Source of the DNA: Craspedostauros australis
Taxonomy: Eukaryota; Bacillariophyta; Bacillariophyceae; Mastogloiales; Achnanthaceae
DNA: 64,000 nucleotides
Assembly: GCA_026770025.1 (NCBI GenBank)
Contig: JAMXDE010000047.1
Location: 434,001-498,000 of the forward strand
Direction of reading: 5' to 3'
Position numbers and translations under genes: made by a program. Of the stretch, positions 1-64,000 are shown piece by piece; the first letter of the stretch is position 1; every line of letters begins with the position of its first letter. The notes under the pieces were generated by a model. It made no database searches, was not told the DNA's origin, and worked only from the letters and a program-made list of their open reading frames with translations.

Positions 1-118
1 GATGATGGCGATGATGACGATGGTGACACCACTCGTGTTTCAATCGACAACAAACGTATCCAGGACTCATCTCGCCTCACTCGATCATTGCGAACTCTGT
101 GGCGAATGAATCAACCAT
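1..118 (+). repeat. Left part of duplicated locus copy A, upstream of transposon insertion
   Basis: This segment is nearly the same as 10003-10095, including the shared stretches around GGTGACACCACTCGTGTTTC and the bases that follow. It is the left flank of a locus duplicated at 10003-10530 (copy B). The rest of copy A resumes at 5231, after the Harbinger-type element. No coding frame is retained here. Seen directly; the duplication is inferred from the similarity on both sides of the element. Confidence 0.75.
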
Positions 119-121
119 CAG

Positions 122-160
122 GACCGTCCGGTACTTGGATTAGTCGTGGATAAATAAGAC
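122..160 (+). repeat. Left terminal inverted repeat of Harbinger-type element
   Basis: Thirty-nine bases beginning GACCGTCCGGTACTTGGATT are repeated in inverted orientation at 5189-5227 with 37 of 39 matches. The target trinucleotide CAG precedes it at 119-121. Confidence 0.88.
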
Positions 161-328
161 AATTTTCATTCGACTCAATAGACTACTTTAGCACCAGTTT
201 CGTGGGTTCATGTTTCAATTCTGTGGACACACATTTCCATATTGATTATAACGGTCAACTCAAACCTATAACGTTCAGAGAGCAGGACAGGCCAGCCAAC
301 ACGGAACGCTTGAGTGTCTTCCTGTCAC

Positions 329-425
329 CGTTCTGAATCAAACCCCCCGTTCTGAATCAGACAGCTCATTCTGGATTCAGAATCAGAACTTCTGAAGTTC
401 TGAATCCGTTCTGACTCGATTATGT
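329..425 (+). repeat. Left subterminal TTCTGAATC repeat cluster
   Basis: Several direct and partly inverted copies of TTCTGAATC and GATTCAGAAT lie within about 100 bp. A matching but larger cluster occurs at 4900-5035 near the other end. Clustered subterminal motifs commonly serve as transposase binding sites; that role is inferred here. Confidence 0.6.
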
Positions 426-692
426 TGTCTGAATGCTCTTGCGGACGAGGGCCGGGTGGTTTACAAGATTGTCACCATTTTAAACATGACACATAACGTA
501 TATTAACGCCTGTCAAACACAACAAGTTGGTAACACAACAACCATTTCTTTGTTGTTTGCTGTCGAGCGCTCACACGCACATCATCGATAGCTGCTCCAT
601 CGTCGCTGTCGCTGTCGCTGGTACTGTTGCTGTTGCTGCACACTTGCAAGTCTTCACACATCATACCACGAGTACACCCTCTTCGATTCACA

Positions 693-1647
693 ATGGCTGA
701 TGTGATCACAGCTGATCAAATGCTCCACATGGGGCTCATGGTGGTGAGCTCCTGCTATGGTGAATTCGACGGTAAGAGTATGATGGCCAAGACCAGCTGC
801 TTCCGGTCGCATTTTGGTGTCGGGCCTGCAGCTGTCGCGGCTCTCTACTCTGACCTCCAATCGCTCAACATCGACCATGCGTTCGCGAGAATCTCTTTGC
901 GCAGGTTGCTCATCGCTCTGTTCTGGATCAAGACATACAGCACGGAGACCTTGATGACCAGCAAGTTCCACCTCACCGAGAAGACGATTCGAAAGCACTG
1001 CCTCGCATACGTGCAATCGATTGCTGCGCTACGACGGCACAAGGTAAGATAGTCCAGAAGCGTTTACATATGCGAGAATGTCGTCAATCTCATCAAGTCA
1101 CTGTGCACTCACCATCTTCCAGATTCGTTGGACTCAAACCGTTGCTGAAAATGATCAAACTTTTGTTGTGACTGTGGATGGTACACACTGCGAGATCAAC
1201 GAGCCTCGAGATGATCCAAGCTCCAAATGGTTTTCGCACAAATCCCATGGTCCTGGTCTTGCGTATGAGCTGGCAATCTCCATCCGTGAGAGCAGGTTGG
1301 TCTGGATCAATGGCCCATTTCCTGCCTCTGTGAACGACCGCACAATCTACAAAACGGAGAATGGTTTGCGATCCACCATCCCAGATGGCTGCCTTGGCAT
1401 TGGTGATGAAGGATACACAAACGAGGACAAGCTGAGCACAGCGAACTCTCTCGATAGCAGAGAATTGGCAGAATTCAAGCAAAGAGCACGCGCGCGTCAC
1501 GAGATCTTCAATGGAAGACTGAAGGTATTCAACGTGCTGAAAAATAAATTCCGCCATCACCGCGATCGCCATTTGGCAGTCTTCGAGACATGCTGTGTTC
1601 TGGTACAATATGACATGGAGAATGGAAATCCTCTGTTTGATGTGTAG
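693..1647 (+). CDS. Harbinger-like DDE transposase/nuclease, two exons (693-1043, 1123-1647)
   Basis: Catalyses cut-and-paste transposition of the surrounding element. The reading frame joins across a 79 bp phase-0 intron (1044-1122; donor GTAAGA, acceptor TTCCAG) to give 291 residues. The ATG at 693 is the first in frame after the promoter-like stretch. The C-terminal exon carries the DDE_Tnp_4 pattern: first Asp in VTVDGTHCEI (about residue 135), second Asp in GIGDEGY (about 210) and Glu in RARARHEIFNGRLK (about 243). The length is short for the family (usually 350 or more), so an upstream exon may be missing. The N-terminal part (helix-rich, IRKHC) resembles the helix-turn-helix that precedes this nuclease fold. 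The host element has intact TIRs, so this is plausibly functional. Confidence 0.8.
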
Positions 1648-1987
1648 CAACTATAATATTCTCTATAGCACTCATTAGAATCATCAAACAACATCAGTGA
1701 TCTCTATTTGCGCAGTTGTGTGGAACGTTGGAGGAATTTGCGTCTTTGTGAGGAATCGTGGTGTGGATGTGATTTGGTGCCGTGCACGAACAAATATCCA
1801 CGACTCGCGCCAAACAACGGCTCGACACAACACCACAACCAAGATAATGCGACAAAATGCAATAAAATGCAACGCAATGCCACACAGATGCACATTCGTT
1901 TGTTCTGTTGACATCAATCCTAATTATACTGTTGCCAGAGAATAAACTACTGTTCTCCATCTCATGCCTTCGCTAATGAGCGATCAT
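1648..1987. other. Non-coding spacer inside Harbinger-type element
   Basis: Spacer between the transposase stop and the end of the minus-strand ORF at 1988. Short overlapping frames exist on both strands but show no family features. An AT-rich segment (1650-1690) just after the transposase could hold its 3' processing signals. Nothing else is seen. Confidence 0.5.
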
Positions 1988-2515
1988 TTATGCATCATCA
2001 TCATCATCGCTGTCCTCGTTCATGCCTGTGTTTCGGTCAGCAAGGGGGATGCTCCCAAGGGACTCCTCGAGAGCCGCCAACTCCAGACTAGTCAAACCAG
2101 GTGGGGTGCTCTTGCGGCCACGAGGATGATTTGTTGTGTCGTCAAGCTCTGCAATCGTGCGCTTCTTGTGGTTTGTTGCATCGTTCATGATGGCATCGTT
2201 GCTTCCGACTGTGGTGGCGGCGAGAACTGCAACAGGCGGGGTGATGTTTTTGTGACCAACTGGCCCAGTTGGCACGTTTGGAAGGAGGAGAAGAGGGGTG
2301 CTGGGCACGTCTGGCATGCGAGGAACGTTGGCGGTTGGTGTGGTGGTTGCTCCGCCAGAAGCGCGGTTGCTTGTGGAAACGTTGTTCGCCACTTTGTCCG
2401 AGAAATTGCGGCGTCTGGAGCTGTTCACAAATGGGCGAGGAATGCTCTTGCGCCCGCTTCCTCTGCCAGCATGTGTGGAGCCTCCGCCACCCTCCGTCTT
2501 CGTGGGTGGAGCTTC
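1988..2515 (-). CDS. Hypothetical accessory protein of Harbinger element (partial, start unknown)
   Basis: The minus frame is open from 2515 down to the stop at 1988 and has no ATG near its beginning, so the start lies in another exon or the gene is damaged. The product is Gly/Ser/Thr/Pro-rich and basic at the N-terminus (RGSGRKSIPRPF), with a short helical stretch near the end (SLELAALEESLGSIP) and an acidic tail (SDDDDDA). I do not recognise a family. It shares its strand with the ORF at 2637-3734 and could be an exon of the same transcript or a separate small gene. Confidence 0.35.
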   Translation of the reverse strand, partial: EAPPTKTEGGGGSTHAGRGSGRKSIPRPFVNSSRRRNFSDKVANNVSTSNRASGGATTTPTANVPRMPDVPSTPLLLLPNVPTGPVGHKNITPPVAVLAATTVGSNDAIMNDATNHKKRTIAELDDTTNHPRGRKSTPPGLTSLELAALEESLGSIPLADRNTGMNEDSDDDDDA

Positions 2516-2529
2516 TCAGAAGAGCACAA

Positions 2530-2580
2530 CAGTAGAGTAGAGTAGTGTAGTAGAGGAGTAGAGTGTAGTAGAATAGAATC
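2530..2580 (+). repeat. GTAGA-type short tandem repeat
   Basis: An irregular array of GTAGAGTAGAGTAGTGTAG lies between two minus-strand ORFs of the transposon. No function is implied. Confidence 0.6.
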
Positions 2581-2636
2581 GTTTTGTTAGTGTTACATGC
2601 ACTCAACTTGACCACACACCATTGCTTCACTTGTAT

Positions 2637-3734
2637 TCACTCACGTTTCACGTTGCCTGCGCCAAGATCGTCATCATCGTCGTCATCCTCAGCGGTTCGC
2701 ACAGCACTGGTGTCTGCAGTTGTATTGGCCACAGCCACATGCCAGAAGACCTTGATGAAGGAGTCTGTGGCTGCCCCTGGATTGGCGTCCTTGCCTGACA
2801 GCTCAATACGTCGGCTGCAGCGCTTCAGGGAGTGGTTGGTGGGGTCCTTCCGCACATTGTAGAACTCCTTGCAAAACTCCATCCCATCTGGGGGCACAAG
2901 AGTGGTCTCCATGAGCGGACGGGATCCTTCAGTCTTGTCCAACCGATTGGAGAGTTTGAAGTACTCCTCCTTGGCCTTGTCACAGAAGATGGCCTGAGTT
3001 CTTGTGGTTGCAATGGCCGTCTTGTCCCGAACGTCAACGAGCGGAAACACCGGCTCAGTGATGATGATTGATTTGTTGTCATCGCCCAGGATGGCGGAGT
3101 AATGGCTGATGTCGCGAGCGTCGGTGACAAGCTTCGAGATGACCACCTTGTCGACGACGAGATTACCGTCGGCCTTGGCAGATGCAACGTAGATGGCGAT
3201 TCCGCCAGGGATCATCGTTGCGCCATCTCCATTGAGGGTGAAGCTGGTGCGGAAGGCGATGTTCTTGGACATGGTTGCTGGTGCTGGTGCTGGTGCTGAG
3301 GTGATGAGGCAGTCACTGGCTCGTGGGTGGGTGTTGGATTGTTGGTTGTGATGCTTTCGCTTTTTGTGTGGTGATTCGATGGCGTGATTCTGGAACATGG
3401 AGCACAACTCATCCATGTCATTGCCTTGTGATGCACTCACGGTTTTCTCCAAGTAGTTCTTTCTATTGTACGCTCTCTTCCGCTCAGGCGACCGCGCCAG
3501 GCCAAAGAGGAAGACATTCTGATCACAAAATTTACTGAATTTGCCGTGCTTGGATGGGTTTTGAATGAAGCTCAGAATTTGCGTGTCGGTGGCGCTGGTT
3601 GGGGCCTTCGTACCTTTTCGCTTGCGCGCTTGTTTCTCCTGAGAGTCCTCCATGGTTGGTTTGTTTTGAACTAGTATATTATGATGCTGATCAGCATTTA
3701 TTGTGGATACAGTTGAGCCTAGGTTCTGATTCAT
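2637..3734 (-). CDS. Unknown protein encoded by Harbinger element, about 365 aa
   Basis: An uninterrupted minus-strand ORF within the transposon. ATGs are available at 3734 and 3653 (MEDSQEK); the second precedes a basic segment rich in Lys and Arg that could be a nuclear localisation signal. The middle and C-terminal part (from MSKNIAFRTSF) has mixed beta-strand-like composition and ends with an acidic run of eight Asp. I cannot assign a family. Harbinger elements usually encode a second, Myb/SANT-like DNA-binding protein needed for nuclear import of the transposase. No clear Trp-spaced SANT repeat is visible here, so this role is only a possibility, shared with 4072-4608. It diverges from 4072-4608 across a 340 bp intergenic space. 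Confidence 0.55.
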   Translation of the reverse strand: MNQNLGSTVSTINADQHHNILVQNKPTMEDSQEKQARKRKGTKAPTSATDTQILSFIQNPSKHGKFSKFCDQNVFLFGLARSPERKRAYNRKNYLEKTVSASQGNDMDELCSMFQNHAIESPHKKRKHHNQQSNTHPRASDCLITSAPAPAPATMSKNIAFRTSFTLNGDGATMIPGGIAIYVASAKADGNLVVDKVVISKLVTDARDISHYSAILGDDNKSIIITEPVFPLVDVRDKTAIATTRTQAIFCDKAKEEYFKLSNRLDKTEGSRPLMETTLVPPDGMEFCKEFYNVRKDPTNHSLKRCSRRIELSGKDANPGAATDSFIKVFWHVAVANTTADTSAVRTAEDDDDDDDLGAGNVKRE

Positions 3735-4071
3735 TGCGTGTTGGGTATACTTGTGTTGTCGTCGCAAGGAGCACTATGTGGGAGACTGAGCTCGTTGGCA
3801 CGATTGTCATGGCCCTGTTTTGGTGGGAAGATCAAGCAGTCTTGTGTGCATCGCCGTTTGGACAGATTACAAACAAGCAACGGATTATTGCTGGCGGGGC
3901 TACCGAACTCGTTGTAGTTGCTCATGCTGTTCTCTTCGTATCGATTGTTGGGTGTTATCTCGCAGATATGAGTGGTAGAGTCCGCTTGGTCTCACTGCGA
4001 CTCTTGCCCAACGTCACAACAGGTCTCACACACAAACTACAACAGAACAACATCTCGACTACTTGTTAATC

Positions 4072-4608
4072 ATGCCTCGCAGCAAGTTGTGGCCAGCGGT
4101 CAAGGAGACTCTTCGTGATGATCTTCTGCATGGGAGAATCACTGATGACATGAAACCTCGCGCCGTCTACGAACTGCGAGTCGAATACAAGCAAATCAAC
4201 TACGTCAACTTCCGTACCAATCTTCGAACTCTTCGCAAGGCATGCAATGAACAGAAGCGACGAGCACAAGCTGATGCCCAGGCTTTCGAACGATTCAAGG
4301 CCCTTCCACCAATTGTGCCCACTCGCCCTCGATGGAAAGGATCAAATGCAGAGGCACAGCTGGCAACTGATTTTGATAGTGGCCTGCACCTTGCCAAGAA
4401 ACCCAACGAGCTCTACGAGTCCAATGTTGTGTACCACCAGTTCACGCTGAAGCAACTTCGCGATCACATCCATCATCTCAAGCGAAGTAAGATGGCATCG
4501 ACATACTGGTCACAGCGTCGCAAAAACGAAGAGGAGAAAAAGAAGGCGATGCACGAACAACTCCTCAGCGCAGCACGCGCAGTCAACCAAGAACAGAATA
4601 CTGAGTAG
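4072..4608 (+). CDS. Unknown basic helical protein of Harbinger element, 178 aa
   Basis: The frame starts at the ATG at 4072 (MPRSKLWPAVKETL) and runs 178 codons. The product is basic and predicted helical. It begins with a short segment reading KETLRDDLLHGRITDD, where a helix-turn-helix might lie, and ends in a Lys/Glu-rich helix (RRKNEEEKKKAMHEQ). Size, charge and position next to the right TIR fit the DNA-binding accessory protein of Harbinger elements, but this is inference. Codon use and lack of internal stops support a real gene. Confidence 0.6.
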   Translation: MPRSKLWPAVKETLRDDLLHGRITDDMKPRAVYELRVEYKQINYVNFRTNLRTLRKACNEQKRRAQADAQAFERFKALPPIVPTRPRWKGSNAEAQLATDFDSGLHLAKKPNELYESNVVYHQFTLKQLRDHIHHLKRSKMASTYWSQRRKNEEEKKKAMHEQLLSAARAVNQEQNTE

Positions 4609-4899
4609 ATTACCATACTAGCCGTCATTGTCACATTGTCAACAACATCTTTTCTGGCGCCAAGATGTTTCTACTTGTGGTCATGTTGTTGATGTCACAC
4701 CCAGTATGTTGGCTGTTACTCTCTCTGTGTTTGTGTTTGTGTTTGTGTTTGTGTTTGTGTTTGTGTACAGTAGAGCATTCGCATTTCTGTGTCGGCGAAC
4801 AACATGAGCGGAAATGACGCGCCCGGACAAGCCAACAGACAGAAGGAAACTTGTGTGTGTCTGCGACGAAGCCCCCACAGGGATCACTCGGAGGGACAC
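4609..4899. other. Non-coding right end of Harbinger element with TGTTTG microsatellite
   Basis: No gene is seen. A hexanucleotide tract of about seven TTTGTG units lies at 4727-4765. It is translated in minus frames as an Asn-Thr run, which is a shadow. Confidence 0.55.
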
Positions 4900-5035
4900 T
4901 CTCGATTCAGAATCAGAATGGAAAAATTCTGAAGTTCTGAAGTTCTGACTCGATTCTGAATCCGTTCTGAAAGTCTGAATCCGTTCTGAAATTCTGAATC
5001 CGTTCTGAATCGGAGCCAGATTCTGAATCAAGCTG
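4900..5035 (+). repeat. Right subterminal TTCTGAATC repeat cluster
   Basis: At least eight copies of TTCTGAA(TC) and variants with AATCCG spacers lie about 190-330 bp inside the right TIR, mirroring 329-425. Probable transposase binding sites by position; this is an inference. Confidence 0.6.
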
Positions 5036-5188
5036 AAACACGCCAGCCGTGCTCTCTGACACGGAAACAGACTGACACGCGTAACGCTAATATAACGTCT
5101 ATAAAAATTCAAATTATGGCTTCAGCACGAAGTTTGGTTACGCGGGACTCGATTGGAAACGTCATTGGGTTCCATTGACGGTCTGTCC

Positions 5189-5227
5189 GTCGTATTTATC
5201 CATGACTAATCCAAGTACCGGACGGTC
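5189..5227 (-). repeat. Right terminal inverted repeat of Harbinger-type element
   Basis: Inverted partner of 122-160, ending CCGGACGGTC, followed by the second CAG at 5228-5230. Confidence 0.88.
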
Positions 5228-5230
5228 CAG

Positions 5231-5670
5231 TCTTTTGATCAACACGGAGCGTGTGTGAGAGGATTCGTTCTGTGGCGATGACGATGGCCATGGTGACGGC
5301 GGTGGCGTTGCAGACATCGCTGCAGAATACTGATGAAGATCATCACAACCGCAACGCTCACATGATGATCACTGTCACCATCAAGTGTCTATCCACAGAG
5401 TACGTATGCCAACACTCTCTCTCTCGCTTCTCTCTCTGCTTCGAGAGAGAGACTTCGAACGATGCCGGCATTTTGACTTGATTCCTCACTCATTGATCGC
5501 CCAACCACAGAGACAGCCACAACCAGAACAATCACAGCAAAGACAGCAATGGCAGCATTGACACCAACGACGTGATTGCTGCATCAATAGAGGATGATTG
5601 GTGTCATCTGCATTGCGTGCATGGTGGTGGCAACGAACTCACTGTCATCACCATCCCCGGCACTTTTTTC
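5231..5670 (+). pseudogene. Duplicated 5' end of FAD monooxygenase gene (copy A), start codon lost
   Basis: The segment aligns through most of its length with copy B at about 10100-10530, including the leader with TCTCTCTCTCGCTTCTCTCT and the first 25 codons of the monooxygenase. The base triplet aligned with the start ATG of copy B (10450) is CTG at 5579-5581, and the fourth codon AAG is TAG (5588-5590). This copy therefore cannot start the protein as copy B does. Similarity stops near 5670; the FAD-binding region is absent and unrelated sequence follows. It is the continuation of the fragment at 1-118 beyond the transposon. Confidence 0.75.
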
Positions 5671-5980
5671 CGTCGTGGATTGAGGACCTTCGAGGGCCAT
5701 TTCCTCTGACAGGCCCAGCAATCGCAACATCAACACCATCATCAACATCAACCTCAGTGTTGTATCGCATTGCATCAGCCCATTTCCTCAATATGATCAC
5801 TGGACACACACAGAGAGGGAGAGAGAGTGGATCCACCACTGGACATTGGACATTGGATGCTGCGCCATCGGCAACTACGTTAGTCACAAACAGGCCGTCC
5901 ATTGGACATTCAACATTGTGCGATTGAACGATTGGAGGATTGAACGAAGCAACAGAGCGGATCATTCCCAAAACAACACA

Positions 5981-7604
5981 ATGCAACACAACAGAAGACA
6001 AGAACAATCGATGGAAAACAACAGATTCTCATTCACCAGCAAGGCTTCACGGTCCTCCTCCTCCACGTCCGGCATTGAACGCAAGACCGGTCACCAGTAC
6101 GGCCGCAACTCTGCGCCATCACCAAGCTCCATGTCGTCATCGGCAGCATCATCGCCCACTGGCCACGCTTCCGTCTCCACCTCCAAGTACATGGACGCCC
6201 TGGGAGGCAAGCAGCGGGCTGTGTCGGCGACGACAATGAGGCAGAGTTCTCCATGCACTCGCAGCAGAACTTCGACGCCGACATGATTGACTCCACCAGC
6301 GCGAGGAGGGTGGTGGACAGCGACGAGGAGCCCTTCAACGAAGGCCTGGACGATGACATTGCCAGCGACAACAGCGACGACAATGAAGGTGCCGACGCCA
6401 ACAGCCGCAGCCACAACCAGAGTCGCAACGTCAGCGCGGGTGCCGGCGCCAACACGCAGCAGATAGATGACGACATCCACATCATCGACGATGATGATGA
6501 CGACATCGAGAGCCAGTGTTCCGATGAGGAGGCGGGCGACAAGACGACCGACGGAGTCTTCGACGAGTTCACAGACGAGGACGACTCCATTCGAGACGAC
6601 TCATTTCGTGACGACTCATTTCGTGACGAATTCCGTTCCACCTCCGACCAACGCCCACGCCCGATCGGAACATCTCCCAACACCACCACCGCGCCATCCA
6701 GGACGCCCCCACCAACCAGAGGCAGCCCCAACGCCTCCTCCAACGGGGGCTCGTCCTTCGGCTTCTCCTCCGCCAAGAGGATGTCCTCCATCCGCCAGAA
6801 ATGTGGACTGGAGTCTGTCGTCGAAGGTGAGGAGAGCGACGAGATGGAGCGACCATCCACCAGAAATGTCAACAAACGCAAGCCAGGCGAATTCGGTGCC
6901 CATTCCAATGGGGATTCCGGCCTCTTCTCCTCCATGGTCTCCGCCAAAAAACGACAGCTCCCAGCACACGGCCGCCACCTCCAATTCATCCAACAGCAAC
7001 CATGGCAACCAGGACTCCATCAACTCCCTTTCCAAGGAATCCAACCACAGCAATGTGGACATGGACATGGACGGTGAGGATCCAGCTTCCACCAAAGACC
7101 CAACGTCAACGTACATCTCCACATCCACCGACCGCCTCATGAGCAGCAGTTCCGCTTCAGCCGGAGTGGTCTTGGACAAAAGCCAATCCACTCATTCTGC
7201 CATCCTCCTCAACGACCAACGATACCAACGAGGACATGCCAACACAGCTCGTCTCGCGCACCAACTCCATCGAAATATCCATCACTCCCATGATCCCCAC
7301 AACTGATCCGGCGCAAACCATAAATCAAGATCCACCAGTCAAGCAGCTCACGCAAAAAGAATCCATCAGACCCTCCAAGGGACCCAGCAAGCATCTCGAC
7401 CCGAAGAACGTGGTCGAGCAGGACACCGGCAACACCACAAGCATGCATTCCGTCGACACTGAGGCACAGACGGCCACCACCGCCACAAAGCCGGCGTTGC
7501 AGGAACCAGCACCGAACAAAAGCACCAACAGGGTCCCCATCGTCATCGTGGCTGTCCTCATCATCGGCGGTGGCATCGCAGCAGGTGTCGTGCTGGCGGG
7601 CTGA
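5981..7604 (+). pseudogene. Frame-broken low-complexity, acidic, C-terminally membrane-anchored protein
   Basis: A continuous coding signal runs over 1.6 kb but changes frame three times: near 6205-6230 (MDALGGKQ then NEAEFSMHSQQNF), near 6950 within an A6 run (SAKK then KNDSSQH), and near 7205-7235 (AILLND then TNEDMPTQL). The product would be Ser/Asn/Asp-rich and disordered, with acidic blocks (DDDIHIIDDDDDDIE). It ends with a single hydrophobic segment, VPIVIVAVLIIGGGIAAGV, as a tail anchor. No introns with good sites explain the shifts. Either it is a decaying gene or the assembly has single-base indels; the homopolymer at one break favours checking raw reads. Function unknown. Confidence 0.5.
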
Positions 7605-8075
7605 TACATCAGTTTTGTTTTTGCGACTCTCGCTGCCGACGCCTCTGACTTTCGTTGACTGCAAGTCAAGCATGCCGATTGCCGGAGATAGAGTATCCCA
7701 AATAGTAGTATCGTAATAGTATTATCGTGACTCTTGTAGCTTTGTTTGGTGTTGACACTGCGTGGTTTCTCGTCATTGCGGATGCATCACCGTTGCGATC
7801 TTGGCAGGAACACGTACGGGAATACACATGGGTGCTACATCCACATACTCGATTCGCTTGCAGTCAGTGGAGTTAGACGAGATAAGTTGTCCTACAGTTG
7901 TTTAAGGTGATACAGCATCGTATGATATCAATCATCGACACACCTTTCTTTGCTTTGTGAACACCGAGCGCCAATCAGAAGCTCTGTCGCTTTCACGCGT
8001 GTGGCCAGTTGGCTGCCACTTTCATTGCGCTGGCAGAAGCCCCATGACCTTATCGCTGCAGCGCCATTTCTTTTG
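7605..8075. other. Intergenic region, no gene seen
   Basis: Sequence between two convergent genes. It contains an AT-rich stretch around 7690-7730 with repeated TAGTAT/ATAGTAT words but no convincing coding frame, RNA gene or transposon end. Confidence 0.5.
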
Positions 8076-9419
8076 TCATTTCTGATCATGAAGTTCGGCA
8101 CGACGATCGTCCCATGTCTGTTTCAACATCTCACTGCACTGCAGTAGAAGATGAAAAGTCTCGTTCGTGGAACCCATTGGATCAATTCTACTCCGACGTT
8201 TGTTTGTTCTCATCAGCATCTCCCCAAACAGGGACAGCGGCCTCGACCATGTCGGAAGGGAACCCAGCATTGCTCTCACCTTGTTGCGATGATTTCGCCG
8301 CAAGATACGTTCAACAAGCGCATCGTACCAATGGCCATGTTTGCCAGGCGGGCGTGGATCAATGTGGAGATGGGTGAGTTGGGTATTCTGCTCCAAGGCT
8401 TGCTCAAGTGCTTCCATTTGTGCCGAGGGGGTCTCGGGCGGAATTTCAAATATGGCTGGATTCCAGAACTCCAAGTATGTGAGAGATGACAAGCTCTTGT
8501 TTCCCAGGAGCGATATCAAAATGTCGAACCATGTATCTTGTTCTTGTCGCGATAACCCGTTCCAAATACCAGAAACCCCTAGGTTCTTCAGGTGTGATGC
8601 ATCTGAAAGGAGTTTGATGATCTGATCGATTTCTTGTGAGTAGGTTCGTTGTCGGTTGTAGTCCCCACAGAAACTGATGCCGAGTTTGTTGATGCGCTTG
8701 TTTGACTGGAATAGCTTTGCCAAGATATCGCAAGTGATACGGGTGGATACAAATGTTGCTGTGGTGACGCTGCAATTGTTTGGAGACAGCCATCTCCACA
8801 AATCAGCGCCCCCATTGGCAAGCGTGCAATATCGAAACACAACACATTTGGAGTTTTGGGAGATGTTGAACATGAGGTTGTCGCAATCAACAAGATCACA
8901 TGAATCCAAACACACACAATGTGGCACAAGAGGGATATCATGGAGCTGCTTCATCTCCACGAAGCATTGAGTCAATTCGATGCCTTCGTCGAATAGAGAT
9001 TTGGGTGGATGTTCGGTAACCAATCGAAGTAAGAAGCGAATCACTTGCTTGTCTTCTTCTCCAAATTGATCATGGTTGCCGAATTTCAGATACAGGGATC
9101 CAATGCGCATCCTCCCGCAGCCCCTGCGAAATGAATCGCTCAGTAGGACATGAGGTGATAAAGCAACGTGCTTGTGCCGCTTCACCATCGATTCCAAGTC
9201 ATTAAAGGTGAATCCTGCTTCGATGGCCATGTCCCAGTATTCTATCCGTTTGGGTGTGACACTGTGGCAGTCGATCTGCTCTGCTTCTGGGCACTGCCGA
9301 GTGAACACGGTCTTCGGTGACAGCTTTTTTCGATGGAGTTGTTTCCAGAAAGTCTTGAAGTCTGGATCATGATCACTGTTGGTATTGGTGTTGGTGACAC
9401 CATCCATGTTGAAAGCCAT
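8076..9419 (-). CDS. LRR-like protein of unknown function, 447 aa
   Basis: A single minus-strand ORF starts at the ATG at 9419 and has no intron. The N-terminal third (MAFNMDGVTN onward) has no recognised domain. From about residue 170 the sequence has irregular leucine-rich units: HCVCLDSCDLVDCDNLMF, KRINKLGISFCGDYN, HLKNLGVSGIWNGLS, LSSLTYLEFWNPAIF and NTQLTHLHIDP, spaced about 27-60 residues. This is compatible with a divergent LRR ribbon of the kind that mediates protein binding. Near the end FGEMLMRTNKRRSRIDPMG is basic. No signal peptide or membrane segment is seen, so it is probably cytosolic or nuclear. The LRR assignment rests on pattern only. Confidence 0.7.
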   Translation of the reverse strand: MAFNMDGVTNTNTNSDHDPDFKTFWKQLHRKKLSPKTVFTRQCPEAEQIDCHSVTPKRIEYWDMAIEAGFTFNDLESMVKRHKHVALSPHVLLSDSFRRGCGRMRIGSLYLKFGNHDQFGEEDKQVIRFLLRLVTEHPPKSLFDEGIELTQCFVEMKQLHDIPLVPHCVCLDSCDLVDCDNLMFNISQNSKCVVFRYCTLANGGADLWRWLSPNNCSVTTATFVSTRITCDILAKLFQSNKRINKLGISFCGDYNRQRTYSQEIDQIIKLLSDASHLKNLGVSGIWNGLSRQEQDTWFDILISLLGNKSLSSLTYLEFWNPAIFEIPPETPSAQMEALEQALEQNTQLTHLHIDPRPPGKHGHWYDALVERILRRNHRNKVRAMLGSLPTWSRPLSLFGEMLMRTNKRRSRIDPMGSTNETFHLLLQCSEMLKQTWDDRRAELHDQK

Positions 9420-10002
9420 CCTGCTATATGTTGTCGATGCTGGTTATTGTGGGGGGCTGCCGATAGTGTTGGTTGCACAGCAGGTGGAGCAGGCAGGGTA
9501 TGTAGTCCCAAATCAGTTGCGCTTGGATGGCGATTGTGAGCTCATCTGCTCAAGTTTGCTGTCCCCCATTTCATGATCCTGTGCATTGATCATGAAGCAA
9601 CATGTCATCAACCAACGCGCCTGGATGGACTTGCGGAGTTCCACCTCGGTGTATGGCGTGGTGTGGTACGACCGTGGACAGCCACATCATGATCCGAAGC
9701 TGGCTAGCTCGCTCGTTCGCACGATACGACCTTCGATGATGCCCGACTTGGCCATACTGTGCAGTTGCGCCTCTTCATGTGATACCATAGCTCGTGCAAC
9801 ATGAGTACATCCCTCTGTGATGGTCTTGGGGGAGTCAACCATTGTGCCATACGAATGCATACTATTCTATGTACTTCGGCAGTTGGATGTCATCGAACGA
9901 CTCCAATGGGCGGATCCACAGCGTGACAAACCCGCGGTGTGAAGGAATTGCCACGACTTCTTTGGTGGATGTCGGAGACAGCTTTTGTGTTTTGTTGAGA
10001 GG
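9420..10002. other. Intergenic region upstream of LRR-like gene
   Basis: No supported gene. The first 150 bases upstream of 9419 presumably contain the LRR gene promoter. The sequence 9840-9990 includes short minus-strand frames without family features. The duplicated copy B starts at about 10003. Confidence 0.45.
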
Positions 10003-10530
10003 ATGATGGCGAAGACGATGGTGACACCACTCGTGTTTCAATCGACAACAAACGTATCCAGGACTCATCTCGCCTCACCCAATCGTCGCGAACGACAAAT
10101 AGCACGGGAAGCCATTCGTTGTGTGGCGGTGGCGGTGACGACGACGACAGTGATGGTGGTGGCGCAACAGAAATCGCCGCTGAGAATAATGATGCAGATC
10201 GCCACAACCACAACCACAACGCTCAACGATGATCACCGTCGGCACCAAGCATCTATCCACAGAGTACGTATACCAATACTCTCTCTCTCGCTTCTCTCTG
10301 CTTCTTGAGAGAGACTTCGAACAATGCCGGCTGGTTGACTTGGTTCCTCACTCATTGATTGCCCAACCACAGAGACAGCCACAACCAGAAGAATCACAGC
10401 AATGGAAGCGAAGAAAGTAATGGCATCAATGACACCAACGACGTGATTGATGCATCAAAAGAGGGTGATTGGTGCCATCTGCATCGCGTGCATGGTGGTG
10501 GCGACGAACTCACTGTCATCACCATCCCTG
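10003..10530 (+). repeat. Copy B of duplicated locus (uninterrupted)
   Basis: The segment aligns with 1-118 plus 5231-5670 and lacks the 5.1 kb element, so it serves as an internal empty-site reference for the Harbinger insertion. It includes the leader and the start codon of the monooxygenase at 10450. Confidence 0.75.
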
Positions 10531-11140
10531 TCATCCCCGTCATCTTCACTCCAACGCAGCAGCAGCAATGGGAATGGGAATGAAAATGAGAATCACCAAC
10601 CCATACGGAAGAATGCCGTGATCGGCGGCGGCATCGCTGGTCTCTTCTTGGCGCATTCCTTCTACAACAACAACAGCAACGGCGCACACAACATTGATGT
10701 GACATGCTTCGACGTGACATGCTTCGATGCGAGACCAGAATTGGACGTCGTCGCAGGTGCGGGTGTGCGGTTCAACGGTGGCATGGCGGTGCTCAAGCAG
10801 ATCTCTCCGTCTCTGCAGCGCGCGGTGGCTGATGCCGCGCTGCCGTTGACGACCGCGCGATCCAAGACCACCAACTGGATCTCATCCAACGAGGAGTTCC
10901 AGCTGCTGCAGTTCAATCTCAGACAGATGATCATGGATGCGGGCGGCGACACGACGAAGGCGCTGATCCAGGAGGATGGCAAGGTCATGGCGTATCATAC
11001 TCCTTCATGCGAGGAGCGTTGCAGGAGGAGCTAGGTGACGCCCGTGCATCTCAGCAAGCAGGTGGTGGATGTTGGGGAAGGCAAAGAAGGCCTGACTCTG
11101 GTGATGTCCACAAACGAAAAAGGAAGCGAAAGGAAACAGA
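10450..11140 (+). pseudogene. FAD-dependent monooxygenase, N-terminal part, frame-broken and truncated
   Basis: The frame from the ATG at 10450 gives a hydrophobic signal-like N-terminus (VIGAICIACMVVA), a Ser/Asn linker, and a Rossmann FAD-binding motif AVIGGGIAGLFLAHSF near residue 58, as in UbiH/zeaxanthin-epoxidase-type flavin monooxygenases. The frame runs into a stop at 11034. The conserved helix and strand that should follow appear in pieces: MRGALQEELGDA in another frame at 11007, then VHLSKQVVDVGEGKEGLTLV back in the first frame from 11044. Two compensating shifts within 40 bp indicate damage. The substrate-binding and C-terminal halves (another 250-350 residues) are missing. Copy A at 5231-5670 is a still more degraded relative. 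Confidence 0.65.
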
Positions 11141-11369
11141 CCAAGCGTACAGTCACACAACACAACCAGGCACATCGACAGCCAACAAGGAACAGACTCA
11201 AACCACAAAATTCAATTATAATTATCGATTACAACCACCATTACAATCACACTGCTCAGCCTCTGGATCTGTCCCTTGGCTTGTGGCCAGGTGGAGACTA
11301 ACGGCTGCGCTGTTGCTTCAACAAAGAGGTACGTTGGATTCTGAATCGCCAATGACGACGCTGCCATTC

Positions 11370-12779
11370 TCACGCTTCTGAGAGGAGACCAGCAATTGTG
11401 GAAATAAATACTGTTGCGATTGTCAGTGTTGTGAGAGCACCATGCATATGAACGGGGAGTGGATCAGAGGCTGATGAGGGTGCGGCTGTCGGTGCCTCCG
11501 TCAGAGTTGCGGCAAACTTGCTGTTCTTGATGTACTTCTCAGGTGTTGAGAAGAAGCTCTTGGCCGTGATGTGCCGATAGTAACAGCTGTCGATGGCGGG
11601 CGACTTGAGGCACGCGGTGGGGTCCACCGGCGCACATTCCACAGCGCCATCGGTCTCAGAGACCATAGATCCACTCTCCTCGCAGACAACGGGCATGTCG
11701 CTGTTCGTCGACGCCTCCGTGTGGAACTTCATGAAACCGGTCGTGCCTCCGCTGTCGGCGCAGTTGCTGCCATCCGGTTCGTACACGCAGGCGATGGCGT
11801 CCTCGCAGGACATGGACTTGTCAACGGTCGGCAGCCTCGTCTGATTTCCCGCAACGACAGGATGGGCACCCTCCATGTCCTCGCATTGATCGTCGGAGTA
11901 GAACATGAGCAAACTGATGCCATCCATGCCCTCGTCGTCAGCTGTATTGTTGTTCTGAAGAACCGTTGCTGCAGAAATATAGCAACATAATACAATAGAT
12001 GGCATCGAATGCAACGTTGAAATGCGTACGCATGAGCATGAAAGAATGAGAGAGAAGAAGATACCAAGGTTTCGGAGTGGAACAGGCGGTGGCGGCGATG
12101 TGAGATGCGTGCGTGGGTGCGTGCGCGCGTCGACAAACATAATGATAGCTCCGGAAAGATAGAATGTTGCAGGCACTCTGCTCGACCTCTCTGTGCTCTG
12201 GGAAGCACTGCTCTCCGTCGTAGGATGGAGCACAAGACATGAATACTACTCACGATCCCTAAGAATGTCGGATTGTGTTCTGTACTGGAAGTGACAGCTG
12301 GGGTAGACGGATGAACCGTAGCAACCGCCGACAACGTTGCATGTCTTCTGATCCAATACTCCGTTGGTCTCGTCGCACTCCAGGACGCTTCCATCGTCGC
12401 GGATGGTGGCGACGGCCGTGAACTTCTGCGAGCTCTCTCGGTAGAGGCCGCGGCACATGTCCGACTCGCAGTCATTGAGACAGGACGCCTCCATGCTGCA
12501 GGATCCCTGGGAGCTGTTGCCAGGAATGAGAAGCTTCACATCCCCGTCAGCAAAGCCATTGATGCCGGATGCCGTCGGCCCGCATCCTGAATCTGCGTAG
12601 TATATGATGTAGAGGTACTTGTCTTTGCCGCCGCTTGTGTTTGCAAGCACTGCGGTATCGAACAGGCCAGCTTGTAAGCACAGGTGCACAAGCACCTGCA
12701 GGCAGATCACTCGGGTGATCCGCAACGACATGGTCGTGAACAGACTCGTTATCGCTGCCGCCGTTGCTGCTGGAGGCAT
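11370..12779 (-). CDS. Secreted, probably surface-anchored Cys-rich protein, two exons (12779-12254, 11968-11370)
   Basis: Two minus-strand exons join across a 285 bp intron (11969-12253) with donor GTGAGT and acceptor TCTGCAG. The junction is phase 1 and restores one 374-residue frame. ATGs at 12779 and 12731 both precede a signal peptide (VICLQVLVHLCLQAGLF). Each exon encodes one copy of a module of about 110 residues: exon 1 begins YLYIIYYADSGC and exon 2 begins ISLLMFYSDDQC. Both have similarly spaced cysteines and a Tyr/Cys-containing end (CYGSSVYPSC versus SCYYRHI). The C-terminus is hydrophobic (LTTLTIATVFISTIAGLL) after a Thr/Ala/Pro linker, compatible with a GPI anchor or single helix. 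The family is not recognised; a cell-surface role is inferred from topology. Confidence 0.72.
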
Positions 12780-13521
12780 GCGGTTCCGACGGATGGAGAC
12801 GGAGATTCCACGAGTATTATGCTATGCTCTGGTTCTCTTTTGGTGTGCGGTTGGAGCGCCCCCTTCCTTCTCGTTCTATCTGCTGCTTTCTTGGTCGAGT
12901 ATGATGGCTGTGGATTCGTTCTGGTTGCGATTGGATCCCCCAAAGAGGCGCGTCGTTGTGCCCCTCTCCATTTGCTGTGATGTTCCGCATCGGCGCGCTT
13001 CGCCAAGTTTTTCGCGAGGATGGCGCTTCTCCGTTCTGCACGTTCGCAACCACACCAAGGCGAACAAAACGAACAAAGACAATTCGTGACATTGGGCGAC
13101 CTAAACACGTTTCGAGGATAACGAAATGATCATGTTCAGACATCCACGTTTTTGACCACATGGACTAAAACAAATTCCACGTGGAATCCACGCTTCTTCC
13201 GCGTGTCGCAGACGTGACACGATTTGCATCACAAGATTGGTATCTCCACAAGGAGGACGCAAAACCAACCAAAGATGATCCACACCAAAGAACAACCGCA
13301 CCACTCCTCTCCGTTCTCTCTCTTCCATCGCTCCCGCTGGAGGAAGTTGGGCAAGCCGAAGAGGAGTAGGACTGGTCGTTGAGGAGGCGCTGATCGTCCA
13401 ACATCCAGCTCACCAGCATCGCACCACTATACTTACATGCTGTAGTCCACATATCGTCATCCAAGCATCAGAGCGCCTGGTCCATTCCATTCCACTCCGC
13501 GAAGCCGGCGTGCGCATCAAG
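12780..13521. other. Intergenic region between divergent genes
   Basis: This stretch separates the divergently transcribed secreted-protein gene and the long presequence-protein gene, so it should hold both promoters. Open frames on both strands here overlap and show no recognisable family. No TATA box or repeat stands out. Confidence 0.45.
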
Positions 13522-16500
13522 ATGTGGTCGACGAATGCGTACCCATCAAGGCTCGTGATTGCAGCCCTGTGGGTGCAACACCTCGTCATTTCAACACTGA
13601 CTGTGCTTGGTGCAAGCCACCCATCCACATCGGCACGGTCTTCGCAACACTCCATCCAAGGCCGTCTCGCATTCGTGAGGCCGTCGAATCCATCTCTCAA
13701 TTCGGCCAATGCCGATCGGAGCGCAAGCAATCAGGCCATTGCGAGACGGGCTCTCGACTCTCTTGTTCGGACGGATCGATCACCACATGCCATCACAATG
13801 AGCACACCGCGGACCCAATTGGCCTCATCGACCGATGCCACGCCATCGACACAATCGTCGTTGCATCAGCTGGTGTTCGACGAGGACCCCGCATGGTACT
13901 CAGAGTTTGTCGTGGATACGCTTGGCGCGGAGTTCACTGAACGCGTGATGCTGCGATCGGCGTTGCCGCAAGACATGGCCGCGCACATTGAGGAGCATGC
14001 CAAGGCTGTGAAGTTGGCCGCATTGTGGAAGGAAGGACAGAATGATGAACAGAACAATGCAAACCACAATGAAGACAGCAGCACTTCGAACGAGGTGTCG
14101 GATGAAAAGAATCAGTCAACGCCTGAGATCCAGTCAGTCACTGCATCCAACACTAGTACAACTGCCTCCGTCGACACCAATTCATCCGTGATGGAGAACC
14201 CCGCTGGTGGCGATGAGAGCGAAAGCCAAGATGCCATTACTGCAAAGGCCGGCGCATCCAATGAGCTTGGCACGGTGTCTGATCTCATCACGCTCGTTTC
14301 CGTTGAATTGAATGAGGAGAAGGGCAATGCAGAGTCGGATCCTGATAACGAAGGCAAAGACAAAGACAAGACGATGAGCGAAGCAAAGGCAAAAGCAGGA
14401 CGTTCCTCCGGGTCGCAACCTCAGCCATCGGTCTCGTCCACGTTAACAACAGGCAATGACCAGGCAAAAGAAGCATCGCAAATCCTGAGTGATAATTCGG
14501 CTGGTGCATCGCACGATGAGAACATGTTTGCCAACTTGGTAGACAGCACGCAAAGTTCCGATCAGCTGGCAACCTTGCTGGAAGAGCTGCGAGACCAACG
14601 CGTAGAGGTCAAGGCTATTTTGGATGCGGTGGATGATGCGGGTGTGGAAGCAAAAAGTGAGGTGACCATGGATAAACACGATGGCCATGTGGGCGATACC
14701 GATGGACAGAAAGAAAATGCACGCATTGCGACCAAGGCCGATCGACAATCACCGACGAATGCAGAACTGGTATTGGCAGAGGAGGCAACAGCAGACAACG
14801 CAAACAGCACTGCTCTTACCGCGACAAGCATCGACACCAGCATCAGCAAAACTGGAATCAGCAACATTGAAGAGCGCACAGCTGCGGTGCGAACTGAATC
14901 CCCCAAAAGCGCCAACGCACAAGAAGATGCACGAACCGAGGATTTGGCACCTACGGCTTCCGCTAGCGTCATGTTGGGAGCGAAAACTGCCGTCAAAACA
15001 CCGCCGCCAACGACAGCATCCACGTCAAAACCATCAACCGTGGAGATCGGTGAGCAAGATGCAGACCAAAAATCAAAGGCGAATCAACAAGTATCGCAAC
15101 AAGGCAATGACAAGGTCGTACCCGATGATACTGACGCCAAGCATACTGTAACTGATGTTGTCAGCAAGAATGCAACGGCCTCGCCTTCTGCTTCTACGTC
15201 TGCAGCGAAGACCATCAACACGGTCCAAGCGATCAAAGCGGTCAAAACCAAGACTTCCAAAGTCATCGACAGCGATGCAACTGACACCGTGCCAGTGTCG
15301 GATGAAGCATCCGCAGAAGCAGTTATGCTGTACGTGGACGTCGGCGATCGACTCCAATCCATCCCTGTTGCAAACATGACCGAACTGGGATACCGGGCGG
15401 ACGAATTGTTGGAGATGGAATGCGATGCCGTCGCCGTGGTGATCAGCGATGGAATCAAGCGGCCGCGATTTGGAGTGCCGACGCAATGGAAGATTCCCAG
15501 AGACAAATTAGATTCGGTGCCGATGGAGCGAAGGATTCGAATCGTCTCAGCCGACCAGGTGAAAACACTGATGCAAGAATACACCACGACGGAGGAACGG
15601 CGTCGTCAGAGCGTCCGAGCCAAATCGACCGGCAACAAACGCGAGAACATATCAGCCTCAAGCTCACCAAGCGCCGTTTCGGAATCGCAACAGGTATCAC
15701 GGAGCTCGCTGCGCGATGACGACGAAGACGATGTTTACGACGTGCAGCGCTACAGAGACTTGGAAACACAGAGAAATGCCGACGAGGACGGTGATGCAGC
15801 TGCCGCGTCAAAGTGGTCACCAAATGCAAACAGTAGAATGGGAAAGAAAGGAGAAAGTGACCGCAAGGCACAATCCGAGGACGACGGTGTTGCTAGCCGA
15901 CGATCGAACAAGCAAGGTATCAATGCGGATAATGACGCGACGAGGCAGCGCAGAAGAGAACGAAATGCTGCACCATCCAACCGCTGGCAAGATCGCGATG
16001 GACGTGGAGAGCGACAATCGGGTGGACCAAAGAGGCGGATTTACAATGCCCGGCAGCAGCGCGTGTATCGTGACAGTGACGTCGAGGAGGGCATGGACGA
16101 CAAAAGCGATAATCGCAGTGGCCGTGCCAGACGACAACGTCCTTCAAGAATCTCCGAAGTTGACACATCGAGCGATCCTCCAAAGCCTGAGAACTTCTGG
16201 CCTGGCATGGATTCATTCCGCAGCTTGCTGAAGAGCGAGGAGGACCTCCGGTTGCGCATTCTGGGCCGGGACTGGGCGGACACCGTGAGGCAAGAAGGCC
16301 AGTGGCGAACGAATCTGTACAAGAAATGGCTATGGACGTTGAACAATGGGATCGGTGATTCCTTGGTCGTTCCGCCGAGCCGTTACGAACTTGAGCGTCG
16401 TGACCAACGCCGACAGAAAAAGAAAGAACAAGAGCAGCCGTCTTGGCGACAGCGGGAGCCCCGGTCTGGAGAGGCACGAGATCGCCCTCGGCAGAGACTG

Positions 16501-16749
16501 CGGAAGCAGCAGCCTCCGCCATCGGGACAACGTCGCCGAAGGCGCCTGGAACAGGAAGATGGGAGATCACCCCAACGAGACGAGCGCGCTGATGCACCAC
16601 CAACAGCCCGACGCCCACGGCCAAGTTCGAAACCGGGACCGAGACAGGCAAGACGGCCGAGAAGCGACAGCAAGGGAGGACGGGAACCGGATGAACCAAG
16701 GCGGAGAAGCCCCCCGAGGCAAGGAGGAGGAGGAGGAAGAGAAGAATAA
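13522..16749 (+). CDS. Long disordered protein with N-terminal targeting sequence, 1075 aa
   Basis: Uninterrupted ORF from the ATG at 13522. The N-terminus (YPSRLVIAALWVQHLVIST) is a signal-peptide-like segment. It is followed by a Ser/Thr-rich basic stretch with LAFVRPSN, loosely resembling the Phe-containing motif of diatom plastid presequences; plastid targeting is a guess. Residues about 120-590 are Ser/Thr/Asp/Ala-rich and probably disordered. A more ordered segment lies at about 600-690 (AVMLYVDVGDRLQSIPVANM to IRIVSADQVKTLM). Another lies at about 885-955 (FWPGMDSFRSLLKSEEDLRL to NNGIGDSLVVPPSRYEL), with several Trp. The tail is Arg/Pro/Gln-rich and strongly basic. I do not recognise the family. 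Codon use is even throughout, so the gene looks real. Confidence 0.72.
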   Translation: MWSTNAYPSRLVIAALWVQHLVISTLTVLGASHPSTSARSSQHSIQGRLAFVRPSNPSLNSANADRSASNQAIARRALDSLVRTDRSPHAITMSTPRTQLASSTDATPSTQSSLHQLVFDEDPAWYSEFVVDTLGAEFTERVMLRSALPQDMAAHIEEHAKAVKLAALWKEGQNDEQNNANHNEDSSTSNEVSDEKNQSTPEIQSVTASNTSTTASVDTNSSVMENPAGGDESESQDAITAKAGASNELGTVSDLITLVSVELNEEKGNAESDPDNEGKDKDKTMSEAKAKAGRSSGSQPQPSVSSTLTTGNDQAKEASQILSDNSAGASHDENMFANLVDSTQSSDQLATLLEELRDQRVEVKAILDAVDDAGVEAKSEVTMDKHDGHVGDTDGQKENARIATKADRQSPTNAELVLAEEATADNANSTALTATSIDTSISKTGISNIEERTAAVRTESPKSANAQEDARTEDLAPTASASVMLGAKTAVKTPPPTTASTSKPSTVEIGEQDADQKSKANQQVSQQGNDKVVPDDTDAKHTVTDVVSKNATASPSASTSAAKTINTVQAIKAVKTKTSKVIDSDATDTVPVSDEASAEAVMLYVDVGDRLQSIPVANMTELGYRADELLEMECDAVAVVISDGIKRPRFGVPTQWKIPRDKLDSVPMERRIRIVSADQVKTLMQEYTTTEERRRQSVRAKSTGNKRENISASSSPSAVSESQQVSRSSLRDDDEDDVYDVQRYRDLETQRNADEDGDAAAASKWSPNANSRMGKKGESDRKAQSEDDGVASRRSNKQGINADNDATRQRRRERNAAPSNRWQDRDGRGERQSGGPKRRIYNARQQRVYRDSDVEEGMDDKSDNRSGRARRQRPSRISEVDTSSDPPKPENFWPGMDSFRSLLKSEEDLRLRILGRDWADTVRQEGQWRTNLYKKWLWTLNNGIGDSLVVPPSRYELERRDQRRQKKKEQEQPSWRQREPRSGEARDRPRQRLRKQQPPPSGQRRRRRLEQEDGRSPQRDERADAPPTARRPRPSSKPGPRQARRPRSDSKGGREPDEPRRRSPPRQGGGGGREE

Positions 16750-17385
16750 AGCATAGACCAGCAACACCGGCGCCGACGTAAACGCCAACGCCAGGATCAC
16801 CGTACGAGCTACGAGTAGAAGAGGCTTTGAAATGGACAATGATAGCGATGGCGATGAGGGCCGAACGATTCGGGGTCAAGCGCACCAGGACGGATGATGA
16901 CGAAGAAGCACATAGACGAAGATGAGGCGTGGGTACTCCCGCAGAAGCAGGTCTCAGCATTGGTCTCTCGCTCTCCACATATCGAATGTGTAATAGAAAA
17001 GTTGCTTCGGTCCGAATACCAATAATCGTAGTGTGTACTCAGCGAGGGTCCGCTAGCAGAAGTGGTACAACTCCGCTCTCCCCAAAAGGCAGAGTAGAGT
17101 TTGGGACTCTGCCCCACAAGCGAAAGCTCCATACCCCAATCTTTATTCTGAGCCTTGGATGCGGGTCGATCAACCATTTGTCCTGAGCGATGTCACCTTT
17201 TTCGGATAACAACACAGCAAAGCACATAGTCATGCAACCTAATCATCGCGGTCTCCATTGTGTTGATCTGTTGTAGCCTTCCTTGCTCTCTTTAAGTTTG
17301 TGCTTTCAGTGTTATGGGCCTCCGGAGATGCGGAAAAGTCCTGTTGGCGAAATGGAACCAAACCAGAACCAGAAGGATGTGATCA
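16750..17385. other. Intergenic region before composite transposon
   Basis: No supported gene. The ATG-initiated frame at 17330-17475 (MRKSPVGEMEPNQ) runs into the left end of the composite element and is not supported further. Confidence 0.4.
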
Positions 17386-17475
17386 AGTGCCTCAAAGAAC
17401 CGGACCCCAAAAATTGGTTACAATTGGTTACAGATTTTGGATCCAATTTTCCCGACCTCAGTCTTAAAGTTGTAG

Positions 17476-17613
17476 TGTTGGTATACGGTCGAAGGCCAGA
17501 CGGAGCAGCAAATGAACCCCTGTTCACAGCCTCAGCAGAGACAACAGAGACGAGTCATAATAACTTCACATCACACACACACACACTACTCGTATCGTCT
17601 CCCGATCATCACA
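17476..17613 (+). repeat. Copia-1 5' LTR (138 bp)
   Basis: Begins TGTTGGTATACGG and ends GATCATCACA, with terminal TG...CA. It contains a (CA)n tract and is one CA unit shorter than the 3' LTR at 23425-23564. Confidence 0.92.
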
Positions 17614-17622
17614 GGTTATGAG
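17614..17622 (+). promoter_or_regulatory. Copia-1 primer-binding site, initiator tRNA-Met anticodon arm
   Basis: GGTTATGAG directly abuts the LTR. Its complement CTCATAACC matches the anticodon arm of eukaryotic initiator tRNA-Met. Drosophila copia uses the same half-tRNA primer with GGTTATGGG. Confidence 0.7.
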
Positions 17623-17752
17623 GAAATACGCTTATACTATATAAGACAATCCCCATTGCTTCGTCACCCTCTCTGTATTTTGGAAATCCCCATCCAAACG
17701 CAGCTCATCTCATCTCTCTCTTTGCTCCACGCCTCGTTCCATCATCGACATC

Positions 17753-19411
17753 ATGCCCACGAGTGACGACCCCGACAAAACTCCGTTCCACGACACGGAG
17801 GAACTCTTCCGTCGCCTCAATTGGACATGGCTCGCTGACTTCTCCAAGCATTCCAAAATCACCTCTGACGGTGAGTTCGCTGACTTCCTCGATACCTCTA
17901 CAGAGGAGTTCGAGGCTGTCTTGGACGGCTGGAAGTCTGGATCCATCACTCGTTGTTTCGGGCTCCGCAATCTTCGTGCATACGCGGAAGCGAACCCTGA
18001 TTTCGACGCGTGGTTCACCACACTGGAACGCCCCGTACTCCGCGCATTCGGCAAGGCCCAAAAGCCTCCCGCGGTTCGCGACAAGACTTCCCCTGAAGAC
18101 CATGGTGCCTCTGGTGCCCTTGCGTCTGGCGGTACCACCGACGATGCCCGTCCCTCCGAACATGGTGATGCCGCTACACCCCGCGGTGACACGCCCGTCG
18201 CAACCGCAGGCCGTGGTGTTGGCACCAGCGATGCTCCTCTTGATGTTGGTGAGGAGCCAGCGCCTGCCGTCGACTTCATCACCGGCTCTGGCCTTACCTA
18301 CGCCATGGCACGCAACAACCCTGCCACTCTCCCTCATTTTCACTTCGAGGAGGTTCCCATGGTCACGGAGCCCTCGTATGCCGCCATTGGCTACTGGCAA
18401 CGCTGGGAACTGAAGCTTGCTGGGGACGCGCCCGCTGGAGTGCTCAAGTGGTACACACAGCTCCAAGCCGAGGCTGCTGGTGTGGACATCCACATCTGTC
18501 CGCTTTCCACGTTCAGTCCTCAGTGCTCCATCATCCCGCGCAACGCTTCACGTGAGCGTGTCGTCCGCGCCGGCGAGTGGCTGAACAAGAAGTTGCAACA
18601 GAAGGACATCCTCGATCTGAGCGACCCTGCCATCTCCCTATTCTATTCTGGGACTTTTGGCATGTCGCCACATCACTTGTCGTCCTTCCTTTTCCTTCAT
18701 CAAGTGCTCTCCGACGCGTACATGCGTGTTGCCAACACCGTGAGCCAAGCGCCTGAGTATGGCGATTCGCAGGATGTCATCAAGTTCGCCACGGCGTTGT
18801 TGGAGTTCCAACAAACTGAGAGCGTCGTTCACCGTCGCACGATCACTGATGTGGAGCTCTCCCGCCGATTTCTTGAAGGTCTTCGCTCCCACCACATGCC
18901 TGTGGAACACCATATCACGTCTCTGTCCCTGGTGCCAGGCAACAAGCGCGTGCCTCCTCACCTACACGTGTCGGCCCTTGCCCGTACCATCAGAGGTGAT
19001 CCCACTACCGCGACGTCCAATGTTGGCCACCGTGTGCAAACACGTTCGTCTGGGAAGTCTGGTGGTGATGGAAAGCGTGGCGAGCGCAAGCGATCAGAGT
19101 TCTACCAACCAGACAAGGATGCCTTCTGTTCCGCCTGCCACCGCAAGGGACATCATGCGCGCAGCTGCCTTCCATGGGCGCGTGATCTGCGTTTCGCGGA
19201 GCTCCGTGAGTCAGAACCTGACCTCGCTGCGAAAGTTCTCAAGACGTACAAGGAGGTATACTCCAGCGAGCGTGCAAGCACCATTGCCAGGGCTATCGCT
19301 CTTGTCCATCATGGGCGTGACTCGGCGAGCGACGATGGCGACAGTGGCAGCGATGACGAGCGCACGGCGCAGATCCTGTTCCAGGATTTTATTCTCGCCG
19401 GCCGGAAGTAG
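17753..19411 (+). CDS. gag: Copia-1 gag polyprotein, 552 aa
   Basis: Capsid/nucleocapsid precursor that forms virus-like particles in the cytoplasm. The ATG at 17753 lies 139 bp after the LTR. The C-terminal part carries a CCHC zinc knuckle CSACHRKGHHARSC (about residue 460), preceded by a basic segment (KSGGDGKRGERKRSEFY). The stop TAG at 19409-19411 is followed by pol in the -1 frame. The pol frame is open from 19357, so gag and pol open frames overlap by 55 bases. Frameshifting is plausible, but no textbook slippery heptamer is obvious. Confidence 0.88.
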   Translation: MPTSDDPDKTPFHDTEELFRRLNWTWLADFSKHSKITSDGEFADFLDTSTEEFEAVLDGWKSGSITRCFGLRNLRAYAEANPDFDAWFTTLERPVLRAFGKAQKPPAVRDKTSPEDHGASGALASGGTTDDARPSEHGDAATPRGDTPVATAGRGVGTSDAPLDVGEEPAPAVDFITGSGLTYAMARNNPATLPHFHFEEVPMVTEPSYAAIGYWQRWELKLAGDAPAGVLKWYTQLQAEAAGVDIHICPLSTFSPQCSIIPRNASRERVVRAGEWLNKKLQQKDILDLSDPAISLFYSGTFGMSPHHLSSFLFLHQVLSDAYMRVANTVSQAPEYGDSQDVIKFATALLEFQQTESVVHRRTITDVELSRRFLEGLRSHHMPVEHHITSLSLVPGNKRVPPHLHVSALARTIRGDPTTATSNVGHRVQTRSSGKSGGDGKRGERKRSEFYQPDKDAFCSACHRKGHHARSCLPWARDLRFAELRESEPDLAAKVLKTYKEVYSSERASTIARAIALVHHGRDSASDDGDSGSDDERTAQILFQDFILAGRK

Positions 19412-19458
19412 AGCGACTCTCCGGTGAACGGCTACTACCCGTTGCTCGCTCATGCGGG

Positions 19459-22400
19459 ATGCAAAAAGGCACGCCCACCAGCGTTGCGTCTCCGCTACAA
19501 ACTGCCTCAACCCAAGTGCCAATCACGGAGCCGGATCGTTTCATGACGTCAACGACGGTCCCGCTCCGTGCCAATGCACTTGCAGGGTCTCGCGACGGCG
19601 AATGGCGCCAACGGATTCATGGACAGTGTGATCTCGGTGCCAACGTTTGCGCGACTCCTCATGCGCGTCTCCTCTGTGACTATGCCGCATTTACTACTCC
19701 TTCCAGCCTTGAAGCAGCGGACTCGTCTTCGCCTGCTATGGAGTGCCCGGGAGAAGGGTACATGCGGCTATCATGTGGCGACGGCGCGCATCTTTTGGTG
19801 CACACACTTCTGTGCCCACGGCTGGCTGACACGCTCGTGTCGCCGCAATCCATCATCAGACAACGTGACAACCCGTACACCAGCTTTGGCATTGAGTCCA
19901 CCCAGCACAGTGCTCACATCGTCTTCAAGTCTCCGGATGACAATCTTCGAGTGCCGCTGTACATTCGCAACGGTCTGTACTTCTTCGGAGGCGTTCATCC
20001 ACAAGCCATGACCTTGAGACAGGCATCGCCTACACTCCTGTCGGAACTTTGGCATCTACGACTTGGACATGTGGGCATGGCGCAGCTGCAGAAGCTTTCT
20101 AAGTGCTCCACTGGTATTCCAGCGTCTGTTACTCGACACATTCACCCACTTCGACACTGTGACACGTGCAGCAAGGCAGGATATCAACATGCCACACGCG
20201 GCCCCAATGACACGGCCACAGCCAACGTTGCTGGCGCTCGATTCCATGTCGACTTTGGGTTCATGCGAGCCACTGACGATGCGTATGGGCAGCGCAAGAA
20301 GTCCCAAGGCGCTCAACGAGTCATCCACTCCGTCGATGGTTTTTGCGCGTACCTTCTTGTGGTCGATGCATGTACATGCTATGTATGGGTGTTTCTTGCC
20401 AAGGACAAATCCCCGCCCATCATGGCTGTGCGGCAAACCCTGACTACTTTTGGGCGCCGCGAAGGCTATCGTGCGGTTCGTGTCGACTTGGGCGGTGAAC
20501 TGGCCAGGTCCAGTCAGTTTGGCACCATGGTCCAGGAGTGTGGATACAACGTTGAACCTACTGGAGCAGATTGCGCATGGATGAATGGGAAAGTGGAACG
20601 GTTGAACAAGACCTTCGGCACCATGGTGAGAGCGTTGCTTTACTCATCCGGGCTCACACCTGACTTCTGGTCCAAAGCGTTGGCTCATGCGGTGTACCTC
20701 AAGAATCGACTTCATCATTCCACACTTGGAAGAACGCCGTATGAGGCTCAACATGGTGTCGCGCCGGACCTCAGCCATCTCCGTGTGTTTGGTGCACGCG
20801 TCACTGTGAAGAAGCCCGGCAAGGCTGCCGCGAAGCTCGACGTTCATACGTACGATGGAATCTTCGTTGGTCACACAGCTACGACGTCCGTGCATGAGTA
20901 CTACGATCTCAACACTGGAAGGTTCAAGCGGGCTGGCAACATTGTCTTTGATGAGGCGCACTACATGTCTTCCAACCGACCTCCAGGACCAGCGTTGCTG
21001 TACAATCTGGGACTACCCACGCCTGCTGTGGAGCCAACGCCAAGCAAGGTCCTTGCTAAGCCCATGTACCCCACCATCGTCACAAGGCATGCCAAGATTC
21101 CAGCGACAGCGTGTGCAGTGCCACTTCCGTTGGGCGACATTCTCGATCATTCGCATGTTCATGCTTCTGCTGCAAGGTGCACAGAGACTGGTCAAGTCGA
21201 TATCGTACATGTTGACACGACCGACGAGCTGTTTGGGTATCCATTCAGCCAGAGTGTGGACGTGCGTGGTACGGACGGTTTCCTTGGGTTTGAGTTTCGG
21301 TATGATGAACAACGGCATCGACTTCAGCTTCAGCAGTGCAAGTCAGGTCAGCCAGCTGCGCGTATCACGCGATGGCGGTCCAGGCTGCGCAAGGCGCACC
21401 TCATTTCAATTCAAGGCCAACAGGTGCATACCGCCATGGACGCACGGCAAGCCATACAGGCCTTGCGTGAGCAGCGTGTTACCACTGCGGAGTTTGTGTT
21501 TGCATTCGATGACGTTCGCAACAACCTGTCCCAGCACGGAGTCCCGCAAATGTACTTCGATCAGATGAAGCATGTCCGAGATATCATCGAGACGTCCACT
21601 CCCCAAGCACATGCCACCAGTGTCGCCAATGCGCCAGTCAAACTCACTCGACGAATGCTTCTACAGCAGGATGACTGGGAGCAGTGGCAGGCCGCAGAAT
21701 TCAAGCAGCTGGACCAATACGATGCACAACAAATGTTTGGCGATCCTGTTCCAGCTCCCGCGGACGCCGCCATCTTCAATTGGGTCTGGGTCTATGTGGT
21801 CAAGACGCATGAGAATAATCGGAAGAAGGCGCGTGCTGTTTGCGATGGCTCTACCAGAGGAGGACATGCTCGAATATTCGGACACACCTATGCGGCTACG
21901 CCTGATTTGACGGAGTTCAGGATCCTCCTTGGCATTGCTGCAATCCAACAGCTCAAGGTGTACAGCTCGGACGTCACGAACGCTTTCGCGGAAGCACCCG
22001 CTGGCGAACAACGATACTTCATGAAAGTGGATGAGCCGTATCAAGCGTGGTGGAAGCAGAAACATGGCACCGCTATTCCTCGCGGCCACGTCATCCCGGT
22101 CAACAAGAACCTTCAAGGTCATCCTGAAGCGCCTCGCCTCTGGAGCAAGCACATCACTGGCATCCTACAACAAATCGGGTTCACTTCGACAACCCATGCT
22201 CCTTGTTTGTACACTGGGGCCATTGGTCACAACAAGATCTACGTGCTACGTCAAGTGGATGACTTTGCAGTCGCTGCTCCATCACAGAGTGTCTTCGATA
22301 CATTCTGCGACATGCTCGACAAGCGCCTCTTCCAGCCCATCACTCGACAAGGACTCATGGTGCACTATAACGGACTCGATGTTGATCAAACTCGGCGATT

Positions 22401-23376
22401 CGTGCGCATCCATTGCACATCTTACGTGGACAAGATGCTGGAACGCAACAAGTGGCAGAACATGCGGCACACTCACAGATTGCCTATGCTGTCGGACAAC
22501 TCGCATGTCAAGACTTTGGACAATGCTGACGTTCCAAGCGATGACAAGGAGCGAGCCGCTCTGGCCACAAGGTTCAAGTTTGGGTACCGCCAAGCCATCG
22601 GAGAACTCATATGGGCTATGATATCGTGCCGTCCTGACATTTCTTTTCCCGTTGTCAAACTCTCTCAATTCTCAAACAATCCAGGCGAAGCTCACTTCGA
22701 AACTGTCAAGTTCCTTATGCGGTATGTCGCGAGCACCAGAGACTATGGCATAACCTACTGGCGACAGGCGTCACTCGTCGATCTTCCCGATGTGCCGGCC
22801 CCATCCAAGCTGTCGCCACCTGACGATTCTACGCACGACGTCAATACCACACGCCAGCTCGAGGCTTCTACACTTTATGGGTACGTCGACGCCGATTGGG
22901 GTGTTGATATACGTCACCGCCGGTCCGTGTCAGGCATCATCATGATGTTTGCAGGTGGTGCCATCGCATGGAAGACCAGGGTTCAGCCCACGGTCTCCAT
23001 GAGCAGCACAGAGGCGGAATTTGTTGCAGCCAGTGATGCCGGCAAGATGGCTCTTTGGCTGCGATCGATTCTCCATGAAGTTGGCGTGACGCAACCGTTC
23101 GCAACCCCCATCTTCGAGGATAATCGCGGTGCCCGGCTGATGGCCAGTGCCAGTCAGCCCACTCGGAACTCAAGACACATAGCCATCCGAGAATTCGCGG
23201 TCCTCGATTGGGTCGAGACAGACCTTGTCGCCTATCCAGAGGTCTCCTCGGACATGAACGCATCTGATATCTGCACGAAACAGACACCCGTGGTCCTGTT
23301 CTTTCGGCACGTTGACCTAGTTATGGGTCGCAACGTGCCCTCATATGTAAACGACTACAGGAGTCCGGATTTGTAA
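19459..23376 (+). CDS. pol: Copia-1 pol polyprotein, 1305 aa
   Basis: Domains in copia order. Protease has the variant active site CDLGANVCATP (about residue 56), with DLG in place of DSG/DTG. The GAG-pre-integrase zinc finger is H..H..C..C (WHLRLGHVGM to CDTCSKAG). The integrase D,D35E is in HVDFGF (264), VRVDLGGEL (342) and GKVERLN (378). Reverse transcriptase has RQVDDFAV (932), a Gln-containing form of the usual YVDD. RNase H has DADWG (1143), SSTEAEF (1183) and FEDNRGA (1220). The first ATG is at 19459, but the frame is open from 19357 and expression may be by -1 shift from gag. No stop or frameshift is seen, so the element is probably competent. Confidence 0.92.
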   Translation: MQKGTPTSVASPLQTASTQVPITEPDRFMTSTTVPLRANALAGSRDGEWRQRIHGQCDLGANVCATPHARLLCDYAAFTTPSSLEAADSSSPAMECPGEGYMRLSCGDGAHLLVHTLLCPRLADTLVSPQSIIRQRDNPYTSFGIESTQHSAHIVFKSPDDNLRVPLYIRNGLYFFGGVHPQAMTLRQASPTLLSELWHLRLGHVGMAQLQKLSKCSTGIPASVTRHIHPLRHCDTCSKAGYQHATRGPNDTATANVAGARFHVDFGFMRATDDAYGQRKKSQGAQRVIHSVDGFCAYLLVVDACTCYVWVFLAKDKSPPIMAVRQTLTTFGRREGYRAVRVDLGGELARSSQFGTMVQECGYNVEPTGADCAWMNGKVERLNKTFGTMVRALLYSSGLTPDFWSKALAHAVYLKNRLHHSTLGRTPYEAQHGVAPDLSHLRVFGARVTVKKPGKAAAKLDVHTYDGIFVGHTATTSVHEYYDLNTGRFKRAGNIVFDEAHYMSSNRPPGPALLYNLGLPTPAVEPTPSKVLAKPMYPTIVTRHAKIPATACAVPLPLGDILDHSHVHASAARCTETGQVDIVHVDTTDELFGYPFSQSVDVRGTDGFLGFEFRYDEQRHRLQLQQCKSGQPAARITRWRSRLRKAHLISIQGQQVHTAMDARQAIQALREQRVTTAEFVFAFDDVRNNLSQHGVPQMYFDQMKHVRDIIETSTPQAHATSVANAPVKLTRRMLLQQDDWEQWQAAEFKQLDQYDAQQMFGDPVPAPADAAIFNWVWVYVVKTHENNRKKARAVCDGSTRGGHARIFGHTYAATPDLTEFRILLGIAAIQQLKVYSSDVTNAFAEAPAGEQRYFMKVDEPYQAWWKQKHGTAIPRGHVIPVNKNLQGHPEAPRLWSKHITGILQQIGFTSTTHAPCLYTGAIGHNKIYVLRQVDDFAVAAPSQSVFDTFCDMLDKRLFQPITRQGLMVHYNGLDVDQTRRFVRIHCTSYVDKMLERNKWQNMRHTHRLPMLSDNSHVKTLDNADVPSDDKERAALATRFKFGYRQAIGELIWAMISCRPDISFPVVKLSQFSNNPGEAHFETVKFLMRYVASTRDYGITYWRQASLVDLPDVPAPSKLSPPDDSTHDVNTTRQLEASTLYGYVDADWGVDIRHRRSVSGIIMMFAGGAIAWKTRVQPTVSMSSTEAEFVAASDAGKMALWLRSILHEVGVTQPFATPIFEDNRGARLMASASQPTRNSRHIAIREFAVLDWVETDLVAYPEVSSDMNASDICTKQTPVVLFFRHVDLVMGRNVPSYVNDYRSPDL

Positions 23377-23398
23377 CTTCCGCTGACTGCGTCAGCGT

Positions 23399-23424
23399 GG
23401 GGGGGGGGGGGGGGGGGGGGGGGG
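23399..23424 (+). promoter_or_regulatory. Copia-1 polypurine tract, 26 consecutive G
   Basis: An uninterrupted G run lies immediately upstream of the 3' LTR, where the plus-strand primer for reverse transcription must be generated. Pure-G tracts of this length are unusual; length error in sequencing is possible. Confidence 0.7.
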
Positions 23425-23564
23425 TGTTGGTATACGGTCGAAGGCCAGACGGAGCAGCAAATGAACCCCTGTTCACAGCCTCAGCAGAGACAACAGAGAC
23501 GAGTCATAATAACTTCACATCACACACACACACACACTACTCGTATCGTCTCCCGATCATCACA
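23425..23564 (+). repeat. Copia-1 3' LTR (140 bp)
   Basis: Identical to 17476-17613 apart from one additional CA dinucleotide, and followed by target duplication TGTAG at 23565-23569. Confidence 0.92.
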
Positions 23565-23569
23565 TGTAG

Positions 23570-24188
23570 ACACTCAATCGAACATCTCTTTGCATCTACC
23601 TAAACTTAAGACTCAGGGCTATCCAGGAAAGCAATAACATTATCTTGTTGTTACTACCATCTTGTCGATCTTTATCTGTTTGTTGACCCCATTGGTGTGG
23701 TTTTTCCATCGGACGACGGACAGACCGGGATTTTTTTGGATCTCATTGGTTACAGTTGGTTACACGTAGAATTCTACAGGAGTCCGGTAGGATCATGCCT
23801 CTTTTGTTCGAGAAATTCGACTCTCCATCTTTGAAGTCTCTGGACTTAGCGGTCTTTGGCTCAATCTGTTCAATATATATATATCATTTCAGAATTCTCT
23901 CTCCGAGGCGGTCACAACAATATGGTCTATATTGTGTTTGAGTGCGATGGTATGGAGGTATGCTTGCGTTTAGTGGTCCCATGCCAGTCGGAATGATATT
24001 TGACCACTCGGATCCGCACTCGGAAGCACGACTGAAAATGATTTTCGTTTTCGCGCCATCATGACGTCACGAGGAGGATGTACTGCCACGGCTCCGATGA
24101 TGGCAACAACATCAGGTGTAGTGTCAACCCTTCCCTTGCTTGATCGGCATCGTCGTGCTCCCTATCTGCTCTACATTAACATCGCACC
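23570..24188. other. Non-coding part of the interrupted DNA element
   Basis: AT-rich spacer between copia-1 and the transposase remnant. If copia-1 is removed, 17455-17475 and 23570-23620 form an imperfect palindrome (CCTCAGTCTTAA ... TTAAGACTCAGGG). No gene seen. Confidence 0.45.
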
Positions 24189-26554
24189 ATGAAGATCCGC
24201 CCTGGAAGCCATGTATCTAGTCCCTGCGGACCTCTTGTGACCTCTGCAAACAGCAAGGGCAAGGTCCGAAGCGTCCTGTGAGGTCGTCGTCCAGTCCTTC
24301 CCCAAGAATCACTGGGTTGTGCACTGGCGTTCCATCAATGCAGTGTGTCAACATGCAGGGACCAAGCTCACCCTCCTGGACAAGACGCGAGTCGAATTGG
24401 ACAGCAGCTGTGTCGAGGAGCTCATCCGCACGCAGAGTGTTGGGAAAGGATCTGCTGATCTAGACAAACTGTACAAGACTTCGCGATACCACAACCTCTG
24501 CCACACCACATCAACGCTCAGTGACGCGTCTTATTCGCAACGTGCCAATGTCTCATCCCCCCAACAACGCATCAGCCAGCCATGGCGCAGACATGGACGT
24601 CTCCAACCGAAACATGGATGGATTTGCACCAGGAATCTCTATTTGCGGTGATGATGATGCAACAGGTGACCTGCATTCAACCTTTGACCCGAGCACAGGC
24701 GATTTGCTTGCGGGTGATGAATTGGACTACGTCATGCTACGTGAACAAGAGCCAGCAGGATACTCACACATGGAGGAGAAGAATGAATTGATGAATACTA
24801 CAGTCACAGTTGGCAAGCAGAAGCATGCTGTGTCATGGACAGTAGTTGATGACGATTCTATTCAACACTGCGACGACGAGCCTCAAACCAAGCTTGGTGT
24901 GGCAGGTTTTGACTTCGGCAAAAAATGTTCGCGAGATGACACCAACCGTGACCACATCAACCTGCTGGGACTGGTGCAACATCTGTGGCCAGGTGATTGG
25001 AAGCGACAAATTGACGCTCTCAACAGGCGAATCAATGCAGGCGTAATTGATGTTGGCGGCCGTCGCAACGAACAGCCTGTATCAGAGCGCGAATTGTGGG
25101 TGTTTTTTGGGATCATGCTTGTTGGCAAGCTGGATTCCACCACGAAGCTCTGGGGTGACCGGATGAGTGAAGGGTTCTGTGAGGTAAGGGATCTCACGAA
25201 GCACATGCCTTTCCACTGATTCAAACACATCCGCAAACACTTCATTCCTTACCTGTTCTCTGACCCGGCCAGGCAACACAGCAATAAGTGGTGGCAAATT
25301 CAACCTGGGGTGGAGTTATTCAACAAACATCGTTGTGACACGATCATTCCGGGTCAGGTAAAAGTCATGGACGAAAGCATGACTGCGTATAAGCCTTGTC
25401 TGACGCCCACTGGAAACCTTCCACATCTGACGCACATTCCGCGCAAGCCGGAACCACTTGGGGTGGAGTTCAAAACCGTTGCTGATGGCAAAACCGGTAT
25501 CATGCTTCATTTGGAGATTCAACACGGAAAGCATGAGATGGACCAGGCCGATCACGTGAGAGATTGTGGGAAAGCAACTGTTGCCTGTTCTCTGCGCATG
25601 GCTCTGGCAATGCATGACATCGGTCGAAACAACATCCACATCGACACGTCAGAGTTTTCCTTCCCAATAAGCATTTTCATTGGAGATTCGTGGTTCGCCT
25701 CTGTGCAGACGTGCTCGGAGATCGCTGTGAAGGCAAATTCTGGATTCATTGGAATCATCAAAACCTCGTCCGCCGGCTTCCCACTCAAGTTCCTCCAAGA
25801 AAAGATGAGCGATTGGCCCTCCAGAACACAGCTGCTTCTGAAACGCAACTGCGACGATGGGGATGTTGATCGCAATGGTACTCCAACAGAAATATACACC
25901 CTGGGATACATTTACTCGCGCAATTCATTGATTCCATTTGTGTTCTCCTCTGGATCAGGACATTTGGGGGCATCCACACCCTACATTGCAAGATGGATCG
26001 ACAACGAACGCAGGCATCGAACGAAGGAGGTTCCACGACCTGAGGTGGCCAGTAAGTATTTTGGTGCATGCAATGCCGTGGACACCCACAATCATGTTCG
26101 CCAAGATGTGTTGGGACTCGAGAGGATCTGGGTGACAAAGGACAGGTATTTCTGCCTGGTGACGACTTTGTTCGCCCTCACTGTTGTTGATACAATGAAG
26201 GCGTACACGTATCATCTCGGTTCTTGCCACAGGCACAAACAGGTTACCCTGCGAACCTTCATCAACATGCTCGTGCAGGACATGGTCTGCAACGACGAAC
26301 ATGACACGCCACGGTGTCTGGAAACCACATCTATTCTGCCACAAGGGCACGCTTGCAATAACGTGGACAACGGGACGAATAAATCCAACGAGCCAAACGA
26401 CAGCGCGATCAACAACAACAGCCAACCACAACAGCAACAGAAACAATCACCACACCGAATCGGCCATCACCACCTGGTGAAAGCACAGAAAAAACTGCCA
26501 AATGTGTACAAGGATCGGAAAGGGCGCTTGAGACGAGGACAGAGATCTGCTTGA
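24189..26554 (+). pseudogene. PiggyBac-type DDD transposase with in-frame stop and 5' frame changes
   Basis: The catalytic core is of DDE_Tnp_1_7 (piggyBac) type: Asp in KVMDESMTAYKP (nt 25369), Asp in FIGDSWFASVQT (25682) and Asp in CNAVDTHNHVRQD (26071). The main frame runs from the ATG at 24548 to 26554 and is interrupted only by TGA at 25217-25219, between KHMPFH and FKHIRKHF. Related proteins usually have Arg or another residue there, so a CGA to TGA change is likely. A GT-AG intron there would not keep frame. Upstream, a coding signal from the ATG at 24189 (MKIRPGSHV) continues in two other frames (NHWVVHWRSINAVC), so the 5' end contains indels or unrecognised introns. The C-terminal Cys-rich finger typical of piggyBac is not evident; the end is Gln/Asn-rich. 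Confidence 0.8.
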
Positions 26555-27163
26555 GGACGATGTATCGTCTGCAACAAGCTGGTTGTCTTCGTCTGCGAAC
26601 ATTGTCCATCAGCTGCGCCTGGGACGCTCATGTGGTGCTGCCCCGAAGTTTCCAAAAAAGGGGACACGAGCACATACTTCCACACACATGCCACGAGCGA
26701 CGAGGGAAATGCACACTAATCCATAAATACACTTACATACAATATGATCTGTGTGCGCATGGAGAGGGCATCAATTGATTGATTTGACTGTGCTGTTGTC
26801 TCTCGCCAAGGGTGTTGGCGATTCTTCGTGAACGAAATTGTGAGGAGGGGAAGCGAAGATGATGTGTGTGACGAGTCCAAACGTGTCTGTGGTGCCCAAA
26901 CACGTCTCGAATGCCTGAACGCATTCGTGAATGATGGAGGTGCTTGACAGATCACATCAGTGCTCACCGAGTAAGAAAGCAACAGACACCAAACTTTAGG
27001 ATTGTATATATAAACTATATACTATGCTACAATATAAATACGAGTGCAGGAACACGCACACGAGCTAAGTCCGGAGAGTTTAACTTTGGATGATGCTGTT
27101 TTTGGCCTTTTTGTTCGGGACTTGCGTAGAATGTGTACCACGATCTACACGACATTTTTCTTG
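26555..27163. other. Non-coding 3' part of piggyBac-like element
   Basis: No coding frame of note. An AT-rich segment at 27000-27040 (TATATATAAACTATATACTATG) may hold transcription or processing signals. Confidence 0.4.
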
Positions 27164-27225
27164 CAACCAACTGTAACCAACTGTAACCAAAAAATTGGTT
27201 ACAGCCGGCTCTTTGAGGCACAAGT

Positions 27226-28466
27226 GTCACAACATGGTCGTTGGTCTCACGAAGTTCCACGTGGAATACGACGACAGTGGAATCGACGGAAGCGTTCGTG
27301 GAGCACTCTACCTATTCTCAGTGTCGGTGCTAGCCACAGAAACCGATCGCTATTCGTGCTCGCGTGATCGTTACCCGCATGTCTCTCCGAAGAAGAGCGC
27401 ATACGATTGTCAAAGCAAAGGAGACCTCGATGAAAGTTAATAGTCTAGTTGGATTTTCATGTAACGTTGTGACACGATCCGGAAGGGAAGGCCTAGCCGA
27501 CTGCCAGTTTCAATGAAGCTGGGGTTGCAGTTGGCGAAGGATGACCGTCTGGAAAGATTATAGTAGTTGACAATGAGTAGATTAGAGTTGTTGCGCTGAT
27601 CTTGAGTTGTGCTATTTGTTATATTGAATAGTCTGGATGATGAGTTGATCAGCTTGAGGTGTAGGATGAAGAAACGATATTCAGTTGGAGAGTGCGGCTC
27701 TGCACTGACCGTTAGAGGTTCAGTGTTGAGGACGGATGATCTCTTCCTTTCTCTCTCTTTCTCCACTATCTGTGGTAGTTGTTCTATGTTCGAGTACAAA
27801 GGCTTGACATCTTGATTGAAGTCATGGTTGAGAACACAGGTTTTCAGGCGACGGGAATTGTTGTTGGATTCCCTGCTCATGTTGAAGCAGGGAGGATCTC
27901 CTTGCTGTTGTCATGTAGAGTTGTTAGCTGGCATGGCTGACAATGGAATCAGGGCTAGCTGCGATACGTGAGTTCAGAGGAGCATATAGTTCCCGGAGTG
28001 CATAGATCTCGATGACTCAAGTGAGTTTGAGTCAGCAGTGATTCATGAGTGAGAGTGGGAGAACGAGGGAGAATAGGGGCTTTCCGTATTTGTGGGCGGA
28101 TGGTTTCGCGCCAACATTGACGCGCCAAAACAATTTCATGGTGTGACATGGAACACACTAAGTGGAAAGTAGTCTGTTCTTTAGATGAACTTCAACTAAG
28201 TCTCTGCTATGAAACCGTGCGAAGAACAGCAGCATGTCAGTGGCACACGCAAAGAAGAAAAGCAGCATGCCAGTCGCACACCAGGTGAGGAGAACTGTAC
28301 AAGTGGAACAAAGAATGTAAAGTATGAATACAAAAATGGAGACGGGAAATTGTGTGACAAGATGCAAATCTTGGTCTCATAATTTGCCATCGAGAACAAC
28401 AACAGCAACAACAATTTGTGTGAAAAAAGGACTCTGAATTTTCGCCAAGTATATTTCGTAACAACC
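27226..28466. other. Intergenic region with one unsupported minus-strand ORF (27437-27880)
   Basis: Mostly non-coding. A 147-codon minus-strand ORF starts at the ATG at 27880 (MSRESNNNSRRLK). It is Ser/Asn-rich, has no recognisable domain and may be chance. The last 200 bases before 28467 presumably contain the promoter of the FAAL gene; no TATA box stands out. Confidence 0.4.
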
Positions 28467-29697
28467 ATGAGTACCCCATCACCTCCCTCCAATATCAACC
28501 CCGCCATTGCTGCCGATGATATCGAAGCTGACATCACCAACACCAACACCACTGAGCATGAGATCATCCACAAGTCCATCCAAAACAAGTCCTTCATTGA
28601 CCACCTCAAGTTCGTCGTTGAACTCAGGGCCCACACCGTCTTCTCCACCTGGTACAACGACAAGGGAAAGGCAATCAACAACTACACCTTCCAGCAGCTC
28701 TGGGATGAAGCCGGCCAATGCGCTCACCTCCTCCGCAACAAATGGGGCATCAACAAAGGCGACCGTGTCGTCCTCTGCTACGACTTCGGTCTGCACTTCT
28801 TCGCCATCTTCCTGGGATGCCTCCGTGCAGGAGTGACTGCCGTGCTGGTCTATCCTCCCGGACCTCCGCTTGTCAAGTCGCTCACCAAGATGAACAAGGT
28901 GATCGAGGATTGCGCTCCGTCACTCATCCTCACCCAAACATCCATCAATCTCCTTCGAGCCGCCGATCGCGCCAACCCAACATCCAAGAGCCGCGCCATG
29001 TGGCCAAGCGGGGTGAAGTACCAAGTCACCGATCGCATCATTCGCCATGATGGCTTCATCATGGACAAGACCAACGGCAAGAACAAGCGAGCCAAGAAAA
29101 GCTTCCTTTCCAGCCTCATCTCTGGCCGTTCATCGTCGCCACCGCCTTCATTCGACGAACCCAACATGGTGGGATCGGATCTGGCGTTCCTTCAGTACAC
29201 GTCTGGCAGTACCGGCAACCCCAAGGGCGTCATGGTGACCCACGACGCCCTGAGAGCCAACATTGAACTATTTCACAGCAGTTTCCTCACATGCTTTGAA
29301 AAAGGTGCAAACGAGATGCAAATCCTGGGGCGATTTACCATCTTTTCATGGTTGCCTCAGTACCATGACATGGGCCTCATTCAAATGGTGATTGTGCCAC
29401 TGGCATCGAATTCCCGAGTCCACATGATATCCCCTGTCACATTCATCCGCAACCCGTTGCTCTGGGTGGACCTCATGTCCCAGCACAAGTGCCATTTCAG
29501 CGCCGCCCCTGACTTTGCGTATCGTCTGGTCGTCCGCAAATTCAACGAAGCCAACAAACAAGCCAACAAACAAGCCAACAGAAAGGCTAATTCCATCCCC
29601 AATCTGGACCTCTCAAGTGTCCTTCATCTCCAGAATGCCACAGAGCCAATCCGACTTGACACGAAAAAGGAGTTCGCCGACGCATTCTGCCCATACG
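28467..29697 (+). pseudogene. FAAL-ACP-Pls-terminal-domain gene, fragment 1 of 5 (adenylation N-terminal domain)
   Basis: The ATG at 28467 starts a 410-codon segment of an adenylating enzyme of the fatty-acyl-AMP ligase class, which activates a fatty acid as an adenylate and passes it to an acyl carrier. The phosphate-binding loop YTSGSTGNPKGVMVTH is at about residue 243, and SWLPQYHDMGLI at about 295 is typical of FAALs. The segment ends after FADAFCPY plus one base, where a TIR transposon entered with duplication CATACG. The protein continues in frame at 36852 (GLRKDW). Downstream of the junction the frame reads about 15 foreign codons to a stop at 29744. An N-terminal extension of 50 residues (TSPSPPSNIN type) precedes the domain. 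Confidence 0.85.
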
Positions 29698-29735
29698 ACC
29701 CCGTTCAGGGTTCTCATGTAGTCATTTGCGGATTT

Positions 29736-30353
29736 TTGAGATAAGCACTTAGATCATCCTATTATGTTGTAGAGAGTATATGTGTGAAGTAACAAGCTCC
29801 TGGGCCCCGTAGTTAAAAAGTTTATATTTTTCGCACCAGTCTACGTCTAGAAACGCCATGCATGCGGACGTAGGGGGGCAAATGCGGTTCGGAATCTCCA
29901 GTCGTGTTTCGGCATGCTGTCCAGTCGTGTCTATTATCGACGCTCCCACATTTCGCGTGGGTGAGGTGGTCGGTTTCGATGAAATATTGAGGATTGCGTG
30001 GTAGCGGTAGGCATGATGAGGCTGCTACTTCGTCTGGACCGTGGATCAGTGGTCGAAATCTAGAGTTTTGGGTTGGTGGGTAATCCAGATCTTGACCCCC
30101 AGCTTGACTTTCACATTGTCTTGTTCTCGGTTCTGCCGCTGTTCATGCACTGGGACGTTGAGCATCGTCCTCATCCCAATCAGCACACACTGCCTTCCCT
30201 CCATATGTCTACTCTATGGTACAGCTTCGTCCTCAATTCAGGTCTATTCCCTGTCTGTGTGTTTGGACCTTCTCTCTGCTAGTCGTCGCCAATAGCCATT
30301 GTTGGCTTCTGGCCGTTGTTCATCTGCTCTCCTCTCAGCTTTGTATTTTGGTA
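29736..30353. other. Left arm of TIR transposon, non-coding
   Basis: AT-rich arm between the left TIR and copia-3. No convincing coding frame; likely transposon internal sequence. Confidence 0.5.
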
Positions 30354-30358
30354 TCAAT

Positions 30359-30521
30359 TGTCAAACTGCACAAGTAACTACTGAAGACGTATTGGCCCAT
30401 TGTTGCGTGCCCTGGTCGGAGCTCTTGTTGTTGTATTGTGAGTCGTTCGAGGGCGATCTCTGACCAGTATTTTCGATTAATACAAATAGTAACAAGGTAA
30501 GATGTACAGTGATAGCTGTCA
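30359..30521 (-). repeat. Copia-3 3' LTR (163 bp)
   Basis: Partner of 35948-36109; preceded on the plus strand by TCAAT. Confidence 0.85.
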
Positions 30522-33500
30522 TGCCCCTTGATCTTGAGGATGACCCTTGTAGAACAGAGCTGTGATGAAAGTGGTTAGTGTTGGCCGTGCCAATGCCTTT
30601 GTGAGCATATCTGCAAAGTTCTGTGCTGATGAAACGTATACTGGAACCAGTATATCGGCTCCCACAGACTCGCGCACTTTGTGGAATAATATTGCCACAT
30701 GCTTCTTTTGTAGCAGGCTGTCTGCAATCGTCTTGTTTGAGATCACAGCATTGTTGTCACATAATGTGATAGCCAAAGACTTGACTTGGACTCCCAGCAA
30801 TCGGAGTGCGTATCTGAGTGAAATAGTCTCCTCGTTCACCGATCTCATCGCCTTGAATTCCGCGCTGTATGTGGATGTTGTGACGGATGTTTGTTGTTTG
30901 CTGGAGAAGTATACTGACGTCCTACCCAGGAATCGTATGATGCCTGTGTTAGATCTCCTGGTCACCAGATCGTGAGTGTGGTCTGCGTCCACGAATGCAT
31001 GCATTGGTAGCTCTGGGTAGATTGGCTTTGGTGATCTGTCATCAATGTCTTCCATGGCCTTGGGATATTCCTCCTTCATCTGTGTTACCAGTTCTGGGTG
31101 TGATGGCGTTGCATTGAAGTTGTCAAATATCATTGGCCTGGAATCGATCTGTGTTCGCAGAGTGGGCTTGTGCTTGAGGTAGCCCCATACTTTGAGTGCG
31201 CGTTCAAGATGTCCTTTCCATAGTGATGCAGTGAAGTGTGCAAGTGAGGAAGTTGCAAATGTGACGTTGAAATGTCCAAGCTGGACAGCCCAGTTTAGCA
31301 TGCCAATGAGCTGCTGGATTTTTTGTTGCTTGCCAGGTGTTAGTAGTTTGGAGTCGTCTATTTCCGGATGGTCCTTGTTCCTCATGGGAACATGTTGGCT
31401 GTGAAGTGATCCATGCTGGCGCTCGCCTTTGTCCAGTGCGTTTGAGATGTATTTGCTGCACCGGACGCTCCATTTGCCTTTTGATTTGTGTCCTTCGGTA
31501 CGATCTTACAATCATCGACATGTGTGCAGATGTAGTCGTCTCCGGATTCGTCTCAGAGTCTGATCCATACATCTTGGTTGTGGCGCGATGGCTTGCATCC
31601 CATGGAAGATAGTGTGTTGGCAAAGTGAGCGTGGAATCATTGGGCACTGGATCAGAGTCCATACAATGATTTCTTGAGTACAATTGTCTGGCCCTCTCTG
31701 TGATTGAATTCCTTTCCTGCTCTCGCGTATATCTTCTTGTTGGTGTAGGTGTTGACGAATGTGTTGCCAATTTCGCTGCAGAGTTGCTGGAATTTGTTCG
31801 CATCTGCGATTACATGGAGGATGCGCATGCTGGTGGAGTTGACTGTTGATGAGGACATGCGTATGTTGTCTGCGAGCTTGATGAGGCATCCTCCAGCTAT
31901 GAGCCTTGCGTTCCACCGCAGGTCTCGTTTGACCACGAAGATGAGCCTGAGCTTCATGCTCTGGTATTCAGTTGATGGTCGATGTGTGGATGGACAAAAA
32001 TCAAAGCAGGCAAGGTTGATGAGTGCATCAATCTCCTTCTTGGCTTCTGCCTTCCACATGTCGTTGTTGTTGGCTTGGTCAAGTTGTAGTGCATGCTTCA
32101 TGTATTGTAGCACTTCGCCCCCTGTACTGGAATACTGTGGCGAAGAAGTCCTGTTTTGGCTTCTTTTTCCCTGGTTGAATTTACTGTAGTACAATGACAT
32201 TGTCATTGCCGTCGATCGTGAATTGGTGTGTGCGTTTGCTACGCTGGATGCGCCGCTTGATTGCCCGGATTGCATGATTGGTCCATTGTAGCATCAGTTG
32301 CGATTGCCAATTGTGTCGTTCGTTCCGAGTTGGTGTGTTTGCAATGATGTACCGCGCCACCAGCTCCGGATGGTCCGCTCGAATGATGTCATATCAGAAC
32401 CATGTTCTTGTCTCCATACCCTATTTGGCATCGAGGTGTAGGTGTCCATTGCGGAAGCTGTGTCCTGCGATGCTGGTGATTTCAGGTTCGTTCTTGTCGA
32501 CCTTATCAATTTGATTTTGGGACATCTCGTTGTGCTCTTGTTCTGCAAGAGTGCTTTGATGCCCCTGAGTCCGGTGCTCCAAAGGATCTAGCATGGGTAC
32601 CGCCACCAAATCATTGAGCTACCCAGAGACACTGTCAGGTATTTGGCTGTCACCATTGTCATCACTGTCCAAGGTCACATCTGCAGCGTCCTTTACACTC
32701 GTGTCTTCGTCATCAGGCACAACAATTGACTGTCCAAACTATTGGTCCTCCAGTGAAGCTGTGTTTGCGTTGACCTTGATTTTCCTGACCCTCGTCAGAC
32801 CAGGTTCCGGGATGCGAGTCGCCACTCTTGACCACACGGCAATCGCATCGATGGCCTCTCGGACCTGTCGAGCGAGCTCAGCCGGCATAGTCTTTGTTCG
32901 TGCCCTGCCACCTGAAGCACTGTTTGTGGTTGTGTCAATGAGGTTGAGCCTTGCGATTCGTTGTATGTCTCCATTGCTGATGTGCGGAGTGTCTGTGTAT
33001 TCCAGAATACGCGGCTTGGCAATGTTGCGCATGAGGACTGTGCGCCACTTGATATCCTTGTCTTGTGGCAACCAGATATGGTAAGTGAATGGATCCCTGA
33101 GTCCACGCGATGCCCAAGATATAGCCTGGTTTGAATGGATGCTCAGGGAACTTTGTCATTGGCCCGAAGAACAACACAGGCTGGAAGAAAGTGGATTGGA
33201 ACATGGAAATGTTGGGCATGTTGCCATGGACGAGTTCAATTGGTGTCCTCCACTGGATGCTGCCCTTGTCCGTATAGTTCCACATGTCGATGGCATGCTG
33301 CAATCCAAAACACCAGAATTCAAGTGGCGCGGACGCCGCCCATATCAACTGATAAGCATGCCACTTGATGCCGTCGATCGCACGTTCCGCTCTGTTCTGA
33401 TTCTGGTTCATAGGCTTAGTGAAGGAGTGCTTGATCATGTGCTTGGATGTGATTGCCTTCCAGGCCTTTCCTTATTGGACCTGCGAGTTGTTGGACACAA

Positions 33501-35930
33501 GGGTATCCGGTGCACCAACATTGGAGATGAAGTCCATGAGCGTCCCTGGCGCCATTGCCTCTCTTTGGAGCGGCTTCGCCCAGATGAATTTTGGTTTGCT
33601 GTGGACAAAGAGTTGGAAGCACTTGTAATGCCAAATTGATTGCACTGTGGAAAAGAAGGGGTCTGTATTGACTCAGCCTTAGATTTGTTGCGGCTGGAGC
33701 ACTCCAGCTCGTTGTGTTCGGTACTGCCATGGGATGACTCATGACTCTGCCTCAATTGGTCTGTCCGCCAGCTGGGTGGATGCCATCATTGCCTTCTCGA
33801 CAACCTGGTGTGGGAAGTGTTTGATCACATCGTTGAAATGGATTCCCTGTTTATTCCGCCGAAGGCGCTGGTGTCTGTCGCATGTCATGATATGTTTATT
33901 AAGTGTTAGCTCATGAGCTGTGGATTTCCGAATGGGGATGCGCAGGGTGTTGCCACCATGGTTGACCAGTGGGATGCTGGTGTTGCCTGATGCAATGCGC
34001 TGTTGCCCCTGGTGTTGGATGAGGCGATCGTATACATTCAGTCCAGGCACGTGCATGTGATGTGTATTAAACAATGATTCCATCTGATGTGGGTGCTTAT
34101 CCAGAGCCACATATTTTGCCTTGATGAGGATCACATGACCTGTTGGAGATTCATATACTGCCATCGCGTTGACCATCTGGAATGCCTTGATTGGTGAGTC
34201 CATTGTTGCCCCGCAAGCATGGAATGTCTGTTGGTGTTGTCAGGTCACCACCCATCTGGATTCATGTACGATGTCGCCGTCTGCCCCTGAGTCAAATGAT
34301 GTAGCCTTGTCTACTGCTTGTTACTCTTGCCCTGCAAAGAAATTGTTCGATGGTCAGGTGGGTTCCGCTTGGCGCCGACTCTTGTAGTACCTCCAGGCGT
34401 GCACACCTGGGTCTTCTCTCTGCAGCTGTGCGCGTCTCCCCTACAGTCGCGGGGCTTGATACGTATGATGATCTCCGACTGGCAGCGAGTTGTGTCTGTC
34501 ATTGATTGTCACGAGCTGTCGTCGCATGGTCTGTATTCCTTTCCACTGCACACCAGGGATGCTTTGGCCCAGACTCTCTTGTGAGATCTTCATGTGGTGG
34601 GAAGTTGGAAGTTCTTTGCGTACTCCACTAGTTTGAGTTTCTTGGGCATGTCCTCGTTGATTGGCTTGCCGTGTTTTATGGAAGTAAAGCGCAGACTTCA
34701 TGACGAGCACCTGCATGTGGGTCAGAAGCCGGCAGAAGACGCTGTCCATCAGCAGAGACATTGCCAAGGGCCTTTGGTCCGTCGTTGGCGCCTCGTAGCG
34801 ACGCTTACGGTTGATTTACCAGTCCTTCTTCTGCTGTTAGCGCCAGTTGCGCTGTGAGGATTGTTCGATCTTGGAGTTGGCAATGGAGCTGTCGTGTCTC
34901 ATCAACTCGTTGCGGATCCAGTCAAATGACTGATTGACGTTGTGAAGCCAAGAAATCTCACTCAAGAATTGTTTGTCATTGATGTTGTAAAAGAGATTTA
35001 CGGTGGTCTCCTTCTTGTTCATGACCTTTCCATTGTCTTCCATCATGCGGATGGACTTCAAGAAGGCGTTGACAAACGTGCTGAACAGCTTTGATCTATC
35101 CTAAATAGGCTTTGCCAGGAGCTCTTCCTGCTCAGCCATGATCTCTGCCTTGCTCTCCTTGAATTTGTACATCCGGACCAGTGCCTGGAAGGTGTCATGA
35201 CCACTGCCAATGTGCGATGGCACAATGAAATCCGTGTCACCTCATAGGTCTTGCTGTTGGAGATGGTGTAGAATTGGTTGTTGATCTGTGAATTGTAGTT
35301 GGTTGGTTGCTTGGGTTCTATATACTTCGCGTATCTCATTGTTGCCATTGATCTGGCAAGTGTGATCTTCCAATCGTGTCAGGCTTTGTTCAGTCCAGAG
35401 AAGATCAGAGTTTTGGGCATGGATACCTTGTCCTCATGCCAACCTATTGGTGTTGCAGTTGGTCATGCAAGGGTGGCTCAACATCATGGAGACATCATTG
35501 CTATCTTGTTGTTTGCCACTGGGGGCTCCACCACCGCTGCATCTTTGATGGCCATCTTGGTTCTTGTACAAGCCGTTGCATTTGCAACAGGGGTCTTGAT
35601 CTTTGGAGGCACATAGTTGTCTGTTCAATGTATTCATCGACGGTGGTCCAGTTGGTGGTGGAGTCAATTGTATTGGATCTGGCATATGCAAAGATGTGTT
35701 GGATGTTTCCAATGTTGATTGCGGTGAGGGTTGGTGCAAAGGTCAAGGAAGCCACAATTGCGCCATCTGGATGCTGGATGGCTTGGTTGATGCGCCCAAG
35801 GGTGGATGTGATGAAGGTCATCTCCTAGTAGTCAAGCTGGACTAGCTCCTTGATGATGGGTGCAACAGTTCTGTTGTTGATTGCTCTTGCCATGGTGAAG
35901 GTTTGTTTGTAAGTGGTAAGCTTGGCGGCA
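30522..35930 (-). pseudogene. Copia-3 gag-pol remnant, multiple frameshifts
   Basis: Reading on the minus strand: gag-like fragments at 35821-35058 with TSTLGRINQAIQHPD and a residual zinc-knuckle-like CCKCNGLY. Protease region at about 34300-33739. Integrase C-terminal part at 33438-32935, with RAERAIDGIKWHAYQLI and KPGYILGIAW. RT pieces at 32275-31652 (MWKAEAKKEIDALINL, LKKSLYGL). RT active site THVDDCKIV at about 31510, readable only in a third frame. RNase H at 31385-30519 (HAFVDADHTHDLVTRRS, STYSAEFKAM, LCDNNAVIS, NFADMLTKAL). The RNase H portion is the longest open part (288 codons). The order is that of copia elements. Not functional. Confidence 0.85.
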
Positions 35931-35947
35931 AATCACAACTCTTAACC

Positions 35948-36109
35948 TGTCAAACTGCACAAGTAACCACTGAAGACGTATTGGCCCATTGGTGCATGCC
36001 CTGGTCGGAGCTCTTGTGTTTCATTGTGAGTCGTCCGAGGACGATCTCCAACCAGTATTTTGGATTTATGTGATTAGTAAAAAGGTAAGAAGTACAGTGA
36101 AAGCTGTCA
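35948..36109 (-). repeat. Copia-3 5' LTR (162 bp)
   Basis: Partner of 30359-30521; followed on the plus strand by TCAAT. Confidence 0.85.
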
Positions 36110-36114
36110 TCAAT

Positions 36115-36807
36115 GAACCTGCACGTACTCCAATCACAACACGAGAAACAACAAGGTAATAATAATAATAACTCACAATGACAAAACCCATAGTAGGGAA
36201 TGCCCTGAGGGCATTAGACTCGCCTGCACAGGCCTTACGGCGCAGGCTAGGTCGAGTATAACAAGGTAAACAATACCGCCGCCATCAGTCTCTTTCCGCA
36301 CCATGCCAACAGCTCAGCAGATGACCTCGGTATCCCATGTCCAAGCGGAGCAAAGCAGGTTACACTGGACTTTGTACTAACAAACTAAGCTTGGTGTAAA
36401 ATAATATTGTACTATATTTTGCATACCATAGGATAAGTCACTGTGCTCCATTACATGATGTTATGTTGTTTAGCATTCGCAAGTGTCGCTGTTGCAGCCG
36501 ACGCGCAGGGATGCCACCACCAACGCTGTGCTGCTCAACACAACACACACAAGCGAGGAAACGTCCAACCGAGCCAAATCACCAACAACGTGAGGAATCA
36601 ACACGACGCCGAACCTGGCGCAACTTCACCATCAATACAGTTGGACACCATTGCAGTCTGACATCGACCGTCAATGACGTCATCATTTTCGTCTACGGTG
36701 AAGACAAGCCAGCCATGTTGTTGTGTCGTAGAAGCTAGCTAAATTAATCTAACCCTACTAAACAACACGCAAAATTATGATCTAAAAATATCACGTTTTA
36801 CGATGTC
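36115..36807. other. Right arm of TIR transposon, non-coding
   Basis: Includes a small inverted repeat CCTGAGGGC...GCCTGCAC...GGCGCAGGC around 36200-36250 and AT-rich sequence near 36740-36800. No supported gene. Confidence 0.5.
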
Positions 36808-36851
36808 AAATCCGCAGGATACTACACGACTTCGCTGAATGGGGTCATACG

Positions 36852-37440
36852 GCCTGCGCAAGGATTGGTTCCTCGTGGCGTACGGACTAGCTGAGAACGT
36901 CGTTGGCACCTGCTACAATCACGACTTTTATCTCTCAACCATCCGCGAAGGTGAAGATCTCCACCCGTTTGTGGCTATCGCCGAATGCAGCAATCTGCAC
37001 AGCTCCATCGATATCATCATCGTGGACCCGGACACCTGCGTCCAACGTCCAGACAACGTCACAGGAGAGATCTGGGTCGCCGGGGCCTCTGTGACAGCCG
37101 GATATTACAACCAACCCAAGCTCACCGCCGAAACCTTCCAAGCTACACTCCAAGGCAATGCATCATCCGATGCTAGCAGCAAGATGTACTTGCGCACAGG
37201 TGACTACGGTTTCTACCAAGACGACTACCTCTACATCTGCGGCCGCAAGAAGGACATCATCATCGTCAACGGTGTCAACTACTACCCGCAAGATATCGAG
37301 CACACAGTCGAGGAGGCATCATCCGCTGTCCGTCCAGGCTGCGTCGCTGCCTTCTCGTCCGACGATTCAGGCAACGATGGACAGCTCGAGATCGTATTTG
37401 AGATCCGAGCCAATCACGCAGACGATGCCGCAACAGTCTG
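36852..37440 (+). pseudogene. FAAL gene, fragment 2 of 5 (adenylation domain, second half)
   Basis: Continues fragment 1 in frame after the CATACG duplication (codons about 411-606). It contains VAYGLAENVVGT (core A5 region), TGEIWVAGASVTAGYYNQP, and the A7/A8 region LRTGDYGFYQDD followed by ICGRKKDIIIVNGVNYYPQDIE, the hinge to the C-terminal subdomain. The 589 bases contain no stop in this frame. The fragment ends at CTG (37438-37440), duplicated at 38599-38601 around the MITE. Running on into the MITE the frame stops at about 37501. Confidence 0.85.
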
Positions 37441-37566
37441 GGACACGCGGCAAAATGTCTGGCACGATCAAAAAATCTCTTTCCTTAAACCAAATAAATA
37501 GCTTCGGCGTCTTTTGATATTGTGTAGGTCATCACAACGAAATTGATAAACTTATGCTGTCATGTG

Positions 37567-37712
37567 TCATTGTCGGGAATGTCGGGAATGTCGGGCGCTT
37601 TGTCGGGAATGTCGGGAGTTTTGTCGGGAATGTCGGGTGTGTTGTCGGGAATGTCGGGTGCTTTGTCGGGAATGTCGGGCGTGTTGTGGCGATTGTCGAG
37701 AATGTCGGGAGT
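37567..37712 (+). repeat. GTCGGGAAT minisatellite, left array
   Basis: About seven 21-base units of the form TGTCGGGAATGTCGGGNNNTT. They are open in all three plus frames, for example as (V/F)VGNVGX. The same array in the same orientation is at 38338-38455. Probably subterminal transposase sites; inferred. Confidence 0.8.
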
Positions 37713-38337
37713 CTCGGCACCACACATCTGCGCCTGGATGGGCAGAGTCCACGGGGAACAGACAGACGAAACAACCGAAGAACGAAAATGCATGGTGGTA
37801 ACAAAGGAAACAGACACACACAGGACGAAACCGACACACTCGCGATCATGTTGTGGATGTGTACTTGACTGGCACAAGTTGAAGCACGACTGGAGATTTT
37901 GAACTGCAGATGCCCCTTTGCGTCCGCATGCCAAACGTTTCTAGTCATAGGCGACAACGAAACAATAACTTTGTATTTACAAGTCCCAGGAGCTGAAACA
38001 TTTACGAATCTACTCTACACACCATAATAGGATGACATAAGTGCTTATATTTATAATATTACAATCACTACATGAGTACCCTGCATTGCATACATGGACT
38101 GTGATGTGATGCGAGGCGACATGGTGTGTTGTTGTTGTGGTGTCAAGCGAAAAAGCTGGCCGTTGTTTGTCCAAACCGCGAATCCGCACGGCAACAACAA
38201 ACAACGCGCTCATCCGATTTGGGTGGCATTTTGTGTGTGTTCGGGTTGAAACTTCATGGATCGCAACAGCACTCACGCTCCGCCAACATCATCCAAACAG
38301 ATTGTCAACTTTGGTCGAGTATGTCGACTGTTGTGTG

Positions 38338-38455
38338 AGGAATGTCGGGAATGTCGGGAATGTCGGGCGCTTTGTCGGGAATGTCGGGTGTCTTGTCGGG
38401 AATGTCGGGTGCTTTGTCGGGAATGTCGGGAGCTTTGTCGGGAATGTCGGGAGTT
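38338..38455 (+). repeat. GTCGGGAAT minisatellite, right array
   Basis: Five to six 21-base units, same orientation and consensus as 37567-37712. Confidence 0.8.
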
Positions 38456-38601
38456 TATCTGTTACGACTCAAGGTTCTCTCAAGGGAGTAATTGACGCAA
38501 TACGCGGCAATGATGTATGACCAATTCATAATATCATGATATTATGTTACTTAACACGTTCCCGGTTGTAGCAAATCCCGACTTTCTGCCGAGTGTCCCT
38601 G

Positions 38602-39163
38602 TCAGGAGATCAGAAAGGCTGTGATGGAGCACATCGGATTGGCACCGGCAACAGTCGCAGCCGTCAATGAACGCACCATCTCCAAAACAACAAGCGGCAA
38701 GATCCAAAGACGCCGCAACCGACAACGTCTGCACGATGGAGACCAGAAAGCAATATTCAGCTTCCGCACAAACCCAAATTCAACCTCCCAAGTTGCACTG
38801 GATGGCGATGCCAAGTCATCACCAACCGAAACCATGTCGGCGAGGAACGTAGACCAAGACAAGGACCTCCAAAGTAAGACGTTCAATGAGATCATCACGA
38901 ACGCAACGGGATCGCAAGTCAAGGGAGATGACACGTGGGAAGACGTTGGGCTGTCATCCATGGCGGAACTAGAGCTCCGGCAATCACTGTCAAAACGGTA
39001 CAGCACCACCCTCCCTCTGAATTGCTTCCAGATGTTCTCAACCCTCATGGATCTCGAAACATTCCTCGAGACATCGCACGGAGAACCACTCCCAACGCGT
39101 CTCCCAATGCTCAAGAGACTTACTACCATGCGCAACGAGAAACAATTCCCCCAAACAACATCC
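38602..39163 (+). pseudogene. FAAL gene, fragment 3 of 5 (A-domain end and acyl carrier domain)
   Basis: In frame with fragment 2 (codons about 607-794). It begins CQEIRKAVMEHIGLAPATVA and contains the adenylation-enzyme lysine motif ISKTTSGKIQRRR at about residue 636. After a linker comes a carrier domain with the phosphopantetheine attachment motif VGLSSMAELEL (Ser at about 725), followed by LNCFQMFSTLMDLETFL. The carrier would hold the fatty acyl group as thioester. The fragment ends at CATCC (39159-39163), duplicated by copia-2. Confidence 0.85.
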
Positions 39164-39683
39164 TGTGGGAATATTCCAATGACACGCATACTTTGTGACC
39201 TTGAGAGTGATCAAATTGTGTCGTGAATGAATTTTGTTCCTCGATCAAATCAATCACGACTCCAGGAACCATGCGCGCCATTTTTTCAACAATGTTCCTT
39301 GTGTGTTACGTTCAATCAAAACACGGCGAAGATTCTGGATCGATCGTGGATCTGGATAACTATCGACCAACCGAGCACGACCTCGGAGTGCCATCGCAAC
39401 CCAAGACCAAATGAAGTACAACACGGTGTATTGCGAGGACCCAAATCGAATGAGGATGATGATCACGACGAATTACACGGGAGATGCTGCTGACCCTGCA
39501 ACTTGCATTCTGACAGAACAACATCTCGTCATCATCTCATAATCCGAGAGTTCAATCAACTCAACAACGCAAACCAACTAAATCGACAACTAACGATTAC
39601 CAATTTACCTCCAAACCAGAGCCCACGATCTCACCACTGCACACGCCGGTCTCACAGTGCTGACATCTGGAACCAATATCACA
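39164..39683 (+). repeat. Copia-2 5' LTR (520 bp)
   Basis: Begins TGTGGGAATATTCC and ends CCAATATCACA. One mismatch with 45547-46066 over full length. Confidence 0.95.
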
Positions 39684-39700
39684 CGCTTCCTCTGCGCAAC
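39684..39700 (+). promoter_or_regulatory. Copia-2 primer-binding site, candidate initiator tRNA-Met D-arm
   Basis: CGCTTCCTCTGCGCAAC directly follows the LTR. Its complement GTTGCGCAGAGGAAGCG resembles the D-arm of eukaryotic initiator tRNA-Met (GTGGCGCAGCGGAAGCG in plants, recalled from general knowledge) at 15 of 17 positions. This would need a shorter 5' tRNA fragment as primer than copia-1. Confidence 0.55.
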
Positions 39701-39844
39701 GTCAAGGCAAGTCACCTCTCGTAGCGCTATTCTACTGCAGGTCCAGGACACGACAACACATTGCAATCCACAATCTCGTCTCCAGGCCCCACAAACAATC
39801 AAGTGTACCTATTCAACGACTGGTCAAACCAACTGGACGGAATC

Positions 39845-41449
39845 ATGGTCGCCACAGCAACAACTCGCTCAAGAGCGAGACAATCCAGCACCGCAGCCAA
39901 CACAGCTGCCAACACGAGCGCCGCACCCAACACAGCTGCAGGCCGAGGCACTGCGGGCAATCAAGCCGCAGCCAGCAACCAACCGTCCAACCCAGGCGAC
40001 AACAACCCAAACGCCATGGCAACCAACCAAGGCAACCTGAAGCCACCCGCTCAGAACGTTCCACAGGGCAACACCAACCCAGGAGGCAACGGCGGCGGGG
40101 ACGGCGGAGGAGATGGCGGAGGCGGGGGCGACCCGTACGAAGAGGACGATCCCTTCTTCGACAACTTCGGAGGAGACGGTGGGGGCGACGATGAGGACGA
40201 TGAAGAGGACGATGAAGAGGTAGTGGATGCACAGCCTGCATTCCAGTACGCTTTGACGCCAGCTCGCATCCACAATCGGCTGCTCGACTACAGCAAGACA
40301 TCTGTGGCGAAGCTGTACTACAAGGCCGTCGAGTCACTCCCAGTGGAGTTCGACATGACCTCGAACCTTGTACACAAGTTCACCAATCTCCTCAACGCCC
40401 GAGCAATGGAGTTCAACTGGCTCCAAACCATCATCATCAACATCCGCGGCGAAAAGCGAAACCTGTTCCTCGAACATAGCACAATCAGCTACAAGGAGGT
40501 TCTGGCATACGCCGAAGGATACTCTAGCCGACAGACCAGGCACGCCCAGAACGCAATGCAGATCGCAAAATGCATTCAGGAGTCCCTCACGCAAGACGCA
40601 AGGTCCCGCATGCAGCTGGAGTCAGAGAAGTACTCCCTGAGCACAGCCGAAGGAAAAGTCCATGATGGTCTGTTGATGTTCAAGGTCCTGATGGAGAAGT
40701 CATTGGTCAACACCAACGCAACCATCAGCATGCTGCGAAGCAACCTGGCCAACCTGCCAAGCAAGATCGGCGATCTCTCGGACAACATCACCGAACTCAA
40801 CGAGTATGCAAAATTGCAACGCAACGGATTGACGGCACGTGGACAAGTCACCCACGACCTGCTGATCTACCTCTTCGACGCCTACAAGCAGGTGAACGAT
40901 GAGACCTTCCGCCGGTACATCGAAAGCAAGGAGGACCAGCACAACGAAGGGATCGCGATTGACGCCGACGAACTCATGGATCTGGTAGACAAGAAATACA
41001 AGACCATGGTGGAGCGCGGAACGTGGAAGGCCCAGACAGAGGACCAGAAACACATCGTGGCGCTGACGGCAGAACTCGAGAAGATGAAGAAAGCCAACAA
41101 GGGCGGCAACGGAAAGAAGGGCAAGGACAGCAAGGACGGCAAGGGCAAGAAGGGCAAGAAGGGCAAAGAGAAGGACGGAAAGAAAGGAGGATCTGGGGAC
41201 ACCCCATGGTTCTATCAACCACCGGCCAGCGGAGAGCCCAAGACCAAGCAGGATCCGAGTGGAAAAGATGTCCACTGGTGCCCCAACCACGGAACCAACG
41301 GCAAGTGGGTCCGGCACAAGCCATCGGAGTGCAAGGCCCTCAAGGGAGGGGTCAATTCGGATGGGAAGCCTGACAAATCAGGAGGAGATGGTACTTCCAG
41401 CAACAAGCCAACGGTGGCCATGCCACATGTGGCCGAAGAGGAGTACTGA
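39845..41449 (+). CDS. gag: Copia-2 gag polyprotein, 534 aa
   Basis: Structural precursor of virus-like particles. The first ATG is at 39845 (MVATATTRSRARQSST). Order: Ala/Asn/Thr-rich leader; Gly-rich acidic segment (residues about 85-130, with EDDEEDDEE); helical capsid-like part (150-420); Lys/Gly-rich basic stretch (430-470); and a zinc-finger-like WCPNHGTNGKWVRHKPSEC. That finger has C-x2-H...H-x4-C spacing, unlike the canonical CCHC knuckle of copia-1. The ORF ends with TGA (41447-41449) and the next base begins the pol ATG in the same frame. Confidence 0.87.
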   Translation: MVATATTRSRARQSSTAANTAANTSAAPNTAAGRGTAGNQAAASNQPSNPGDNNPNAMATNQGNLKPPAQNVPQGNTNPGGNGGGDGGGDGGGGGDPYEEDDPFFDNFGGDGGGDDEDDEEDDEEVVDAQPAFQYALTPARIHNRLLDYSKTSVAKLYYKAVESLPVEFDMTSNLVHKFTNLLNARAMEFNWLQTIIINIRGEKRNLFLEHSTISYKEVLAYAEGYSSRQTRHAQNAMQIAKCIQESLTQDARSRMQLESEKYSLSTAEGKVHDGLLMFKVLMEKSLVNTNATISMLRSNLANLPSKIGDLSDNITELNEYAKLQRNGLTARGQVTHDLLIYLFDAYKQVNDETFRRYIESKEDQHNEGIAIDADELMDLVDKKYKTMVERGTWKAQTEDQKHIVALTAELEKMKKANKGGNGKKGKDSKDGKGKKGKKGKEKDGKKGGSGDTPWFYQPPASGEPKTKQDPSGKDVHWCPNHGTNGKWVRHKPSECKALKGGVNSDGKPDKSGGDGTSSNKPTVAMPHVAEEEY

Positions 41450-44400
41450 ATGATCGGCCGGAGGGTGTGGGCACAGTTGCTCACCCTCTGCAGGCCACTC
41501 ATCATGGCGTTACTGACAGCCATCTGCGTTGCCGCCTTCGTGCACGGAGATGAGGAGTCAGGAATGGCTATGGTGGTGGTTGCTCTGGTCACGTGGACAG
41601 CTTGGCGCATCGCGCTAATCCAAGGACACCCACGCAAACACACCAGATGGCGACCAAACCACCACAAGTGCCGGCGATACTACGCGCACGGCAACGGAAT
41701 CAGGCCACCCAGGATTGGACGAAAGTCCGGATGGCGCACAAGAACAATGCGACATCTCTGGGCAGCCGCAGACACGGAGACAGACGACACATTCGCAATG
41801 CCGCTCGCCCGGTTCGATTCAGACTCGTTTCAGATGGCGGTTGACAACTGTGCATCCACGTCATTCACCAACAGCAAGGATGACTTCATCGGAGAACCTA
41901 CGAAAATCGACAAGGTCGTGAAGGGAGTTGGGAGTCGGAAGGTGAACCTGCAAGGAAAGGTAAGATGGAAGATCGAGGACGACCGCGGAAACCGGCACAT
42001 CATCGAGCTCGACAAAGTGATCTATGAGCCCAGCCTTCCATTCCGACTGCTCTGCCCACAACACTGGGCGCAATGCAGCAAGGATCTTGAGGGAACCGGA
42101 TGTACCACCCTCGGCAACAGAATGGAGATCTTTTGGGACCGTCGCAAGCACCGACGATCCATACCACTCACGTCATCCAACATCGGCATGATCAGATCGT
42201 CATCGGGTTACAATGGATTCAGGAAGTACTGCTTGACAAATTCAGTGCAGGAAATCACTCCTACCGAACCAATGGACGCAGCCAATCTGGTCAGCGACGA
42301 CGAGGAGTCAGTGGTAATGGACGATGATGACGGGAGCATCAACCAGAGTGAGCAAGCAATCACCACCAGCGGAGCGGAGGACCAACTCAGCAAGGAGCCT
42401 ACGCAGATCGACTTCAGGGATGTGCCCTACAGAGCACCCATCGATGCTACCTCGGAGTACAGCTCTACTCCAACAGCCGACATGCTCCGACTGCACTACA
42501 AGCTTGGGCATGTATCCTTCAACAAGATGAGGACCATGGCTTCCAAGGGAGAGATCCCTGCGAAGTTCCGAGACTGCCAACTGCCCGCATGCGCATCATG
42601 TGAGTATGGAAAGGCAACCAGACGGCCATGGCGGACCAAGGGAGGCAATCAGCAAGTGAGCAAACTCGTGCCAATCAATCGGCCTGGAGACTGTGTGTCG
42701 GTGGACCAGATGGAGTCACCAACACAGGGGTTCATCGGACAGATCAAAGGCAGGCTGACTACCCAGCGGTACCGCGCAGCCACCATTTTCACTGACCATC
42801 ACAGTCGATTCAGCTACGTGCACCTTCAGAAGAGCACCAACGCCGAAGAAACCCTGCATGCCAAACAAGCATTCGAGGCATACGCCAAGACCTACGGAGT
42901 GACGATTCGGCACTATCACGCCGACAATGGTCGATTCGCAGAGAACAAATTCCTCTCGCATGTCGATCGCTCCGGCCAGACCATCACCTTTTGCGCCGCA
43001 TACGCCCACTTCCAAAACGGAGTGGCGGAGAAACGCATCAGGGATCTGCAGGAGGCAGCTCGGACAATGCTGCTGCACATGCACATCAGGTGGAAGGAGG
43101 CCGCATCCATTTCACTGTGGCCGTACGCTCTGCGCATGGCAAATGAGGTGATGAACGCAACCCCGAATCCAGTGATCAATCACATCACACCTATTGAACG
43201 ATTCTCTGGGTCCGCAATCAAGCCCCAGCTGAAGCATTTTCATTCGTTCGGATGCCCAACGTACGTCCTGAACCCTCGACTCGCCAATGGCCAATCACAG
43301 CCAAAATGGATGTCGAAGGCAAGGATCGGGATCTACCTTGGACTCTCTCCTCGTCACGCAAGATCGGTGGCGCTCATCCTCAACCCAAGGACAGGACTGG
43401 TGTCGCCGCAATTTCACGTCAAGTGCGATGACATGTTTGAGACAGTGGTGGGTACCACAGGCACCAATCATGGCCAATGGAAGCAGTTGGCAGGCATCAG
43501 CAAGCCTGGAGTGATCAAGCGCTCCAAGGGAGTGACCGCAACCGAAGGGTTACGCGGGTCCTCCGACACGGATGCGCCAACATCGCCAACAAATCAGCAT
43601 ACGAACGCAGATGACCCGGAAGGAGACGAAGAGTTCGAAGCATCACAGGCGGCAACGGGCGACGACATCAACATCGGCGAAGCGCCCAGCAACACCGCCA
43701 CCACGGAGCCACCAGCCAGGAATCAACAGGAGCAGTCAGCAGGACTGCGTCGATCAAACAGGCACCGAACACCATCCAGAAAGGTAAGAGAGAATGGAGA
43801 CACCGAAGTCGTCGCACTACCCAGCGCATTCGAGGTGGCAAGCACATTCGAGAACGGAAAAGGATTCGACACCAACGAGACCTCAGATCCGATCGCATTC
43901 GCCGCATCAGCCGACCCAGACACCATGTACTATCACCAAGCAATGAAGCAACCGGATCGGATGAAGTTCAAGGAGGCGATGCAAGCTGAGCTCAACGCTC
44001 ACCACGAGAACGGCCACTGGGAGGTCGTCCCGAGATCAGAAGTGCCAGAGGGAACCAAGGTGGTAGCATCGGTGTGGTCCATGAAGCGGAAACGCCGAAT
44101 CAAGACCAGAGAGGTGTACAAGTGGAAGGCAAGGCTCAACGTCCACGGAGGCCAGCAGGTCAAAGGAGTGAACTTCTGGGAGACATACGCCCCGGTCGTT
44201 ACCTGGATGTCCATCAGACTCGTCCTCATCCTCTCAATCCTGCACAAATGGCACACAAGGCAGATCGATTTCGTGCTCGCATACCCTCAGGCGGAAGTGG
44301 AGACAACTATCTACATGGAAGTACCAGTTGGAGTGAGCATCGGAGATGGAGACACGAAGGACTATGTCCTGAAGCTGGTGAAGAACCTGTACGGCCAAAA

Positions 44401-45538
44401 GCAGGCCGGACGAGTCTGGAACCAGCATCTGCACCGGGGATTGAGCGACATCGGATTCACACAGAGCAAAGTCGACGAATGCGTCTACTACCACGGTAAG
44501 ACAATGTTTCTGGTGTATGTGGACGACGGCATCCTCGCAGGCCCAAGCGCAGAAGAGATTGACAAGCTTCTCAATCAAATGCAACAGCGGTTCAATATCA
44601 CCGACGAAGGGAACCTCACGGACTATCTGGGTGTGCATGTCACTCACCTGGAGGACGGACGCATCAAACTGTCGCAGCCCCATCTCATCGATCAGATCGT
44701 AAAGGACCTGAACTTTCGTCCAAACACCAGACCCAGGGACACGCCGGCAATGACGACGAAGATCCTGGATGCAGACGAGAATGGCGAGGAGCACAACGCG
44801 ACCTGGAGCTACCGATCGGTCATCGGAAAGCTCAACTTCCTGGAGAAATCCACTCGCGGGGAGATCGGGTACGCCGTGCATCAAGCAGCCAGATTCAGCG
44901 CCAATCCGAAGAAATCGCACTCACAAGCGGTGAACCTAATCGGGCGGTACCTGATGGCAACCAGAGACGAAGGCATCATCCTGAACCCCAACGACAAGGC
45001 ATTCGAATGCTTTGCCGATGCAGACTTTGCGGGATTGTGGAACAGAGACACAGCAGCCGAAGACTCAGCCACAGCCAGATCAAGGACTGGATACCTGATT
45101 CGATTTGCAGGATGCCCCATCGCATGGGCATCGCGCTTGCAGACGGAGATCGCATTGAGCACAACCGAAGCCGAAGTGATCGCACTATCAACGGCGTTGC
45201 GCGACGTGATTCCAATGATGAACCTGCTCAACGAAATGTGCGCCAGGGAGATCGTACCAGAGAAGTACAAGCCCAGGGTGTACTGCAATGCATTCGAGGA
45301 CAACTCAGGCGCCTACGAGATCGCCAAGTTTCCGAAGATGCGACCCCGAACAAAGCACATCAACATCAAATACCACCATTTCCGATCGTACGTGGATCGC
45401 AAACTCATCGAAATCTACGCCATCGACACCGACGACCAGCTCGCAGACCTCTGGACGAAGCCACTCGCAGACGATAAGTTCCACAAGTTCACGGAGCTCT
45501 CTATGGGATGGAAGTTCACACAAAGGGATCAAGGTTGA
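41450..45538 (+). CDS. pol: Copia-2 pol polyprotein, 1362 aa, with hydrophobic N-terminus
   Basis: The ATG at 41450 touches the gag stop and lies in the gag frame, so expression could be by TGA readthrough or termination-reinitiation. Residues about 10-57 hold two hydrophobic stretches (RPLIMALLTAICVAAFVHG and MAMVVVALVTWTAWRIALI), membrane-like and unusual for pol. Protease: MAVDNCASTSF (about 131), DNC replacing DSG. Zinc finger: LHYKLGHVSF to CASCEYGKA. Integrase: SVDQMESP (417), YHADNGRFAENKF (490), NGVAEKRIRDLQ (525). RT: FVLAYPQAEVE and VYVDDGILAG (1022). RNase H: CFADADFAG (1190), LSTTEAEVIAL (1238) and AFEDNSGAYEIAK (1282); it ends near LADLWTKPL. No disruption is seen. Confidence 0.93.
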   Translation: MIGRRVWAQLLTLCRPLIMALLTAICVAAFVHGDEESGMAMVVVALVTWTAWRIALIQGHPRKHTRWRPNHHKCRRYYAHGNGIRPPRIGRKSGWRTRTMRHLWAAADTETDDTFAMPLARFDSDSFQMAVDNCASTSFTNSKDDFIGEPTKIDKVVKGVGSRKVNLQGKVRWKIEDDRGNRHIIELDKVIYEPSLPFRLLCPQHWAQCSKDLEGTGCTTLGNRMEIFWDRRKHRRSIPLTSSNIGMIRSSSGYNGFRKYCLTNSVQEITPTEPMDAANLVSDDEESVVMDDDDGSINQSEQAITTSGAEDQLSKEPTQIDFRDVPYRAPIDATSEYSSTPTADMLRLHYKLGHVSFNKMRTMASKGEIPAKFRDCQLPACASCEYGKATRRPWRTKGGNQQVSKLVPINRPGDCVSVDQMESPTQGFIGQIKGRLTTQRYRAATIFTDHHSRFSYVHLQKSTNAEETLHAKQAFEAYAKTYGVTIRHYHADNGRFAENKFLSHVDRSGQTITFCAAYAHFQNGVAEKRIRDLQEAARTMLLHMHIRWKEAASISLWPYALRMANEVMNATPNPVINHITPIERFSGSAIKPQLKHFHSFGCPTYVLNPRLANGQSQPKWMSKARIGIYLGLSPRHARSVALILNPRTGLVSPQFHVKCDDMFETVVGTTGTNHGQWKQLAGISKPGVIKRSKGVTATEGLRGSSDTDAPTSPTNQHTNADDPEGDEEFEASQAATGDDINIGEAPSNTATTEPPARNQQEQSAGLRRSNRHRTPSRKVRENGDTEVVALPSAFEVASTFENGKGFDTNETSDPIAFAASADPDTMYYHQAMKQPDRMKFKEAMQAELNAHHENGHWEVVPRSEVPEGTKVVASVWSMKRKRRIKTREVYKWKARLNVHGGQQVKGVNFWETYAPVVTWMSIRLVLILSILHKWHTRQIDFVLAYPQAEVETTIYMEVPVGVSIGDGDTKDYVLKLVKNLYGQKQAGRVWNQHLHRGLSDIGFTQSKVDECVYYHGKTMFLVYVDDGILAGPSAEEIDKLLNQMQQRFNITDEGNLTDYLGVHVTHLEDGRIKLSQPHLIDQIVKDLNFRPNTRPRDTPAMTTKILDADENGEEHNATWSYRSVIGKLNFLEKSTRGEIGYAVHQAARFSANPKKSHSQAVNLIGRYLMATRDEGIILNPNDKAFECFADADFAGLWNRDTAAEDSATARSRTGYLIRFAGCPIAWASRLQTEIALSTTEAEVIALSTALRDVIPMMNLLNEMCAREIVPEKYKPRVYCNAFEDNSGAYEIAKFPKMRPRTKHINIKYHHFRSYVDRKLIEIYAIDTDDQLADLWTKPLADDKFHKFTELSMGWKFTQRDQG

Positions 45539-45546
45539 CAAGGGAG

Positions 45547-46066
45547 TGTGGGAATATTCCAATGACACGCATACTTTGTGACCTTGAGAGTGATCAAATT
45601 GTGTCGTGAATGAATTTTGTTCCTCAATCAAATCAATCACGACTCCAGGAACCATGCGCGCCATTTTTTCAACAATGTTCCTTGTGTGTTACGTTCAATC
45701 AAAACACGGCGAAGATTCTGGATCGATCGTGGATCTGGATAACTATCGACCAACCGAGCACGACCTCGGAGTGCCATCGCAACCCAAGACCAAATGAAGT
45801 ACAACACGGTGTATTGCGAGGACCCAAATCGAATGAGGATGATGATCACGACGAATTACACGGGAGATGCTGCTGACCCTGCAACTTGCATTCTGACAGA
45901 ACAACATCTCGTCATCATCTCATAATCCGAGAGTTCAATCAACTCAACAACGCAAACCAACTAAATCGACAACTAACGATTACCAATTTACCTCCAAACC
46001 AGAGCCCACGATCTCACCACTGCACACGCCGGTCTCACAGTGCTGACATCTGGAACCAATATCACA
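45547..46066 (+). repeat. Copia-2 3' LTR (520 bp)
   Basis: Same as 39164-39683 except A at 45626. It is preceded by the purine-rich ACAAGGGAG tract (about 45538-45546) and followed by CATCC. Confidence 0.95.
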
Positions 46067-46071
46067 CATCC

Positions 46072-46820
46072 ACCATCACCCAGGCCATCGGCGTGCTCAT
46101 CATCCTCTTCATGTTCGCTTTGTCCATCATCCCAGCCTATGAAATCGGCAAAGTCCTGGCCAATGACAATCGCACCCGCGTTGTCTTCTTCATCGATTCG
46201 TCAGCTTTCATCTGGATGTGCTACCCGCTGGTCATCCCATTCTGGATGATCACGCTCACGCTGGAGGTCATCCTGTCGAAGTGGACCGTCATCGGCAGGT
46301 ACCAAGAGGGATACACGAACCTCGCGTACTCCTACTATCTTCGATGGTGGTTCGTGGACCGACTCGTGGATATGTGGGAAAATTTCGTCGGACGCTTCAT
46401 CGTGGGCACGCCATTGATGACAGCATTCTGCTACCTCATGGGAGCGCATGTCCATCGTTCATGCAACATCGATTCATTCATTCGGGAGTTCGATCTGGCG
46501 AAGGTTGATGCCAATGGCTTGGTCAGCAAGCCGATCCGTTGCCGAATGTTCGGACCATGGAAAGATGAAGAAGGTCCCAGCTTGCGGTTTCGCACGATCC
46601 AGGTGGGATCGAATGCGACGATCAAGGGCATTCTCAGCCCAGGCGTCAAGGTCGGTTCCAACTGCTACGTGCAGCACGTTTCTGTGCTGGTGGAGGGTGC
46701 CCAAGCACCGCCCAACACCGTCGTCCGAGGCAATCCTGGATATGTCAAAAGCGCGGCAGTGTCACGTAGCCGCAACAGCATTATCATTGACGACAACGAC
46801 GATGGTGACAATGACAACGA
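46072..46820 (+). pseudogene. FAAL gene, fragment 4 of 5 (first half of Pls-type terminal domain)
   Basis: Continues fragment 3 in frame (codons about 795-1044). Membrane helices include IGVLIILFMFALSIIPAY and MCYPLVIPFWMITLTL. They are followed by the conserved block YYLRWWFVDRL...GTPLMTAFCYLMGAHV and a left-handed beta-helix (hexapeptide-transferase-like) region VGSNATIKGILSPGVKVGSN. This is the first repeat of the roughly 700-residue terminal domain found after adenylation-carrier modules in Pls (epsilon-poly-lysine synthetase)-type proteins, where it is thought to do condensation at the membrane. It ends in an Asp/Asn run within the 15-base duplication made by the LINE. Confidence 0.83.
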
Positions 46821-46928
46821 TATATATCACACGGACTATAACTGTTAGGTCATGCGCCGGGGGCGCTTTGATTCCGCCTCGTTTATTCTACGTGTGGGCA
46901 CGCAGCGGGAACGGATGTATGGGTGGTC

Positions 46929-49900
46929 TTAGTGTGGTGTGACCAGAGCTTGCCGTGCTGGGTTGCCGGTGGGGCCGGCGGGCAGTGCGTTGTCAGTGGG
47001 AGCGTCACCGGGGCGGTTGTTGCGGCTGTGGTTTCGCATCCAGTTCACCAGCACTGGGTCTGCTGGCGGTGCGTCGGTGCCAAGCCCCTGACGCATCGCC
47101 TGGACCCACTGAATGAGCTGCGTGGCGCGTGCTTGCTGCGGGGGCTGTTCCCAGAGCGGGCGGAGGACTGCAGGGATGGAGGTGGCTGGCCGCGCCGTCA
47201 TCGCTTGGAAGTATTGACAGAGCTCAGGCATCATGTCGGCTGATGTTAGGGATGCCTTGGCGTCGTTCCGGTCCTGCCATTGTGCAAGGGCAGTGTGCCA
47301 CATCAGGTTGGTGACGCTGGCCTGCCAGTCGTGCAGCAGACGTGGGCTGCGTCGGCGGCGGTGCGGCGCCATGGGGGGCGCTTGTTCCCGCCATTGTCGT
47401 GCCCATCCTCCCCAGAGCATGGCCGTCCATCCAACCTTGGACTGCTGGAGCTGTATGGATTTGGTTGGAGAGTCTCTTATGCCAGATGGTGGAAGGCCCC
47501 CTGTGGTGATGCGTCGGATGGCTGTGCACACGAGTTGGGCGACTGCCGGCGGCGTCGTAGGCGGTCGCACGATTGACCGTACCTTTTGGATCGCCTTGGC
47601 CCATATGGCTTGGCTGGCGGCACTGGGGCACATGAGGATATGCTGGTTGTCCTCAGGCTGGCCGCACCGGGGGCACCTGTCTGTGCGTTCTTGCTGCTGC
47701 CGCGCCATGTTCTTGCCACTGGCACTGGTGCCCGTCATAAGTTTCTGTATGGTCCGGCGTTTGCCGCCTCTCCATTTCCTGGAGGTGGTTTTCATAGGTT
47801 CCCAGCTCACTTCAGCGGACTCGGCCTTGCCCCATCGTGCGCACCACTTTGTCTTGACGCAAGCTGGGTTGGTTGCCTGCGATACTGTCCAATAGCCCAG
47901 GTCTGTCACCGGCCCGCATACTGTGTGGAGGCTCCAGCCTGCAGTTGGCACCACCATTCGTGTTGTGTTCCATCCGGGTCCCAAGGATATGCTGTTCCAG
48001 CACTGCCCTGCGAGATCATCAGCCTGCACGTTCATGACCTCCCAGTCGGTGAGCTGGCGTCCATCGCCGTCGGCGTGGCCTTGAACCTCCTGCTGTCGGA
48101 ACGTGACAGGCGACCTACGCAGGCACCTGACCAGCTCAGACCACAGATCATAGTCCGGCTTGTTGGGGTCTGGCCATTGCGTTGGGTCCACAGCTCGCAG
48201 CGCCCGGTTGTTGTCGCAGGCGATGGTGGCTTGCCCGCGTATGCTTGCCCATTCGGCCACCGACGTGATCATCCACACTGACATTAGCACTCCGGCGAGC
48301 TCAGCACGGTTGGAGTCGGTGGGGTGCGATCCCTCTGGCACGGCTGACATTGCAAGCATCTGGTGTCGATCGTCGGCGGGGTCACGCTGGATGATCGCAG
48401 CTGCCGATCCGTGGTTATGCTTGGCTGAAGCATCGCTGCATGCAGAGCAGGTACCCTCTGCTATGGATCGCACGATCGAGTGTATCTCTCCGAGGACGTG
48501 CACGTCTGCAAGAATTCGCACTGCGGCCGGCCCCTTCTGGTGCATCCATGCTCTCAGCGTGGTGGGAAGTGGCTGCTTCCGGATGTGCCCTCGGGACGTG
48601 ATGGCCATTCCAGATCGCCGGGGCGCTCGATCAATCACCTCGACCGGAGCTGCTGGAGAGCTGTTGGGCATCGCGGGCAGGCCTGGCGTGAGCACAGATC
48701 CGTCGGGTCGTATTGACTCACGTCTTTGCGGGATGGTTTGCCATGGTCCAAGCCGTCGTCGTATGTGCCACCCGGGGCGGTCGGTCGCCGCAAGCGCCAT
48801 CAACACTTGGTCCCACGCTTCCCACGCCTTCTTGGAGACTGTCCCTACCTTCGGCCAGCAGATCGGGCCAGCTGGTAGTTGGATGCGCTGCAGGATCTGA
48901 GACCGGATTCGGTCGCCCTGAGCCGTTGCGATGTCGGACAGCCACATCACTCTCAGATGCAGTCTAGCCACATTGGCCAGGGCGAGAGTGTTTCTGTGCA
49001 CACCGGCGCTGATCGCCAGATTCATGACTGTGTCGTCTCCTTCTCGTGGCAGCGAATTGGGATGGTCGAGGTTGGTCATGGTGATGCCGATGTCGGCTGC
49101 AGACTGGAATGTGTTCTGCCACCACGTTGGGCTGGTCCACGTCCTCCACTCACGCTCCGTTTGCTGGAGTGCGCCTGGGAGACCGGTCCATAGTTCGAGG
49201 TGACGTAAAGACGCGCGGAGCAGTCGTCCTGTCGCCGTTGGCTGTTCGAAGTGCTTCATGATCATGGACAGGTGCGCTACCACTTGGCCGTAGTACAAGT
49301 GTTGCATTCCGAACCCCATGACATCCACATGCCCAAAGACGTAGTCCCTAGCAATGGTTCGGGCAATGCCCATTGACGGCAGCGCTGTTGTGAGAGCCGC
49401 ACTCATCACGCGCTCCCATTGCAACCGGGACATTGTCGTGGCAGGGGCAGAGTACGAGAGCGCCGGCCATAGGACTGCCTTGGCAGCGATTTCGACATCC
49501 TGTCGTTGGATTCGTGACGTTCGGATCCGTTCCGCCCAGGCCCTCGACTTCTGCATCAGGTATTCCGCATGCTCTGTCTGCCTGCCATCGCGCCTCGACA
49601 CCATCCCTAGATACTTAGATGCAGATCTCGGGCTGGTGATGGTTAGTTCTGCCCTGCCGCCTGTGGGCGTGCTCATGTTGATGCCCCGGCTGGGCGTAGT
49701 GAGATCATAGACCCATTTGGTGCGGCTCCATTTGAATCGCATCAGTTGCCAGAAGCTTTTGGACGGCTCCAACGCACCTCCGGTGGCTGTGAGGAGTTCG
49801 TCCCAGCTGCGCACTGCTGCTTGGAATATGGCAACTTGTTCGTTGGGGTGCACGGGAGGTAGGCTGTGCATGATGTTGGCGTCGTCGACATAGGCCGTGC

Positions 49901-52541
49901 CCACCACCGTGTGCTGCTCGTTCGTGATCGGGTTGTGCACTTGCAGTCCGTGTCCTTGGGATCTCATACTGTCTATGATGGCGGAGCTGATAAGAAGCCA
50001 TCCGGTTGGGGCAGATCCCAGTCCTTGAACTAATCCCTGCAGGTAGTTGCGGCGTTGCCTGCCGGAGTATGATGATGTCGACGTCCCTGCCGATGTGCGA
50101 ATTCTGTGGGTCATCGACTGGATCGTACTGAGTGTACTCACAATGGGCGGGGCTGGCACTCCCTGTCGTTGAAGAGCAAGACTGAAGACGGGGTGTGCGA
50201 TCCTGTCGTAGCACCCTTTCGCGTCGTTCGAGCACACCGCGTAGTGATTGCCGGTGATCCTGTGGATATCGTCGATGAGCGTTGTGTTGAGCAGTACCTC
50301 TGGGGCCGTGTGCGACTTCCGGCTGCCGTACTGTTCAGATGCTATCGTGCCGTTGGCTTCAGCATGGGCGCGTGCTTGCTTGCCCAGGAGCCGGTTGTTC
50401 ATGTTGTAGTCTCCTTCCATCAGTCCGATGGTCCTCGTTTTGGTTACGGAGAGATCGCCAGGCTTTTTGCGGAGCTGTATGTCCACGCACTGCTGCCATC
50501 GCTTGTAGCTGTATCCGGTGCGGTAGGGGATCTCGCGCATGATGGCGTCGATGGTGGCCAGCTCGTCGTCGGTTGAGTTGACCTTCCAGCAACCGAAGTG
50601 CACTCCGGATGGTCCTGAGGATGTGCTTTCCTTTATCCTTGCCCATCCCTGGGAGTGGTCGGCAGTGCTGATCTGTAGTTGTTGGGGTTTCCATGCTGTC
50701 CTGTTTGGCGGATTGCTGAGCGCCTGTAGAATGTCTCTGGTGTTGGCTTTGACTTGCGTCGGGACGATTCCGCGCAGTACAGCAGTGGCTGCCGTGCTGG
50801 TACCGTACCGTCCAAGTGTGTGTTTGAGTGGTCGTTGGCACACCTCTGCTTGCCATGCTTGGCTGTACTTATCAACGTTGTTGTTGCAGCATGCCTTGGC
50901 AACGTCTTCTCCCGATGTGAGCAGACGGCCACTTCCACCGGGTCCATCGTCCACCACAATGGAGACTTGTGCGTCGGATCCCTCGGCCTGCAGCGACCAC
51001 TTGATGCGTCGGTACGTCGCCTTTGTTTCTTCCCGTTGCAAGATCTGCGTTCTGTACTTGTCCGTGTCTCGTCCTGACTCCTTCTCGTCCGCCTCGTCTT
51101 CCGCCAGGAACGTTCGTCGGTGGGCGTCTGCGTGTTTCTTCTCTTGTTTGTACTTCTTCCATGCTGCATTCCTGTGGTGCTGCATTTCTGTCACCGACAT
51201 GTCGCGCGTGAGTCTTGTCACTCCTCCTTTCTGCTTGGCCTTGTCAATGGTTCTCCCACTGATGTGATGGCCCTTCCTGCGTTTTATGCTGATGGTCCAG
51301 AACTTGTGCTCCCAGTGGAGCTTCGCCAGCATCGGGGAGAATGGGACCTTTCCTGCTCGCACTCTTCTACACTTGCTTTCTGCTTGCAGCATCGCTGTGA
51401 TCCGGTCGTTGTCCAATTTCTCTAGCTGCTGCGCTTGGGATGCTGTGACTGGCCCCGCTCCTATGGCAGTGTCCAGCTCGCGCGCTCGGTGAAGCAGCTG
51501 GAGCTTCTTGGCCTGCGCCGTGTATTCCGCCTTGTACTTGCGTACTGTGGATGGTTGGCTCATCTGGAGCCTACGTCCTCGGAATGGTGTGGTGGGTTGT
51601 TTGGTTGGCCCAAAGAGATTGCTTTCTCTGATGTCCATCCACACCATCCGGTGGTCCCAGCAGCCGTACGCCGTTGCTCCAAGCTGGTTGGGCTTCACGT
51701 CGCTGGTGGTCCAGATGCCGTCGATGGGAACGTGGCTCCGGTTTCTTATCATGGTTGCGTAGGGTCGGTCGATTGTGTTGGTGTGGTGTTCGTGTAGCCC
51801 TGCGGCCGTCAGCATGTCAGTGATCTTCGATCTCCGAACGTCCATGTTGACGTCGCCGCCGACGATGATGGACTCTCCTGCGTGTCGCCATTGTTCAATT
51901 TGTGTACGCAGGTCTTGGATGAGAAGGTCGATGGGATCGAGCGTGGATTGCCTCTGTGCAGCTCTGATTGCTTGTTGATTGTAGACTGTTCCCGCGGTCT
52001 GTGTGGATTTGGTGGGAATGTACACTGCGACTGTGCGTACTTTGATGCCATGCTTTCCTTGGAGAAGGACGCTTGCCCATCTGCCGCATTTCTCAGGGTC
52101 GCTGTCGCGCGAGAGTACTCGGCCAGCTATCTTCCCATGCACAACAATCGCTGTGCCTCCCCATTGTCTCGGGCTGTTGGACTGGGTTTGGCAGTGCGCT
52201 GTGTTCGTTTTCGTCATCTTCAGGTGCTGTTCTGCTCTGCGGCACAAGGTTGCATCTGTGGGTGTCTTGCTCCAGTTGATACCCACTTCTGTCAGCAGGA
52301 GTACATCCACTTGGTGCTGCTTGATGGTCTGCCACAGATCATCATTTTTTGGGTCGGTTTTGTCTGGTGGAATGCCGCCTGCGTTGAGGGTGGCAATCCT
52401 GATTTGTGTGGTTGGCTTGTCGTTGGTCTGGTGCCCCAGGTGGTGGTGTTGGCCGGTCGAATCATCCGATCTCGAGATTCCGGCATTGGTGGGTCCGTTG
52501 CGGTTCGGGCTGGACTGTGCCCGCATGCGGCTGACTATCAT
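46929..52541 (-). CDS. LINE ORF2: APE endonuclease, reverse transcriptase, RNase H, zinc finger (1870 aa)
   Basis: Enzyme for target-primed reverse transcription. The ATG at 52541 overlaps the ORF1 stop as ATGA. Domains: apurinic-type endonuclease at residues about 48-320 (IRIATLNAGGI, LLLTEVGINW, SIIVGGDVNMD, GCWDHRMVWMD). Reverse transcriptase at about 650-1000, with NDAKGCYDRI (770) and GTAYVDDANIM (885). RNase H at about 1390-1530, with SNRAELAGV (1413), IACDNNRALRA (1444) and VQGHADGDGR. CCHC-type finger CPRCGQPEDNQHILMC at about 1627. A Trp-rich C-terminal tail (WEQPPQQARATQLIQWVQAM) follows. No stop or frameshift over 5.6 kb. Confidence 0.93.
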   Translation of the reverse strand: MIVSRMRAQSSPNRNGPTNAGISRSDDSTGQHHHLGHQTNDKPTTQIRIATLNAGGIPPDKTDPKNDDLWQTIKQHQVDVLLLTEVGINWSKTPTDATLCRRAEQHLKMTKTNTAHCQTQSNSPRQWGGTAIVVHGKIAGRVLSRDSDPEKCGRWASVLLQGKHGIKVRTVAVYIPTKSTQTAGTVYNQQAIRAAQRQSTLDPIDLLIQDLRTQIEQWRHAGESIIVGGDVNMDVRRSKITDMLTAAGLHEHHTNTIDRPYATMIRNRSHVPIDGIWTTSDVKPNQLGATAYGCWDHRMVWMDIRESNLFGPTKQPTTPFRGRRLQMSQPSTVRKYKAEYTAQAKKLQLLHRARELDTAIGAGPVTASQAQQLEKLDNDRITAMLQAESKCRRVRAGKVPFSPMLAKLHWEHKFWTISIKRRKGHHISGRTIDKAKQKGGVTRLTRDMSVTEMQHHRNAAWKKYKQEKKHADAHRRTFLAEDEADEKESGRDTDKYRTQILQREETKATYRRIKWSLQAEGSDAQVSIVVDDGPGGSGRLLTSGEDVAKACCNNNVDKYSQAWQAEVCQRPLKHTLGRYGTSTAATAVLRGIVPTQVKANTRDILQALSNPPNRTAWKPQQLQISTADHSQGWARIKESTSSGPSGVHFGCWKVNSTDDELATIDAIMREIPYRTGYSYKRWQQCVDIQLRKKPGDLSVTKTRTIGLMEGDYNMNNRLLGKQARAHAEANGTIASEQYGSRKSHTAPEVLLNTTLIDDIHRITGNHYAVCSNDAKGCYDRIAHPVFSLALQRQGVPAPPIVSTLSTIQSMTHRIRTSAGTSTSSYSGRQRRNYLQGLVQGLGSAPTGWLLISSAIIDSMRSQGHGLQVHNPITNEQHTVVGTAYVDDANIMHSLPPVHPNEQVAIFQAAVRSWDELLTATGGALEPSKSFWQLMRFKWSRTKWVYDLTTPSRGINMSTPTGGRAELTITSPRSASKYLGMVSRRDGRQTEHAEYLMQKSRAWAERIRTSRIQRQDVEIAAKAVLWPALSYSAPATTMSRLQWERVMSAALTTALPSMGIARTIARDYVFGHVDVMGFGMQHLYYGQVVAHLSMIMKHFEQPTATGRLLRASLRHLELWTGLPGALQQTEREWRTWTSPTWWQNTFQSAADIGITMTNLDHPNSLPREGDDTVMNLAISAGVHRNTLALANVARLHLRVMWLSDIATAQGDRIRSQILQRIQLPAGPICWPKVGTVSKKAWEAWDQVLMALAATDRPGWHIRRRLGPWQTIPQRRESIRPDGSVLTPGLPAMPNSSPAAPVEVIDRAPRRSGMAITSRGHIRKQPLPTTLRAWMHQKGPAAVRILADVHVLGEIHSIVRSIAEGTCSACSDASAKHNHGSAAAIIQRDPADDRHQMLAMSAVPEGSHPTDSNRAELAGVLMSVWMITSVAEWASIRGQATIACDNNRALRAVDPTQWPDPNKPDYDLWSELVRCLRRSPVTFRQQEVQGHADGDGRQLTDWEVMNVQADDLAGQCWNSISLGPGWNTTRMVVPTAGWSLHTVCGPVTDLGYWTVSQATNPACVKTKWCARWGKAESAEVSWEPMKTTSRKWRGGKRRTIQKLMTGTSASGKNMARQQQERTDRCPRCGQPEDNQHILMCPSAASQAIWAKAIQKVRSIVRPPTTPPAVAQLVCTAIRRITTGGLPPSGIRDSPTKSIQLQQSKVGWTAMLWGGWARQWREQAPPMAPHRRRRSPRLLHDWQASVTNLMWHTALAQWQDRNDAKASLTSADMMPELCQYFQAMTARPATSIPAVLRPLWEQPPQQARATQLIQWVQAMRQGLGTDAPPADPVLVNWMRNHSRNNRPGDAPTDNALPAGPTGNPARQALVTPH

Positions 52542-55150
52542 GGCGACTGTCCCCCATTAGGCTGCGGGGGTTCGCCGTTAGGCTTGCCGAGTTCCCTTCG
52601 GAGTGCTTGGACCTGTGCCAGTAGCTGGGCTTCCCGGGTTTGCTGCTGACTGTATCTCGTGTCGGTGCCTGTTCGGAGTATGCCTTCGGGGCTGGCGGAA
52701 TCGTGGTGTGGGGCTCTCGTTGATGGCTCTGGGTCACTCTGGTGGCTGTCGGTCTCCTTCCTGGGGGCTACTGTGTAGGCAGAATCGATGGACCGGTTGG
52801 TTGTGCCGACAGTGGAGTTGGGGTTGAAGAGGCTTCTGTTGTCGAGGGCTGCTGGTCGATGAGTGGTGGGCATCATGTCCGGGATGTTGGTGATTATCAC
52901 ACTGGCCGGGAATTCTTCGTCAGCAATGTCTTCGAGATTGTGGACGTCTGGGGATGTGTAATCGTTGGTGGCCGGGTCATGCACGATGTTGAGACTGGCA
53001 ATCCACACCTCGGGGCTGAACCATTTCTCGGCCTTCTCTCCCACTTTGTGGCGCGCGATTGCCGGTAGCAGACTCATGTAGTGCTTGGCCTCCTCCTGGT
53101 ATTCAGGAAAGGCGTGGGCCACGACTTGGTCGTCTGTTCCTCTTGCGCGGTCCACGCTGTGAAAGATCCTCTTGCCTTTGTCGTTGGTCTCTCTGAGGAT
53201 GAGCTTCCTGAGCGTGATGGACTTGTTGTCACGGCCTTTGACTTTCTTGTCAAGGTGGATCACTCCATCGGCGTCGGAGTACTCAATCACTGACAGTATA
53301 GCCTGATGCTTGGCTACCAGACCTTCTCTGAATTCGGCCTTCTTTCGTGACATCTGTTCGTACTTTTTGTCTGGTAGGAACCTGAGGTTGGTTGCTCCTG
53401 GTCGCTCTTCCCTGGTGTTGAACAGATTGGCCACCTCGGTGACTGCGCTGTATGCCTGTGATCGTTCGACTTCGAGTTTGACTGCCCTCCATGGTTGCAC
53501 TGTCCAGTGCCTCTTGCCCTCTCTGTACTTCTCTCTGGTTTCCGTGCTGACCTGAACGATGTTTTTGATCTTGCCTCCCACTCGGATTTGGCTGTTGTTG
53601 CGTCGGAGGCTTCTGTTGATGATGTTGACTGTGCCATCGACGTCGGTGAACCCTCCGGAGTACAGCAGGAATCCGATTTCTTTGACTTCTTCTGCGTCCT
53701 GGAGCTGCGCCTCGTACAACCCTTCGTGTTCATTGTAGTAGTAGGCGTTGAGTTCTGAGTTCCTGTCGGCCGTGATGTCGAATGGGTTTTCCCTGGTGGT
53801 AATGCGTACTTTGGCGTAGGTGATTCCAGTCTCGCCGGACGGTGCTCGGAGTCCGGGGAAGAATGTTCGAAGTTCGTCCATTCTTTCTGGAATCTGCCCG
53901 GAGTGTGCAATGTGCGGTCCCGTGTTGCTGGACTCTCTCCATGGCAGTATCACCGCGGACAGATCGATTCTGCGGACTTGTCTGAACCAGCGTCGGATGC
54001 GATCTCTGACTGCTGCCGTTGTGTCTTCCTCGGTTCTGTCGACGTTGAGCTTGATGGTGAATCGGGTCGTGAATTCGTGTCTTGGCGGCGCTATCTTCGT
54101 TTGCGACGTGTTGGACTCTTCGTCGGAGCTGACTGAGTGATCATCTGTTCTTGCCTCTTTTGTTGCTTGTCGATGCTTGCGTTGGTGGGCGTTGGTGATG
54201 CCGGAGTCTGTGGATGAGTCATTGCTTCGTGCCGATCCTGTGGACTGTGAACTGCTTCCGCTTTGCTGGCTGACTCGATGCAAGTCTGTGGTGCTCTTCG
54301 GCGATTTGAATCTGGTTCTCTTCGTTGGCTGTCTGCTGGTATATGAGTCGCTGTCGGTGCTGAGCGATTCTGTGTTCAGATGCGTTGGCATTGAGGCTGC
54401 GGCTGGTCCATGTGATTCTTGTGGGTCAGTTGGGGAATCATCATTGGATTGTAGCGTGAGCCCTCCCATGCGTGTTTCGTTACCATCGGCGTCTTCGGCA
54501 GGTGCTGTCCCTAGGTCGTAGTTGGATCCGAGGACTCGGTTCGCTGCTTTCCAGACTTTGACTGCGCGTGCGCTTTTCACTGTGCCGTTGCTGTTGAGAT
54601 GTGCGCGGAATACTTCGTGTGGGTTGGTAGATGCCACATTGAGCACGAACTGTAGGAGACGCAACCTCGTGGGGTCCTTGTTGGGTAGTGTGATCGGTCC
54701 GAAGGCGGTCACTCTGCCATCTGCAAGGTCCCTGAAAAAGTGCTCCCACTGCTTGATTGTTGGATTCTCTCGGTCCGCTGTTGCCTCGTCTGCGTTATAC
54801 CATATCGCTCGCGCCCTCCATGCTGCCTTCGCGGCTCTGTCGATGGATCCGTCGCCGGTGGCTTTCTTGAATGGTACTACTTCGACGCCTGTCTTGTTGG
54901 CTGCTGTCTTGAACGTGTTGGATCGAGGTCTGTATGTGATGGACACATCGTCGGGGTCGTTCTCCTCCATTCCGCCGTCGTATGGGATCGCTCTTTTTGC
55001 TTGCCGTCGAGCTCGGTGCTGGTTGCTTGCATCTATACTTCCTTTGGCTGGGGGTTTGTCGGGCTCCTTGGTCGGAGGCTCCAAAGTTGGTACTTCCTCG
55101 GGTTCGGTCTCTTCGCGGTGGCTCGTGTTGGGTTGGTTGTTCGAAGTCAT
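52538..55150 (-). CDS. LINE ORF1 protein, 870 aa
   Basis: Probable RNA-binding or chaperone partner of ORF2, as in other two-ORF LINEs. The first ATG is at 55150. Residues about 1-60 are Glu/Pro-rich and acidic. About 110-200 (WYNADEATADRENPTIKQW onwards) is helical, and about 230-360 is Ser/Thr/Asp-rich. From about 370 (FTTRFTIKLNVDRTEEDTTA) the sequence looks folded, with VRDRIRRWFRQVRRIDLSAV and a globular region to about 720. The end (AQLLAQVQALRRELGK) is a short coiled coil. I saw no CCHC knuckle, unlike many ORF1 proteins. It is larger than usual ORF1s. The stop overlaps the ORF2 start by four bases (ATGA). Confidence 0.82.
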   Translation of the reverse strand: MTSNNQPNTSHREETEPEEVPTLEPPTKEPDKPPAKGSIDASNQHRARRQAKRAIPYDGGMEENDPDDVSITYRPRSNTFKTAANKTGVEVVPFKKATGDGSIDRAAKAAWRARAIWYNADEATADRENPTIKQWEHFFRDLADGRVTAFGPITLPNKDPTRLRLLQFVLNVASTNPHEVFRAHLNSNGTVKSARAVKVWKAANRVLGSNYDLGTAPAEDADGNETRMGGLTLQSNDDSPTDPQESHGPAAASMPTHLNTESLSTDSDSYTSRQPTKRTRFKSPKSTTDLHRVSQQSGSSSQSTGSARSNDSSTDSGITNAHQRKHRQATKEARTDDHSVSSDEESNTSQTKIAPPRHEFTTRFTIKLNVDRTEEDTTAAVRDRIRRWFRQVRRIDLSAVILPWRESSNTGPHIAHSGQIPERMDELRTFFPGLRAPSGETGITYAKVRITTRENPFDITADRNSELNAYYYNEHEGLYEAQLQDAEEVKEIGFLLYSGGFTDVDGTVNIINRSLRRNNSQIRVGGKIKNIVQVSTETREKYREGKRHWTVQPWRAVKLEVERSQAYSAVTEVANLFNTREERPGATNLRFLPDKKYEQMSRKKAEFREGLVAKHQAILSVIEYSDADGVIHLDKKVKGRDNKSITLRKLILRETNDKGKRIFHSVDRARGTDDQVVAHAFPEYQEEAKHYMSLLPAIARHKVGEKAEKWFSPEVWIASLNIVHDPATNDYTSPDVHNLEDIADEEFPASVIITNIPDMMPTTHRPAALDNRSLFNPNSTVGTTNRSIDSAYTVAPRKETDSHQSDPEPSTRAPHHDSASPEGILRTGTDTRYSQQQTREAQLLAQVQALRRELGKPNGEPPQPNGGQSP

Positions 55151-55250
55151 TTTGCTTTGCTGTTGTTTGTGTTGTGTTAGGGGATTAATTAGTTTTTATT
55201 TTTCTTTGGTTTGGTTTGTCGGAATTCCGATTCTATGACAATGACAACGA

Positions 55251-56664
55251 CAACAACAACAACAACAACGACGATCCGCAACAAGCAGATGCAAGCACAG
55301 CTGCAGACATTGCCGGAAGCGTAACACCAAGCGACAACGATGGCAGATGGATCATCCTGGGTGGCATGAAGATGACATGGCTGCTCGTCGAGCTGTACAT
55401 GACCTTCTGCTGCTTCCTGATCTCTGATATCTTGGTCCGCGATGACCTCCGAGACTGGAGATACTCTAAACTGCAATATTGGGTTGTATCCATCGGTCTG
55501 TCATCAGTGCTGCTAGTGATATCCAGCATCCTACTCAAGTGGGTGATGATCGGCAAGAAGAGACCGGGCAAAGCAAGGACCGGTATCTGGAGTGAATTCG
55601 CAGACTGGGCATGCGACTATCACTTCGACCGAGCATGCTTGATACTCTATGGTCTGACCACCAATTCGATCATTTGGAACCTGGTCCACATGGCTCATGG
55701 ACTGGACATCGATCTGCGATCAAAGATCTTCGGTGACAGCTTCCATCCATCCGAAGTCGACCTCATCACCATCCGACGATCGTTCGTATCCATCGTCACC
55801 TTCCACACCAAGGAAAACGGTAAATATGGGAGAACCACGATCGAGGACAGCAGCATCGGGATGCTGACTACTTGCGCGCCGCGTGTGACAGTCCGCAATG
55901 CTTTGGTCTCACCACAGACACACATCACAGAGAGCATCATCCATCCAAAGCCCGATCCGCGCAACGAAAGAATATCAGATTTGAAATTGACCCGGATTAT
56001 TGTGGCGAGCACATTGCTGTACGTTGTCATGTTGCTCGTTGCGGCAATCAGCTTCGTCCCAGCCTTTGAGCTATGGATGAATGTTGTCAAGCCACAATCA
56101 TCAGTCGAGGCGGCCCCATTGGTAGTGCTATCGGTCATCATCCAGACCATTGTGTGGACCATGCTCTTGCGTGTGCACTCGCTGATCACATTCGCGGGAA
56201 GCAATGAGCGAACGACGCCATGGTGTTTGCCGCTGTACATGGTGTACCAATCATTCACTTACTCCGTCCACAATTGGTCGCTGTATCCCATCCTCTCGGG
56301 AACACCGATGATCAACAGCGTTCTCCGCTTTCGTGGGGTCAACGTTGAAGGTCGCTTGCTGTACTTCGGCTTCCGCCTCTACGAGCCGACATACGTCACC
56401 TTCGCAGATGGATGCGTCGTCGACGAGTGTTTAATCAGCGGCCACTGTGGTATATTCTCCCAACTGACTTTGGGGAAGTCGTACGTCAGCGGAGTGTTGC
56501 ATCGAAATTGTGCTGTCATGATGGTGGCGAAGACAGCAGCAACAGCGGACAAAGCAAGGTTGGCTGAACACGGACCTCAGCATCTCCTCATGAACTCGGA
56601 GCAATCGCTGGGTGGAAGGCAATCGCAAGCCTCCCAGGAGATGGTCCATTCAGATACAGCTTGA
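55251..56664 (+). pseudogene. FAAL gene, fragment 5 of 5 (second half of Pls-type terminal domain)
   Basis: Resumes in frame after the 15-base duplication (codons about 1044-1514) and ends at the native TGA. It begins with an Asn/Asp run, then repeats the architecture of fragment 4: helices WLLVELYMTFCCFLISDIL and QYWVVSIGLSSVLLVI, a block ending FADWACDYHFDRACLIL, beta-helix-like VSIVTFHTKENGKYGRTTIE, a second membrane group (LYVVMLLVAAISFVPAF, VLSVIIQTIVWTMLL), and VEGRLLYFGFRLYEPTYVTF with a final beta-helix (CLISGHCGIFSQLTLGKSYV). The tail is Gln/Ser-rich. Together with fragment 4 it gives a terminal domain of about 700 residues, the usual size. Confidence 0.83.
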
Positions 56665-57207
56665 GGCCGCACGACGCAATAGCGACATCATTCACCATGG
56701 AGTTAAGAAGTAGAGAGCTTCACGATCGGGAGATTGAGCTGCGATGATTGCAGTCGGATCAGTGGGCGCAGCAATGGAGAGTGAGAAATTCACTGTAAAA
56801 TCACTAACTCTCTCCACAGAGCACTCTTCTCTCGCCCACTATTGCCGTAGCTACTTCCAACAGACATGGTTTTGCGAATCCATCCTCAGTGGCGCATCAA
56901 TGCTGAACGCTCGGTGGCGGTTCCTCGTTCTCTCCGCAGCCGATGATGCCGTACTGATAGTACCATCGTTGTGTTGACATTGCATTGGAACCTGTGGTCG
57001 CGTTTGTTTGCAAGACGAAAAGATGATGCCGATTGCTGCATGCTGACTAGGATCAAGCTTACGTATCACAGTGTGGGTTTTTGAGGTTGGCGAGACAGCC
57101 GGTATCGCCTTGTCGATCACAAATGCAGCTGTTGCTGTTCGTCGTCGTCGCCACTACCGGAAGGGGGTGAATTCGTCTGGTGCCACTCGCACGGTGCAAG
57201 ACACGGA
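56665..57207. other. Intergenic region downstream of FAAL gene
   Basis: No supported coding frame. Should contain the 3' processing signals of the FAAL gene. Confidence 0.45.
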
Positions 57208-59920
57208 TTATCGCCCTTGCTGCAGCTCATCTTGGGACAGCGACACTGGACGCTCCAATGCGAGGAACTGTTGCAAATCGAGTTGCTGGAGGGAGGCGGA
57301 TTGCGTTCGAAGTTGCGGCATCATGAGCGAGAAGAGCAGATGGAGAACGGGAGACGACCAACCACCAACCACCAACCACCAACCACCAACCACCAACCAC
57401 CAACAACCAACAACCAACAACCAACAACCAAGAGCCAAGAGCCAACATGGCACAACAGCTTGTTCGGACACCAAAAAAAGAAACAAGAGATCTCTCCTTT
57501 CACTCGCTACCGGCATTGAACCAGCAGTATCGTACGAGCAGGGCCGAGACTCCGATACCCCCTTTAAACTCACAATACATCAATGGACATAGAATGAACC
57601 CCGTAGATTCGCACACATCACCAATTGCCCGTCCCCCAATGCAAACGCTCTCTGCACGCACATAGATACATACAGTACTCATGCGGGTGTGCTCGTGTTC
57701 CACTGAGCACGAGTATAGTGCACACGCATGATAGTCTTTGTCACAAAAGCAACCAGAACAGCATTCCCGCAGTAGCTTTGTTTGGTGCTGCCGCGTTGCC
57801 TGCAGCATATGAATATACATAGAGTACTCGTAGTGCTCTGTGTAGTGCTGTAGCCTTGTGGCATTGTTGTGCATGATACAGATAGATCCTGCCCAAGTCC
57901 GAACACCTGCCACGATCCCATGCCTCATGCGCTATACCTCATGCATACTCGTACACATGTGAGCCATGGGATACCATTTCCTTGGATCTCCACGTTTTGC
58001 TTTTGCAGTCTATCTCCGAGTACAGACGCTTCACATGATTGGCCCAATGCCGCAGACCTGAGGCATGCGTCTTCGTCTTCGTCCCATGCTCCAGCTGGTC
58101 CACCGCGTCCGGTTGCAGTATCTCGGCCTGCTCCTGCTCCACCGCCAGCTTGATGATGTCCTGCTTCATCTACGCCATCAGTTCGCAATTGTTGCCATCG
58201 TAGGGAGCAACCACGGCCAATAGGCCCTCGTTCTGGGACCGCAGTTGCTCAAATTCGGTAGCCAGTGTGTAGGTACCACACAGACTGCTGTCCTTCTTGC
58301 TGATCTCCTCTTCGAATTCTCTCAATTGCTTCTCCATGCTTGCCATCTGCGATTGGAGCAGGTTCATCTGCTCGCCTCTGTCAGAGGTGGCGCCGCGTGC
58401 GGAGGGTAACTTGCGACGCACGCCGGACTCTCTCGTGCTGGATTTGAACTCAGCGATCGCCTGCTGATGCTTCAGATCGTGAATCTCGTTCTCCCACAAA
58501 TGCGCATGGAGTCAAAGTCCATCTTGAAGGTCGAACAGCGAGGATTCAATTTCGGACAGCTTGTGCTTCATCGCCTCCAGGTCATTCCATGATGATGCGC
58601 TGATGATTCGCAGAGGAACTCAAGCTCGCGGATCCTTCCTCGTTCCATCATGGCAGGAGCGGCCATTTCATGTCATTGAGGGATGGTGCACCACATCGAT
58701 CGTCTCCGCACCACCTTGCGATCCTTGCATGGCGTTTCTGAGATATGTCTGCAGATTCAGGATGACTGCGCCCTTCTGCTCCACCGTAGCCTGCTGATCC
58801 GACAAGCTGCATTTCAGACATCCAACGCGATTCTGCAAGTCGCTGGTCAGGCCCATCTGCGTGTTCTGGTTCCGGTTCTGATTCTGGAGTTGGACCAGGG
58901 CCTGGTCGAGCTGTCGCGACAACGAGGCATATCGATCGTCAAGAGCCTGGCTTTCTCCAGCCAACCTCCACATCTGCATCTGCATCTCGGCGAGACCATC
59001 TGAGTCTCACTTGCAACCTTGCTCTCCTCGAGGTTAGTGAGGTCACGTTGGAGACCTGTGATGATGTCACCCAGCATTGCTTGCAACTGTCCAACATGAT
59101 TCATTTGTTCACGCAGCTCGTTGCGCTCTTGGGTACCTGTTTCGAGCTCTGTCACAGACTGCAGATCCGAGTTGGTCTGACAAAGAGCCTCCACTTCTTC
59201 GTCAGAAATCGTACCGCTGGACTGCGACGCAGCCTGAGCATGTCCCAACTCGATGATCGTAGCGTCCCTCTCTTTGGTTGCATGCTGCAGCTTGATAATG
59301 AAATGTTCACTGGAATTCATCTGCTCTCCTTGAGGTTGGCAAGGCCACATTGAAGAATTTCAACGGTACCATCCAGCATTGTGACTGCCCCACATGATTC
59401 ATTTGCTCACGCAGCTCGTTGCGCTCTTGGGTGCCTGTTCAAGTTCTGCATGCAGACTGCAAACCTAAGTTGATCTGACGAAGAGCCTTCACTTCTTCGT
59501 CAGGCAACCCACGCCAGACTGCGATGCAGCCTGCGAATGTCCCAACTCGATGATTGCAGTGCCTCTCTCTCTCTCTCTTTGGTTGCATGCTGCAGCTTGA
59601 TGACATGCTGTTCACCAGCATATCTTAGCTCTCAGCTTGCAGGGCCTCATTGTCTCCATCGGTCTCTCCTTCGGCGTTGAAGACTCCTTGAGTTTTGATC
59701 TGAAATGCATCAAGGTGTGATCTGGCCTCCTGTATGGCAGAGGCAAGGTCACTTCCATGGCCTGGATTGGATTGCTGGTGCGTGCGCAACACTGGTTGAT
59801 GCCTTCAACCTTCTCCGCTTGCTCCTTCGCCGCAATGGTCACTTGTTCCATAGTACAAATCGTGGAAATCTCCTTCTTGGCATTGTTGGTCATCACCTCC
59901 TTTGCCTTGAGCAGCTCCAC
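57208..59920 (-). pseudogene. Decayed coiled-coil protein gene
   Basis: Minus-strand coiled-coil coding signals are scattered over several frames: MMPQLRTQSASLQQLDLQQF (57300 region), MKQDIIKLAVEQEQAEI (58169), EFEQLRSQNEGLLAVV and MEKQLREFEEEISKK (58170-58499), MKHKLSEIESSLFDLQDGL then a stop (58510-58575), LSRQLDQALVQLQNQN (58668-58985), and TNSDLQSVTELETGTQERNEL (58847-59350). A frame change near 58985 and stops elsewhere show the gene is broken, unless it has many unrecognised introns. A 230-base unit is duplicated (59095-59333 and 59394-59620). Possibly a remnant of a motor or centrosome-type protein, but coiled coil alone does not allow a family call. Confidence 0.5.
57354..57432 (+). 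repeat. CCAACCA / CAACCAA minisatellite
   Basis: About eleven tandem 7-mers: ACCAACC units pass into ACAACCA units. Open on both strands, producing spurious Trp-Leu-Val and Thr-Asn-His frames. Confidence 0.9.
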
Positions 59921-60593
59921 AATGCGTGCTTTGTCCTTGGGGGACTGTGCATGGAGCTAAGCGACCGTCAGAGCATGTTGGCTTGCGACAGTTGCCACAT
60001 GAGAAGCCTCTCAATGTCGACTCGCACATCCCCATCGGTGTCTCCAACCTTCCCACAAGCTGCTGCTCCCCTCCTGTGTTCATGGCTGTGAGGCTTTTCA
60101 CACAGGGACAGTCATGTACCAAGCCTGATCGATCAACCTGGACAGACTGGAGCAATGGTGCTTGTGGTTGGATTGAATTGGCCTCCAAAGATGATGCTTG
60201 GGCATTGTGAGTGGCTGGTCCAAGTTCGGCATCGTTGAGTTCGCTGGTGTTGGACAGTGTTGGACAGTGTTGGACCTGTGCCATGGGTTGTTGCCACCAT
60301 GGCATCATTCTTGCTGAAGTTGAAGCTGATGATGAAGTGGAAGATGAAGCCATCAAGATCTGCTGCTGCAGAAGCCTCTTGATGTCAACTTGCACATCCT
60401 CATTTGGTGTCTCCAACCCTTCCACAAGCTGCTCCCCTCCTGTGTTCATGGTGGTGAGGCCTTTCACACAGGGACAATCATGTACCAATGCTGATTGAGC
60501 AACCCAGACAGACTGGAGCAATGGCACTTGTGGTTGGATTGGCCTTCGAAGATGATGCTTGATCGTTGTGAGTGGCTGGTCCAAGTTTGGCAT
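59805..60593 (-). CDS. Repetitive ORF of unknown function, 262 aa
   Basis: An open minus-strand frame encodes two copies of a module of about 120 residues: QVPLLQSVWVAQSALVHDCP and QAPLLQSVQVDRSGLVHDCP. Each is followed by CVK.LT.MNTGGEQ and a divergent tail; between them lies MAQVQHCPTLSNTSELNDAE. The module corresponds to a 370 bp tandem DNA duplication (60000-60370 and 60370-60650). The ORF overlaps the decayed coiled-coil region and may be part of the same former gene. Function unknown; whether it is expressed is doubtful. Confidence 0.35.
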   Translation of the reverse strand: MPNLDQPLTTIKHHLRRPIQPQVPLLQSVWVAQSALVHDCPCVKGLTTMNTGGEQLVEGLETPNEDVQVDIKRLLQQQILMASSSTSSSASTSARMMPWWQQPMAQVQHCPTLSNTSELNDAELGPATHNAQASSLEANSIQPQAPLLQSVQVDRSGLVHDCPCVKSLTAMNTGGEQQLVGRLETPMGMCESTLRGFSCGNCRKPTCSDGRLAPCTVPQGQSTHCGAAQGKGGDDQQCQEGDFHDLYYGTSDHCGEGASGEG

Positions 60594-61305
60594 TGTTGAG
60601 TTTGCCAGTGTTGGACAGTGTTGGACAGTGATGGACCTGTGCCATCGTTTGTTGTGACCCCACTCTTATCCCATTGTCAGTGTTGCTGTTGTTTTGTGCG
60701 CCATCCCCTGTGTGGCCCAGTGTGCATCCCATTGGCAGGATTGCTGATGTTTCATGTGGCATCCCCTTGTGTGTCCCCTTAGGACATTGTTCCCGTGTCT
60801 GTACCGGTTTCACCATTTCTGATATTTCATATTGTGACTCTTGCTTCTTCCCTTCTTGATGATTGCCTCTGCACCTGTACCCATTGCCAGCATTGCTGAT
60901 ATTCATGTGCCGTCCCATTGTGCAACCCTGTAAATTGCATGATATCCGAGCTTGCCACCAAGTAGGTGGACACCCTGGTGGAGCTTGCAGCAATAGTGTC
61001 AAGCATGCATCGACGAACAGATCAAAGCTACTTGGGATCGTGCCATCATCGTCGTTGTCGCTCATGTTATCGTCATGTTGACTGAAGGCATGAGGTGCGG
61101 TAGCAAGAGTAAATTTGGGGGCATCTGCTCGCTTTGCTATCTTGCTGCCCTGCTGTCTCCTTTCAGAATGTGGTCGATGACGATAATGCTCTTCCACCAT
61201 CGAGAGTTTCATGGTGCCCATTCTGCTCCAGTTCTTGCCATCAAGACCCAAGGTTGGGCCAAAATCAGTTGCTTGGGTGGCAATGAGGTGGCTGAAATGG
61301 TCCAT
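60478..61305 (-). CDS. Unknown ORF, 275 aa, sharing repeat with 59805-60593
   Basis: Minus-strand ORF from MDHFSHLIATQATDFGPTL to CLGCSISIGT. The C-terminal part contains MAQVHHCPTLSNTGKLNNAK, a further copy of the module in the ORF at 59805-60593, in a different frame. The middle contains an acidic DNDDDGT segment and a Cys/His-containing part (CNLQGCTMGRHMN). No family recognised. Possibly the upstream portion of the same repetitive gene, separated by a frameshift. Confidence 0.35.
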   Translation of the reverse strand: MDHFSHLIATQATDFGPTLGLDGKNWSRMGTMKLSMVEEHYRHRPHSERRQQGSKIAKRADAPKFTLATAPHAFSQHDDNMSDNDDDGTIPSSFDLFVDACLTLLLQAPPGCPPTWWQARISCNLQGCTMGRHMNISNAGNGYRCRGNHQEGKKQESQYEISEMVKPVQTREQCPKGTHKGMPHETSAILPMGCTLGHTGDGAQNNSNTDNGIRVGSQQTMAQVHHCPTLSNTGKLNNAKLGPATHNDQASSSKANPTTSAIAPVCLGCSISIGT

Positions 61306-62330
61306 ACCATTGTTGGATGCGCCCAGCTCTTTCTCTGATGACGAACTGTTGATGGGGCCTGTTGGAAATCCGGGGTACCCCAGTCTCTAGTTGTAGTCTC
61401 TGGTTACCTATTCCTGTTATTGCATTGTTGGAACTGTGAGTACAATATCATCACTTTCAATTCCATTTGCCAAAGCATACATAATCCACAGTAGCACACA
61501 GTCTTGCCCTTGCTCATGCAGTGCTGTCCTCCTGCTTCATCATGTCATGCAGCATGTACTCCATGTACATCTCATCTTGCAGTATTGGTTCATCTCATTA
61601 TGCATCTCATCATGCATCTCAGATATCCCATCTCCTGCCCTCTACCAATAGTTTCATTAGCGTAGACATCGCCGAGTCGTAGGCATCATACAGATCGGTT
61701 CATTCGATCAGATCACAATTTCCCACTCGTCACAGGAGCACCTTGGTTGGGAGCTCATTCAGCTCCTCGACCATCAAACATCTCCGATCATCTCCGATCT
61801 TCTCCGATGCTTCTCCTGTCGTTTCTCCCATTACTTCGCCGATCACTTCACCGGCTTCCTGGAAGTTCGTCATCACTGGTTCGTTCACAGGCCGTCTCAC
61901 ACTTCGTGACATTGGCCTTCCTCCAGTACTCTTTTTCATTGGTTGCGACATGGGGGCCGTAGTCGCTCGTATCGTGATGTTGGTCACGATTCCAACATCC
62001 CCGCCCCCTGCGACATACACGTGTGATTGGCATTCCTGCATTGAGGTCACGGACACCATAGTCCGGTTCGCATTCGGCACGTGGCGTTCTCCACCACAAG
62101 TTACGTGCAGCTCACATTTTTCTGTGTCACAATGATCAAACGTGGGTGTTGCGGTAATGTATCATTTCATGACATTCGACTCCTGACTTCTTGGGAGGTG
62201 CGGTAATGTAGCATTCCACAATGCTCAACTCCACACTCTTGGGAGGTGCGGCAATTCGGTGTTTCACAACACCCGATTCCTGACACCCTTCCAATTGCCG
62301 TTCCGACCATATCATCCACCTTGTTCAGTC
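61306..62330. other. Non-coding region with candidate LTR-like start and short tandem units
   Basis: TGTTGGAAATCC at 61361 resembles the start of a copia LTR, and this position would suit the 3' LTR of copia-4, but no partner is in the window. Three units of about 50 bp related to GGGAGGTGCGGTAATG occur at 62143-62290. No supported gene; the minus-strand frame 61730-62080 is probably fortuitous. Confidence 0.4.
62143..62290 (+). repeat. Tandem array of three units of about 50 bp with hairpin cores
   Basis: Units share GGGAGGTGCGG(T/C)AAT. The middle unit contains AGCATT-CCAC-AATGCT and the third GGTGTT-TCAC-AACACC at the same place, so different sequences keep the ability to pair. Confidence 0.5.
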
Positions 62331-62339
62331 CAATGCTGA

Positions 62340-64000
62340 CCTGGGCTGAATGATGCTCCCCTTGTGCCGATCGTAGATCTCCTTTCTTGTAGTCTTCGTG
62401 AACCCGTCAGAGATGTTGTCCTCTGACTTCACGAATCAAGCTCTCGCCTCCTTGTTCGCAATCAGTTCTCTGATGAAGTGATTGCACACGTCGATGTTTC
62501 TCGTCCTGGCTGATGTCGATGGGTTGGTAGCGATGAAGATCGCTCTCATGTTGTCAACCATCACATCCACAGGTCTCTCCATCCTCAATCCATATACTCG
62601 TGTCCGACACGAGCTTCGTCACTCTCAGCATCTCCTCGTATGCTGTGGTCGTTGGCCCATCCAACACCTTCGTCAGTTCTCGGATGGCATTCGCGATGTC
62701 TGGTCTCGAATGCTTCACCAGGTATAGCAGCACACCCACACCACTGTGGTATCTGCTGTGTCGATCCATATCGACCTTGGGTGCTTCGTTGTTCCTCTGG
62801 ATCCCTTGGCCACTTATGCCAGGTGTTCCATATCTTTGAAGCTTTGTTGTTCTTCTTGAATGATGAGTGGCTGGTTCATCCAGCAGTTGGTCTTGCTCTC
62901 GTTGGATCCGATGTGGCAATTCAAGTAGTCTTCGAGACCATTCTCGATCCTGATTCCAAATCGCTCTCCCTTGATGTTCTTCACCGATTGCTTCAGCTCG
63001 CGTGTGCTTCCGATGCACAGGCGATCGTCGGCGTACGTCCTGATGAGGACGAGGCTCCCTTCCTGATTCCGGATTAGCAGACATGGATCCGCCTTGCTCT
63101 GCCAGAAGCCAAGCTTGGTCAATGTGTTCACAAGCTCCTCATTTCATTGCCTCGCGCTCTGCACCGACCCATAGATGGTCTTCTTCAGCGGCAGGCATCC
63201 ATCCGGTTCGTGTTCCTTTCTCTTGGGACACTGCATGTAGATCTCTTCTCCTTGAAGACCCACTTCATCTTCACTCACTGCCGATCCCTCGGCATCTCGC
63301 TCATCTTGATCTTCTGCCAGACTCCTCGTCTGATCATTTCGTAGAACTCCTTGTTGATGGCCTCCTGCCATCTCTTTCACTTTGCTTCGCTGGATCCGCA
63401 TGGTCCCAGCATTCTTTGGATGTGGTGGGGTCCAGCATCATAGCCGTGTATGCATGCTTGGACGTCTCATTCCCTCTCTCGTGGTTGCTGGGGTCTTCTC
63501 TGCTTCCTCAGCTGACTCACCACCTCCACTGCTTGAATCTGAGTCGGACTGGTGTTCTGGCGCGTTGTTGTGCGGTGCCAAGCCGCGTATCGTCCGTGGC
63601 ATCCTCGCCACTGGTCTCATGGGAGAGTACTCAAGGTCCTCGCTTTCAGCGATTGCCTCCGGGTCACTCGTACTTCGTCCCTTCCGATCATCAGGATCCA
63701 CATGATCCTGGCACTCCTCAGGCGCTCATAGACTCGGCATCATTCCAGTGTTGATGTGCACAAATCTCTCTTGCCGTCGCGTTCGCTCTCAACATCCTGA
63801 CTTGCAGCGATGAAGTCGATCACTCTCATCCTCCATTGGATAGCATCGATCCTCATGCCTGCGACGTCCTTGTTGATGATTGACCCGTCTTGTTCGAAGT
63901 TGGGTCCGTCTGTTGCCACTGGAGCAGTCTTCGTCTCCTGTGCAGTTGCGCAGCCATCGTCATCTCCTGATTCTGATGCTTCGTTCGTCACCCTTGTTGG
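62340..64000 (-). pseudogene. Copia-4 pol remnant (RT and RNase H), continues past window end
   Basis: Minus-strand copia pol fragments in several frames. LPLKKTIYGSVQSARQ at 63200-63144 (RT region before the active site). FWQSKADPCLLIRNQ and IRTYADDRLCIGS at 63131-62990, holding the YADD active site. YHSGVGVLLYLVKHSRPDI at about 62710-62760. RTRNIDVCNHFIREL at 62506-62462 and SEDNISDGFTKTTRKE at about 62430-62380, both characteristic of the RNase H end of copia pol. Stops and frame changes between them (for example TGA after NKEARA) show it is dead. The upstream pieces at 63438-63991 are acidic linker-like sequence. The rest of pol, gag and the 5' LTR must lie beyond 64000. Confidence 0.75.

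What the first reader, a model, noticed from the sequence alone, without database searches (positions are those of the whole stretch)
28467..56664. One FAAL-ACP-Pls-terminal-domain gene split by four different transposons, with all five pieces still in frame
Fragments 28467-29697, 36852-37440, 38602-39163, 46072-46820 and 55251-56664 join exactly when one copy of each target duplication (CATACG, CTG, CATCC and a 15-mer) is kept. They give 4545 nt, 1514 codons plus stop, with no internal stop or frameshift. Four mechanisms (TIR transposon, MITE, copia, LINE) have hit one gene. An intact frame after this many hits means either a very rapid recent burst on one haplotype, or that at least some insertions are tolerated through splicing or trans-assembly of separate polypeptides.
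Basis: seen in the sequence. Interest (0 to 1): 0.92.

Follow-up and report, generated by a model that had tools for sequence, protein, structure and literature searches.

The report
Gene copy freshly broken by transposons
One copy of a large family of fatty-acid-activating genes has been cut into five pieces by four jumping-DNA insertions; it looks like a gene that died too recently to have decayed, next to dozens of intact sister copies, and not like a gene that works in pieces.

Summary
Four inserts with perfect 6-, 3-, 5- and 15-bp target duplications separate five stretches whose phases fit (4545 nt, no internal stop). Searched apart, the stretches match consecutive residues of one paralogue. 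Among 42 family copies counted in this 74.8-Mb genome, 32 are one open frame with no break seen, 6 are split and 4 truncated or rearranged. The copia insert's LTRs differ at 1 of 520 sites; at that age a dead 4.5-kb gene has a 0.41-0.59 chance of no stop or frameshift, but 0.01-0.07 at the upper age limit. Three sister copies carry equally young LTR elements. dN/dS of 0.21-0.34 shows past constraint. No insert can be removed exactly by GT-AG splicing. Best reading: a recently killed paralogue in a transposon-active genome. Ages of two inserts are poorly bounded; transcripts, reads and alleles could not be examined, and the organism was not identified.

The parts
28467..29697 (+). piece 1: start codon and N-terminal part of the FAAL (adenylating) domain
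   Evidence: PF00501 163.2 bits over the open frame; 96% identical to residues 50-434 of the C5 paralogue
29698..36845 (.). insert E1: 7148-bp TIR transposon (superfamily not determined) carrying an old copia element; 6-bp duplication CATACG (29692-29697 and 36846-36851)
   Evidence: ends and flanks; other copies with the same ends, pieces 92-96% identical; no transposase found in the ORFs scanned
30359..36110 (.). old copia element nested in E1: LTRs 30359-30522 and 35948-36110, 88% identical, 5-bp duplication TCAAT
   Evidence: weak RVT_2 match in an ORF on the - strand (E 0.0012, 18.9 bits, below the cut-off of 31.6)
36852..37440 (+). piece 2: C-terminal part of the FAAL domain
   Evidence: 95% identical to residues 434-630 of the C5 paralogue; FAAL models
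37441..38598 (.). insert E2: 1158-bp non-autonomous TIR element, PIF/Harbinger-like, 3-bp duplication CTG
   Evidence: three full-length copies 95-96% identical on C17; the two looked at are flanked by CTG and CTA; a longer relative with similar ends carries DDE_Tnp_4
38602..39163 (+). piece 3: end of the FAAL domain and carrier-protein (ACP) domain
   Evidence: PF00550 19.8 bits, just under the cut-off; 67% identical to the C5 paralogue, 87% to a C44 paralogue
39164..46066 (+). insert E3: copia retrotransposon, LTRs 39164-39683 and 45547-46066 with 1 difference in 520, 5-bp duplication CATCC, long frames of 574 and 1362 aa open
   Evidence: (RVT_2 151.9 bits)
46072..46820 (+). piece 4: hydrophobic segments and hexapeptide-like stretch resembling the terminal domain of Pls/PosA synthetases
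   Evidence: TIGR02353 59.1 bits, below cut-off; weak matches of its end to hexapeptide acetyltransferases (E 0.013 and above); 96-98% identical to the C5 paralogue
46821..55235 (-). insert E4: LINE with endonuclease and reverse transcriptase, frames of 1875 and 885 aa open, 15-bp duplication TGACAATGACAACGA
   Evidence: PF03372 and PF00078; two other full-length copies 99% identical, flanked by long duplications of their own
55251..56664 (+). piece 5: C-terminal part with stop codon
   Evidence: 92% identical to residues about 1062-1535 of the C5 paralogue; no family match

Best explanation
This is a recently inactivated member of a large, single-exon family of FAAL-ACP enzymes with a C-terminus that weakly resembles that of Pls/PosA synthetases. 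The gene was under purifying selection until recently. Transposition by unrelated elements then cut it into five pieces; once the first element had silenced it, further insertions were no longer selected against. The pieces are still in frame because too little time has passed for stops or frameshifts to build up. Shown: the inserts, their target duplications and types (superfamily of E1 open), the young age of the copia insert, past constraint, and other recently hit copies. Inferred: loss of function, the order of the hits, the youth of E1 and E2, and relaxed selection as the reason for four hits in one copy.
For: Perfect duplications and continuity. LTR mismatches: window copia 1/520, C5 insert 1/778, C2 insert 1/774, C20 insert 2/526. 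LINE with two full-length 99% relatives. At 0.1% divergence 0.5-0.9 disabling changes are expected, P(none) 0.59-0.41; at 2% P(none) is 0.000 as printed, so the copy cannot have been dead for most of its separate history. dN/dS 0.34 overall against C5 and 0.21-0.30 against ten other paralogues. N:S on the window branch 42:43, on the C5 branch 31:37, Fisher P = 0.74. 32 of 42 copies are one open frame with no break seen.
Against: At the upper limit of the copia age (about 0.54%) P(no damage) falls to 0.07-0.01. Four hits in one of 42 copies exceeds a uniform Poisson rate (9 hits in 42 copies; P about 0.003 for any copy with four or more); the dead-gene explanation of this clustering is inferred. 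E1 and E2 are only 92-96% identical to their nearest held copies. By piece, dN/dS is uneven (0.12-0.54 against C5; 0.59 for piece 4 against L030). No RNA data were available.
Confidence: 0.88

Rival explanations
1. The inserts behave as introns: transcripts are spliced across them and a normal or nearly normal protein is made.
For: All pieces are open and in phase; frame-keeping GT/AG pairs exist within 60 nt of every insert's junctions (10, 15, 3 and 17); E3 offers one exact AT-AC pair.
Against: No insert can be removed exactly by GT-AG. The number of near pairs is about or below that at 400 random places in the window (mean 15.6). Inserts are 1.2-8.4 kb against Introner family medians of 30-654 nt (PMC9860276, passages). 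Most sister genes are single long frames.
Confidence: 0.03
2. The pieces are expressed as separate polypeptides that assemble into a working enzyme.
For: The pieces roughly follow FAAL N-part, FAAL C-part, ACP, and two C-terminal parts.
Against: The first cut falls inside the adenylating domain, between PF00501 positions 313 and 316. Starts and promoters for pieces 2-5 were not looked for. 32 sister copies with one open frame make it unnecessary.
Confidence: 0.02
3. The gene died longer ago, but gene conversion from intact sister copies keeps overwriting the pieces and removes stops and frameshifts.
For: The copy is a mosaic: over 60-codon windows the best of 19 paralogue frames changes repeatedly (L029, L041, L040, L038, L032, L030, L034, L036 and L033 each lead or tie somewhere), and three windows are 100% identical to a sister copy; dS to C5 runs from 0.04 to 0.44 by piece.
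Against: The copia LTRs date that insert as young on their own. The mosaic can predate the insertions. No whole piece is identical to another copy (best protein identities 96, 95, 87, 96 and 92%).
Confidence: 0.06
4. Assembly artefact: the region is a chimera of unrelated reads.
For: Only one assembly was available; reads were not.
Against: Four perfect target duplications of lengths seen at other copies of the same elements for E1, E2 and E4, and element ends identical to those of independent copies. A chimera would not give these.
Confidence: 0.01

Closest known systems
Transposon-disrupted young pseudogenes in multigene families (general knowledge, no call)
   Same: Insertions with target duplications in one of many paralogues; sister copies intact; no decay yet
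   Different: Four elements of four kinds in one copy, with every piece still open, is at the high end
Introners (PMC9860276; passages seen)
   Same: Transposons inside coding sequence; TIRs and short target duplications for two of the inserts
   Different: No exact GT-AG boundaries, 1.2-8.4 kb long, two of the four are retrotransposons
FAAL enzymes and Pls/PosA-type synthetases (NCBIfam models)
   Same: FAAL N-terminus, carrier domain, weak match of piece 4 to the Pls/PosA terminal domain
   Different: Eukaryotic, about 42 copies, below the curated cut-offs of these bacterial models; no bacterial or archaeal relative of piece 4 confirmed in one scan

Membership tests
recently inactivated paralogue | intact relatives in the same genome | tested here: met
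   32 of 42 copies are one open frame with no break in the protein matches; N-terminal splits could be missed where the match starts late
recently inactivated paralogue | disrupting events young relative to decay | tested here: inconclusive
   met for the copia insert (LTR 1/520, P(no disabling change) 0.41-0.59, 0.07-0.01 at the upper age limit); E4 has 99% relatives; E1 and E2 not bounded
recently inactivated paralogue | no functional product | not testable with these tools
   no RNA or protein data
Introner-like intron | splice sites that remove the insert without changing the frame | tested here: not met
   no exact GT-AG option for any insert; inexact frame-keeping pairs at about chance, so inexact splicing is not excluded
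copia retrotransposon (E3) | LTRs, RVT_2 reverse transcriptase, 5-bp duplication (the 5 bp recalled) | tested here: met
LINE (E4) | no LTR, endonuclease plus reverse transcriptase, long variable duplication | tested here: met
PIF/Harbinger (E2) | DDE_Tnp_4 transposase in a longer relative, TIRs, 3-bp duplication | tested here: met
   DDE_Tnp_4 38 bits (cut-off 24.8) in L085, between ends like those of E2; E2 itself carries no transposase; that DDE_Tnp_4 marks PIF/Harbinger is recalled
Pls/PosA non-ribosomal synthetase | terminal domain above the curated cut-off | tested here: not met
   59.1 bits against 423.1 for piece 4 alone; none for piece 5; pieces were scanned apart, which lowers the score
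FAAL | FAAL models and structures as best matches of the adenylating domain | tested here: met
   NCBIfam: fatty-acid-AMP ligase models lead, below their bacterial cut-offs; PDB: saframycin synthetase B and polyketide synthase chains lead, then FadD23, FadD28 and FadD32 AMP ligases

The most novel reading that the evidence does not exclude
The split copy is still used: a family under heavy transposon fire keeps members usable through unusual splicing, or through gene conversion from intact sisters, so that interrupted copies act as a reservoir of parts for a mosaic enzyme family.
Probability: 0.05. Interest if true: 0.75.

Novelty: new member of a known kind. Interest (0 to 1): 0.25.

Why it matters
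It is a clean snapshot of gene death in progress: insertions that can partly be dated, in a copy that was under selection until recently, with sister copies as controls. It also points to a eukaryote with about 42 copies of a FAAL-ACP enzyme, a mosaic family with several other freshly hit copies, which would suit a study of birth, conversion and death of such genes.

Tried and rejected
Subtelomeric location as the reason for heavy transposon load: not supported. 10 of 42 copies lie within 100 kb of a contig end against 9.4 expected (P = 0.47), and 23 within 250 kb against 20.4 (P = 0.18). Contig ends need not be telomeres.

Relaxed selection on the window branch: not seen. N:S 42:43 against 31:37, P = 0.74. 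Piece 3 was left out of this polarised count, 5 differences were unresolved, and outgroups differed by piece (L011, L034, L030); most changes predate the inserts, so the test has little power.

Exact GT-AG splicing of the inserts: rejected. Near-junction splicing: about chance.

Is one of the window's elements what split the C5, C2 and C20 copies? None of the four matched those loci. For C5 and C2 only about 1 kb at each end of the insert was held. C5 and C2 carry one LTR family in opposite orientations; C20 carries an LTR element too.

Superfamily of E1: no transposase in 13 distinct ORFs scanned out of 49 ORFs of 70 aa or more listed for the stretch (which includes frames of the gene pieces); left open.

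Organism: the small-subunit rRNA search failed twice. A fungal zinc-cluster search gave 3 matches over the cut-off, too few to decide. Not identified. A scan of bacterial and archaeal genomes with an alignment of piece 4 confirmed no relative (22 pattern matches, 0 confirmed).

Literature: among the rows listed (15 of 50, 12 of 757, 12 of 30, 8 of 70, 8 of 60, 5 of 5) no title or abstract start named this family. Only passages of PMC9860276 and PMC8070225 (FAAL-containing clusters in Glomerales and Diversisporales) were seen; the rest were search listings. This does not show that the family is undescribed.

Full report
What was checked. The lengths sum to 4545 nt, the codon phase carries through all four junctions, and no piece holds an internal stop. 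The four target duplications are perfect. The pieces, searched separately, align to consecutive residues of the closest paralogue frame, C5: 50-434, 434-630, about 631-816, 815-1066 and about 1062-1535. Codons on either side of each junction therefore belong together.

The inserts. E1 (7148 bp) is a TIR element with a 6-bp duplication. Fifteen end stretches of nine other copies were looked at and 14 showed the element's end; with the window this gives 13 hexamers from ten copies, counting identical pairs once. All 13 have TA at their centre and fit YNTANR, so its landing place in the gene reflects its own target preference. The duplications are identical in the window, C4 and C41; those of C21a and C21b differ by one base, and the C53 flanks differ by two. 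E1 contains an old copia element (LTRs 88% identical, duplication TCAAT), and at least five other copies with both ends (C41, C4, C53 and two on C21) carry the same cargo. E2 (1158 bp) has three full-length copies, 95-96% identical, on C17; two were checked and have CTG or CTA duplications. Longer relatives with similar ends exist, and the interior of one carries a DDE_Tnp_4 transposase, so E2 is a non-autonomous PIF/Harbinger-like element. E3 is a copia element with LTRs identical at 519 of 520 sites; full-length copies of it elsewhere were not looked for, though its LTR ends turned up. E4 is a LINE with endonuclease and reverse transcriptase and two full-length 99% copies flanked by long duplications of their own.

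The family. The search with piece 1 gave 49 rows. I count 42 copies after setting aside two N-terminal fragments that belong to the C5 and C2 copies, a 57% relative on C18, and four weak matches to other adenylating enzymes. Of the 42, 32 have one open frame (1498-1626 aa, stop to stop) with no break in the matches; 6 are split (window four times; C5, C2, C20, C8 and C34 once each); 4 are truncated or rearranged (three on C54, one on C2). Two of the 32 (C27, C24) show a TAA inside a match that begins before the start codon; for C27 it lies upstream of the ATG, for C24 this was not checked. A hidden N-terminal split, as in C5, could be missed where the match starts late. The C8 copy has a TGA inside, so not every split copy is still open. 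What split C8 and C34 was not established. The C5 and C2 copies are split near the N-terminus by related LTR elements in opposite orientations, each with one LTR mismatch in 778 and 774 bp; C20 is split by an LTR element with 2 mismatches in 526. The copies are not concentrated near contig ends.

Age and selection. With the copia insert at about 0.1% divergence, a dead 4.5-kb gene would have collected 0.5-0.9 disabling changes, so finding none has a probability of 0.41-0.59; at the upper age limit of about 0.54% it is 0.07-0.01, and at 2% 0.000 as printed (this rests on assumed indel rates of 0.1-0.2 per substitution and a transition weight of 2). dN/dS against C5 is 0.34 overall (0.12-0.54 by piece), and 0.21-0.30 against ten other paralogues (11 loci used). 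Changes on the window branch are no richer in non-synonymous ones than those on the C5 branch. The gene was therefore constrained for most of its separate history and broke recently.

Splicing and split function. No insert can be removed exactly by a GT-AG intron; E3 offers one AT-AC pair. GT/AG pairs that would keep the frame within 60 nt of the junctions number 10, 15, 3 and 17 for E1-E4, against a mean of 15.6 at 400 random places in the window. The first insert cuts the adenylating domain itself. Nothing found favours splicing or assembly of separate polypeptides, though only RNA can exclude them.

Clustering. Nine insertions in 42 copies give a mean of 0.21; four in one copy is unlikely under a uniform rate (P about 0.003 for any copy). 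The simplest account is that selection removes insertions in working copies but not in one already dead. Other transposon genes lie in the same window (a copia frame at 19357-23376 and a piggyBac-like transposase at 25220-26554), so local density seems high; it was not measured.

Mosaic. Along the pieces the closest of 19 sister frames changes repeatedly. Recombination or conversion among sisters is part of this family's history; it is a rival reason for open frames, but is not needed given the young age of the copia insert.

Limits. The organism is not identified; reads and RNA were not available; genome counts are lower bounds by the tool's own statement. A step that would have needed one joined coding sequence was left out.

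Noticed in passing
29698-36845, nested element 30359-36110: A TIR transposon that swallowed a copia element and spread as a composite: at least five other copies with both ends carry the same cargo. Its target hexamer has TA at the centre in 13 of 13 hexamers.
   Followed up: partly
37881-38083: The middle of insert E2 resembles the terminal 200 bp of E1 in reverse (74% over 206 bp), so E2 probably holds a small nested relative of E1.
   Followed up: no
L085 (G000:C25:53250-58200): Interior of a longer relative of insert E2, with a DDE_Tnp_4 transposase on the - strand.
   Followed up: partly
window pieces and loci L029-L048: The enzyme family is strongly mosaic: the closest paralogue changes along the gene, pointing to frequent recombination or conversion.
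   Followed up: partly
L029/L049, L030/L050, L037: Three sister copies are split by LTR elements with LTRs 99.6-99.9% identical; two belong to one family in opposite orientations.
   Followed up: partly
G000:C54:122374-141883: Three truncated copies in a row, about 9 kb apart, matching only as far as the carrier-domain piece, with stops there.
   Followed up: no
25220-26554 and 19357-23376: A piggyBac-like transposase (DDE_Tnp_1_7) and a second copia frame of 1339 aa.
   Followed up: no
27803-28235: The stretch upstream of the gene resembles, at 78%, sequence at both ends of the insert in the C8 copy (L052, L053), so it is probably part of another transposon.
   Followed up: no
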